A DNA stretch of 34,865 bases from Alphaproteobacteria bacterium. Lineage in GTDB: Bacteria > Pseudomonadota > Alphaproteobacteria > Bin95. Location: positions 1 through 34,865 of the forward strand of contig JAJEIH010000005.1 in assembly GCA_022827685.1 (NCBI GenBank), in the 5' to 3' direction. Below, piece after piece: positions 1 through 34,865 of the stretch (the stretch's first letter is position 1; each line of letters begins with the position of its first letter). The translations under genes were made by a program, and so were the position numbers. Below the pieces are notes generated by a model. That model was not told where the DNA came from. It searched no databases and was given only the letters and a program-made list of their open reading frames with translations.

Positions 1-21
1 ACGCCCCGGCATCGTGCGACC

Positions 22-1101
22 GTGACAAATCCCGGCCCGCGAACCCCCGATTGTCACCAATCGCCGTCAAGCGACCTCCAAAACGAACAGGAAATCCATA
101 TAAATCATACAGTTCCAATCGCTATCTCAGACTTGCACCCGGGCGTGCAGCGCGATCACCGGGAGGTCCAGGTGGCGCCCGCGCGCTACGGCAACGGGCG
201 GACCGGGCTGCATATCATCCTGGCGAACAGCAGGATTGCGGTCGGCGCGCACGGGCGAGACGACGAGGCGCTGCCGCTCTGCATGGCCGTTCCCTCGGCG
301 ACGGGGGACCGGGTGGGTCTGGTCTCGGCCGTTGCGGACCCCATCAGGACGGTGACAGGGTTCCGCTGGAATACGGAAACGCGGGACGTGGAATGCGTGA
401 GTTCACCGTCTGATTCGATCCGCGAGGCGAGGCGGATGCCGATCCAGCTCACCAGCGTTCGCGGCGCCGGCGAGACGCGCGGCCGGGACCTGTCGGTGAC
501 GGACCCGGGCAATCCCGATATCTGGCCTTCCGACTGCGGCCTGCGGGCGGGGCTCGGACCGGAGGCGCAATGCACGGCCTGGAAGCGGGTCGGCGGCCAG
601 TGCCCGCATGTCTTCGCCCAGGCGGCGGCTCCGACGCCCATTCCGGACCCGGTCATCAATTGCAGCTCGGCTCCGGTCCACAAGACGACGGCCTCCTGCA
701 GCTGTCCGTCGGGCGAGACGGGGAGCTGCACGCTGCATTATGAGCAGGACACCTGGAACCGGGACTTCCAGGTGCGGCCGGGGGCTCCGGTCGTGACGAC
801 CCGGCGGTTCGCCTGCGTGGACTCGGCCGGGGCGGCGTTCGGGCCCAGCACGAAGCAACTGGTGCGCAGGGACGAGAACTGCACACCGATACAGACGGAG
901 TGTCAGAGCGGCTGCGGCGACGGTCCTGACGGCGATAACGGCGGGCACTCGGGCACCAGCGGCAGCGGTACCGACACCAGCGGCAACGCCCAAGATGATA
1001 GTGCCAATGAGGGTTTCGGTGGTAGCTCCATGGGAGACCCCGGCTCGGATGGCGTCAGCACCGGTGGAGATGATGATTCAGCCACCGAAGGCTTCGGGTA
1101 A
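22..1101 (+). CDS. Cys-rich protein of unknown function, 5' end uncertain
   Basis: I do not recognise this family. The reading frame is open to the left window edge, so GTG at 22 may not be the true start; TTG at 133 is another option. Codons before about 130 are AT-rich and unlike the rest. After that the frame shows the strong G/C third positions of its neighbours. The product is rich in cysteine in its middle and C-terminal half (for example the CSCPSG and CQSGCG stretches). It ends in a Gly/Ser/Asp-rich tail of about 65 residues with two near copies of a DDSAxEGFG motif. Cysteines and a low-complexity tail suggest an exported or surface protein, but no signal peptide is visible from either start, so the 5' end may be missing. 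It lies just upstream of a lipoprotein gene on the same strand. No function is assigned. Confidence 0.5.
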   Translation: MTNPGPRTPDCHQSPSSDLQNEQEIHINHTVPIAISDLHPGVQRDHREVQVAPARYGNGRTGLHIILANSRIAVGAHGRDDEALPLCMAVPSATGDRVGLVSAVADPIRTVTGFRWNTETRDVECVSSPSDSIREARRMPIQLTSVRGAGETRGRDLSVTDPGNPDIWPSDCGLRAGLGPEAQCTAWKRVGGQCPHVFAQAAAPTPIPDPVINCSSAPVHKTTASCSCPSGETGSCTLHYEQDTWNRDFQVRPGAPVVTTRRFACVDSAGAAFGPSTKQLVRRDENCTPIQTECQSGCGDGPDGDNGGHSGTSGSGTDTSGNAQDDSANEGFGGSSMGDPGSDGVSTGGDDDSATEGFG

Positions 1102-1130
1102 GTGCAACAGGTACTATGGAGAGAGAGACG

Positions 1131-2387
1131 ATGCGGAAACAGTTGCTGGTTGTTATTGCTGGACTGCTTCTGGCGGGCTGCGCGGCGCACGGACAGTCGA
1201 GCAGGATCAACCCGAAGGTGCATCGCAACATCACGCCCTACACCGCGAACTTCTATCGGGAATTGATAGCCGATAAATCCTATGTTTTCGAGGGAATAGG
1301 CCGGTACCGCAATATCGTCCACGGGCGGATTTACAGCGCGGGCGGGACAGTCATCGAATGTGCACCTCGTCATGTCGATGGCAAGTTTTACTGGCTGGGC
1401 GCGACGAGAATCCGGGGAGGGGCCTCAGCGAAACCCCAATGGTCCCAGCCACGGCTTGGATCCGGCGGCTACATAAAGTGGGATCTGACCTCGCAACTTA
1501 CTGAATTCTCGTTCGAATTCTACCACCCGAAGACTGGAGAGTTTACGTCCGAGGCTATTCTGCAGAACTCCCATGTCCTCCTCAATATCGGCCAAATCCA
1601 GGACAGCTGGCCGCGCGCTGTGGCCGATGCTTGCCCGGACTTGGAGATCCCCGCCCATATCAGGATCAACGAGAAGCAGACCTCGCTCCGGATGGACGAA
1701 CTGCGCCGGCAGGACCCGGACGCGCCGATCCGGCATTTCCCGGGCTCGCAGATGACGGCGCCGGGCCGCACGGGCCTCGGCGCTTCGGGCGGCAAGCCGA
1801 CGACGACGAAGGAAGAGGTTTGGGCCTTCATGCGCGCCCAGCACGGCAACATCGTGTTGTCGGAGAAAGGCAACGGCCGAGCATTGGTTCTCGGCAACGG
1901 GAATCGTCCTCACGAACTCTGGCAACTCGGGAAGGATGGCCGGATCGTGAATACCAGCGAGTTTCACGAGGTGAAGGACAAGGACGGTGAGTGGCTCGAA
2001 GGACGTCGCGACGGCAAAATGCTTGGGCGCTACCCGATGGGCTATCCGTTCCCCTATCTGCCGACCGGCCACCGTCATGCGGCGTTCCAGCTGACGGACA
2101 AGCTCATCGGCTGGCCCCGTCCGCGCTCCTTGCCGTTCATGGGCGAGGCGTATGCTGACAGGCGTTTCGTGTTCCATCCCGAGGGCAAGTTCTCGGTGGT
2201 GGACGAGGCGGGGAACCTGGTCGAGGGCCCGCATTTCGACGGCGTCTGGCGCTGGACGCGCGGCATGCTGGAAATGACGGTCAGGGACGATCCGGCGGGT
2301 CCGAAGACCGTCCGCTGGCGCACGCTCGCGGACCAGCTCGGCATGACGCCGGCCGTGTGGACGCAGTCCACGCCGGACCGCTACTGA
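1131..2387 (+). CDS. Lipoprotein of unknown function
   Basis: The product begins with a short basic segment, a hydrophobic run and a clear lipobox (LLLAGC), so it should be lipidated and membrane-anchored facing the periplasm. ATG 1131 is chosen because GGAGAGAGA lies just upstream. An in-frame ATG at 1116 would add five residues (MERET) before it. The mature protein of about 400 residues is hydrophilic with scattered aromatics and has no motif I recognise. Its last third is rich in Trp, Tyr and Pro (WLEGRRDGK, GVWRWTRG), compatible with a beta-rich domain. It follows the Cys-rich gene by 29 bp and is convergent with the minus-strand gene ending at 2454. Being a lipoprotein next to a pilus/transfer operon suggests an envelope role, which is inference only. 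Confidence 0.75.
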   Translation: MRKQLLVVIAGLLLAGCAAHGQSSRINPKVHRNITPYTANFYRELIADKSYVFEGIGRYRNIVHGRIYSAGGTVIECAPRHVDGKFYWLGATRIRGGASAKPQWSQPRLGSGGYIKWDLTSQLTEFSFEFYHPKTGEFTSEAILQNSHVLLNIGQIQDSWPRAVADACPDLEIPAHIRINEKQTSLRMDELRRQDPDAPIRHFPGSQMTAPGRTGLGASGGKPTTTKEEVWAFMRAQHGNIVLSEKGNGRALVLGNGNRPHELWQLGKDGRIVNTSEFHEVKDKDGEWLEGRRDGKMLGRYPMGYPFPYLPTGHRHAAFQLTDKLIGWPRPRSLPFMGEAYADRRFVFHPEGKFSVVDEAGNLVEGPHFDGVWRWTRGMLEMTVRDDPAGPKTVRWRTLADQLGMTPAVWTQSTPDRY

Positions 2388-2453
2388 GGCAGCGGCGCGG
2401 ATGCCCTGGATGTTTCGTGGTCGGGCTTTTGCGGCTCCCGAGACCGTCGGAGG

Positions 2454-2801
2454 CTATCCGGTCGGCGGGCGCAGGTATTCGAGCACGGCGATGGTGGCGC
2501 CGGCGATCGCGACCATGGCGCCGACAAGGCGCCAGAGAAGCGAGGTCGTGCGGTCGATCAGCCGGCGCTCGGTCTCGGCGATGCGATCGAGCAATTCCGT
2601 CTTGAGCGTGCCGAGTGCGGCTTCGAGTTCCGCCCTGGTCGCCAGCGGGGCGAGCGCGGCTTGCAGTTCCGGCCTGGTAACGGGTTCGCCGGCGTCGGAT
2701 GCAATCCGCAGTTGTGTGGCGATGGCCTTGGCGTGTTTCTCGTCGATGCCTGCGTCATGCAAGGCTTCTGCGGCAAGGAGCGTATCGAACTGCGCGGCCA
2801 T
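2454..2801 (-). CDS. DUF1640/CCDC90-like coiled-coil membrane-anchored protein
   Basis: A 115-residue minus-strand product starting MAAQFDTLLAAEALHDAGI, with a GGCAGGA ribosome-binding site upstream of its ATG. The first 45 residues look like the helical 'FDTL...L..AGI....A.AIA' start seen in DUF1640/CCDC90-type proteins. A coiled-coil part follows (RAELEAALGTLKTELLDRI) and then one C-terminal membrane helix (LVGAMVAIAGATIAVLEYL). Such proteins are membrane-tethered coiled coils of poorly known role, often carried on plasmids and prophages. The ATG overlaps, within the palindrome CATG, the ATG of the divergent + gene at 2800. It is convergent with the lipoprotein gene. The family call is by pattern; the existence of the gene is well supported because the + strand frame across it reads as low-complexity Ser/Ala shadow. 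Confidence 0.78.
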   Translation of the reverse strand: MAAQFDTLLAAEALHDAGIDEKHAKAIATQLRIASDAGEPVTRPELQAALAPLATRAELEAALGTLKTELLDRIAETERRLIDRTTSLLWRLVGAMVAIAGATIAVLEYLRPPTG

Positions 2802-3885
2802 GGGTTCATCCTGCCTTGCGGGGCCGGCGCGCGTCAAGGCGCTGCCGGGTTTCCGGTGGGGCGCCGCGCTGCTGGTCTGTGCGGCTCTGGCGGTGTCGGC
2901 TGTGGCGCTTGCGCCTTCCCGGGGGCAGGCCCAGGGCGCGGAGGAGGGTCGGCCTCCGGCCGTCCAGGTCCGGCCTCCGGATTTCGGTACGGGGGCCGCG
3001 GCGACGGGCCGGGAGGGAACGAGGCCTGTTCTTCGTCCCGGCCAGAGTCCGCCGCCGGCCTCGCAGGCCCTGCCGGGCGCGGAAGACGAGACGCAGAAGG
3101 TTTCGGGGACGCCGGCAACGGAGCAAGGGGCCGCGCCGTCCGTTGCCGTCGAGCCGGGGCGGCAGAGCCCTCCTCCCCCTGCCGCCCCGGCCACCGAACC
3201 GGAAGAGCCCGTGGTGATCGCCTATGAGCCGGCGGTGCTTCGCGTGTTCGAGTGTCCGCGCGAGGCGATCGCGCGGATGATCGCGAGCGCTGTTGCCGAG
3301 GGCCAGTTCAGCGAGGCGCTGGAGCTTGAGCGCGAGGTGCTGGTGCTGTGCCGTGACCGGCAGGCGATCCTGAAGGAGCTGGTGCAGTCGGAGCTGGACC
3401 TGGCGGAGGCCTTGCAGAAGTCCGCGACGGCGCGCGCAAGAGAAGCGCTGGCGCTGGAGACGGCGCGGCGCGAGGCGGCTGCCCGGATCGAGGCGGCCAG
3501 GTCGGCGATTCTGGAGTCGGCCAGGGAAGAGATGTCCCGCGCGGCGGACGCCCGGGTCGAAGCGGCGAAGGCCGAGGCCGCGCGGGAGGCGGAGGCGAGG
3601 ATCGCGGAGGTCAGGGCGGAGGCGGCCCGGGCGGAGGCGGCGCCGGCAGCGGCGCCTGCGCAATCGGGTGACGAAGCGCCCGAATACGGATGGTTTGCGG
3701 TGATGGGCTCCGGAGGCGATCTCCGGGCGGCGGTCACCGACGGGGACATGGTCTGGCGGGTGCGGGCCGGCGAGAGCCTGCCGGGCGGGGTGACGGTGGT
3801 GGCGGTCGAGGCGCGGCCCCCTGGCGTCCGGGTCCGGGGGTGGACGTCGGACCGTCTCCCTTACCGGCCGGGGGTGGGCCGGTGA
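2800..3885 (+). CDS. pilP: PilP-like type IVb pilus biogenesis protein with long coiled coil
   Basis: A 361-residue exported protein. After ATG 2800 there is a basic stretch and a hydrophobic segment (LLVCAALAVSAVAL) ending near SRGQAQG, a likely signal peptide or anchor. A Pro-rich linker follows, then a long Ala/Glu/Arg coiled coil (about residues 193-285). The C-terminal domain (about 295-350) has the pattern GSGGDLRAAVTDGD...VRAGESLPGGVTV, which matches the PilP family of IncI-type thin pili, where PilP is a periplasmic assembly protein. The usual family length is about 150 residues, so the coiled coil is an expansion. The reading frame runs on upstream to 2401, but that part is antisense to the minus-strand gene. 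The start has no good ribosome-binding site and is uncertain. It lies upstream of pilQ as expected for a pil operon. Confidence 0.68.
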   Translation: MGSSCLAGPARVKALPGFRWGAALLVCAALAVSAVALAPSRGQAQGAEEGRPPAVQVRPPDFGTGAAATGREGTRPVLRPGQSPPPASQALPGAEDETQKVSGTPATEQGAAPSVAVEPGRQSPPPPAAPATEPEEPVVIAYEPAVLRVFECPREAIARMIASAVAEGQFSEALELEREVLVLCRDRQAILKELVQSELDLAEALQKSATARAREALALETARREAAARIEAARSAILESAREEMSRAADARVEAAKAEAAREAEARIAEVRAEAARAEAAPAAAPAQSGDEAPEYGWFAVMGSGGDLRAAVTDGDMVWRVRAGESLPGGVTVVAVEARPPGVRVRGWTSDRLPYRPGVGR

Positions 3886-3947
3886 CGGTGCGGCGAGGAT
3901 CGTTCTGGGCCCGGTTGAAGGAAGCCGGCGCGCGGGCGAACGGACTG

Positions 3948-4175
3948 TCAGGGGCCGACGCAGTCCAGATAGGCATATGTAGCCCGGATGACGCCGATGA
4001 TGGAAAGCACCGTGCCAATGCCGGCAAGGATGCTCCAGACGACTGGCGGGCGGGCCAGGTGGAGGGCGGCGGCCAGGACAACGGCGGAGGCGATGAGTTG
4101 TGCGGCACTGGCCGCAAGGAGGAATTCGAGCAGGGCGATGTAGAAGGCTTGGGTGCAGCTGATGAGTGGTGGCAG
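3948..4175 (-). CDS. Small two-helix membrane protein, start codon unresolved
   Basis: On the minus strand a stop at 3948-3950 closes a frame coding about 70 residues with two convincing membrane helices, FYIALLEFLLAASAAQLIAS and VVWSILAGIGTVLSIIGVI, ending RATYAYLDCVGP. Third codon positions are more G/C-rich than in the + frame. The + frame over the same bases is an unnatural Gly/Asp-rich sequence, so the minus strand is the likelier coding strand. No ATG, GTG or TTG starts this frame. CTG (4173-4175) or ATT (4182-4184) would be needed, or a frameshift separates it from the ATG on this strand at 4213. It may therefore be a degraded gene or use a rare start. It diverges from the + membrane gene beginning near 4149 and resembles in layout the minus-strand gene at 10509-10715. 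Function unknown. Confidence 0.45.
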   Translation of the reverse strand: MPPLISCTQAFYIALLEFLLAASAAQLIASAVVLAAALHLARPPVVWSILAGIGTVLSIIGVIRATYAYLDCVGP

Positions 4176-4634
4176 ATCTGGAATTGCTCGGGTTCCCTGG
4201 CGGCGACGACATTCGCGTTGTTTGTACTGGTGGTGTCGGAGTTGTTGAACCCGTTGGGGCCGGACGTGAAACGCGTTGCGTCGGCAGCGGCAGTCTACGG
4301 GTTCTGGTTCGCGAGCGCATTTCTGGCGATGTGCGTGCTCTGCCGACAGGGGCAGGGATCATTCGGTTTTGCGGTGTCGGGCGAATTTCGTTTCGGGGCC
4401 GCGGTGGTGGCGATGGCGCTTCTGTGGTCGGAAGCGCCGGTCGCCATGAGTCTGGCGGGCTGGGTCGCGGTGGCGGCGGTGGCCATGGGCGGTATCGCGG
4501 ACGGCGCATGGCTGGCGGTCGTGTCGTTGCGTCGCGAGGTGCCTCCCTGGCGCGCCCTGGCAATCGTGTTTCGCGAGGAGAAGCAGGCCCGCAGGGAGCT
4601 CTGGCGCCGTCTGTATTGGGGTAGCTCGCGGTGA
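4149..4634 (+). CDS. Membrane protein of unknown function in the pilus operon
   Basis: The product has about four hydrophobic segments (TTFALFVLVVSELL, VYGFWFASAFLAMCVLC, FGAAVVAMALLWSEAPVAM, WVAVAAVAMGGIADGAWLAVV) and a basic C-terminal tail (FREEKQARRELWRRLYW). It ends inside the start of pilQ (GTGA overlap), so translation is probably coupled to that gene. The start is uncertain. TTG 4149 is the last plausible start before the first helix. GTG 3882, which overlaps the pilP stop, would add 89 residues that look like antisense shadow of the minus-strand gene. Its organisation, four helices followed by a basic tail and paired head-to-head with a minus-strand small membrane gene, is like that of the gene at 10719-11168. 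No family recognised. Confidence 0.62.
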   Translation: MGAADEWWQIWNCSGSLAATTFALFVLVVSELLNPLGPDVKRVASAAAVYGFWFASAFLAMCVLCRQGQGSFGFAVSGEFRFGAAVVAMALLWSEAPVAMSLAGWVAVAAVAMGGIADGAWLAVVSLRREVPPWRALAIVFREEKQARRELWRRLYWGSSR

Positions 4635-6271
4635 AGGGCGGTTTCGGGAAGGCTCTGAAAGGGCTGTTCGTTCGCGAGCCCGCGCCGGAGGTGATGCCGT
4701 CGGGGCTGCTTCGCTGGCGCCGCATGGACGAGCGGTTCCGGGAGCGCTGCGCGGTCTGGGCTGACGGCCGGGTGATGATTGCCGAGGGGTTCGTCGGCGA
4801 CCTGGAGGTGCGCGAGGTCCTTGTGGAGCTGCAGCGGTCCGGGGCGCTGCCGGACGTGCTGCGCGAGAGCACGGGGACGCTTCAGGAGGTTGCCGAGGTC
4901 TGGCGCGGCAACCGGGTCGGCGGGGATGTCCTCGACGTGAACCCGAGGGTGGTCGAGGGGCTGGTGTCGGTCTTCACCGAAGCGGTGAAGGCCGAGGCCT
5001 CGGACGTGGTGTTCCAGCTGGGGCAGGACGATTGCCGGGTCTATGCGATCGTCAACGACCGGAAGTTCCGGATCGGGAACCCGATCCCGGTCCGGGATGC
5101 GAAGCAGGCATACGGCTTCCTGTTCTTCGTGAAGGACGAGGGCTCGCGCCACACCTCGCTGCAACGGGACCGCTTTCAGGGTTTCAGCATCAGGCCTTCG
5201 GAGAGGTTCCCGCTGCCGAAGGAGATATCGGCGCTTCGCTGCCAGGCGGGGCCGTATGAGCCGGACGGGCACGCGCTTTTCATCCGCCTGTTCCGGGGCG
5301 GCCAGGTCAGGGACAAGACGCTGGAGAGCCTGGGCCACACGCCGGAGGTGGCCGCGATCTTCCGCGAGATCCGGATGTCGAAATACGGCGGCATCTTCAT
5401 CGGCGGCAAGACCGGCGACGGGAAATCGACCTCGTTGGTCGTGAACCTCAACCTGCAGATGAGGGAGCACAAGGGCCAGCTCAACATGGTGACGCTGGAG
5501 GACCCGGTCGAGAACGAGATCGAGGGCGCGGTCCAGATCGCGTTGTCGGGCAAGGGCATCGGGGAGGAGCGGGAGAAGCATTTCGAGGAAGGGCTGATGC
5601 ATTTCGTGCGGGTGCATCCGGCATCCGGGATGGTGGGCGAGATCAGGGACCGGATGAGCGCGCGCCAGGTGCTGCAGTTCATCGACAGCGGCCACCAGAT
5701 ATGGACGACGATCCACGTTCACAGCGCGAACGGCATCCTGTTCCGCCTGATGGACCTTGGGGTGACGGAGGCTGAGGTCACCAAGCGCGGGAACGTGCGT
5801 ATCCTGATGAAGCAGACGCTGGTGAGCATGCTGTGCCCGAAGTGCTCGAAACCGGAAAGGCCGGAAGGGGCGGCGGTTCCGGAGGCTCTGCTGGCCATGC
5901 TCGGGCCGGGCGTGCGCTACCGGGATCCGAAGGGGTGCGGGGCCTGCCGGCAGGCGGGGGCCTCGGAGCTCTGGCTGGAAGCGTGGTCCGGCTATGCCCG
6001 CCCGATCGCGGTGGCGGAGTGGATCGTTCCCGACGACGGCTATCTGCGGTTCGTGGGCAAGCGGGATGCGATCGGCGCCTGGAATTACTGGGTGAACGAG
6101 ATGGGAGGCGTGCCGATCGGCCACAAGGTCTGGCGCGCGGTCTCCGAGGGCCGGGTCGATCCGGAGGACGCGCTGCTCAAGGGCGCCGAGATCGCCGAGG
6201 CGGAGGAGGCGCTGGGCGGGAAGCCGGCGAGGCCGAGGCTGATCTCCGGCGATGGAGAGGCGGCCGGGTGA
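4631..6271 (+). CDS. pilQ: PilQ, type IV pilus assembly ATPase (GspE/PilB/PilT family)
   Basis: A 546-residue cytoplasmic secretion ATPase that should power thin-pilus polymerisation or retraction. Motifs are complete: Walker A GKTGDGKST (259-267), the Asp box LEDPVE (289-294), Walker B MVGEIRD (334-340) and the His box TTIHVHSANG with H362 and H364. Two Cys pairs (CPKC 402-405 and CGAC 436-439) form the tetracysteine zinc site typical of PilB/GspE proteins. Length suits PilQ of IncI plasmids (about 500 residues). The GTG start overlaps the previous stop, and the TGA overlaps the ATG of pilR, so it lies in the middle of a translationally coupled operon pilP-x-pilQ-pilR-pilS. Confidence 0.95.
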   Translation: MKGGFGKALKGLFVREPAPEVMPSGLLRWRRMDERFRERCAVWADGRVMIAEGFVGDLEVREVLVELQRSGALPDVLRESTGTLQEVAEVWRGNRVGGDVLDVNPRVVEGLVSVFTEAVKAEASDVVFQLGQDDCRVYAIVNDRKFRIGNPIPVRDAKQAYGFLFFVKDEGSRHTSLQRDRFQGFSIRPSERFPLPKEISALRCQAGPYEPDGHALFIRLFRGGQVRDKTLESLGHTPEVAAIFREIRMSKYGGIFIGGKTGDGKSTSLVVNLNLQMREHKGQLNMVTLEDPVENEIEGAVQIALSGKGIGEEREKHFEEGLMHFVRVHPASGMVGEIRDRMSARQVLQFIDSGHQIWTTIHVHSANGILFRLMDLGVTEAEVTKRGNVRILMKQTLVSMLCPKCSKPERPEGAAVPEALLAMLGPGVRYRDPKGCGACRQAGASELWLEAWSGYARPIAVAEWIVPDDGYLRFVGKRDAIGAWNYWVNEMGGVPIGHKVWRAVSEGRVDPEDALLKGAEIAEAEEALGGKPARPRLISGDGEAAG

Positions 6272-7320
6272 TGCGGTTCCCGTGGATGTTCGTGAGGCGG
6301 TTCCTGGCGGCGGGCACGAGGGCGCGGATCGACGTCTGGCACCTGATGCAGGACATGCTCGGGTCCGAGTTCGGCATGCCCCAGGCGCTCGAGGTCGTGA
6401 CGCGGGCGAAGGGCAGGACGTTCACGGCCGGCATGCTGCGCGAGTGGGAGGCGGCGCTGGCCAGGGGGACCGACGACTTCGCGGTCGAGGTGGCGCGCTG
6501 GGTGCCTCCGTCGGAGGCCATCGTGTTTTTCGCGCTGGGCCGCGCCGATGCGGCCCGGCTGTTCGCGGCGGCGGCGAAGCTTGCGGAGATCCGTTCGGTG
6601 CAGGTCCGGGCGGTCCGGGCGGCGCTGGGTTCGCCGATCATGGTCTTTGTCGGGAACTTGGTGATGACCTGGTTCATCGGCGCGCAGCTGATGCCGCAAC
6701 TGGCGGAGATGACCGACCCGGCGCAGTGGGATGTGTTCTCGAAGTTCCTGTACTGGTTTTCGACGGGGTTCTACGAGAACGACATTCTCATAGCCTGCAT
6801 CTTCGCCGGCCTTGTCGTGGCGGTGTGGCAGCTGGTCCTGCGGTGGACCGGCAGGGGCCGGGAGCTGGCGGACAGGTTCGCTCCCTTCAGCCTTTACCGG
6901 GTTCTGAGCGGGTCGGGGTTCCTGTTCGTGTGCATCGAATATCTGCGCCTCGGCGTGGATTTGAACGAGCAGGCATTCATGCAGTTCGAGCGCGGGGCGT
7001 CGCGCTATGTGCGCAGCCGGATGCGCTCGATCGGTGAGCTGATGCTGGGCGAGGGCCTGAACTTCGGACAGGCGCTCGAGGCGGGCGGGAAGGGGTTCCC
7101 GGACGCAGGCGTGGCCTCGGTGGCGGGCGCCATCAGCGGCCGGGAGGGGTGGGAGGACTCGCTGGCGGGGTTCGTCGCCCGGTGGGTCGAGCGGTCGGAG
7201 GCGCAGATGCGCGCGCGGACCGTGGCGCTGAACTGGGTGCTGACGGGGCTGGGGATGGCCCAGACGCTGCTGATCTTCTGGGCGTCCTTCGACATCACGC
7301 TGAGCATCCAGACGTTCTGA
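6271..7320 (+). CDS. pilR: PilR, GspF/PilC-family inner-membrane pilus platform protein
   Basis: A 349-residue polytopic inner-membrane protein that would form the platform on which PilQ works. It starts at ATG 6271, overlapping the pilQ stop. It has the two-lobed GspF/PilC layout. There is a cytoplasmic helical domain (about 20-120), then membrane helices near SPIMVFVGNLVMTWFIGAQL and ILIACIFAGLVVAVWQLVL. A second cytoplasmic helical repeat follows (FLFVCIEYLRLGVDLNEQAF ... LMLGEGLNFGQALEAGG), and a last helix near LTGLGMAQTLLIFWASF. Length matches PilR of R64-type thin pili. Its place between pilQ and pilS agrees. Confidence 0.92.
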   Translation: MRFPWMFVRRFLAAGTRARIDVWHLMQDMLGSEFGMPQALEVVTRAKGRTFTAGMLREWEAALARGTDDFAVEVARWVPPSEAIVFFALGRADAARLFAAAAKLAEIRSVQVRAVRAALGSPIMVFVGNLVMTWFIGAQLMPQLAEMTDPAQWDVFSKFLYWFSTGFYENDILIACIFAGLVVAVWQLVLRWTGRGRELADRFAPFSLYRVLSGSGFLFVCIEYLRLGVDLNEQAFMQFERGASRYVRSRMRSIGELMLGEGLNFGQALEAGGKGFPDAGVASVAGAISGREGWEDSLAGFVARWVERSEAQMRARTVALNWVLTGLGMAQTLLIFWASFDITLSIQTF

Positions 7321-7331
7321 GGAGAGGATAG

Positions 7332-7862
7332 ATGACACCGCAAGGCGTAATGATATCGGTGGTGGCCGGCCTCCTGGCGGTTGTGGCCGTCATTGCGGCC
7401 TATAACGGCATTTCAGCGAGGTGGAACGAGGGAGAGGCGATCGACCTGCTGAACGAGCTGCGGGTGAACGTCGAGAGCGTCTACTCGGGGCAGAGCACCT
7501 ACGGATCGAACGCGGACCTGGTGCCGACGCTGGAGGCCTTCAACCGGATCCCTGACGATGCGAGGCAGGTGGGGCCGCCCGTGTCGATCCAGCATCCGTT
7601 CGGGCAGCCGGTGACGATCCGCGGCAATGGCGGTCGCTTCAGGATCACCTTCCACGAGCTGGACGACGCTACCTGCAACGCCATCGGCAAGGCCTATACG
7701 GACCGGACGCGCGCAGGCTCCGGGATCATCCGTATCCAGGTGAACGCGAACGCTCCAGGGGGGGTACCAGCCCAGGCGCCGCGGGTGTGGAGCTTGGCTG
7801 ATTTGACGAGCGCCTGCACCCAGGGCGCGGAGTCCAACTTCCTCACCTTCGTCTTCGGGTGA
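7332..7862 (+). CDS. pilS: PilS-like type IVb major prepilin
   Basis: A 176-residue type IV prepilin, most likely the main thin-pilus subunit. The gene starts at ATG 7332 after a good GAGGAGAGGA ribosome-binding site. The leader is very short (MTPQG), followed by the hydrophobic helix VMISVVAGLLAVVAVIAAY, so prepilin peptidase would cut after Gly5. Mature position 5 would be Val, not the usual Glu. C115 and C162 can form the C-terminal disulfide loop of type IV pilins. The last residues (FLTFVFG) are hydrophobic. Its location between pilR and two PilV-like genes is as in IncI plasmids. The identity rests on leader, helix, cysteines and context. Confidence 0.85.
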   Translation: MTPQGVMISVVAGLLAVVAVIAAYNGISARWNEGEAIDLLNELRVNVESVYSGQSTYGSNADLVPTLEAFNRIPDDARQVGPPVSIQHPFGQPVTIRGNGGRFRITFHELDDATCNAIGKAYTDRTRAGSGIIRIQVNANAPGGVPAQAPRVWSLADLTSACTQGAESNFLTFVFG

Positions 7863-7865
7863 GCG

Positions 7866-9071
7866 GTGCCGGGCCGGCCGACATCCCTGTTGCGGCGCCT
7901 GCGGCGCGGCTGCCGGCGCGGGGCCGGGGGCGAAGCCGGCGTGGTGCTGGTCGTGGCGATGGCGCTGGTCGCGATGCTGGGCTGGTATCGCGAGCAGGAT
8001 GCGCTCCGGCTCGCGGAGATGGACCGCGAACGCGGCCGCGTCTGGGGCATGACCTGCACGGCCCTGCACCGGGCGGTCCAGTCGGGCCTGGTGACGACGG
8101 CCCGCACGGTGACGCCGGCGGAGCTTCGCGGATGGTCCCTCCTCCCGGCCGGCTTCGGCACGGTCGAGCGCGCCGGCGGCGCGGTCGCGACGCCGGGATA
8201 CGGGACGGTGCTTGCCGGCGGGGTGCCGATGGCCGTGTGCAGCCTCTCCGGTCCGGAGCTTGCCTTCAGGGCGCCCTCGCTCCGGGCCGGGGCGGTGATG
8301 GGCGGGCTTGACCTGGTCGGGGTCGTCGGAGGCGACGTGACCGCCATGCACGACCGTCTGGGCGCCGTCCAGGGCGTTCTCGGGACGCTCGCTTCGGGAT
8401 CGATGTTCGCGACGGCGGATTTCGGGATCGGTCACGAGGCGGACCGGCTTCATCGCCGCCCGGTGGGCGGGCGGCCGGAACTGGCGCGGATGGAGACGGA
8501 TTTCGTGTTCGGCCCGAACACGGATATCGGCCAGGCGCTGCTGCCGGCCGGGGAGATCGTGGACGGGGTGGCGGTGGTTCCGGGCGAGGATTGCCGCGAC
8601 CCGCTGCTGCGGGCGGAGCGGCGCTGTTTCGACGTGCTCGGCGCGGGAAGCGTGGAGGGCGTGAACGCCGGCGCGAACGGGTCGAGCCGGTTCCGAGGGG
8701 CGACGGCGGAGATCGGGGGGAACGTGTCGGTCGGCTTTCCGGGCCAGCCGGGCCAGTTGTCCTTCGTCGATGACAATCCGGCTTCGGGGTTCAGCGCGGA
8801 CGGAGGGTTCCGGTTCGGGAACGGGACGTCCGGGCAGTCGTTCAACGTGCCGCAGCTGCTGAGTGTCGGGGGCTCGATGTCCTCGCGCGGGGCCGTCGAT
8901 GCCGGGAGCGTGGAGATCGTCGGACGGCTGGATGTCGGCGGGCAGGCGACGGCGCGCGGACAGGCGGCGGGACAGAGGCTTTCGGTCGCCGGCGACCTCG
9001 GCGCGAACTCGGGTTCCTTCAGCGGGATCGTGACGACGGGCAGCTGCAACGGCTGCGAACCGGCGCTTTAG
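7866..9071 (+). CDS. PilV-like minor pilin/adhesin 1
   Basis: A 401-residue protein with a basic, Gly-rich leader (RRLRRGCRRGAGGEAG) followed by one hydrophobic helix (VVLVVAMALVAMLGW), which is prepilin-like. The remainder is a long exported region rich in Gly, Val, Ser and Asp. Beta-repeat-like stretches lie near its end (SVEIVGRLDVGGQATARGQ, RLSVAGDLGANSG), and it finishes with GSCNGCEPAL. This is the layout of PilV, the thin-pilus tip adhesin of IncI plasmids, whose C-terminal part decides recipient specificity. It starts at GTG 7866, four bases after the pilS stop codon. A second such gene follows at once, ending in the related motif GSCSGC. No recombinase gene or obvious shufflon repeat is seen between them. 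Confidence 0.78.
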   Translation: MPGRPTSLLRRLRRGCRRGAGGEAGVVLVVAMALVAMLGWYREQDALRLAEMDRERGRVWGMTCTALHRAVQSGLVTTARTVTPAELRGWSLLPAGFGTVERAGGAVATPGYGTVLAGGVPMAVCSLSGPELAFRAPSLRAGAVMGGLDLVGVVGGDVTAMHDRLGAVQGVLGTLASGSMFATADFGIGHEADRLHRRPVGGRPELARMETDFVFGPNTDIGQALLPAGEIVDGVAVVPGEDCRDPLLRAERRCFDVLGAGSVEGVNAGANGSSRFRGATAEIGGNVSVGFPGQPGQLSFVDDNPASGFSADGGFRFGNGTSGQSFNVPQLLSVGGSMSSRGAVDAGSVEIVGRLDVGGQATARGQAAGQRLSVAGDLGANSGSFSGIVTTGSCNGCEPAL

Positions 9072-9076
9072 GGGCG

Positions 9077-10150
9077 GTGGCGGTGACCGGCTTCCGCAGG
9101 CGTCTCTGGATCGCGCGCTGGAGGGGGATGAGCCCGCAAGGGGCGCAGATCGGGGTCGCGGTGATGCTCGGCTTGATGCTGGCATTGTCGATCTGGGTGC
9201 AGGAGAGGCTGAACGACCAGAGGGCGGTAGGGGCCGGCCGGAAGCTGGTGGTCCTTGCCGGGGCGGTCGAGAGCCATGTGAGGGCGAATTACGGACAGTA
9301 TGTGCCGCCCGCGCTGCCGGCGGGCGCCTCCATCCAAATCGATATCGATCTGCTGAAGACGGACGACTTCCTGCCGCTGGGGTTCGACCAGTCGGGCGAC
9401 GCGATGAAGCGGCCGCTCCAGGCATGGGCGATTTCGACGGGCGGCGGCCGGGTGAGGCTGCTGTCGATGCAGGTCCTGTCGGCGGGCGACACGCGGCACC
9501 CGGTGGAAGGGACGTATGAGGCGCGCGGCGAGCAGGCGCTGGGCGTCGTGAATGCGGCAGGCGAGCTGCAGGGTCCGACGATCCAGGAGAACCTGTCCGC
9601 GTTCCGGGCCGTGGCGGGCGGGCATCCGAGGCAGTGGGCGATGGCCGTCTACCGGCAACTGGACCGGGAGAGTGTGTGCGGGGACGCGGTCTTCAGGCGC
9701 GAGCGGACGGGATGTCCGGACTCCGCGCGCATGGAGACCGACCTGGACATGAACGGGAACGACGTCGTGGGCGTGAAGGTGCTCACGGCGGAGGAACTCC
9801 AGGTGGACCGCGTGATGCGGGCGGGCGAGTTCCGGATCGACCAGACGCTGCAGGTGGGCACGACCGTGAGCCCGGGGTCGCTGGAGGTCCTCGGCGGCGT
9901 GAGGGTGCCGGACGGGCTGGTGTTCCGGGGCGACGCGGAGTTCACGGGGACGGTCAACGCGAATGCGGTTGAGGTGGCCGGCCGGCTCGATGCGGACAGC
10001 GCGGATGTCGCGCAGGGCGTGACGGCGCAGACCATCCAGGCGCAGGGGAATCTCGGCGCGTCGGGCGCGAATTTCACGGGCTCGGTGTCGGTGACGGGCA
10101 CCGGTTCGTTCGGGTCGCTCAGCGTGGGGAGCTGCTCCGGATGCCAGTGA
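9077..10150 (+). CDS. pilV: PilV-like minor pilin/adhesin 2
   Basis: A 357-residue prepilin-like protein. The leader ends in MSPQG, almost identical to the MTPQG leader of the pilin gene, and is followed by the helix AQIGVAVMLGLMLALSIWV, so the same peptidase should process it after the Gly. The start is either GTG 9077 (a 22-residue leader) or ATG 9128, which has GGAGGGGG directly before it and would give the same five-residue leader as PilS. The exported part contains MDMN-like beta-helix/fibre text (DLDMNGNDVVGVKVLTAEEL, VDRVMRAGEFRI, GSLEVLGGVRVPDGLVFRG) typical of PilV and phage tail-like tips. It ends with GSCSGCQ, matching the end of the preceding gene. Likely role: pilus tip adhesin in mating-pair recognition. 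Confidence 0.82.
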   Translation: MAVTGFRRRLWIARWRGMSPQGAQIGVAVMLGLMLALSIWVQERLNDQRAVGAGRKLVVLAGAVESHVRANYGQYVPPALPAGASIQIDIDLLKTDDFLPLGFDQSGDAMKRPLQAWAISTGGGRVRLLSMQVLSAGDTRHPVEGTYEARGEQALGVVNAAGELQGPTIQENLSAFRAVAGGHPRQWAMAVYRQLDRESVCGDAVFRRERTGCPDSARMETDLDMNGNDVVGVKVLTAEELQVDRVMRAGEFRIDQTLQVGTTVSPGSLEVLGGVRVPDGLVFRGDAEFTGTVNANAVEVAGRLDADSADVAQGVTAQTIQAQGNLGASGANFTGSVSVTGTGSFGSLSVGSCSGCQ

Positions 10151-10458
10151 CGGGACCAATGCTGCGCGGCGCGTTGTTGGCGCTGGTCTGGACGGCGGCG
10201 CTGGGGAACGCGGCGCTGGCGGACTGGGATGCGGCGCGGAGCGAGGCCCTGGCGGTCCGGGAGGCGCTGCAGGCGGACATTTCGGCGATGAAGCGGCTTC
10301 GTGCCGCGCAGAAGGAGCTGATGGGCTGGAACCTGGAGCGGGGCCAGGTCGGATCGGCGGTCAGGACGCTGAGGCCGGAAGTCTGCGAGCAGGACGAGCT
10401 GAAGCGCTGGTGCGAGTTGTTTCCGGCGACCTTCGGCGTCCGGGAGGACGAGCTGTGA
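10141..10458 (+). CDS. Small exported protein of unknown function
   Basis: A 105-residue product starting at ATG 10141 inside the end of the previous gene (10-base overlap); ATG 10159 is a possible alternative. It has a signal peptide (MLRGALLALVWTAALGNAALA, cleavage likely before DWDAARSEA). A helical, charged mature domain of about 78 residues follows, with two cysteines (VCEQDELKRWCELF) that could form a disulfide. It is periplasmic by prediction. It lies in the pilus operon between the PilV-like adhesin and the prepilin peptidase, so a role in pilus assembly is possible but not shown. No family recognised. Confidence 0.72.
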   Translation: MPVTGPMLRGALLALVWTAALGNAALADWDAARSEALAVREALQADISAMKRLRAAQKELMGWNLERGQVGSAVRTLRPEVCEQDELKRWCELFPATFGVREDEL

Positions 10459-10508
10459 GGCGGCTGGCCCGGTGGATGTTGTCGGCTCGCGACAGGAGCG
10501 CTGCCGGT

Positions 10509-10715
10509 TCAGAAGGAGCAGGCGCTGAAGTCGAGCATCCAGACGACGACGCGCCATGCGGCCACGCAGAACAGCAGGCCTGCGATCAGCCAGGTGGAAA
10601 GCCTGTCGCCGGGGGCGGACGCAACCAGGGAAAAGAGAAAGAGACAGCCGAGCGCGACAGCGAGGTTCCCGCCGGTGGCCCGGAGGCAGCCGACCATCTC
10701 CGTGAGATCTTCCAT
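10509..10715 (-). CDS. Small two-helix membrane protein on the minus strand
   Basis: A 68-residue product (MEDLTEMVGCLRATGG start) with two membrane helices, NLAVALGCLFLFSLVAS and TWLIAGLLFCVAAWRVVVWM, and the end DFSACSF. The ATG is preceded on the minus strand by GGAGAACATTGC, a well-spaced ribosome-binding site. The + frame over these bases is a hydrophilic shadow. Its ATG faces the ATG of the + membrane gene at 10719 with three bases between (CAT-GCA-ATG), so the two are divergent with no room for a conventional promoter between their starts. The family is unknown. The size and position of such genes can suit immunity/exclusion or regulatory membrane proteins, which is speculation. Confidence 0.75.
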   Translation of the reverse strand: MEDLTEMVGCLRATGGNLAVALGCLFLFSLVASAPGDRLSTWLIAGLLFCVAAWRVVVWMLDFSACSF

Positions 10716-10718
10716 GCA

Positions 10719-11168
10719 ATGTTCTCCGTGAGAGTGAGCGCGCTGGCCCTGGGGACGTTCTTCGCCGCGCTTGAAGGTATCCCTGTCTCCGGGGGGATTG
10801 CCTGGGCGGCGGCAGCCATTGTCCTGTATCCGGCGACGGTGGCGCTCTTCTACACGGTTTACAGGTGGAGCGGTCATCGCCTCGGCACGCCGCCGCTGCT
10901 CGGCAATGCCGGGCTCGGACTGGTCGTCGTGGCATGGCTGTTTCTCCTCTTCTCCAGCGATCCGGCGGTGCAGAGGCTGGCGCTCTTCACGGCTGCGGCC
11001 GCGGCGTTCTCTTGCGGAGCGTCGCTGGGCGGACATCTGGCCGTGATTGCGACGGGCCGGCGAACGGGGTTCCTGGACGCGCTTCGCACGATGCCTCGCC
11101 TGGGTAGGGAGGCGAAACGGCATTCCTGGTTGGCCGCGGTGAGTGCGGCAAGGGGCGCAGCGCCATGA
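10719..11168 (+). CDS. Membrane protein of unknown function in the pilus operon
   Basis: A 149-residue product with about four hydrophobic segments (ALALGTFFAALEGIPVSGGI, AWAAAAIVLYPATVALFYTV, LGLVVVAWLFLLFSS, LALFTAAAAAFSCGASLGG) and a basic C-terminal tail (TMPRLGREAKRHSWL). Starts at ATG 10719; GTG 10728 and GTG 10734 are alternatives and no start has a strong ribosome-binding site. Its stop overlaps the ATG of the prepilin peptidase gene (ATGA). Layout and tail recall the + gene at 4149-4634, and both face a minus-strand two-helix gene. The two may be distant paralogues, but I cannot show sequence identity with certainty. Confidence 0.72.
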   Translation: MFSVRVSALALGTFFAALEGIPVSGGIAWAAAAIVLYPATVALFYTVYRWSGHRLGTPPLLGNAGLGLVVVAWLFLLFSSDPAVQRLALFTAAAAAFSCGASLGGHLAVIATGRRTGFLDALRTMPRLGREAKRHSWLAAVSAARGAAP

Positions 11169-11809
11169 TTTCGGCGCAATCCCGCAAGGTTGGCCGTCCT
11201 GGCCGGGAGGCTCTGACGCGGTTTGTCCGCGGACCGGGCAGGGGCGCGCCGGCGTTTCTGCTCGCCGCGGCGCTGGCGGGGTTTGCCGCGATGGGACTCG
11301 GCGTGGATGCGCAGCGGGCGCTCGACGGCGTGGTCATTGCCTGGGTGATGGGTTCGCTCGCGCTGCTCGGGTGGTTCGACGGGACGGCATACCGTATCGA
11401 TCCGTGGTGGCTTAGCGCGCTGGCCGGCGCTGCGGCGGTCTGGCAGGCGCAGGCGGCAGGACCGGAGCCGGTCGAAGGACTGTTGCGGGGCCTCGCCGGG
11501 GCCGGCGTCGGTTTCGCGCTCGGGGCCCTTCCGATCGGGGTAGCGGAAGCGCTCGGGCGGCGCTGGCCGTTCTCTCCGGGAGACGCGCTGCTGTTCGCCG
11601 GGCTGGGGGTTCTCGTGGGCCCGCTGGGTGTCCTCTGGACCGTTTTCCTGGGCGGTCTCGTGTCGCTGGCGCGTCACCGCTGCGTTCAACGCCGCCGCGG
11701 GCGACCCTGGACGAGAGGTCATGTGGCGCTGGGACCGGGCATGGCGGTGGCCGCCGCGTCCGTCTTCGTGGCGTCGAACTACAGCGTTGTTGCCGGAGCG
11801 GGGGGATGA
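11165..11809 (+). CDS. pilU: PilU-like prepilin peptidase (A24 family, peptidase domain only)
   Basis: A 214-residue polytopic membrane aspartic protease that should remove the leader peptides of the pilin and PilV-like proteins. Two aspartates sit in the expected places: D72 in GWFDGTAYRIDPWW, the first-Asp region, and D140 in SPGDALLFAGLG, corresponding to the GxGDxxL motif. A late GPGMAVAAASVFVAS helix matches the family's C-terminal 'GP' helix. There is no N-terminal methyltransferase or Cys-pair domain, as in PilU of IncI plasmids. ATG 11165 overlaps the previous stop, and the end overlaps the next ATG at 11806, so it is translationally coupled on both sides. Confidence 0.85.
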   Translation: MISAQSRKVGRPGREALTRFVRGPGRGAPAFLLAAALAGFAAMGLGVDAQRALDGVVIAWVMGSLALLGWFDGTAYRIDPWWLSALAGAAAVWQAQAAGPEPVEGLLRGLAGAGVGFALGALPIGVAEALGRRWPFSPGDALLFAGLGVLVGPLGVLWTVFLGGLVSLARHRCVQRRRGRPWTRGHVALGPGMAVAAASVFVASNYSVVAGAGG

Positions 11810-12156
11810 AGGACCGGGACATGAGGGCATCGGAAAAACACGAACTGCGGCGTGCGCTCGCGGCTGCGGTCTTCGAGTTCCCGCCTCCTCCGCCGGCGCC
11901 GGGCGATCCGATTTGCCGGGGCTGCGGGTGCTGGGAGTGGAACGCCTGCCTGCATGGCGACGACGAGCCGTGCGATTGGGTCGAGGAAGACTTGTGCTCT
12001 GTCTGCGCGGTTCGAATGGATGCGGCCGCCGCCCGCGCGGGTTCGGGTGTCCACACGTCTTGCCTGTCCACGCCGGCAATGACCGATGCGGAAGCGGGCG
12101 TCGCGAATACCGGCGCCGGCGTTCGCCCGCGCCGGTATCGGGCTCGGGTGAGGTGA
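11806..12156 (+). CDS. Small Cys-rich putative zinc-binding protein
   Basis: A 116-residue product. Residues of about 36-67 carry seven cysteines in the order CxxCxC, AC, PC, LCxxC around CGCWEWNAC and CDWVEEDLCSVC. This pattern is widespread in small proteins of phages and mobile elements and is likely to bind zinc; its function is not known. The N-terminal segment is basic and helical (KHELRRALAAAVFEF), with a Pro run after it. The tail is low-complexity and Arg-rich and may be disordered. ATG 11806 overlaps the peptidase stop. It sits at the junction of the pilus genes and the transfer genes; a regulatory or nucleic-acid role is only a guess. Confidence 0.72.
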   Translation: MKDRDMRASEKHELRRALAAAVFEFPPPPPAPGDPICRGCGCWEWNACLHGDDEPCDWVEEDLCSVCAVRMDAAAARAGSGVHTSCLSTPAMTDAEAGVANTGAGVRPRRYRARVR

Positions 12157-12161
12157 GGGCG

Positions 12162-12740
12162 ATGAGCGAGGGGTTAGGCCTGGAGGCCTGGGAGATCCGG
12201 GAGATCAGGCGCGTGTTCATGACGTTTTTCTTCGGGATGCTGCTTGTCATGGCGCCTGCGATGGCCGCTGCCGGTCTTCATTGGGTCGTGCTGGCTTATG
12301 CCGCCGGCGCAGCTCTGGCCTGGACGGCGCTCAGGATGGATGGGGCGCCCGGCGGCGGTCATCCTCTGCGCCGGGTTCTTGCCTGGATATCCGAGCGGGA
12401 GTTCAGGTTCGTTGTAGTTCCGGTAATGGTCATCGCGATCATCCAGGTGTTCGCGGAGTTGATGATCGTGCCTCTGGAGCCCCTGAAGGGGCTTTGGGAC
12501 CCGGAGATGACGAAGGCGGAGATTGCCGAAGCCATCGTGCAAGGGGCCCGCCAGGCCAGGACGAAGGCGGAACTCTGGATCGTCCTGGCCGGCATTTCCG
12601 GGATTTCGTACTGCCTGCTGTCGGGTGTGTCGGACTGGCTGCTGCTGGGGTCCGTGGGCGCGCGGCTGGGCGTACGCCCATGGCGGTTGCTCGGGTTCGG
12701 GCGGAGCCGGCATGACATGCGCAAATACGCCGTCCGGTAG
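12162..12740 (+). CDS. Multi-pass membrane protein of unknown function
   Basis: A 192-residue product starting at ATG 12162 after GAGGTGAGGG. About four membrane helices are visible: TFFFGMLLVMAPAMAAAG, WVVLAYAAGAALAWTAL, VVVPVMVIAIIQVFAELMIV and LWIVLAGISGISYCLLSGV. Between the third and fourth is a charged loop (DPEMTKAEIAEAIVQGARQA) that looks cytoplasmic or periplasmic helical. The C-terminus is basic (LGFGRSRHDMRKYAVR). No family recognised. It follows the Cys-rich gene closely and precedes a secreted-protein gene, so it is probably part of the same transcription unit linking pil and tra genes. Confidence 0.78.
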   Translation: MSEGLGLEAWEIREIRRVFMTFFFGMLLVMAPAMAAAGLHWVVLAYAAGAALAWTALRMDGAPGGGHPLRRVLAWISEREFRFVVVPVMVIAIIQVFAELMIVPLEPLKGLWDPEMTKAEIAEAIVQGARQARTKAELWIVLAGISGISYCLLSGVSDWLLLGSVGARLGVRPWRLLGFGRSRHDMRKYAVR

Positions 12741-12781
12741 CGGGCGCGCCGGCGGCGCCTTCTCGGCGGGGAGGCTCCGGA

Positions 12782-13324
12782 ATGACCGCCGGAATGCGGA
12801 TACCGGCGCTGTTGCCGGCCGCGCTGGCGCTTGGCCTGGCGCTGGCATGCGGGGCGCCCCGGGACGCTGGCGCACAGCAGGTCAAGGCGCCTGAGGCGCG
12901 GTCGTTCGCGATCCGGGTCGAGGAGGGGACCCATGTCGCGTTCGGCGTGGCCGAGCCGCTGCCGGGAAGCGACGGCGGGTTGCGCATCGGCTTCGCGGTC
13001 AGTTGCGAGCAGGCATCGGGCAAGCTGGAAGCGCTGATGTCCTTCGGGTCGGCTCCCCTGGACAAGCGCGTCCAGGCCGCTGCCGGGGTTCCGGGCGGCC
13101 GGGTGGAGCGTTTCGGTCCGGTCGTCCGTGGCGGCGGTCCGGCGGCGGGCTTCCACGACCCGAGGGTCACGGGCCGCGAGGACGTGCTGCGCTTCATCGA
13201 TGCGGCGTTCGCACCGGACGCGCTGGTGTCGAACGGGCACAACTCGATCTGGAACCGGGTCGGGGCGCAGGAGAACCGGGAGGCCCGCGCGGCCCTGGGC
13301 CGCTGCGCGGGAGCCGGCGAATGA
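12782..13324 (+). CDS. Exported protein of unknown function
   Basis: A 180-residue product starting at ATG 12782, with GGGGAGG upstream. The N-terminus is a signal peptide (LLPAALALGLALACGAPRDAGA); a Cys at its end (LALAC) could make it a lipoprotein, although the sequence is not an ideal lipobox. The mature part contains VRVEE-like beta text (FAIRVEEGTHVAFGVAEPL), one Cys near the middle and one near the end (GRCAGAGE). The stop overlaps the start of the TcpQ-like gene (ATGA). Periplasmic or outer-membrane location is inferred. No family recognised; context suggests it belongs to the outer-membrane part of the transfer apparatus. Confidence 0.72.
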   Translation: MTAGMRIPALLPAALALGLALACGAPRDAGAQQVKAPEARSFAIRVEEGTHVAFGVAEPLPGSDGGLRIGFAVSCEQASGKLEALMSFGSAPLDKRVQAAAGVPGGRVERFGPVVRGGGPAAGFHDPRVTGREDVLRFIDAAFAPDALVSNGHNSIWNRVGAQENREARAALGRCAGAGE

Positions 13325-14409
13325 CGCGGCGCGGGGAAGAGATGCGGATGCGGTCCACAAGCCGAACGGCGCGCCGGCGGCGGGTCGACCGCACGGGCCG
13401 GGAGCTCCTGCTGCTGACGGGGTTCGTCATGGCGGTGTCGGCGGCGGCGCTGACGCTCGCGGATGCAACGGAAACGCCGCCCGTGCAGCCTCTGCCGGCG
13501 ACGGTGAGCGTGAAGGCGCCGTCGCGGGACCTGCCGGCGGACCTGGCCGGCCGGGAGGTCCGGGTGGAGGAGCTGAACCCTCTTTCCTTCCGGGAGCTTG
13601 TCGGCCGAGTGGCGGCGTTGATGGGCGTCGAGGCCGTGCTCGAGGAGCGGCCGGGCCGCGTCGCGGGCGAGCGTGTCGTCCACGACGCGCCGGTGCCGTT
13701 CGGCCTTGTCATGACCGGGAGGGCGCCGGCGGTGCTGGACGAGCTGGCGCGGCTTTCCGGTTACGACTGGTCCTGGGCGGACGGACGGCTGGTGTTCTTC
13801 CGCCATGCGGACAGCGAGCAGCGCGAGGCCATGCGGCTGCCGTCGGGCGTCGCGGTCGATCTGCTGGCCGCGCTTGCCGAGAGCGGGTCGTCGGCGGCGC
13901 CCGCGGATGCAACCCGGGCGGAGGGCACCGCGGAGCCCGGTCCGCAGTCCGGAGCGGCGGCGACAGAAGACGGGGAGGCGGCTCATGCGAAAGTGGATCC
14001 GGCGGGGCGTCTGGCGCCTGCGGTTCCGGGGCGAGTGGAAGCGGGACCCGGAAGGCGTGTGGATGCCGGAGCTCAGGCCGCGGTGGAAGGACAAGGCGAG
14101 GCGCCGGCGGCGGAACAGGTCGCGCCCGGTCCCGCAGGCTGGGAAGTAGATCCCGATCGTCACGAGACCGTCGAGGGCGTCCTTCGGGCCTGGGCGGAGC
14201 GGGCGGGCTGGAACCTGGCCTGGGAGACGGACCGGCAGTTCCGCGTCGGCGCGGCGGCCGCGTTCGAGGGCGGCGGGAACGGACAGGAAGGTTTCCTGAA
14301 GGCGGCCGACGCGCTGCTGGCGATTTCGCCGATGCGCCGGATGCTGACGGCCACGGCCTATCCGAACCGCTGGCTGGTGGTACGGGACGTCGGGAGCGCG
14401 GCGCAATGA
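13321..14409 (+). CDS. TcpQ-like outer-membrane complex protein with N-terminal secretin-type domain
   Basis: A 362-residue protein with a basic N-terminus and a membrane/signal helix (LLLLTGFVMAVSAAALTLA). Residues of about 80-160 resemble a secretin N0/STN domain (LSFRELVGRVAALMGVEAVL ... LARLSGYDWSWADGRLVF). After an Ala/Gly/Glu linker, residues 277-358 match the TcpQ C-terminal domain (VEGVLRAWAERAGWNLAWE ... FLKAADALLAISPMRRMLTA ... NRWLVVRD). TcpQ/PilL-type proteins help assemble or target the outer-membrane secretin of type IVb pili. The ATG overlaps the previous stop; ATG 13342, with GGGGAAGAG before it, is an alternative start. It is followed by dotD, so it could serve the pilus, the secretion channel or both. 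Confidence 0.8.
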   Translation: MTRRGEEMRMRSTSRTARRRRVDRTGRELLLLTGFVMAVSAAALTLADATETPPVQPLPATVSVKAPSRDLPADLAGREVRVEELNPLSFRELVGRVAALMGVEAVLEERPGRVAGERVVHDAPVPFGLVMTGRAPAVLDELARLSGYDWSWADGRLVFFRHADSEQREAMRLPSGVAVDLLAALAESGSSAAPADATRAEGTAEPGPQSGAAATEDGEAAHAKVDPAGRLAPAVPGRVEAGPGRRVDAGAQAAVEGQGEAPAAEQVAPGPAGWEVDPDRHETVEGVLRAWAERAGWNLAWETDRQFRVGAAAAFEGGGNGQEGFLKAADALLAISPMRRMLTATAYPNRWLVVRDVGSAAQ

Positions 14410-14951
14410 GCGCGGGCGCGGCCATCGGCGGGATGGTCGTCGGCGCGCTGGCGCTTGCCGGCTGCCAGTCGCTCGATCTCGACTGGATGAAGGAGCGGCC
14501 CGCGGAGAAGGAGGCCGCGGTCGCGGGCGACCCTGCCGAGATGCGGAGGGCCGAGGCGATGGTCCGCGCCCAGGAGGCGCGGACGAAGCTGGCGGAGATC
14601 CGCTCGGCCGGGGTGGCTCCGAAGGTGGATATCCCGCGCCTGGTGACGCCGGAGCTGCAGAAGCGGGTGACGCTGGACTGGCTGGGCCCGCTGGAGAGCG
14701 CGGCGCAGCGCCTGGCCGACGAGATCGGCTACGACTTCGTGGTCGCCGGCCCGCGCCCGCCGGCGCCGGTGATGGTCGAGATAGACGTCGAGGACGAGCC
14801 TGTCATCTTCGTGCTCCGCGATATCGGGCTCCAGGCCGAGGGGCGGGCGTTTCTCACGACCGATGCCGGACGCATGGCGGTGCGGCTCGACTGGATCGGG
14901 CCGAAGGCCGGGAACGAGGGTACCGCGCCGTCCGGGGAGGCCGGGTCGTGA
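14406..14951 (+). CDS. dotD: DotD/TraH lipoprotein of the type IVB outer-membrane complex
   Basis: A 181-residue lipoprotein (lipobox ALAGC). After a helical linker (EMRRAEAMVRAQEARTKLAE) the C-terminal domain shows the DotD signature. It has RLVTPELQKRVTLDWLGPLE, the segment AQRLADEIGYDFVVAGPRPP, and then PVMVEIDVEDEPVIFVLRDI with GLQAEGRA. In Legionella DotD has a secretin-like N0 fold and, with DotC, places DotH in the outer membrane. Length agrees with DotD/TraH. The ATG overlaps the previous stop, and the next gene overlaps its end. The gene order dotD then dotC then dotB is that of Dot/Icm and IncI systems. Confidence 0.93.
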   Translation: MSAGAAIGGMVVGALALAGCQSLDLDWMKERPAEKEAAVAGDPAEMRRAEAMVRAQEARTKLAEIRSAGVAPKVDIPRLVTPELQKRVTLDWLGPLESAAQRLADEIGYDFVVAGPRPPAPVMVEIDVEDEPVIFVLRDIGLQAEGRAFLTTDAGRMAVRLDWIGPKAGNEGTAPSGEAGS

Positions 14952-15571
14952 GGGCGCTCCGGGCGGCGGCCGCGCTGGCGGCATTGGCGGCGGCGTCGCC
15001 CGCGCCGGCGGCAGCGGGTTTCGCATACACGCCCGTGCAGTCGGACCGGTCGGTGTTCATTCACGGGCCGGCGGACCGGCTCGGGATCGCGGAGGTCGCC
15101 GCGAGGCTCGCTCCGGAGGGCGTGACGCTGCGCTCGGACCGGCGCGTGGACGCCTCCCGCCGGGCGCGGGCGGTCTATGCCGACTGGAAGATGCTGCTGT
15201 TCGACTTCGGCCTTGCCTGGGAGCGCCATGGCGGTGAGGTGCATGTGCGCCCGGCGGGGCTGCCGCCGGGCGAGGTCGAGCTCGCGACCGTGGGCCGGGG
15301 CGTCGCGGACTGGAGCGTCGCGCAGGGCGAGACGCTGCGCCAGGCGCTGGAGCGCTGGGGCGCCATGGTCGGCGTCGAGCTCGTCTGGCTGACGGACCGG
15401 AGTTACCGGCTGCACGAGACGCGGCGGTTCCGGGGGACGTTCTCGGAAGCCGTCGGCGCGCTGTCGCGCACGCTTTCCGGGCTGGACCGCGCACCTGTTG
15501 CGGAGCTTGGCCCGGACGGCAGGACGCTGGCGGTGAGGCATCGCGGCGACGCAAAGAGGATGAGGCAATGA
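14948..15571 (+). CDS. TcpQ-family exported protein
   Basis: A 207-residue product from GTG 14948 with a signal peptide (LRAAAALAALAAASPAPAAA). The first half (GIAEVAARLAPEGVTLRSD ... MLLFDFGLAWERHGGEVHV) looks like an N0-type domain. The second half (about 120-200) is a TcpQ C-terminal domain: ETLRQALERWGAMVGVELVW, RSYRLHETRRFRGTFSEAVG, ALSRTLSGL, then LAVRH at the end. It is therefore a shorter relative of the protein at 13321-14409. It is placed between dotD and dotC and overlaps both neighbouring genes by start/stop sharing, so it probably joins the same periplasmic/outer-membrane assembly. Confidence 0.8.
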   Translation: MRALRAAAALAALAAASPAPAAAGFAYTPVQSDRSVFIHGPADRLGIAEVAARLAPEGVTLRSDRRVDASRRARAVYADWKMLLFDFGLAWERHGGEVHVRPAGLPPGEVELATVGRGVADWSVAQGETLRQALERWGAMVGVELVWLTDRSYRLHETRRFRGTFSEAVGALSRTLSGLDRAPVAELGPDGRTLAVRHRGDAKRMRQ

Positions 15572-16038
15572 GGGCGGACCCCGGAAATCGCCCCGGCGAG
15601 GTCGAGCTCGGCCGCAATGGCGGAGAAATCAGGCATGATGCGGGCCTCTCTCTCATATTGACGTTCATTCTCGTCGCACTTCTGGTCGTGTGCGCGCTTG
15701 GACCGCAAACAGCCGGATGGAAGCATATCGCGGTTGCGGGCGGCTACTGGTGCGTGCTGTTCGGGATCCTGTACTGGGCGGCGCGGCGCGGGGGAGCCGG
15801 GGAGAAGGCGCCGGTCCGGACGGTATTTGTCGAGAGCCGTCTGGCGATCGCCATCCTCGGTTTTGCGGCGGTTGCGTTCCGCTCGCCCGTTCTGCTCGAG
15901 GTCGTTCCGGATATCCTTGCCGTGGCGATAGCCGCCGCGGGCGGCATGGACGGCGTTGCAGTGGGCGATTCGCGTCGATTGCAGGCAGAGGCATCTCGTC
16001 GTCTCGCTGAACAGGCGCCGGCGGAGGGGCGGCAATGA
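15568..16038 (+). CDS. Membrane protein of unknown function
   Basis: A 156-residue product from ATG 15568, which has GAGGATGAGG before it and overlaps the previous stop. Three to four hydrophobic segments are visible: LSLILTFILVALLVVCAL, HIAVAGGYWCVLFGILYW, RLAIAILGFAAVAFRSPVLL and VVPDILAVAIAAAGGM. The first 28 residues are hydrophilic and the start might be later. The C-terminal tail is charged and helical (SRRLQAEASRRLAEQ). It sits between a TcpQ-like gene and dotC. No family recognised. Confidence 0.68.
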   Translation: MRADPGNRPGEVELGRNGGEIRHDAGLSLILTFILVALLVVCALGPQTAGWKHIAVAGGYWCVLFGILYWAARRGGAGEKAPVRTVFVESRLAIAILGFAAVAFRSPVLLEVVPDILAVAIAAAGGMDGVAVGDSRRLQAEASRRLAEQAPAEGRQ

Positions 16039-16904
16039 CGTCCGGCCCTGGCAGCCCGGCCATTGCTCTTGCGGCGTTGCTGCTGCTGGCGGCGGTCATG
16101 CCGGCCGGGGCGGAGACTGCTGTGGTGGTAGGTACACCCCCCGTACCCAGCCTGCAGGCGCTGAAGGCCGCGAAGCCGGCCGAAGAGGCGGCCGGCGAGG
16201 AGGAACGCGCGGCGCAGCGCCGGGGCGAGGCGCAGCGGCTTGCCGCCTTGTCCTGGGCCTCGCAGGCGGGCCTGGCGCACCGGGGCCGGGAGATCGCCGC
16301 GCTGTTGGAGAAGCAGTCGGACCGGCTCTCGGCGGTGTTCGATTTCGGCTCGCTGATGCTGGACCGGGGCGGGTTCCTGGTGATGCCGCCGGTGCTGGCG
16401 GAGACGCGGGACGCGATCCGGATCGAGGACAGCATGGCGGCGAGCGCGCGGCAGGTGCTGCGCATATCGGCCGGGGAGCGGATCGTGGGCGCGCCTCCCA
16501 CCTGGCGCGACTGGCTGGAGCGAGAGTGGGGGCCGGCGCGCAAGCCCTCGCCTGTGCTGTTCCCGCGCGACGCGGGCGAGCGCGAACGTTGGGACGCCTG
16601 GCTCGAAGAGGGATGGGAGCGCGGCGTGCGCCTGGCGGACGACATCTACGAGTCCGACCTGGAGCGGCTGACGGCGGCGTTCGAGGGGGTGGTGCGCTGG
16701 CACCGGCTTCGCGAAGCCCGGATGGTGAGCGCGCCGGAGACGCGGTCCGAGGCGACGGCCGTGTCGGGGCATGAAGGGCTGATGCGCATCGCGGAGCGGG
16801 TCGTGCGTCTCGACGGCCGGGCGCGGTTCAACCTGGCGCCCCGGGAGTGGCGGCCGCTGCCGGAGCGCGTGGAGCCGGGCCGGGGATGGGGGAGCGGACG
16901 GTGA
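16035..16904 (+). CDS. dotC: DotC/TraI, type IVB outer-membrane complex protein
   Basis: A 289-residue exported protein with clear DotC signature segments: RLAALSWASQAGLAHRGREI, a VFDFGSLMLDRGGFLVMPPVL stretch, GAPPTWRDWLEREW (about 152-165), FPRDAGERERWDAWLEEGW and RGVRLADDIYESDLERL. The NPPTWR-like motif and the 'W..GW..G..QADEIF' pattern are hallmarks. In Dot/Icm systems DotC is a lipoprotein needed with DotD for outer-membrane insertion of DotH. Here the signal peptide (ALAALLLLAAVMPAGAETA) has no cysteine, so lipidation is not expected. ATG 16035 has GGAGGGGCGG in front and overlaps the previous stop. Confidence 0.95.
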   Translation: MTSGPGSPAIALAALLLLAAVMPAGAETAVVVGTPPVPSLQALKAAKPAEEAAGEEERAAQRRGEAQRLAALSWASQAGLAHRGREIAALLEKQSDRLSAVFDFGSLMLDRGGFLVMPPVLAETRDAIRIEDSMAASARQVLRISAGERIVGAPPTWRDWLEREWGPARKPSPVLFPRDAGERERWDAWLEEGWERGVRLADDIYESDLERLTAAFEGVVRWHRLREARMVSAPETRSEATAVSGHEGLMRIAERVVRLDGRARFNLAPREWRPLPERVEPGRGWGSGR

Positions 16905-16938
16905 CCGGGAGGATGGAGGAACTCATGGAGGCGGAGCG

Positions 16939-17382
16939 ATGCTGAACCTTTCGGAGATTCATCTTGTAGGCCATGCCGGGAAGGACGCGGAGATCCGCCA
17001 GGTCGGCGACACGGAGATCGCGGACTTCTCGCTGGCGACGAACCTCAGGCGCTACCGGCGCGGCGGCGAATATGAAGAGCGGGTCGAGTGGCACCATGTG
17101 CGCGCGATCGGCGCGCAGGCCGACGTCGCGCGGCGTCTGGTTGTGAAGGGCGCGGCGCTGCAGCTGATGGGCCGTCTCGAATACCAGGAGCTCCGGAGCG
17201 AGGAGCGGTCCGGCCGCGTGGCCCTGATCGTCCTCGCCGGCGCCCGGGCGTGGCTCAACCGTCTCGACGGTCCGCGCGCGGCGGCAGAGGGCTCGGACGA
17301 GCCGGAGTGGATGGGCGCCGAGCGCCGCGTCCTGGTCCGGGCGCACTGGCGGCGCGTGCCGGCGAAGGGAGAGGGCCAGTGA
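16939..17382 (+). CDS. ssb: Single-stranded DNA-binding protein (SSB family)
   Basis: A 147-residue OB-fold protein. The N-terminus matches SSB well: NLSEIHLVGHAGKDAEIRQV, then IADFSLATNLRRYRRGGEY and EERVEWHHVRAIGAQADVA. VVKGAALQLMGRLEYQEL follows, corresponding to the 'kG..v.v.GrL' strand. It should bind single-stranded DNA, presumably the transferred strand or recipient DNA. The usual acidic C-terminal tip (DDxIPF type), which recruits partner proteins, is absent; it ends VPAKGEGQ. ATG 16939 has GGAGGCGGAGCG before it, and its stop overlaps the GTG of dotB. An ssb inside the dotC-dotB interval is unusual, although IncI plasmids carry ssb elsewhere. Confidence 0.88.
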   Translation: MLNLSEIHLVGHAGKDAEIRQVGDTEIADFSLATNLRRYRRGGEYEERVEWHHVRAIGAQADVARRLVVKGAALQLMGRLEYQELRSEERSGRVALIVLAGARAWLNRLDGPRAAAEGSDEPEWMGAERRVLVRAHWRRVPAKGEGQ

Positions 17383-18527
17383 GCGCCCCTGCCATGTGGG
17401 CGCCGGCGGCGCATGCCTTTCCGACCGAGCGTCTGGACGAGTTCCTGCTCTGGGCGGCGGAGGCGGGCGCGACGGACATCGCGTTCTCGACCGGCCTGCC
17501 GGCGTTCATGGAGGTGGACGGGCGGCTGCGGCATGCGACCGGCGCCGCGCTCGACGGCCCGGCGATGGCGCGGGTCGCGGGCGCGCTGCATGTGAGCCGG
17601 GAGCGCGCGGAGACGCAGCTCCGGGGCGGCGGCGCGATCGACTGCAGCCACACGGCGCGCGGTCCGGGCCGCAGCCGGCGGCGCTTCCGGGTGAACATGC
17701 TGCCGTTGCAGGCGCGGGGCCGCTGGGGCATGGGGCTGTCGCTCCGGGTGCTTCCGGAGGAGGTGCCGGAGCTGGGCGCGCTCGGGATCGAGGACGAGAT
17801 CGTGGACGCGCTCCGGCTCGGCGAGGGCATCTGCCTGGTGACGGGCGTGCCGGGGTCGGGCAAGTCGACCATCCTGGCGGCGGCGATGCGCCGGCTGCTG
17901 GAGCGCGGCATCGGCAAGGTGCAGACCTTCGAGAGCCCGATCGAGTTCGAGCTGGACCGGGTGAAGGCGGGTGCGGCGTTCATCGAGCAGACGGAAGTTC
18001 CCACGCACGTAGGCAGCTTCGCGGAGGGGCTGCGGGCCTCGCTGCGCCGCCGCCCTGCGGCGGTGATGGTGGGCGAGGCGCGCGACCGGGAGACGATCGC
18101 AGCCGTGGTGAACGCGGCCGATTTCGGGATCGCGGTGCATTCGACGGCGCATGTGGTGGGCGTGTCGGCGACGATCCGGCGCCTCCTGTCGGCGTTTCCT
18201 CCGGAGGAACGGGCGGAGCGCGCGGTGGCGCTCTTGCAGGGACTGACGCTGGTGGTGACGCAGATGCTGGTCCCGAACCCTGAGGGCGGGCGCACGGCGA
18301 TCCGGGAGTGGCTGGTGTTCGACGGCGGTCTGAAGCGCCGCCTGTTCGACACGCCGCGGGAGGAATGGCCGCGGACGATCGGCGAGGAGGTGAAGGCGCG
18401 CTGCGGCGGGCTCGGCAGACGCGCGCGCGAGGCGCACGACCGGGGCCTGGTCGGGAGCGGGGACCTGGCGCGCGCGCTCGCGGCCTCGGGCGACCTCGCG
18501 GACGGGCCGGGCCTGGCGGCGGCATGA
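17379..18527 (+). CDS. dotB: DotB/TraJ, type IVB secretion ATPase (PilT-like)
   Basis: A 382-residue cytoplasmic hexameric ATPase that supplies energy to the secretion channel. It starts at GTG 17379, with AAGGGAGAG upstream and a GTGA overlap with the ssb stop. N-terminal part: LDEFLLWAAEAGATDIAFST, the PilT/DotB PAS-like domain ('G.sDi'). Catalytic part: Walker A GVPGSGKST (156-164), FESPIEFELD (Asp box), Walker B VMVGEARD (229-236) and the His-box region FGIAVHSTAHVVGVSATIRR. There is no tetracysteine zinc site, unlike PilQ earlier in the window; length and order fit DotB. It is followed by icmT, as traJ is followed by traK in IncI plasmids. Confidence 0.95.
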   Translation: MSAPAMWAPAAHAFPTERLDEFLLWAAEAGATDIAFSTGLPAFMEVDGRLRHATGAALDGPAMARVAGALHVSRERAETQLRGGGAIDCSHTARGPGRSRRRFRVNMLPLQARGRWGMGLSLRVLPEEVPELGALGIEDEIVDALRLGEGICLVTGVPGSGKSTILAAAMRRLLERGIGKVQTFESPIEFELDRVKAGAAFIEQTEVPTHVGSFAEGLRASLRRRPAAVMVGEARDRETIAAVVNAADFGIAVHSTAHVVGVSATIRRLLSAFPPEERAERAVALLQGLTLVVTQMLVPNPEGGRTAIREWLVFDGGLKRRLFDTPREEWPRTIGEEVKARCGGLGRRAREAHDRGLVGSGDLARALAASGDLADGPGLAAA

Positions 18528-18539
18528 GGAGGGCTTGCG

Positions 18540-18815
18540 TTGGACGGCGGTCATGGCTGGCGGGACTCGATGCGCCCGGTGAGGCTCGGTCCGTTCGACG
18601 CGCGCCTGCTCGCCTTCGCGCTGCCGGCGGCGTTCTTCCTGCGCTGGTGGACGGTGTCGATCGTCGTCCTGGCGTGGCTGGCGTTCCGGGCGGTGGAGGC
18701 GCGGGGCTACCGGCCGCCGGCGGCGGTCCGCGCGCTCCGGGCGGTCATGGCGGGCGGACGCCGGGCCGTGCATCGCCGCCGCCTGCGCCGGGCGCTCGAC
18801 TACGGGCGGGGCTGA
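18540..18815 (+). CDS. icmT: IcmT/TraK small membrane protein
   Basis: A 91-residue protein read from TTG 18540, with GAGGAGGG eight bases upstream; no ATG fits the N-terminus. The pattern WRDSMRPVRLGPFDARLLAF, then AAFFLRWWTVSIVVLAWLAF and VEARGYRPPAAVRALRAV, matches IcmT. IcmT has a WR[DN] start, an aromatic membrane helix and a basic tail. IcmT/TraK is an inner-membrane component required for type IVB secretion and, in Legionella, for pore formation and exit. The position directly after dotB is conserved in IncI plasmids. The C-terminal tail is very Arg-rich. Confidence 0.87.
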   Translation: MDGGHGWRDSMRPVRLGPFDARLLAFALPAAFFLRWWTVSIVVLAWLAFRAVEARGYRPPAAVRALRAVMAGGRRAVHRRRLRRALDYGRG

Positions 18816-18816
18816 C

Positions 18817-19746
18817 ATGAGGGCGGTTCTGCGCGTGCTCGGCTTCTCGGCGCTGCTGGTGCTGCTGATCGTGGGCGGCCTGCGCATCGGGCGGGCGGCG
18901 GAGGGTGCGGACCCGCCGCCGGTATCGGGCCCGCCGCCTGTATTGAGCATGCCGGCGTCCCTGGAGGCGCTCCGGACTGCCGGCGCCGAGCTTGTGCCGC
19001 TCGGGCGCGCGGGCGTGCTGAAGGGATGGCTGGTGCGCCGGGCGGACGGCAGCGTGCTGACGGTCTATGCCGCGCCCGGCGGGCATGTCGTGGCGGGACT
19101 GCTCTACGGCCCGGACGGGCGGGAGCTGACGGGCGGCCAGCTCGAAAGGGCCGCGAACCGGGCGGCGCGGACGGTGGGCAGGTCCATAACGGCGCCGGCA
19201 ACCGAAGCCGAAGCACGCCTTCCGGACAGGGGACCGGACGAGGAAGCCCTGGCGGATGCGGTGCGCGCGGCGGCCGGGAGCCAGGCCAAGTCCCGCCATT
19301 CCGTTCCGGGCGCCGGGCAGGCGGCGCTGTTCGAGCAGAGCCTCGATGTCGCCGCCTTCACGGTCGGGGAAGCGGGACCGGACCTGGTCGCGTTCCTCGA
19401 CCCCGGCTGCCCCTGGTCGCGGCAGGCGGCGGCGGAACTGGGGCAGCTGGCGCTGGACGGCGCGTTCCGCCTTCATGCGGTGCCGGTCGGGCTGATGAGC
19501 GCGGAGAGCCATGCGCATGCGGCCGGGATTCTCGCCGCGCCCCGTCCGGGCCTCGCCTGGTATCGCTCCGGGCCGTCGCCGGCGACGGCGGAGGACGGCC
19601 TGCGCCTGGAGGCGAACAACGCGCTCTGGCGCGCCTTCGGGGCCGGGGCGGTGCCGTTTCTGGCCTGGCGGGGCGCGGACGGCGCGGTGCGCGGCCATGA
19701 GGGCCTGCCGGCCTCGGCGGGCTTCATGACGGAGGCCGGGCGATGA
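18817..19746 (+). CDS. DsbC/DsbG-like thioredoxin-fold protein with CPWS site
   Basis: A 309-residue exported protein (N-terminal helix VLGFSALLVLLIVGGLRI). Residues of about 58-105 look like a DsbC/DsbG dimerisation domain (GRAGVLKGWLVRRADGSVLT, HVVAGLLYGPDGREL). Residues of about 185-305 are thioredoxin-like: LVAFLDPGCPWSRQAAAELG, later a cis-Pro candidate in GAGAVPFLAWRGADG. The active site is C198-P-W-S201, so the second, resolving Cys is replaced by Ser. Such a site could still bind substrate thiols or act as a holdase/isomerase but not as a normal oxidase or reductase. IncI systems carry a related Dsb-like protein (TrbB). The role here would be folding of Cys-rich transfer proteins in the periplasm. 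Confidence 0.8.
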   Translation: MRAVLRVLGFSALLVLLIVGGLRIGRAAEGADPPPVSGPPPVLSMPASLEALRTAGAELVPLGRAGVLKGWLVRRADGSVLTVYAAPGGHVVAGLLYGPDGRELTGGQLERAANRAARTVGRSITAPATEAEARLPDRGPDEEALADAVRAAAGSQAKSRHSVPGAGQAALFEQSLDVAAFTVGEAGPDLVAFLDPGCPWSRQAAAELGQLALDGAFRLHAVPVGLMSAESHAHAAGILAAPRPGLAWYRSGPSPATAEDGLRLEANNALWRAFGAGAVPFLAWRGADGAVRGHEGLPASAGFMTEAGR

Positions 19747-20447
19747 GGCTGTTGTGGTGGCGGCGGCGCACGGTGAACCGGGAGACGGGGCGGCAGTCCA
19801 GGCTGGGCGCGGTGATGGAGGCGGTGTCGCGCTCCGAGGCCTACCACATTGCGCAGCACCGGGCGTGGCGGCGCATCGCGGGTGTCGCGCTGGCCGGCCA
19901 GGCGCTGACGGCGGCCGCGCTGGTCGCCTGGATGGGCATGCGCGATACCGTCCACGTCGCGATCGCAACGGACCAGGCGGGCCGGACGCTGCCGATCGTG
20001 TCCGCGAGCGATGCGGAAGCGGGCGAGGAGGTGGGCTTCATGCTCACCTGGACGGTGGCGGCGGTGACCGAGGCCTTCACCATGGGCTTCCACGACTGGC
20101 GGATGCGCGTGGAGGGTGTGCGGGACCGGTTCACCGACGAGGGCTACGAGAGCTACCGGCGGGTGCTGGAGGAGAGCCTGGTGTTCCAGCGCGTGGGCAG
20201 CCAGGGCCAGTCGCTCTCGGCGGCGGCGCGGGGCGCGCCGGTGCTCTCGCGGGTGCGGCATTTCGAGGACGGTGGGACGGGCTACGAGGTCGAGTTCCCG
20301 CTGCTGCTGACATTCTGGGCGGGCGAGGACGAGAGGGTCGAGGAGCCGCTCAAGGCGCGGGTGCTGGTGATGCGCATGTCGCGCTCGGAGCGCGTCGCCG
20401 GGATCGCGATCGCGCTCTTCCACCTGAAGGCGGAGACGGGCCGGTGA
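19743..20447 (+). CDS. IcmL/DotI-family protein, copy 1 (IcmM/DotJ position)
   Basis: A 234-residue inner-membrane protein: basic N-terminus, one membrane helix (IAGVALAGQALTAAALVAWM) and a periplasmic domain. The domain has ATDQAGRTLPIVS, the WTVAAVTEAFTMGFHDWRMR block, RDRFTDEGYESYRRVLEES, and EVEFPLLLTFWAGEDERV, all features of DotI/TraM. DotI resembles VirB8 and is an inner-membrane core component. In Legionella a short paralogue, DotJ/IcmM, lies just before DotI; here the first copy is full length. It shares a 32-base identical run with the next gene (20280-20311 and 20927-20958), showing a tandem duplication. ATG 19743 overlaps the Dsb stop. Confidence 0.88.
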   Translation: MRLLWWRRRTVNRETGRQSRLGAVMEAVSRSEAYHIAQHRAWRRIAGVALAGQALTAAALVAWMGMRDTVHVAIATDQAGRTLPIVSASDAEAGEEVGFMLTWTVAAVTEAFTMGFHDWRMRVEGVRDRFTDEGYESYRRVLEESLVFQRVGSQGQSLSAAARGAPVLSRVRHFEDGGTGYEVEFPLLLTFWAGEDERVEEPLKARVLVMRMSRSERVAGIAIALFHLKAETGR

Positions 20448-21100
20448 CGGCGGTGGATGCCGGGTGCGCGGATGCGGCGGCGCAGGCGCGCGGTCCCCTG
20501 CGTCATGGCGTCTGGCCGGGGCTCGCGCTCGGGCTTGCGGTCTGCCAGGCGCTGACGGCGGGCGCGCTGCTCGCCTGGATGGGGCTGCGCGAGACGGCGG
20601 TCGTGCCGGTGGCAATGGACGCGGCGGGCCGGACCGTGCCGATCGCCGGCAAGGAGGATGCCGGCGAGGGCATCGAGGTGGACGTCATGCTCGCCTGGAC
20701 GGTCGCGACGGTGACGCAGGCGCTGGATATCGGCTTCGACGACTGGCAGGCGCGGACCCGGGGCGTGCGCGACCGGTTCACCGAGGACGGGTTCCGCGCC
20801 TATGAGCGGGTGCTGGAGCGCAGCCTGGTGCTGGAGCGTCTCAGGACGCACCGCCAGGTGGTGTCGGCGGTGGCGCAGGGCGCTGCGGTGATGACGCGGG
20901 TGCGCAGGCTGGCCGGCGGGAGGGTCGGCTACGAGGTCGAGTTCCCGCTGCTGCTGACGTTCTACGCCGGCGAGGGCGGGAAGGCGGACGAGCGGCTTGC
21001 GGTTCGGGCCCTGGTGGTGCGCGTGCCGCGTTCGGAACGGCTCTCCGGGATCGCGATCGCGGATCTGCTGCTGGCAAGAAAGACGGAGCGACGGAGATGA
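20444..21100 (+). CDS. icmL: IcmL/DotI/TraM, inner-membrane core component, copy 2
   Basis: A 218-residue relative of the preceding protein, read from GTG 20444 (overlaps the previous stop). It has the helix LALGLAVCQALTAGALLAWM, then the periplasmic VirB8-like domain: AMDAAGRTVPIAG, WTVATVTQALDIGFDDWQAR, VRDRFTEDGFRAYERVLERS, EVEFPLLLTFYAGEGG and VVRVPRSERLSGIAIADLL. It directly precedes icmK, as icmL does in Dot/Icm systems, so this copy is the better candidate for DotI itself. The two copies are about half identical in their periplasmic domains by eye. Confidence 0.9.
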   Translation: MTAVDAGCADAAAQARGPLRHGVWPGLALGLAVCQALTAGALLAWMGLRETAVVPVAMDAAGRTVPIAGKEDAGEGIEVDVMLAWTVATVTQALDIGFDDWQARTRGVRDRFTEDGFRAYERVLERSLVLERLRTHRQVVSAVAQGAAVMTRVRRLAGGRVGYEVEFPLLLTFYAGEGGKADERLAVRALVVRVPRSERLSGIAIADLLLARKTERRR

Positions 21101-22134
21101 GACAGGCGATGACATGGATGCGGGCCGCCGGGCTTGCGGGACTGCTGGCGTCCGGCCTGGCAATGTCCGGACTGCCGGCCTCGGCGCAGGCACCGGCGCC
21201 GGAGACGCGCCCCGCGCCCTCTGCCGGACCCAATGCAGGCGTCGCGCCGGCCGCCGGCCCCGTACCGAACGTCGGCCCCGGGCCTGCTGCGAACGGCCGA
21301 CCGGCTGCGAACGGCGATGTCTGGCCGGGCCATGCGATGACGGACGAGGAGGCGGCGGCTGCGGGCCGCGCGCGCCTGCCCTTCACCACCGGGCAGATCG
21401 AACTTCTGGGCCGGCTTCTGCAGCAGACGCAGGCGGCGACGGCCCGTGCGCGGGGCGCCGAGCCCCGGGGCCGGGTGCGGAAGGTGAGGCTCGACCCGCT
21501 GGGGCCGGAGGCGGTCCAGGAGGTGGCGGTCCGGGCCGGCTATGTGACTTCGGTCGGGTTCTACGACCGCACGGGCGCGCCCTGGCCGATCGCGGCGCTG
21601 GCGGTGGACGAGCGCTTCGCGCCGAGCCGCAGGGAAGGCCAGGACCACCTGGTCCATTTCTCGCCGGCGGCGCGCTGGCTCGGCGGCAATGCCTCGGTGA
21701 TGCTGGAGGGCTTTGCGGAGCCGGTGGTGCTGCTGCTCGGCGAGCGCGAGGGCGTGGCGGATTTCCGGGTGGACCTGAGGCTGGCGGCGGCGGGGCCCAA
21801 TGCCGACCCGCTCGCGCTTGCCGGCGTCGCCGGCTTCCATGCGGGCTCGGACGTGCTGCTCGGCCTCCTGTCGGGCGAGGCGCCGGCGGGCGCTGCCCCT
21901 CTCGACGTGGCGGGCGTGGAGGGCCGCGCCTGGCGCCTCGGGGACGAGGTGCTGCTGGTGACGCGCGCGCACCTGCTCTCGCCCGGCCCGCGCGCGGCGG
22001 AGCGCGACCCGGCCGGGCGCTGGGCCTACCGCCTGCCGGACGTTCCCTACGCAATGGTTTCGCAGGGAGGCCGCGAGCTGCGGGCGGCCTTCCTGGACCG
22101 CACGGAGATACCGCAGCCAAACAGGGAGAACTGA
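21097..22134 (+). CDS. icmK: DotH/IcmK/TraN, outer-membrane channel component
   Basis: A 345-residue exported protein: signal peptide (GLAGLLASGLAMSGLPASA), a Pro/Gly/Ala-rich linker, then the IcmK domain. Diagnostic segments are PFTTGQIELLGRLLQQTQAA, AGYVTSVGFYDRTGAPWPI (about 147-165), GNASVMLEGFAEPVVLLL and DFRVDLRLAAAGPNAD. DotH is placed in the outer membrane by DotC and DotD and forms the outer ring of the channel with DotG. Length agrees with DotH/TraN (about 330-360). The ATG overlaps the icmL stop. ATG 21109 is another possible start and does not change the mature protein. Confidence 0.94.
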   Translation: MRQAMTWMRAAGLAGLLASGLAMSGLPASAQAPAPETRPAPSAGPNAGVAPAAGPVPNVGPGPAANGRPAANGDVWPGHAMTDEEAAAAGRARLPFTTGQIELLGRLLQQTQAATARARGAEPRGRVRKVRLDPLGPEAVQEVAVRAGYVTSVGFYDRTGAPWPIAALAVDERFAPSRREGQDHLVHFSPAARWLGGNASVMLEGFAEPVVLLLGEREGVADFRVDLRLAAAGPNADPLALAGVAGFHAGSDVLLGLLSGEAPAGAAPLDVAGVEGRAWRLGDEVLLVTRAHLLSPGPRAAERDPAGRWAYRLPDVPYAMVSQGGRELRAAFLDRTEIPQPNREN

Positions 22135-22135
22135 G

Positions 22136-22447
22136 ATGTCCGGGATCGGCAGGGAAGGCCTTGCGCGCAAGGAGCTTGGGCGCGCGGTGGCAAGGGAGAC
22201 GGGATTGACCGAGAAGGCGGCCGCCCGTGCGCTGGACACTGTCATCGACAGGATCCGGGCGCGGCTTGCGGCCGGCGAGCGGGTGATGCTGCGCGGCTTC
22301 GGGACCTTCGTCGCGGCGGAACGCGCCGAGCGGCGGTATTTCGACATGCACGCGCGCGAATGGAAGGTGTCGCCCCCGCAGCGGGTCGTGCGCTTCATCC
22401 CTTCGGCGAAGCTGAAGCGCGCGGTCAACGCCGAAGGGCGCGACTGA
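22136..22447 (+). CDS. HU/IHF-family DNA-bending protein
   Basis: A 103-residue protein starting one base after the icmK stop, with ACAGGGAGAAC as its ribosome-binding site. The N-terminal part has the HU/IHF helices (LARKELGRAVARETGLTEKA, LDTVIDRIRARLAAGERVML) and the family motif RGFGTF (53-58). The C-terminal part ends VVRFIPSAKLKRAVN, matching 'v.F.pg..Lk..vn'. Between them the DNA-binding arm (about 60-82) reads AERAERRYFDMHAREWKVSP. The conserved RNPxTG tip with its intercalating proline is missing. It may bind an element-specific DNA site or regulate the operon. A gene of this family between icmK and icmE is unexpected. Confidence 0.88.
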   Translation: MSGIGREGLARKELGRAVARETGLTEKAAARALDTVIDRIRARLAAGERVMLRGFGTFVAAERAERRYFDMHAREWKVSPPQRVVRFIPSAKLKRAVNAEGRD

Positions 22448-22512
22448 GGGCCGTGCGGTGACCGTTCGGCGGCGGCAAGCGCGAGCCCGGGAAGCGGCGC
22501 CCGGCGGCGCGG

Positions 22513-22546
22513 AAAATCAAGACCGAAAGTTTCGGTCTTGATTTTT
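22513..22546. terminator. Perfect 16-bp palindrome, terminator-like (possible operator)
   Basis: Arms 22513-22528 (AAAATCAAGACCGAAA) and 22530-22545 are exact inverted repeats around a single G at 22529. In RNA this folds to a stem of about 13-14 pairs with a tiny loop, followed by a run of five U at 22542-22546. The left arm begins with four A, so it would also terminate minus-strand transcription. It stands out as AT-rich in very GC-rich surroundings. It lies between the HU-like gene and icmE, about 65 bp after the former. A binding site for the HU-like protein or another regulator is an alternative reading. Confidence 0.7.
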
Positions 22547-22564
22547 CCCTGCATTTCCAGTCCC

Positions 22565-23812
22565 TTGCGGCGGGCACGGCGGAGCCTGGTTCCGGGGCTG
22601 GCGGCGCTGTTGCTGGCGGCTTCGCTTCCGGGCGCCTGGGCGCAGTCGGGCAGCGACGTCAGGTTCGATCCCGAGAAGCCGGCGACGCCTGCCTACCGGG
22701 AGGCGATCGAGGCCGGGGACGCGGCGCGCGAGCGCGAGGCGCTGAAGGAAGGCGAGAGCTTCTCGCAGACCTTCTCGCGGCCGACGCGGCCCGCCGGCCC
22801 TCCGCCCGGGACGATACCGGCTGCCGCGCTGCCGAAGGTGGAGGAACCGCCGCCGGAAGCTGAAGCGGTCGTGGACGCGCCGGAGGCGCCGCCGCGGGCG
22901 GACCCGCAGTCCGCGTCGGACCCGCGGGCGGCTGAATACCGGGAGCGTCTGCCCGAGCGGGGCCGCGGCGGGGACCGGGACACGGCCTCGCCGCTCGATG
23001 CGCTGCTGGAGGTGCTGGCCGAGCCGCCCGGAAAGGTGGTCTGGCTGGACTATGCGCGCGACCGGAGGCAGCCGGGCGGGACCGGTCCGGATGCCGGGGC
23101 CGCGCCGCTGCCCGGGCCGTTGGCGGGCCTGCAGGTGGGCAAGGGGCTCTATGCACGCACGCTCTGGGAGGCGAACAGCGACTGGCCGGGTCCGGTTGTG
23201 CTGGAGATCCTGGAGCCGCCGCTCGCGGGCGCGGTCGCGACCGGCGCCTTCCAGGAGGCGAACGAGCGCCTGGTGATCCGGATCGACCGGCTCTCGCTCG
23301 GGCGCGACAGCTGGGCGGTCGATGGCTGGGCGGTGGACCCGGGCTGCGCCTGCTACGGCATTCCGGGGCGGGTCGACCGGCACTGGTTCCAGCGCGTGCT
23401 GCTGCCCTCCGCGCTGGCCTTCGCGGAGGGGTTCCTGGACGCGGCCGCGCGCACGGCGCAGGTGGTCGCCCGGGACGCGTCGGGCGCCTCGATCACGGTG
23501 GAGAGCGCGGCCCCCTCGCACCGCCAGCAGGTCTATGCCGGCGCGGCCCAGGCGGCCCGGCGTGCCGGTTCGGTGCTGCTCGAGTCGGTTCCCTCCGGGC
23601 CGACGGTCCGTGTGCCGCGCAATACCGAACTGGTCCTGGTGGTGACCGCGCCCCCGGAGGCGGAACGCGGCGCGGGCGCGGCGCCGGAGGCGGTCGATGC
23701 GGCCGGTCCCGCAGGCCGCGCCGGTCCCGCTGCGGTGATCGGCGCCGGACCCGGCGCGTTCGTCAGGCAACCCGCTGCGGGTTCCGCTCCCGGCAGGAGC
23801 AGTCAACGATGA
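22565..23812 (+). CDS. icmE: DotG/IcmE/TraO, VirB10-like channel protein
   Basis: A 415-residue protein spanning the periplasm. TTG 22565 is preferred because it lies just outside the palindrome and gives a basic signal/anchor (LRRARRSLVPGLAALLLAAS). TTG 22538 is also in frame but sits within the palindrome. Neither has a clear ribosome-binding site. After a Pro/Glu-rich linker the C-terminal domain (about 180-330) carries the VirB10/DotG pattern: VGKGLYARTLWEANSDWPGP, PLAGAVATGAFQEANERLVI, WAVDGWAVDPGCACYG and VDRHWFQRVLLPSALAFAEG. Size is close to TraO of IncI plasmids and far shorter than Legionella IcmE, which has long repeats. It forms the central conduit with DotH. Confidence 0.92.
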   Translation: MRRARRSLVPGLAALLLAASLPGAWAQSGSDVRFDPEKPATPAYREAIEAGDAAREREALKEGESFSQTFSRPTRPAGPPPGTIPAAALPKVEEPPPEAEAVVDAPEAPPRADPQSASDPRAAEYRERLPERGRGGDRDTASPLDALLEVLAEPPGKVVWLDYARDRRQPGGTGPDAGAAPLPGPLAGLQVGKGLYARTLWEANSDWPGPVVLEILEPPLAGAVATGAFQEANERLVIRIDRLSLGRDSWAVDGWAVDPGCACYGIPGRVDRHWFQRVLLPSALAFAEGFLDAAARTAQVVARDASGASITVESAAPSHRQQVYAGAAQAARRAGSVLLESVPSGPTVRVPRNTELVLVVTAPPEAERGAGAAPEAVDAAGPAGRAGPAAVIGAGPGAFVRQPAAGSAPGRSSQR

Positions 23813-24342
23813 TCGGCCTCGAAGAAGCCTTCCGGGCGCTGGTCGAGGACCTTGACCCGGCGCTCCGGACCCTGATGACCTGGGTCTGCTACGCGCTGTC
23901 GGCGTTCTGTTTCCTGGGCGCGTGCCTGCGCCTGCTGCGCCATGCGGGCGGGCACTGGCCCGGGACGGCGACGGGCACGGTGATGCTGTTCCTGCTGGCG
24001 CCTGTGCTGGCGCAGTTGCCGTCGGTGCTGGTCGCGGCCGGCGGCTCGCTGTTCGGGGCCGAGCGCGAGGCGGCGGCGGCGGTCGCGTGGATCCCGCCCT
24101 CGTCGGGCGAGTGGGCGCGGTTCGGGGCGGCGGTCCAGGCGGCGTTCGTCGTGGTGGCGTGGGTAGGCCTGTTCGCGTTCATACGCGGCTGTTTCGTGCT
24201 GAAGCATGCCGTGGACGGGCGCGGCCAGGCGACGCTGACCCAGGCGGGCTGCCACCTGCTCGGCGGCGTGCTGGCCTGGCACATGGCCGGCCTCGTGCGC
24301 GCGATCCAGGAGACGCTCGGCGTGCAGGCGCTGCCGATATGA
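23809..24342 (+). CDS. icmC: IcmC/DotE/TraQ-like inner-membrane protein
   Basis: A 177-residue protein from ATG 23809 (overlaps the icmE stop). It has four membrane segments: WVCYALSAFCFLGACLRLL, TGTVMLFLLAPVLAQLPSVL, AAVQAAFVVVAWVGLFAFIR and HLLGGVLAWHMAGLVRAI. The pattern of a helix, a Gly-Thr turn, then LPSVLVAAGGSLFG is like IcmC/DotE and TraQ, small polytopic proteins of type IVB systems. The location between icmE and icmD is the conserved one. Sequence similarity is weak in this family, so the call depends partly on order. Confidence 0.78.
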   Translation: MIGLEEAFRALVEDLDPALRTLMTWVCYALSAFCFLGACLRLLRHAGGHWPGTATGTVMLFLLAPVLAQLPSVLVAAGGSLFGAEREAAAAVAWIPPSSGEWARFGAAVQAAFVVVAWVGLFAFIRGCFVLKHAVDGRGQATLTQAGCHLLGGVLAWHMAGLVRAIQETLGVQALPI

Positions 24343-24707
24343 GAGGCCGGTTCGCAAATGTCCTCCTGTCGGGCGGCATGCGGCCCGCAGCCGTCATCCT
24401 TTCGATCGCCGTATCGACCGCGGCCGGTTCGGCGCGCGCGGACCGCTACGGGCCGTGGGCCGAAGACCTGCTGTACCGCCACGGCCGGGGATTGGGCGAC
24501 CCGGCAGGCATGTTGACATGGTTTTTGTACGGCCTGGCGGTTTTCGTCGGCGGCTGGGCGGTCCTGCGCTTCAGGGCCCATGTCGAGAACCCGCAGCGTT
24601 ACGGGCTCGCCCAGCCGGCGGTGGCCATTCTGGTTGCGGTCGGGCTGGCGGCGGCGACCTGGGGGATCGGGGATCTTCTCCGGCTCCTGTCGCGGCCGGT
24701 CTGGTGA
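24339..24707 (+). CDS. icmD: IcmD/DotP/TraR-like membrane protein, copy 1
   Basis: A 122-residue exported/membrane protein from ATG 24339 (overlaps the previous stop). A signal-like segment (AAVILSIAVSTAAGSARA) is followed by the helix TWFLYGLAVFVGGWAVL, the conserved charged turn RFRAHVENPQRYGLAQP and a second helix VAILVAVGLAAATWGI. The 'FK.H..NP.....G.' turn between two helices is the IcmD/DotP hallmark. Its DNA around 24552-24611 closely resembles 24957-25017 in the next gene. The C-terminus is short (LLRLLSRPVW). Confidence 0.85.
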   Translation: MRGRFANVLLSGGMRPAAVILSIAVSTAAGSARADRYGPWAEDLLYRHGRGLGDPAGMLTWFLYGLAVFVGGWAVLRFRAHVENPQRYGLAQPAVAILVAVGLAAATWGIGDLLRLLSRPVW

Positions 24708-24750
24708 GGGAACTGAGAGCGGGATTTCAACCGGAAGAAGGAGGTTGACG

Positions 24751-25161
24751 ATGAGACGGAGAGTGGCAGGCGCGGCGCGGCGGGCCCGCGACGCCATGGC
24801 GGGACTGGCGGTGGCGGCATTTGTGGCGGCCGGGTCCGGGCTGCGGTCGGCGCAGGCGGTAACGCTGGGCGAGCTTGCGGAGGAGACGTCCACGATGATC
24901 CAGGACGTGATGGGGCTTGCGCAATGGGTGTTCTACGCGGTGGCGGTGTTCGTCTCGGGCTGGGCGATCCTGCGCTTCAAGGCGCATGTCGAGAACCCGC
25001 AGCGCGGCGGGCTCGCCATGCCGGTGGTCGGCATCCTGGTCGCGGTCGCGCTGGCGGGTGCGCCGGCGCTGATCGATTCGATCGTGGAAGGCACCGGCCT
25101 GGACCGCGATCCCGGGCTCCAGAGACCGAGATTCATCCCTCCGACCACGACGACCCCGTGA
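24751..25161 (+). CDS. IcmD/DotP/TraR-like membrane protein, copy 2
   Basis: A 136-residue paralogue of the preceding protein, starting at ATG 24751 after an excellent AAGGAGG site. It has a signal-like helix (AGLAVAAFVAAGSGLRSAQA), then WVFYAVAVFVSGWAIL, the turn RFKAHVENPQRGGLAMP and the helix VVGILVAVALAGAPALI. It carries an extra Pro/Thr tail (RPRFIPPTTTTP). Its stop overlaps the ATG of icmB. The strong ribosome-binding site, against weak ones for its neighbours, suggests higher expression, as expected for a protein needed in many copies. Confidence 0.86.
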   Translation: MRRRVAGAARRARDAMAGLAVAAFVAAGSGLRSAQAVTLGELAEETSTMIQDVMGLAQWVFYAVAVFVSGWAILRFKAHVENPQRGGLAMPVVGILVAVALAGAPALIDSIVEGTGLDRDPGLQRPRFIPPTTTTP

Positions 25162-28100
25162 TGCGGCGCGATCCGGCGCGCACTGCGGGCCTCGTGGACC
25201 GCGTGGAGGACCTGCTGCACTGGTCCTGGCAGCTTCGGCGCAAGCCGCTGGAGAGCTTCATGCTGGTCCGCGCCGCGGCCGAGCGCGAGGGCACGGGCGT
25301 GCTGGTCGGCCATGACGGCTCGCTCGCCTCGGTGATCGACGTCGAGGGCGCGCGCTCCATGATGGGGACGGAGGAGCTCGACCGGTTCGTCGAGACGGTC
25401 GAGCGCCGGCTCGGCCCGGCGCTGCTGGAGCGGGGGCACGCGCTGCACGTCGTCTTCGAGCGCGCCCCGGCGGAGGGCCGGCGGCTTCTTGAGGAGGCGG
25501 CGGAGCGACAGCGGCAGAGCTGCCGGCGGCTCGGGCTCGATCTCGAGGGGCCGATCGCCGAGCGGGTCGAGCGCCTCGCGCCGCGGGCGGCGGGCGAGCG
25601 CCTCGCCATCGCCTGCTGGAGCGGGACGGCCGTGCTGCCGCGCGGCCAGGAGAAGCGCGAGAAGAAGGCGATCGCGAAACGCAAGGAGGACTGGGCGCCG
25701 GGCGATGACGAGTCGCAATGCCCGTTCGCGGCCGACGGCGCGCTCGGGGCGCGCCACCTGGCGTTCGTCGAGTCCGTCCGGGCCGTCCTCGAGGAGACGG
25801 GGCTGGTGGCGCGCATTCTCGGCTCGCACGACGCGGTCCGGGGGCTGCGCTGGTGGCTGACGGGTCCGGAGAGCGTCGGCGACGGCTGGGTTCCGGTGAC
25901 CTCGGCAAACGAGGCGCCGCCCCGGCAGCTGGAGCCGGCGATCCTCGGCGCCTTCCCGCCGCCGCTCGCCCCGCAGGTGCTGGTCAGCGAGCCGGAGGTC
26001 CCGGGTTCCGACATGGTGCTGCTGGGCCGGCGCCTCTGGGCGCCGCTCGACATGGAGCTCGGGCCCCGGCGGGTACGGCCGTTCTCGGAGCTGATGGCGC
26101 GGCTGGCGGCCGCGGACAACCTGCCGCTCCGCGTCTCGGTGCTGCTGGAAGGCGGCGGCCTGAAACACGCCGGCGCGGTGATGCGCCATGCGCTCGCGCC
26201 GTTCCTCGCCTTCTCGTCGGCCGACAGCCTCGCCGTGCGCGACGCCTCGCAGGCGCTGGCGAGCCACGCCGACACCGGGCGCGCCGTGGTGCGGGTCCGC
26301 TGCCAGTTCCTGACATGGGTGGACGGGTCCGTCGCGACGGAAGCCCGCAGGCAAGAGCTGATGCGGCGCGCGAGCCGCCTGCAGCAGCTCGTGGAGGGCT
26401 GGGGCGAGATCGCCGTCACGCGCGTCACCGGCGACCCGCTGGAGGCGCTCGCCATGTCGGCTCCGGGCTTCGCCTGCGGCTCGACCGCGGTCGCGGGCCT
26501 GGCGCCGCTCGGCCAGGTGCTGCGCATGCTGCCCGTCTCCAGGCCCGCGCCGCTCGCGCGCGCCGGACAGGCCGGCGCGGTCTCGCACATGTTCCTTGCC
26601 GGGGACGGCAAGGCGCTGCCGTTCGGGTTCGAGGGCGCGAAGCACGGCTTCGACCTGATCTTCGGCGCGCCGCGCCAGGGCAAGTCGGTGCTGCTGAACA
26701 CGCTCGGCCTCGCCTTCTGCCTGCAGGGCGGCCAGGCGCGGATCCCGCAGCAGGCGGTGATCGACATCGGACCCTCGGCGGCCGGGCTCGTGGAGATGGT
26801 CCGCGACGCGCTGCCGGCGGCCAGGCGCCACGAGGCCGGGCGCTGGCGGTGGCGCATGGACGCCTCCAGCGCGGTCAATCCCATGGACACGCAGCTCGGC
26901 TGCCGCTTCCCGATCCCGGCGGAGCGCGCGTTCCTGGTGAACCTGCTCTCGGTGATGGTGGCGCCTGCCGGGAGGGATCTTCCGGACGGCATGCGCGAGC
27001 TGATCGGCGCGACCGTGCAGGCGGCCTACGAGCTCGCCTCCGACACGACCGCGAACGGCGAGCCGAAGCTCTTCAACAGGGGCACGGACCCCGACGTCGA
27101 TGCGGCGCTCGAGCTGCACGGCGTGTCCCTCGGTCCGGACGCGCTGCAATGGGACGTCGTCGATGCGCTCTTCGACGCCGGCGCCGTCGGGGCCGCCATC
27201 CGCGCCCAGCGGCGCGCGGCGCCGACGCTCGCGGAGCTGCCCTCGGCGGCGCAGACCGAGGCGGTGCAGGGCCTGGTGCGCGAGGCCCGCTACGGCACCG
27301 GCGGCGAGACCGTCACCGACGCCTTCATCCGCATCCTGACGGGGCTGAGCTCGTCCTGGCCGAACATGTTCCGGGCGACCTCCTTCGATATCGGCAATGC
27401 GCGCCTCGCGGTGATCGACCTGGCCGAAGTCGCGCCGACCGGCAGCCCGGAGGCGGAGCGGCAGACGGCGGCCTTCTACATGCTGGCCCGCCATGCGCTG
27501 ACGCGGGAATGGTGGTTGGCGGAGGAGGACCTGGCCGGGGTCCCGGAGCGCTACCGGGACTGGCATACGGACCGCAACCGGGAGATCCGCGAGACCCCGA
27601 AGCGCCTCTGCTACGACGAATACCACCGCACGGCCGGCGCGCCCGCGGTCCGCGCGCAGGTGGAGCGCGACGTTCGCGAGGCGGGCAAGGCCGGCGCGCG
27701 CCTGGCGCTCTCCAGCCAGCGGCTGGAGGACTTCGGCGAGGAGCTGGTCGATCTGGCGACGCAATACTGGATCCTCGGCTCCGGCGGCCAGGCGCGCGAG
27801 GTGGACGCCATGGCGGCCGTATTCGGCCTTTCGGACACGCTGAGCGAGGTTGCGAGGCTGGATCTGACGGGGCCCGGACCGGTCGGCGCGCCGGCGCTGC
27901 TGGTGGCGGGGAGCGAACGCGGGCGGATCGAGCAGCTCGTCGTCAACGCGCCCGGGCCGCAGGAACTGTGGGCGCTCAATACGCGGCCGCGCGACGTGGC
28001 GCTCCGCCGGCGCGTCCAGGCCCGGCTCGGACCCGACGAGGCGCGGCGAGTGCTGGCGCGGACCTTCCCGGAGGGATCGGCAGAGACACGGGTCGAGCAT

Positions 28101-28217
28101 GCGCTCGCCGAGCTCGCGCGCCGCGGCGCCGGCTCGCGCGCCTCCGTGCCCGAGGTCCTGGACGCCATCGCCGACCGGCTCGCTAACATGGAAACGCAAC
28201 GGGGAGCGGCGGCGTGA
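25161..28217 (+). CDS. icmB: DotO/IcmB/TraU, large type IVB ATPase (VirB4-like)
   Basis: A 1018-residue cytoplasmic ATPase, equal in length to Legionella IcmB (about 1009). It starts at ATG 25161, overlapping the previous stop. Walker A is GAPRQGKS (502-509), preceded by LIF, and the Walker B Asp-Glu is in RLCYDEYHRT (D819, E820). Family segments seen are ALPFGFEGAKHGFDLIFGAP, QQAVIDIGPSAAGLVEM, SAVNPMDTQLGCRFP and ALSSQRLEDFGEELVDLATQ. DotO and DotB together form the cytoplasmic energy complex. It is followed by a structured gap of about 150 bp, the longest between genes before the final repeats. Confidence 0.96.
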   Translation: MRRDPARTAGLVDRVEDLLHWSWQLRRKPLESFMLVRAAAEREGTGVLVGHDGSLASVIDVEGARSMMGTEELDRFVETVERRLGPALLERGHALHVVFERAPAEGRRLLEEAAERQRQSCRRLGLDLEGPIAERVERLAPRAAGERLAIACWSGTAVLPRGQEKREKKAIAKRKEDWAPGDDESQCPFAADGALGARHLAFVESVRAVLEETGLVARILGSHDAVRGLRWWLTGPESVGDGWVPVTSANEAPPRQLEPAILGAFPPPLAPQVLVSEPEVPGSDMVLLGRRLWAPLDMELGPRRVRPFSELMARLAAADNLPLRVSVLLEGGGLKHAGAVMRHALAPFLAFSSADSLAVRDASQALASHADTGRAVVRVRCQFLTWVDGSVATEARRQELMRRASRLQQLVEGWGEIAVTRVTGDPLEALAMSAPGFACGSTAVAGLAPLGQVLRMLPVSRPAPLARAGQAGAVSHMFLAGDGKALPFGFEGAKHGFDLIFGAPRQGKSVLLNTLGLAFCLQGGQARIPQQAVIDIGPSAAGLVEMVRDALPAARRHEAGRWRWRMDASSAVNPMDTQLGCRFPIPAERAFLVNLLSVMVAPAGRDLPDGMRELIGATVQAAYELASDTTANGEPKLFNRGTDPDVDAALELHGVSLGPDALQWDVVDALFDAGAVGAAIRAQRRAAPTLAELPSAAQTEAVQGLVREARYGTGGETVTDAFIRILTGLSSSWPNMFRATSFDIGNARLAVIDLAEVAPTGSPEAERQTAAFYMLARHALTREWWLAEEDLAGVPERYRDWHTDRNREIRETPKRLCYDEYHRTAGAPAVRAQVERDVREAGKAGARLALSSQRLEDFGEELVDLATQYWILGSGGQAREVDAMAAVFGLSDTLSEVARLDLTGPGPVGAPALLVAGSERGRIEQLVVNAPGPQELWALNTRPRDVALRRRVQARLGPDEARRVLARTFPEGSAETRVEHALAELARRGAGSRASVPEVLDAIADRLANMETQRGAAA

Positions 28218-28253
28218 GGGCGGGAATCGTGCAACCGGATACCGGGCTCGCCG

Positions 28254-28353
28254 GCCGACCACGGTCGGCGAACAAAGGAGAGAGCATGAAGCAGATCAAG
28301 GAGCTGGGGGCGGCCACGGCCGCCCCCACTTGACGGGGTCGGGGAGGGTCCCC
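28254..28353 (+). promoter_or_regulatory. Cluster of three short inverted repeats after icmB
   Basis: Three perfect inverted repeats lie close together in the icmB-downstream gap: 28254-28269 (arms GCCGACC/GGTCGGC), 28306-28327 (arms GGGGGCGGCC/GGCCGCCCCC) and 28341-28353 (arms GGGGA/TCCCC, loop GGG). The first two share the centre CCACGG. None is followed by a U-run, so they are not clean intrinsic terminators. They could slow RNA decay, act as an attenuator or bind a protein. A 15-codon frame lies across the second. In such GC-rich DNA some short repeats occur by chance. Confidence 0.4.
28286..28333 (+). CDS. Possible 15-residue leader peptide
   Basis: The frame MKQIKELGAATAAPT starts at ATG 28286 behind AAAGGAGAGAGC, a better ribosome-binding site than most of the real genes here have. 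Its second half covers the GC-rich inverted repeat 28306-28327, so ribosome movement would open or close that hairpin. It ends 46 bases before the next start (28380). It may be a leader peptide controlling the downstream genes, or the residue of a lost gene start. Too short for any family statement. Confidence 0.3.
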   Translation: MKQIKELGAATAAPT

Positions 28354-28379
28354 CTGAAACCGCAACGATGAAGGGCGAG

Positions 28380-28922
28380 ATGAGAATACCTGCATCCATA
28401 ACCGTATTTCTGCGCGCGCCGGGCGCGGCGCCGGCGGTCCTCCTGCTGGTTGCGGCCTGCCTGTCGGTTCCGGGCCCGGCGGCTGCGCAGGGGACCCCGC
28501 CTCCTTCCCGGCCTGCCGACTGCGACCCGCAGGTGGCGGAGGCGCTCGTGGACGCGGCCGAGGCGGGCGTCCAGACCGATCTCGCGGTGATCCGCCATGC
28601 CGACCAGGGCATCCGCAAGCCGGACTCGATCCTCGATCTCAGTTGCGTGTGGGACATGTTCGACTATCGCGGCTTCAACATCCTCCACGATCCGGGCGCG
28701 GCGCTCGACCGCATCCTGAACCTGGCCCGCAAGCGCATCTGCAACGAGGCAAGGGACGTCTACGCCCGGCATGTCGGCCGCAGCCTGGATGCCCGCGTGT
28801 TCGCCGGTCCCGCCCGCGACATTCCGGGGACCCGCACGACAACGGTGCGCGGCAATGTTCTCAAGGACGCCGGCGTCGAGCGCGAGACCTTCCGGCGCCT
28901 CTTCGGAGGAACCGCGCGATGA
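28380..28922 (+). CDS. Exported protein of unknown function in the TraV-TraX position
   Basis: A 180-residue product. ATG 28380 is preferred because AAGGGCGAG lies just before it; ATG 28368, in frame, has none. A signal peptide is visible (APGAAPAVLLLVAACLSVPG ... AAAQG). The mature protein has three cysteines, in PADCDPQVAEAL, LDLSCVWDMF and RKRICNEARD, with a compact helical look, plus RHADQGIRKPDSILDLSC, which reads like a conserved family motif. It is placed between traU(icmB)- and traY(dotA)-type genes, where IncI plasmids have traV, traW and traX. I do not recognise it. A periplasmic accessory role is inferred. Confidence 0.78.
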   Translation: MRIPASITVFLRAPGAAPAVLLLVAACLSVPGPAAAQGTPPPSRPADCDPQVAEALVDAAEAGVQTDLAVIRHADQGIRKPDSILDLSCVWDMFDYRGFNILHDPGAALDRILNLARKRICNEARDVYARHVGRSLDARVFAGPARDIPGTRTTTVRGNVLKDAGVERETFRRLFGGTAR

Positions 28923-30055
28923 GGCGGATCGTCCCGGTCACGGCGTTTGCCGCCGCTCTCGCGGTGCAGGCCGTTCTCCCGTCGCCGGCGGCGGCGCTGT
29001 TCGGCAGCGGCCCCAAATGCACGCCGACCTGGAAAACCGTCAGCGAGGCGAGCCGGGTGATCTCGAAGGTGAGCGCGCGCATCGCGACCATGGAGCGGAC
29101 CATCTACGAGGCGCTGGTCAACCAGACCGGCCAGCAGTCGGGCTATATCGCCCAGAGCGCGAAGGCGGTGACGACGGCGCTCGACAGCCATGCAGCCATA
29201 CGCGCGCAGACCGAGCGCGATGCGGCCGAGGTCAGGGCGCAGCTCGCGAGGCGCCCCTCGCGCTCGGCTTGCGCCGTGACGACGGGCGCGCGCGGCCTCG
29301 CCCAGGCCCGGGTCGCCAGCACCGTTGCGGGGCGTTCGGCGACCGTCTCCGAGACCGGCCGGATCGCCGGCGACCGCGCCACCGGCTCCGCGCCCGCGGC
29401 GGCGACCGACAGCGCTGAGCGCTACCGGCGCATCCTGGAGCGCTGGTGCAGCCCGGACCGCGCCCCGCTCCAGAGCGCGGCCTGCTCCGGCGCGCCGGAG
29501 GACCACGGCGCCGATCTCCGCCCCGACAGCCTGTTCGCAGTGGAGACCTTCGCCTCGGACCGCGAGCTGCAGGCGGCGATCGACCTCTCCCGGAACCTGA
29601 CGGTGCCGGCGGTCGAGGACCCGGCGCCGCTCGGCGCGGTCGACTCGGCGAGCGAGCGCGCCAGGGTGATGGCGTCCCGGGCCGCGGCGGCCCGCCGCGC
29701 GCTTGCGGCCGAAGCGCTCGGCCATCTGCGCGCGCTGCGCGCGCCCGGCCCCGAGCTCGGGCGCTGGGCGGCCGCCATCGACCCGGAGCGCGATCCGGAG
29801 GCCGCCGTCAGCCGGCTGGAGCTGATCGACCTCATGGCGGCGAAGCGGTTCGAGCGCACGGCATGGTGGACCGGACTGCAGGCGATGGGCGGCGAGGCGC
29901 TGCTGCGCGAGACGGCCTCCCTGCTCGCGGCCTCGCTGCTGCTCGACCGGGAGCGGTTCCGGCTCGAGGAGCGCCGCCTGGCGATCGAGGCCGCGGCGCT
30001 CGCGGCCCGGATCGACCGCGACCGCAGGCTCGCCGGCCAGGCCGGCGCGAACTGA
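28919..30055 (+). CDS. Exported helical protein of unknown function
   Basis: A 378-residue product from ATG 28919 (ribosome-binding site GGAGGA; overlaps the previous stop). It has a signal peptide (VTAFAAALAVQAVLPSPAAA) followed by LFGSGPKCTPTW. The mature protein is mostly helical: ISKVSARIATMERTIYEALV, then GYIAQSAKAVTTALDSHAAI, like VirB5/TrbJ-type helical surface proteins. It has a middle part with cysteines (RWCSPDRAP, QSAACSGAP) and a long Ala/Arg/Glu helical end. VirB5-likeness is only a general impression. It sits directly before dotA and is probably periplasmic or surface-exposed. Confidence 0.76.
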   Translation: MRRIVPVTAFAAALAVQAVLPSPAAALFGSGPKCTPTWKTVSEASRVISKVSARIATMERTIYEALVNQTGQQSGYIAQSAKAVTTALDSHAAIRAQTERDAAEVRAQLARRPSRSACAVTTGARGLAQARVASTVAGRSATVSETGRIAGDRATGSAPAAATDSAERYRRILERWCSPDRAPLQSAACSGAPEDHGADLRPDSLFAVETFASDRELQAAIDLSRNLTVPAVEDPAPLGAVDSASERARVMASRAAAARRALAAEALGHLRALRAPGPELGRWAAAIDPERDPEAAVSRLELIDLMAAKRFERTAWWTGLQAMGGEALLRETASLLAASLLLDRERFRLEERRLAIEAAALAARIDRDRRLAGQAGAN

Positions 30056-30061
30056 CGGGCC

Positions 30062-32350
30062 ATGGCGCGCCGCCCCTTTCTCGTTCGCTACATCCTGCTG
30101 CCGGACCTGCTGGGACCGGCATCGAGGGCGCTCGGCGAAGGCGCCGGCGTGCTGCGCGCCGCGTTCGGCGCCCTGAGGCGGCCTGCGGGCGGGGCAAGAC
30201 TGTCGCGCCCGCGCGGGCCGCTCGGCTGGCTCGGCCTCGCCATGGCGTGCGCCGGCCTCGTCTGGATCGGATTGGCGGCGTTTGCCATGTGGGCGGGCAC
30301 GGCGCCGGCCGAGGCCCAGACGCCGCCCGTTCCCGACCTCTCCGGCGCGCCGGACCAGGCGGGCCGGGCCCTGCTTGCCTTCCTCTCCGACCTCGACACC
30401 GGAAACAACAGTGCGCTCTCCGGCATGCTGACGATCTACAGCGGCGCGATCCTGGTCCTTGCGGGCGTGCTGCTCGTCTGGTGGACCGCGACCGGCACCG
30501 TCGACACCGCCAGCCGGGGCCGCTGGGGGTTCACCGGCAAGGAGACGCTCCGGATCACCGCCGCGTTCCTGCTCATGGTGCCGCTTTTCGGAGGCCTGTC
30601 GGGCGGACAGCATCTCGCGCTCTCGCTCGCGCGCACCGGCGGCGACATTGCGCAACTCGTCTGGGGCAAGTTCTCCGAGGACGTGCTCGGCGAGGGCAGG
30701 ATAATCGCCCCGCCCCCCGGGGAGCGCGAACTGCGCGCCATGCTCGCCTCGCTCTTCCTGGTCGAGCTCTGTGCCGCGACTGCGAACATGGCGGCGCTGG
30801 AGGCCGGGGACGAGCCTTATGTCGTCCTCCGGGAGGAGGAGCGCGTCGAGACCAATATCGAGCGCCGGCAGCGCTTCAGGGGGCGCGGCAGGCGCTCCGG
30901 CAGCTATGACGGCGCGCGCGGCGGCATGCCGAAGGGGATGTGCGGCGCCGTCAGCCAGGCGGGGCTCGACGGCGGCGAGACTGCAGGCGGCAAGATGTCG
31001 GAAGCGCACGGCGCCGCGCTCGAGGCCGTGAGGCCGGCGCTCAGGACCATTGCCGGCGATCTCGCCCTCTGGTTCGCCGCGCCGCCCGGGCAGGCCCGCA
31101 GGGACGGGCCGTTGCCGGATATCGAGGAGCTGCTCGTGCAGGCGGACCCGGCCGCTCTCTACCTGGGGCGGGTGCGCGCGGCAGCCGACGCGACGCGGGA
31201 CGAGGCCACCGGCGCGCTCAAGGACGGGCTGAAGGCCGATGCCGAAAACCTTCCATGGACCATGGCGGCCTCGCTGTTCATCACCATCACCCGCCATGTC
31301 GGCGACTACCAGCTGGGCGCGGCGAACATCCCGAGGGTGTCGCCGCCCTCGGCGCGCCTGGCGGAGCTGGTGCCCCAGGCCGACAAGGCCGTGAAGGCGG
31401 CCGCCGAGCAACTCGCCGCCTCGAACGAATATCCGGCCGCGCTTGGCGCCTCCGCCGACCCCGCCGGCGGCTCGGGCGGCTTCGGAGGCATCGGACGCGG
31501 CGCGTTCGACTGGCTCGACCTGGAGGACATCGAGTTCGTCGACAGCGGCAACCCGATTCTCGACCTGGTCTCGCTCGGACACAGCCTCACCATCAAGGGG
31601 ATCGGCGCCATCCTGGTCCTTGGCGGCGTCGCCACGGGCTCCAACCTGCTGAACTCGATACCGCTCATCGGCGGCGGCCTGGATGCATTCGAGGCAGCAT
31701 GGCAGGTGACCGACAGCTTCATCTCGACGATCCTGGGCCTGATGATCCTGGCCGGCCTGGTGCTGGCCTATCTCGTACCCGTGCTGCCGTTCGTGCGCTT
31801 CCTCTTCGGCCTGCTGGCCTGGCTGGTGGCGGTGATCGCGGCCGTGTTCGCCATGCCGGTCTGGCTCGCCGGCCATACCGTGCGCGGCGAGGGGTTCGTG
31901 ACGCCGGCGACGCGCCAGGGATGGCTGTTCCTGCCGGGCCTGGTGCTGCGCCCGGTGCTGATGCTGTTCGGACTCGTGATCGGCTACCTGCTGTTCGTGA
32001 CGATCATGAACACCTTCAACGGCGTCTTCCGCGGCCTCGTGTTCGACGCCGGCGCCTCGGACGGGATCGGCGTGGTCGGATGGCTCGCCATGCTCGCGAT
32101 CTACCTGATGGCGGTCTACGGGCTGATGAATGCCTGCTTCAAGCTGATCGACCACCTGCCCTCCATCGCCATGGACTGGATCGGCGGGCGCGACGGCCGC
32201 GACGGTGACGCCGACCGCCTCGGCGGCGGGATCGCCGGCGCCTTCGGGCGGATCGGGCCGATGCGGGTCGGCCAGGGACGGCGCGGCCCCCGCTTGCCGA
32301 CGGGACGCGGCAGTCCGGCGCCCGGCGCGCCCGCCGACGACGGACTGTAA
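30062..32350 (+). CDS. dotA: DotA/TraY, large polytopic inner-membrane protein
   Basis: A 762-residue membrane protein. Helices are seen at the N-terminus (WLGLAMACAGLVWIGLAAFA) and near LTIYSGAILVLAGVLLVWW. Others lie at RITAAFLLMVPLFGGLSGG, AMLASLFLVELCAATANMA and GIGAILVLGGVATGSNLL. The strongest family match is in the C-terminal third: LPFVRFLFGLLAWLVAVIAA, MPVWLAGHTVRGEG and LVLRPVLMLFGLVIGYLLF, as in DotA and TraY. A periplasmic region of several hundred residues separates the two helix groups. DotA is needed for channel function and in Legionella is also released. The gene starts seven bases after the previous stop with a weak ribosome-binding site. Confidence 0.92.
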   Translation: MARRPFLVRYILLPDLLGPASRALGEGAGVLRAAFGALRRPAGGARLSRPRGPLGWLGLAMACAGLVWIGLAAFAMWAGTAPAEAQTPPVPDLSGAPDQAGRALLAFLSDLDTGNNSALSGMLTIYSGAILVLAGVLLVWWTATGTVDTASRGRWGFTGKETLRITAAFLLMVPLFGGLSGGQHLALSLARTGGDIAQLVWGKFSEDVLGEGRIIAPPPGERELRAMLASLFLVELCAATANMAALEAGDEPYVVLREEERVETNIERRQRFRGRGRRSGSYDGARGGMPKGMCGAVSQAGLDGGETAGGKMSEAHGAALEAVRPALRTIAGDLALWFAAPPGQARRDGPLPDIEELLVQADPAALYLGRVRAAADATRDEATGALKDGLKADAENLPWTMAASLFITITRHVGDYQLGAANIPRVSPPSARLAELVPQADKAVKAAAEQLAASNEYPAALGASADPAGGSGGFGGIGRGAFDWLDLEDIEFVDSGNPILDLVSLGHSLTIKGIGAILVLGGVATGSNLLNSIPLIGGGLDAFEAAWQVTDSFISTILGLMILAGLVLAYLVPVLPFVRFLFGLLAWLVAVIAAVFAMPVWLAGHTVRGEGFVTPATRQGWLFLPGLVLRPVLMLFGLVIGYLLFVTIMNTFNGVFRGLVFDAGASDGIGVVGWLAMLAIYLMAVYGLMNACFKLIDHLPSIAMDWIGGRDGRDGDADRLGGGIAGAFGRIGPMRVGQGRRGPRLPTGRGSPAPGAPADDGL

Positions 32351-32367
32351 CCGGGGAGAGGAATGTC

Positions 32368-34431
32368 ATGGGCGGATTTGCGGTTCATCTGGGCGTCGCG
32401 CTGGCGACGGGCATACCGGGATGCGGCCTCGCATTCTGGCTCTGGACCGAACGGCCCGAGCCGGAGGTCAGGGGATGGGCGCTTGCCGGCATGGCGGCGG
32501 CCTCGCTCGTCGTGCTGCTGTTCACCGAAACGAAGCGCGGCGGCCTCGGCTGGAAAATCGGCGTCTGGGGACCGACGCTCGCCGTCGCCGCAATGTCGAT
32601 CGCGGTCGACACGGCCCCGCTCGCGCTCGCGGGCGAATTCCGGGAGATCCTTGCCCTGCTCGGGACCGGGTCCTGGCTCGACCGGTTCCGGATCGCCGCG
32701 CCGCTGTTTGCCGTCCCGTTCCTGGCCATATTTTGGCTCACCGCGCTCGCGACGGGCCTCACCGGCGCCGGCCGGATGTCGAAGCGCCGCCGCTCGAAAT
32801 CCGAGCTCCACGGCGCCTCGAAGCTCATGGGATGGCGCCATCTCCGCAGCCTCGGCAAGCGCAGGGAAGGCATCCTCCTCGGCCAGACCGCATCCGGCAG
32901 CCGCGCCCCGCTCGCCGTCTGGCCGCTCGAAGGCCATGCCGTCACCATCGCGCCGCCCCGCACCGGCAAGGGCGCGCTGATCGCCGCCAACATGCTCGCG
33001 CCCGGCGAGCGCGGCTGGCAGGGCTCGACCGTCACCATCGATCCCCGGGGAGAACTCTACTGCATCGTCGCCCGCCGGCGACGCGAGCTCGGCCGCCAGG
33101 TGGTTCTGATCGATCCCTACGACGTGATCGCCCGTCACCGCGAACAGCACCGGCATTGCTATCTGCCGACCAGGGTGCCGCTCCATACGTACAACCCGCT
33201 GGACTTCCTCCGGGGCGAGGACAAGGCGGTCCAGGATATCGATATCCTGGTCCAGGCCCTGCTGACGCCTCCAACGAGCGACGCCGGCAACAGCCGTCAC
33301 TTCCACGAAAGCGCCAGGCGCCTGATCTCCGGGCATATCGCATGGGCGGCCTATCGGGCGGAGGAGGAGGACCGGAACCTGGCCCACGTGTTCGACAACC
33401 TGTCGGCGGGCCCCGACAAGCGCCGGTTCCTGATGGCGCGGATCCTCGAGCACCCGGAGTTCGCCGGCGGGCTCACCCACCGCGCGATCGAGTCGGAACT
33501 CGCCACCAGCGCCCAGGAGAGTGGATCGAACTACACCACGATCGCCAACCAGCTCCAGTTCCTGGCGCACCCGGAAATCCAGAGGCAGACCGCGGCCAGC
33601 ACGTTCGATCCCCACGATCTGGCCGAAGGGAACATGGACCTGTTCGTGGTGATCCCGGAGGAGCTCCTCAAGGCGGCCCGTCCCTGGCTCAGGCTCTGGA
33701 TAACGATCCCGTTCGCCGTCGCCGCCCGGCGGTCGCTCAAGAAGGACATGCTCATCATCATGGACGAGATGCCGGCCATCGGGTATCTCGAACCCGTCAT
33801 GGACGCATGGCGTCTCGGCGCGGGCCGCGGCGTCCACTTCTGGGCCTTCGCGCAGGCGCTCTCCGGGATCGACGGCAGCTGGGGCAAGCAACGCCGCCAG
33901 GAGCTGGTCGACCTCTCCGAAGTCGTGCAGATCCTCGGCTGGTCCCGCGCCGACGCCGCCGGCGCCGAGGAGATCTCCAAGGCCATCGGGCACGGAACGT
34001 TCGAGGGCCACACGCGAACCTCCTCCGGGACGCCGATCGGACGCTCGGTCCTCTTCTCGGCCAACAAGGTGACCGTGGGCGACAGCCGGGCGCTGGTGAA
34101 GGAGCGCATCGTGCGCCCGGAAGACCTGCTGATGATGAGGCCCGACGAGCAGTATGTCATCGCCGCCTCGAAGGACCTTCCGAGGGATGCGCTCCACCTG
34201 AGGAACACCCGCTACTGGGAGCACGCCGCCATGCGCGACGATGCCGACCCCAATCCCTATGTCGAGCGCAAGCACGCCGCGATGGGGCTGCTGCGCCGGC
34301 GGGAAGGTCCCAACACCTGGGAAGTCTTCGAGGCCGACCTGGCGCGCGAGCGCGAGCGCTACCGCGCGCGGCTGAAGCGGATGGGCCTCGACCTGGACGC
34401 CGAGGATGCGGCCGCCGCTGCCGTCTCGTAG
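32368..34431 (+). CDS. VirD4/TraG-type coupling protein
   Basis: A 687-residue ATPase that should bring the relaxase-DNA complex to the channel. It starts at ATG 32368 after GGGGAGAGG. About four N-terminal hydrophobic segments precede SKSELHGASKLMGWRHLRSL and WPLEGHAVTIAPPRTGKGAL. Walker A is PPRTGKGA (196-203) and Walker B is LIIMDEM (D466, E467). Other VirD4 marks are DPRGELYCIVARRR, VPLHTYNPLDFLRG, GGLTHRAIESELA and LSEVVQILGWS. The compact VirD4 layout differs from DotL/TrbC, the usual type IVB coupling protein, which has a long C-terminal adaptor-binding tail. Here the C-terminus ends shortly after the ATPase domain (residues of about 600-687). The relaxase is not in the window. Confidence 0.9.
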   Translation: MGGFAVHLGVALATGIPGCGLAFWLWTERPEPEVRGWALAGMAAASLVVLLFTETKRGGLGWKIGVWGPTLAVAAMSIAVDTAPLALAGEFREILALLGTGSWLDRFRIAAPLFAVPFLAIFWLTALATGLTGAGRMSKRRRSKSELHGASKLMGWRHLRSLGKRREGILLGQTASGSRAPLAVWPLEGHAVTIAPPRTGKGALIAANMLAPGERGWQGSTVTIDPRGELYCIVARRRRELGRQVVLIDPYDVIARHREQHRHCYLPTRVPLHTYNPLDFLRGEDKAVQDIDILVQALLTPPTSDAGNSRHFHESARRLISGHIAWAAYRAEEEDRNLAHVFDNLSAGPDKRRFLMARILEHPEFAGGLTHRAIESELATSAQESGSNYTTIANQLQFLAHPEIQRQTAASTFDPHDLAEGNMDLFVVIPEELLKAARPWLRLWITIPFAVAARRSLKKDMLIIMDEMPAIGYLEPVMDAWRLGAGRGVHFWAFAQALSGIDGSWGKQRRQELVDLSEVVQILGWSRADAAGAEEISKAIGHGTFEGHTRTSSGTPIGRSVLFSANKVTVGDSRALVKERIVRPEDLLMMRPDEQYVIAASKDLPRDALHLRNTRYWEHAAMRDDADPNPYVERKHAAMGLLRRREGPNTWEVFEADLARERERYRARLKRMGLDLDAEDAAAAAVS

Positions 34432-34493
34432 AAGCCGGTGGTGTCGAGCGCGTCCAGAAAATGCACGGCATCTCGACGACGCCTCCTGCGACG

Positions 34494-34865
34494 CCCCGGC
34501 GCTTCGGCGGCGGCGCCTCGAAAACACGCGGTGCCTCGCCGACGCCTCTGCAACGCCCCGGCGCTTCGGCGGCGGCGCCTCGGAAACACGCGGTGCCTCG
34601 CCGACGCCTCTGCAGCGCCCCGGCGCTTCGGCGGCGGCGTCTCGGAAACGCACGACGCCTCGACGACGCCTCGACGACGCCTTCTGCGGCGCCCCCGGCG
34701 TTTCGGCGGCGGCGCTTCGGAAACACGCGGTGCCTCGACGACGCCTCTGCAGCGCCCCCGGCGTTTCGGCGGCGGCGTCTCGGAAATGGGCGACGCCTCG
34801 ACGTCGCCTTCTGCGGCACCCCGGCGCTTCGGCGGAGGCGTCTCGGAAATGGGCGACGCCTCGAC
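34494..34865. repeat. GC-rich tandem repeat, about 62-63 bp units, six copies to window end
   Basis: The core CCCCGGCGYTTCGGCGG occurs at 34494, 34556, 34618, 34693, 34756 and 34819, giving spacings of 62, 62, 75, 63 and 63. The 75-bp unit holds an extra CGACGACGCCT-like copy. Each unit continues with CTCGGAAA, a variable part (ACACGCGGTG or TGGGCGACG) and CCTCGACGACGCC, and arms such as GACGCC/GGCGTC could pair. Spacings not divisible by three argue against a repeat-containing protein on either strand. The array follows the coupling-protein gene and runs off the window. The stretch 34432-34493 holds no gene that I can see. Function unknown; recombination hot spot, structured RNA or protein-binding array are options. 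Confidence 0.85.

Follow-up and report, generated by a model that had tools for sequence, protein, structure and literature searches.

Does a type IVB gene cluster on a draft alphaproteobacterial contig encode a conjugation machine and, if so, what feeds DNA into its channel? The window, meaning the whole stretch of DNA analysed here, is contig C56 (34,865 bp), which belongs to a draft genome and is cut at both ends. All cluster genes lie on the + strand: the type IVb pilus operon comes first, and behind it the genes of a type IVB (MPF_I) channel are arranged as in R64/IncI. We propose that this is probably the mating-pair-formation region of an MPF_I conjugative element, plasmid or integrated, fed by a VirD4/TraG-type coupling protein and with MOBF complexes as its most plausible cargo; that it transfers DNA at all appears very likely.

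Gene content of the cluster

Genes were assigned by Pfam/NCBIfam profile scans, by hhalign against IncI proteins and by tblastn against other clusters (Table 1). An earlier note on this DNA had described a type IVB channel joined to its own pilus operon, and profile and profile-profile matches confirm it. DotD, DotC, DotB, IcmT, two IcmL, IcmK, IcmE, IcmC, IcmB and DotA were borne out by profile, hhalign or tblastn matches; of the two proposed IcmD copies, the second matches TraR and the first is assigned through its nucleotide similarity to the second. The cluster encodes an MPF_I-type IcmB/TraU (VirB4-class) ATPase, with tblastn matches to IcmB/TraU genes in 3761 plasmid records, together with DotB/TraJ, DotC and DotD. 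Published MPF_I markers are TraI, K, L, M, N, P, Q, R, W and Y, at least four being required (PMC3158045). Nine of the ten are present (TraL, TraR and TraW through profile-profile comparison), and TraP/DotF is the sole member not found on the contig. No ORF in the window is broken, and the P-loop motifs of the ATPases are intact. The locus had been called complete-looking, which suits the marker count but not the missing TraP/DotF, the cut left end or the content of the contig, which between its two cut ends yielded neither a relaxase nor an oriT or replication gene.

Table 1. Features of the window, all on the + strand (id, amino acid identity; nt, nucleotide)
Positions	Product	Evidence
22..1101	Protein with acidic Gly/Asp-rich C-terminus, no family	ORF without Pfam match; left end cut by contig; tentative positional counterpart G388 C120 3552-5495
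1116..2387	Lipoprotein-like protein	Lipobox-like LLLAGC; tblastn G388 34%, L017 29%
2800..3885	PilP-position protein, start uncertain	Position; 60% id to G288, also kept in G388; hhalign to PilP no match
4149..4634	Small membrane protein	tblastn relatives in G288
4631..6271	PilQ-type type IV pilus assembly ATPase	PF00437 8.2e-40 (strong); GspE/PilB models; 70% id G288
6271..7320	PilR-type inner-membrane pilus platform	NF041012 ComGB 1.3e-4, below cutoff; 58% id G288
7332..7862	PilS-type major pilin	PF05307 bundlin 1.7e-3, below cutoff; 58% id G288
7866..9071	PilV-like protein 1	PF04917 Shufflon_N 1.3e-3, below cutoff
9077..10150	PilV-like protein 2	PF04917 5.4e-5, below cutoff; 70% id G288
10141..10458	Conserved protein without family, between pilV and pilU	Found in G288 (x2), G387, G388, L016
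11165..11809	PilU-type prepilin peptidase	PF01478 0.0099, below cutoff; kept in G288, G387, G388, L016
12782..13324	Secreted protein g15	88-91% nt identity to copies in C12, C11, G387
13321..14409	TcpQ-domain protein (PilL-like) 1	PF10671 3.9e-8
14406..14951	DotD/TraH lipoprotein	PF16816 2.6e-27
14948..15571	TcpQ-domain protein 2 (tcpQ2)	PF10671 5.1e-12
15568..16038	Small membrane protein	tblastn; also adjoins dotC in C11 and C12
16035..16904	DotC/TraI	PF16932 4.6e-56
16939..17382	Single-strand DNA-binding protein (SSB)	PF00436 1e-13
17379..18527	DotB/TraJ ATPase	TIGR02524 3.4e-71, TIGR02525 1.4e-60, both below equivalog cutoffs
18543..18815	IcmT/TraK	NF038220 59.4 bits (cutoff 40), 2.9e-16
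18817..19746	DsbG/TrbB-like thioredoxin-fold protein	NF008657 1e-17, below cutoff; hhalign TrbB 6e-5
19743..20447	IcmL/TraM copy 1	PF11393 1.8e-23
20444..21100	IcmL/TraM copy 2, tandem duplicate	PF11393 1.4e-22; 72-80% nt repeat
21097..22134	IcmK/DotH/TraN	PF12293 1.7e-43
22136..22447	HU-type DNA-binding protein	PF00216 1.3e-19; same place in G388 (1.7e-9)
22538..23812	IcmE/DotG/TraO, short, VirB10-like C-terminus	NF033900 1e-12 (C-terminus), below cutoff; hhalign TraO 7e-12
23809..24342	IcmC/DotE/TraQ	NF033883 6.4e-10, below cutoff; hhalign 4e-10
24339..24707	IcmD/TraR-like copy 1	79% nt repeat of copy 2 (family D3)
24751..25161	IcmD/TraR-like copy 2	hhalign TraR 8.5e-6
25161..28217	IcmB/DotO/TraU (VirB4-class ATPase)	tblastn to IcmB/TraU genes; tree; no Pfam match
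28368..28922	TraL-like protein (g34)	hhalign TraL 3.6e-6, 87.5%
28919..30055	TraW-like protein	hhalign TraW 6e-9; NF033888 3e-4, below cutoff
30062..32350	DotA/TraY	TIGR04346 227 bits (cutoff 100), 4.3e-67
32368..34431	VirD4/TraG-type coupling protein, in place of DotL/TrbC	PF02534 1e-39; tree and AU test

On the pilus side, genes like PilP, PilQ, PilR, PilS, PilV and PilU had been proposed. The match to PilQ is strong, PilR, PilS, both PilV-like proteins and PilU each gave a weak single match (E 1e-2 to 5e-5), and PilP is placed by position only. PilQ, PilR, PilS, PilU and PilV are conserved in G288 and G388 and partly in G387. The proposed limits of the locus hold in part, since 2800 is a plausible start and 34431 falls on the stop codon of the coupling protein, but the operon runs further left, with genes from position 22 on, until the contig is cut. 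Left of the point corresponding to this cut, G388 carries a secretin-like ORF (weak PF00263 match, 1.5e-5) and an ORF in the PilO position without family match. Profile scans of the window genes gave no Rci or other recombinase, and the contig holds no shufflon-like repeats.

Several interleaved genes previously taken to lack a recognised family are divergent homologues of TraL, TraW, TrbB and TcpQ/PilL, the R64 counterpart of the last being PilL. The genes for TraL, TraW, the TrbB-like protein and the coupling protein had gone unnoticed. For g03, g10, g14, g15, g19 and g31, hhalign against IncI proteins gave no match. The expectation that interleaved genes recur in other genomes holds for the dsbG/trbB-like gene and tcpQ2 (C12, C11, G288, G387, G388 and L016) and for the TraL-like g34 (C12, C11, G288, G388 and L017), but not for the SSB gene, which was not found at the equivalent place in C12, G288, C11, G388 or G387, and the HU gene was seen elsewhere only in G388.

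Lineage and mobility

In both the IcmB and the DotB tree, a clade with 100/100 support and a long stem unites C56, two further clusters of its own genome (C11 and C12), clusters from genomes of the same genus and one from a Rhodospirillales MAG. The trees thus indicate a separate, old lineage of the IncI (R64)-type transfer channel, as the earlier note had suspected. A search for IcmB in the genome contigs returned only two relatives. In a protein search of 385 genomes, two candidates per genome were scored and the C11 cluster of this very genome was missed, so zeroes there are no proof of absence.

The C12 cluster is nearer to a cluster of another species than to C56 of its own genome. For g15, the fourfold-site difference between clusters is 0.14-0.21, as against about 0.4-0.5 in dotB and icmB, which points to a recent exchange of g15 between clusters. 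Together with the presence of three MPF_I clusters in one genome, which is noteworthy whether they are chromosomal or plasmid-borne, these findings suggest that the clusters behave as mobile, recombining elements.

Coupling protein

The protein encoded right behind traY shows a PF02534 match of 137 bits (cutoff 20.1), a TraG-D_C domain (PF12696, 1e-14) and Walker motifs. PF02534 scores are 137-148 bits in C56 and G388, whereas IncI-type TrbC and alphaproteobacterial IcmO/DotL-like proteins stay below 20 bits. In the tree, its closest neighbours are VirD4/TraG proteins of alphaproteobacterial MPF_T, MOBQ or MOBF plasmids; these share both domains, but are only 26-30% identical to the C56 protein, whose gene, unlike theirs, closes a type IVB operon. 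A DotL-type placement was rejected (AU p = 0.0004). In G000, G288, G388 and G387 we found no IcmO/DotL relative beyond a marginal match (E 0.003) on a TraD gene, and no DotM/TrbA match appeared among the genes compared. Thus neither the DotL/TrbC plus DotM/TrbA coupling layer, usual in R64/IncM and outside the published marker list, nor the DotL-DotM-DotN-IcmSW complex of effector-secreting T4BSS was seen, DotN and IcmSW having been covered by Pfam/NCBIfam scans of the window genes.

All five clusters with a sequenced right end (C56, C12, C11, G288 and G388) encode a coupling protein of non-DotL/TrbC class. The coupling protein, which would deliver DNA to the channel, has thus been exchanged for one of a different class, and this, with no DotL/TrbC or TrbA found, is the real departure from IncI. 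The junction of pilus and channel is not one: IncI plasmids normally have pil genes immediately before traH (dotD), as in IncI1 (L086) and a Serratia plasmid (L092), and the arrangement itself is ordinary for them. In R64 and pCTX-M3, TrbC with TrbA, and TraP, are required for transfer (PMC6112013). As neither TraP nor TrbA was found here, the channel may not operate as in R64. Stable retention of a cluster whose coupling protein is of a different class would mean that type IVB machines can do with another coupling layer, and would let one ask, in a natural setting, which contacts a coupling protein has to make in such a channel.

Relaxases and candidate adaptors

Relaxase searches covered the families MOBF, MOBP, MOBQ and MOBH (MOBV, MOBC and MOBT lay outside them). 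MOBF is the only one of the four present in the window's genome, where its genes lie off C56. The MOBP search of five genomes, G000, G288 and G366 among them (G388 and G387 being outside this set), found none. MOBQ gave five matches in G387 and none in G000, G288, G388 or G366, and MOBH gave none in G000, G288, G388, G366 or G387. MOBF was found ten times in G000 and 11 times in G388, with at least 20 matches in G387 and one full-length gene in G288. However, ten MOBF matches occur in G366, where DotH/IcmK gave none, which weakens the view that these elements simply include MOBF relaxases, and some MOBF genes sit in loci that encode a TraD of their own (C38). MOBF is therefore not tied to the type IVB cluster.

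Two families of small membrane proteins, neither found in the window itself, link the two. Family A adjoins MOBF in G288 C234, G385 C304 and G387 C480, and a member lies inside the C12 cluster (HMM E 3.8e-17 among 4384 ORFs), with a weaker match in G288 C117 (0.0015). Family B adjoins MOBF in C121, G388 C227, G387 C185 and G387 C602, and in G388 its gene immediately follows that of the coupling protein (E 1.7e-11). A marginal match (E 0.0037) linked IncI1 TraP to family B, from which we claim no identity. Since both families occur beside MOBF and within sister clusters, MOBF relaxosomes are likely candidates for the cargo. We hold a MOBF relaxase-DNA complex as cargo in even balance, and a role of families A and B as adaptors is somewhat more tentative. 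Elsewhere, a Komagataeibacter plasmid combines MOBF with MPF_I, and a Methylobacterium plasmid has a MOBF gene near a TraG-type coupling protein.

Function of the cluster

In the proposed conjugative element, the type IVb pilus with its PilV-like proteins would draw recipient cells near. The envelope channel would comprise a DotC/DotD/IcmK/IcmE core with IcmL, IcmC/D, DotA, IcmB and DotB, and would be fed by the VirD4/TraG-class protein rather than by a DotL/DotM complex. The relaxase-DNA complex, most likely MOBF, would come from loci elsewhere on the element or from mobilizable elements nearby, and would perhaps be recruited through families A and B. A further-reaching version, in which the whole DotL/DotM(/DotF) layer was exchanged for VirD4/TraG plus lineage-specific membrane adaptors and the cluster serves scattered MOBF loci as a shared export machine, seems rather unlikely.

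A relaxase-less type IVB protein exporter, acting for example on a eukaryotic host or rival bacteria in the manner of Dot/Icm, is improbable. A rule from 2011 classes VirB4 clusters that lack MOB as putative protein exporters (PMC3158045), which the relaxase-free contig would fit, and three clusters in one genome are congruent with it. Legionella Dot/Icm has a core homologous to that of C56 (DotA, B, C, D, H, G, I, E, O, IcmT and IcmD). Against this stand the lack of a DotL relative, of DotM/TrbA and of TraP/DotF within the scopes given above, a conjugation-type pilus operon with PilV-like proteins, a short, R64-like IcmE, the HU and SSB genes, and the mobile, recombining behaviour of the clusters.

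Quite improbable, too, is an ordinary IncI-type conjugation system that is special only in sequence divergence. The gene set and order do match IncI1 and its kin, including the upstream pil operon, traH-I-J-K, M-N-O, Q-R, U, W and Y, the TrbB-, TraL- and TcpQ/PilL-like proteins and the marker families. Yet where IncI1 has TrbC, C56 and the other four clusters with a sequenced right end have a coupling protein of another class; TrbA and TraP were not found, the contig has neither a MOBP NikB nor a shufflon recombinase, the TraL-like gene lies behind IcmB, IcmB is 27% identical, and the clade stands on its long stem. Plasmids of Acetobacteraceae, Roseomonas and Methylocapsa (L038, L039, L089) also bring a type IVB channel into Alphaproteobacteria, once paired with MOBF (Komagataeibacter), but they have dot/icm genes in several blocks, a DotL/IcmO-type coupling protein and IcmB 34-37% identical.

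That the clusters are decaying remnants of former conjugative elements is highly improbable: icmE is split by a transposase-bearing insert in C12 and the L017 icmB match comes in two pieces with a gap, but the window genes and the C11 icmE are all open, the ATPase motifs are intact, and clusters that share only about 35-65% protein identity have preserved the same gene order, which implies prolonged selection.

Results

Two features of this locus are noteworthy and were not visible to the earlier reader, namely the multiplicity of its clusters and its exchanged coupling protein. The type IVB channel is real, and the earlier note recognised it correctly: Pfam and NCBIfam scans, plus profile-profile comparison with IncI1, IncL/M and a Serratia plasmid of the type IVB conjugation class (MPF_I), returned DotD, DotC, DotB, IcmT, two IcmL, IcmK, IcmE, IcmC, IcmD, IcmB and DotA in the proposed order, and the claimed second IcmD is a tandem duplicate of the first. 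Two TcpQ/PilL-like genes, a DsbG/TrbB-like gene, an SSB and an HU-type protein had been missed or left unnamed, as had the first three entries of the table. The window carries nine of the ten MPF_I markers (TraI, K, L, M, N, P, Q, R, W and Y), of which at least four are required (PMC3158045). Among the genes compared by profile-profile comparison, neither TraP nor TrbA found a match.

Coordinates of features in the window and in related clusters
Feature	Location	Position	Strand
TraL-like	window	28368-28922	+
TraW-like	window	28919-30055	+
VirD4/TraG-type coupling protein	window	32368-34431	+
g15 (secreted protein)	window	12782-13324	
g15	G000 C12	25388-25834	
g15	G000 C11	22258-22704	
g15	G387 C344	14445-14888	
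Secreted nuclease	G288 C117	24825-25841	
Secreted nuclease	G387 C344	15498-16733	
PilV-like proteins with GSCxGC motif	window	7866-10150	
Cys-rich small protein	window	11806-12156	
Cys-rich small protein	G000 C12	6528-6758	
Tandem repeats	window	34450-34863	
Insert in icmE	G000 C12 (L018)	11089-14015	
Polyprenyl synthetase gene	G388 C120 (L078)	~5500-6478	

On the pilus side, the PilQ ATPase is the sole strong profile match; PilR, PilS, both PilV and PilU each have one weak match, and PilP is assigned from position. A GSCxGC motif stands at or close to the C-terminal end of each PilV-like protein. The block is kept as a unit in the same-genus genomes G288 (~50-70% identity) and G388, and partly in G387. 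In G388 it extends further upstream to take in a secretin-like gene (weak PF00263 match) and a PilO-position gene without pilus family match, and the left end of the window is therefore cut rather than complete. The window is the entire contig C56 of a draft genome (G000; 4.31 Mb, 167 contigs, 98.95% complete), with a Rhodospirillales MAG and an Alphaproteobacteria MAG as the best named relatives. Every plausible gene is encoded on the + strand, and the stop codon of many overlaps the start codon of the next. GC content is 0.64 over the leftmost 2 kb and 0.67-0.76 across the remainder. Tandem repeats of 62-63 bp at the right end possibly caused the contig break.

The last gene of the window encodes a coupling protein of the VirD4/TraG class, as does the gene in the same position in two further G000 clusters (C12 and C11), G288 and G388. 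PF02534 scores 137 bits for the window protein and 148 bits for the G388 copy, against at most 20 bits for DotL-type proteins of Roseomonas, Komagataeibacter, Methylocapsa, Bosea, IncI1 and Serratia. A quick tree of 17 rows, with groups named beforehand from the Pfam result, splits the VirD4/TraG class from the DotL class and joins the window group to TraG-type proteins of alphaproteobacterial plasmids (SH-aLRT 99). Placement of the window protein in the DotL clade was rejected (AU test, p = 0.0004). A search of G000, G288, G388 and G387 for DotL relatives gave nothing beyond a marginal match to a TraD gene. The DotL homologue TrbC is the coupling protein of IncI and IncM plasmids; R64 cannot dispense with trbA (DotM) or trbC, pCTX-M3 no longer transfers once trbA, trbB or trbC is deleted, and both require TraP (DotF) (PMC6112013). 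Martelella pMM259 (L090, L093) may be a further instance of coupling-protein exchange: its T4BSS genes adjoin a TrwB/TraD-type coupling protein and the Ti-type relaxase traA.

The proposal of a distinct type IVB lineage is supported. In both the IcmB and DotB phylogenies that the earlier note had called for, these clusters and a Rhodospirillales MAG locus (L016) form one separate clade (100/100 in each; stems of 1.06 and 1.22 changes per site, respectively), with IncI1, IncL/M and the Serratia plasmid far outside. Its closest neighbours are plasmids of Alphaproteobacteria, together with T4BSS loci from members of that class whose genomes are mostly small. The pil-then-tra arrangement that had been stressed is, however, usual for the class, since IncI1 (L086) and the Serratia plasmid (L092) share it: pil genes come first, traH-traI-traJ-traK next, and traM to traY follow; further on lie trbA-trbB-trbC and a MOBP relaxase gene. 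T4BSS loci of Alphaproteobacteria of many families (L003-L014; 12 genomes, mostly 1.1-2.4 Mb) are arranged differently.

The C12 and C11 clusters span 26 and 23.6 kb; G288, G388 and G387 have one cluster apiece. Of eight genomes in the genus, four have an IcmK match; six examined from elsewhere in the order have none. Although it shares a genome with the window, the C12 cluster is closer to those of G288 and G387, and the clusters therefore did not simply follow their host genomes. The C12 icmE is broken by an insert whose ORFs resemble, by eye, an IS1595-like transposase, a methyltransferase and a GIY-YIG protein.

Fourfold-site differences in g15 among C56, C12, C11 and G387 (0.13-0.27) are lower than in dotB, icmK and icmB (0.34-0.57), and so point to recent exchange between clusters around this gene. 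Its amino acid identity is 85-93% across clusters, within one genome and between species; other genes mostly show 45-70%. The tcpQ1-dotD segment of C12 and G387 (differences of 0.11 and 0.24) is likewise recently shared. A secreted nuclease lies beside g15 in G288 and G387, the latter with SNase and weak TbpB-barrel matches by profile, the former similar by eye.

Contig C56 carries no relaxase. A MOBP search of G000, G288, G366 (a comparison genome) and two genomes from the same family but a different genus gave no match; across G000, G288, G388, G387 and G366, MOBQ matched only in G387 and MOBH nowhere. MOBF matches number ~10 to >20 per genome (G000 10, G366 10, G388 11, G387 >20), and G288 has one at full length; G366 has no DotH/IcmK match. 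Some MOBF genes sit in loci with their own TraD (e.g. G000 C38), and some in G000, G366, G388 and G387, of 1400-1860 aa, have no adjoining coupling protein in the loci inspected.

Two families of small membrane/coiled-coil proteins, A and B, link MOBF loci to these clusters. Family A adjoins MOBF in G288 C234, G385 C304 and G387 C480; a member lies inside C12 between tcpQ2 and dsbG (HMM E 3.8e-17 among 4384 ORFs), with a weaker match in G288 C117 (E 0.0015). Family B (coiled coil, membrane helix and motif GWrDHvWe.YG) adjoins MOBF in G000 C121, G388 C227, G387 C185 and G387 C602, and a member directly follows the coupling protein in G388 (E 1.7e-11). The first similarity was spotted by eye and tested afterwards, so these E-values do not stem from blind testing. 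The window itself gave no match to either family. We infer that they may recruit MOBF relaxosomes.

Discussion

Gene identities, order, clade and coupling-protein class are established. Conjugation is the more probable function, ahead of effector export, because the pilus carries PilV-like proteins, the DotL layer is missing and the clusters behave as mobile. Judging from known families, the pilus would make contact with the recipient, the channel would pass a relaxase-DNA complex, and DotB and IcmB would supply energy.

The pilus operon of G388 includes a polyprenyl synthetase gene (PF00348, 5e-50), and a Cys-rich small protein (77% nucleotide identity between window and C12) follows pilU in the window and lies between icmB and the traL-like gene in C12.

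Follow-up and report, generated by a model that had tools for sequence, protein, structure and literature searches.

A candidate antisense gene nested within a membrane-protein gene of a type IVB conjugation operon

A small membrane protein read from the strand opposite a transfer operon raises two questions, namely whether its reading frame is a gene at all and, if so, whether that gene stands beside the operon's own membrane gene or within it. Here, we examined this in the window (the whole 34,865-nucleotide stretch of alphaproteobacterial DNA that was analysed; GC content 71.5%), in which an earlier note had described two membrane genes lying head to head at positions 10509-11168. The thin-pilus genes of the window encode, judged by family matches, a T2SSE ATPase, a bundlin-like pilin, two PilV-like Shufflon_N proteins and a Peptidase_A24-like protein, and are followed by type IVB transfer genes for DotD, a TraI-like protein, a T2SSE ATPase, DotI, DotH, a TrbI-like protein and the coupling protein; the bundlin, Shufflon_N, A24 and TrbI matches were below curated Pfam cut-offs. 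The DotD, TraI-like, T2SSE, DotI, DotH and coupling-protein domains together with the pil genes identified the carrier as a type IVB conjugation element. The labels PilN, PilO, PilP, PilQ and PilR used below are presumptive, being given by position after R64.

Two reading frames in one codon register

The minus-strand ORF of the locus, here called module 2, occupies 10509..10715 (68 aa, two predicted membrane helices). It ends with a TGA stop that reads TCA on the plus strand (10509-10511) and opens with an ATG at 10713-10715, with GGAG eight bases 5' of that ATG. Of all ATG starts on the minus strand of the window, 101 would give proteins of 50-120 aa; two of these led to products with at least two predicted membrane segments (2/101), and both belong to this ORF. 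By the rarity of its membrane segments and by its codon usage (see below), the ORF exceeds chance, and its 68 codons probably constitute a gene. The earlier description of a minus-strand ORF with two hydrophobic segments, a good ribosome-binding site and a start close to a plus-strand ATG at 10719 (both starts lie within CATGCAATG, 10713-10721) was confirmed in each of these respects.

On the plus strand, a 237-aa reading frame (10455..11168) was open from a GTG at 10455 and spanned the minus ORF, whose codons share its register. The GTG overlaps the stop codon of the upstream 105-aa gene (10141..10458) as GTGA, and the end of the frame overlaps, as ATGA, the start of a 214-aa gene (11165..11809) with weak similarity to Peptidase_A24 (prepilin peptidase); both are conserved neighbours of this site. 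Because the register is shared and the plus frame is open from 10455 to 11168, the minus ORF lies inside the plus frame and not beside it. The plus gene can be divided into a short, basic leader of 18 codons (10455..10508) ahead of the minus stop, a linker (10509-10715) overlapped antisense by the minus ORF, and a membrane domain (10716-11165) 3' of the linker. The internal ATG (10719..10721), which had previously been taken as the plus start, was present in some copies only and may serve as an internal re-start.

Divergent copies of an optional cassette

Six divergent copies of the nested arrangement were found. The window contains two of them, another contig of its genome (G000:C84) carries a third, and the remaining three belong to a congener (G001), where two lie in tandem on C117 and one on C132. 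The tandem copies were read on L017, a contig of the alphaproteobacterial MAG CAR1_bin_3 that was reached via its PilV-like protein and that the evidence suggests is the same as C117. Copies A (L017 7348-8046) and B (L017 8270-8974) occupy the site of module 2. A shortened copy (L017 977-1402) occupies that of module 1; it has neither the minus ORF nor the first membrane helices and was excluded from the six-copy overlap tests. Module 1 lies between the PilP-like and PilQ-like genes of the window and comprises a 250-aa plus gene (3882..4634, with a GTGA start and the same leader-overlap-membrane layout) and a nested 78-aa minus frame (3948..4184) that starts with ATT where the other copies have ATG. 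The claim that module 1 repeats the layout of module 2 thus stands for the plus gene at 3882-4634 and its nesting, with the qualification that the minus frame there is possibly decayed or uses a non-canonical start. Identity of the minus proteins to the window copy was just 12-25%. The earlier note had named loss of the minus frame in related loci as grounds for abandoning the minus gene; the frame was kept, and the proposal of a small membrane protein encoded opposite the transfer operon is well supported by comparison of the copies.

These copies also bear on where the plus gene begins. Its start overlapped a TGA in seven of seven copies, namely the six and the shortened L017 copy. At the head-to-head point, C84 had no ATG, GTG or TTG nearby, and in copy B and window module 1 the start codons available there fell only inside the first membrane helix. 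Leader and membrane domain shared one frame in five of the six copies, with C132 as the exception, so that a single plus frame fully enclosed the opposite-strand ORF in those five; in the shortened L017 copy the leader was fused in frame to the last helices. From these comparisons the plus gene most likely starts at GTG 10455, not at 10719. We rejected the head-to-head reading because the coupled starts were kept in 7/7 copies and C84 lacked a start codon at the point; of the original observation, the minus ORF and both ATGs stand, the plus start at 10719 does not, and the divergent layout is most likely wrong, with the minus gene nested in the plus gene instead. In C132 (L036, reverse complement of 3311-3330), the plus frame had a one-base shift where five Gs lie in a row next to the minus start, which may be a true frameshift, a slippage site or an assembly error; the minus ORF was still open despite this shift.

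In the related elements of three other genomes (G002, G003 and G005), the 105-aa gene adjoined the A24-like gene with no space for a module, as judged from match coordinates (3/3). The cassette is therefore optional, given its absence at the same junction in all three related elements examined. Where present, it was found at three kinds of junction among the pil genes, namely after the PilP-like gene, after the 105-aa gene, and at the C132 site, where it follows a gene taken as PilO by position, behind one that is PilN-like in appearance only. In a gapped nucleotide alignment of the tandem copies A and B, neighbouring pieces were 91% and 84% identical and the leaders 87%, as against 70% for the overlap and 75% for the membrane domain, and on this sequence evidence the cassette can duplicate in tandem and diverge. 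An interior that differs more than the flanks would be expected if the cassette were undergoing change or exchange, or alternatively if its interior were simply under weaker constraint. Between A and B (L017:8041-8270) lies a hybrid ORF, in which the start of an A24-like gene is joined to the end of a 105-aa gene, left by the tandem duplication of the cassette. When 385 genomes from the class were searched with a profile of the membrane domain, two matched, namely that of the window and one of the same genus. The single proteins gave weak matches in 95 genomes, of which those in G001 were taken further. Relatives of the minus gene outside the modules were not found in 14 genomes of the family.

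Coding signals on the two strands of the overlap

In all six copies the leader, 13-22 codons long, was followed directly by a TCA, the first in-register antisense stop of the plus gene. Such stops (TCA, TTA or CTA on the plus strand) occurred twice in 7092 codons of 19 window genes and five times in the 1265 other codons of the modules, and TCA accounted for 1 of 344 serine codons in the window genes. At the module density, the chance of an antisense stop within the first 23 codons was 0.087 per copy, a value that is indicative only because the statistic was framed after the pattern had been noticed and because the copies, with A and B as tandem duplicates, lack independence. In the shortened L017 copy, from which the minus ORF is missing, there was no in-register antisense stop, and the matching serine codon, identified by eye, was TCC. 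The 19 reference genes were chosen by codon-position GC and family matches and leave aside several window genes, including the PilO-, PilP- and PilR-like ones; an over-long ORF for the PilR-like gene had four in-register stops in the upstream stretch that it shares with the PilQ-like gene.

At the other end of the minus frame, the ATG was present in five of the six copies (ATT in window module 1). Its complement, CAT, is not rare in these genes (47 of 116 histidine codons in window genes and 10 of 14 in the membrane parts), and we therefore did not accept the minus start alone as more than weak evidence. The ribosome-binding site was good in the window copy only and moderate or weak in the others, and a scan for a single promoter type revealed no sigma-70-like promoter in 10100-11400. 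At least two membrane segments were predicted for the minus product in 6/6 copies. Synonymous codon usage favoured the minus reading in five of the six overlaps (-0.44, -0.17, -0.36, -0.17 and -0.17 per codon, the first being module 2), and the plus reading in C132 (+0.18); for reference, 5 of 91 seventy-codon pieces of other genes fell below zero, that is, favoured the antisense strand.

Openness of either frame was rejected as proof, since it is expected by chance in such GC-rich composition; the probability that an in-register antisense frame would be open in all six copies ranged from P = 0.04 to 0.90, depending on the strand and codon usage assumed. The mode of alignment also mattered, because the overlap leaned towards plus when aligned as the plus protein and towards minus when aligned as the minus protein (12 of 15 pairs, compared with 4 of 15 in the membrane-domain control). 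When the four closest copies were aligned codon-symmetrically, conservation at plus positions 1, 2 and 3, corrected for chance, was 0.21, 0.37 and 0.18 in the overlap, compared with 0.42, 0.57 and 0.17 in the membrane domain. Near-equal conservation at positions 1 and 3 is as expected of dual coding, and a fast, weakly constrained region would look alike. In the closest pairs, alignment Z scores were higher for minus than for plus (10.2 versus 7.1 for A-B and 9.2 versus 4.2 for A-C84), and they were mixed in other pairs, and amino-acid identity of the two readings was about equal (0.27 plus, 0.25 minus) and was set aside as uninformative. Overall, signs of constraint on the minus strand were the conserved TCA stop and the codon usage, and those on the plus linker were the open frame, the coupled start and the near-equal position conservation only.

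These signals must be set against two simpler accounts of the overlap. Only the plus gene might be real, its hydrophilic linker codons giving, when read antisense in register, a never-expressed hydrophobic ORF as their mirror image. In GC-rich genes, in-register antisense frames are indeed expected to be open, the plus leader, coupled start and frame are all kept, the codon usage of C132 favours plus, and a linker that is predicted to be disordered would tolerate most hydrophilic sequences, but this account leaves unexplained why a rare TCA occurs in the same place in 6/6 copies and is absent from the copy without the minus ORF, why codon usage favours minus in 5/6, and why codon positions 1 and 3 are almost equally conserved. 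Codon usage, position conservation and antisense-stop counts together lowered its likelihood, and we regard it as unlikely though still credible. Conversely, only the minus gene might be real within the overlap, with the plus strand carrying a leader peptide and a separate membrane protein that starts at the head-to-head point; a plus ATG does exist at this point in the window copy and in L017 copy A, and in C132 the leader and membrane domain are in different frames. That reading is very doubtful in light of C84, which has no plus start codon there, of copy B and window module 1, with codons only inside the first helix, of the frame shared by leader and membrane domain in 5/6 copies, and of the in-frame junction of leader and last helices at L017 977-1402. 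The sequences themselves show the layout, the coupled plus start, the conserved minus stop and the recurrence of the arrangement in six copies. This recurrence suggests that both strands are used; we hold with reasonable confidence that the locus contains a nested pair of genes.

Possible roles and related systems

Structure prediction for the window minus product, made from four sequences, gave two helices (residues 2-32 and 38-67; mean pLDDT 78), which would form a hairpin in the membrane. The model of the plus product (mean pLDDT 53) consisted of a leader helix and helices from residue 76 to 232, with residues 8-90 nearly all below pLDDT 50, and we accordingly describe it as a predicted leader helix, disordered linker and membrane helices. 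Foldseek returned no match to the hairpin at E ≤ 0.001; one sequence search of solved structures gave none and another gave five weak matches to one enzyme (E ≥ 0.055), taken as chance. Neither protein matched a family model in Pfam, NCBIfam, PHROGs or PADLOC, apart from matches far below cut-off, among them one weak PHROG of unknown kind (E 0.032). The same four collections gave no match to a recognised exclusion family or to a toxin-antitoxin or membrane-toxin family; the pair was therefore not filed as a member of an exclusion system. DNA and protein searches of plasmids gave no match, nor did viral contigs.

The nested pair of genes could work as follows. The plus gene would be translated from its start, coupled to the upstream gene, to give an inner-membrane domain preceded by a short basic leader and a disordered linker, and the opposite strand of the linker would, in the same register, carry a small gene for a two-helix inner-membrane hairpin, with both products being made. 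As transcription of the transfer operon opposes the minus gene, the small protein would mainly be made with transfer off. Since the minus gene is in register and leaves few plus stops, ribosomes on the operon mRNA would pass without polarity on downstream genes. The pair may then confer self-specific immunity or exclusion towards the pilus or the transfer machine. An optional, duplicated and diverged cassette fits immunity, entry exclusion or antisense control and singles out none of them; an exclusion or immunity role is a tentative and somewhat doubtful suggestion. The explanation as a whole, that of an optional nested antisense cassette among the thin-pilus genes of a type IVB (I-type) conjugation operon, is in our judgement evenly balanced. 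The proposal becomes speculative and rather unlikely if extended to a mobile family of such cassettes in type IVB pilus operons. In such a family, two membrane proteins would be read from the same codons in fixed register, the antisense protein would be produced while the operon is silent and would signal that the cell is already occupied, and duplication and divergence would yield new specificities.

Two other functions for the locus were considered. A small two-helix hydrophobic peptide encoded antisense to another mobile-element gene, in a cassette that is optional and duplicates, would also suit an addiction or toxin-antitoxin-like pair, in which the peptide harms the membrane and is restrained by plus transcription or by the plus membrane protein; yet it had no PADLOC, NCBIfam or Pfam match and, as described, a single weak PHROG hit, and its constant placement between pil genes would be unexplained, which makes such a pair quite unlikely. 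Alternatively, the functional unit may be an antisense RNA that controls the transfer operon, the minus peptide being incidental. Read from the sequence, whatever is transcribed from the minus strand would be antisense to the mRNA of the operon, but the conserved minus stop, the mostly conserved start and the codon usage point to a translated product, and we consider control by RNA of this kind highly improbable.

Whether bacteria have fully nested antisense protein genes is a matter of dispute, and many of the cases consist of expression signals in one strain. Here, the cassette occurs repeatedly in divergent form, one natural copy lacks the antisense gene, and a rare TCA codon provides a clear marker that is open to changes silent on the plus strand. 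Were an exclusion role true, this would be an exclusion system among pilus genes that is opposed by its host operon's own transcription. Nested antisense protein genes are known from Escherichia coli (PMC7457138); laoB, ano, asa and pop of strain O157:H7 are, like the minus ORF here, protein ORFs opposite and largely inside another gene. Those cases are reported from one strain with RNA-seq and ribosome profiling, whereas the present pair is known from sequence alone, in six divergent copies with one fixed register in a conjugation operon. In the consulted parts of a study of IncI1 plasmids, tra sets that are nearly identical in other respects differ markedly in excA and traY (PMC8004404), and sharp local divergence therefore has a precedent in exclusion. 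ExcA/TraY of R64 and ColIb-P9 have thin-pilus conjugation in common with the window element, although excA is grouped with the tra gene set and not inside pil, and those parts describe no nested antisense pair (PMC8004404); the likeness is one of analogy, not membership, and is drawn from descriptions and not from sequences. As far as its consulted text goes, PAPI-1 likewise has a conjugative type IVb pilus cluster with a PilV protein, as in the window, but ties exclusion to reduced CPA LPS and not to a cassette among the pil genes (PMC5297154). No antisense pair nested in this way within a conjugation or pil operon was found described in literature viewed mostly at the level of titles and the beginnings of abstracts.

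Elsewhere in the window, the two PilV/Shufflon_N-like genes (7866-9071 and 9077-10150) adjoin, as they do in L017, and may encode alternative pilus tip adhesins; in the G005 element, ~2.4 kb separates the two PilV-like matches (L028:5960-8330). The 607-aa ORF at 13128-14951 carries a C-terminal DotD domain (residues 473-589) and far exceeds the 121 positions of the DotD model, and its start may be misplaced or the ORF may be a fusion. A gene for an HU-type DNA-binding protein (22136-22447; Pfam Bac_DNA_binding, 1.3e-19) lies within the transfer operon.
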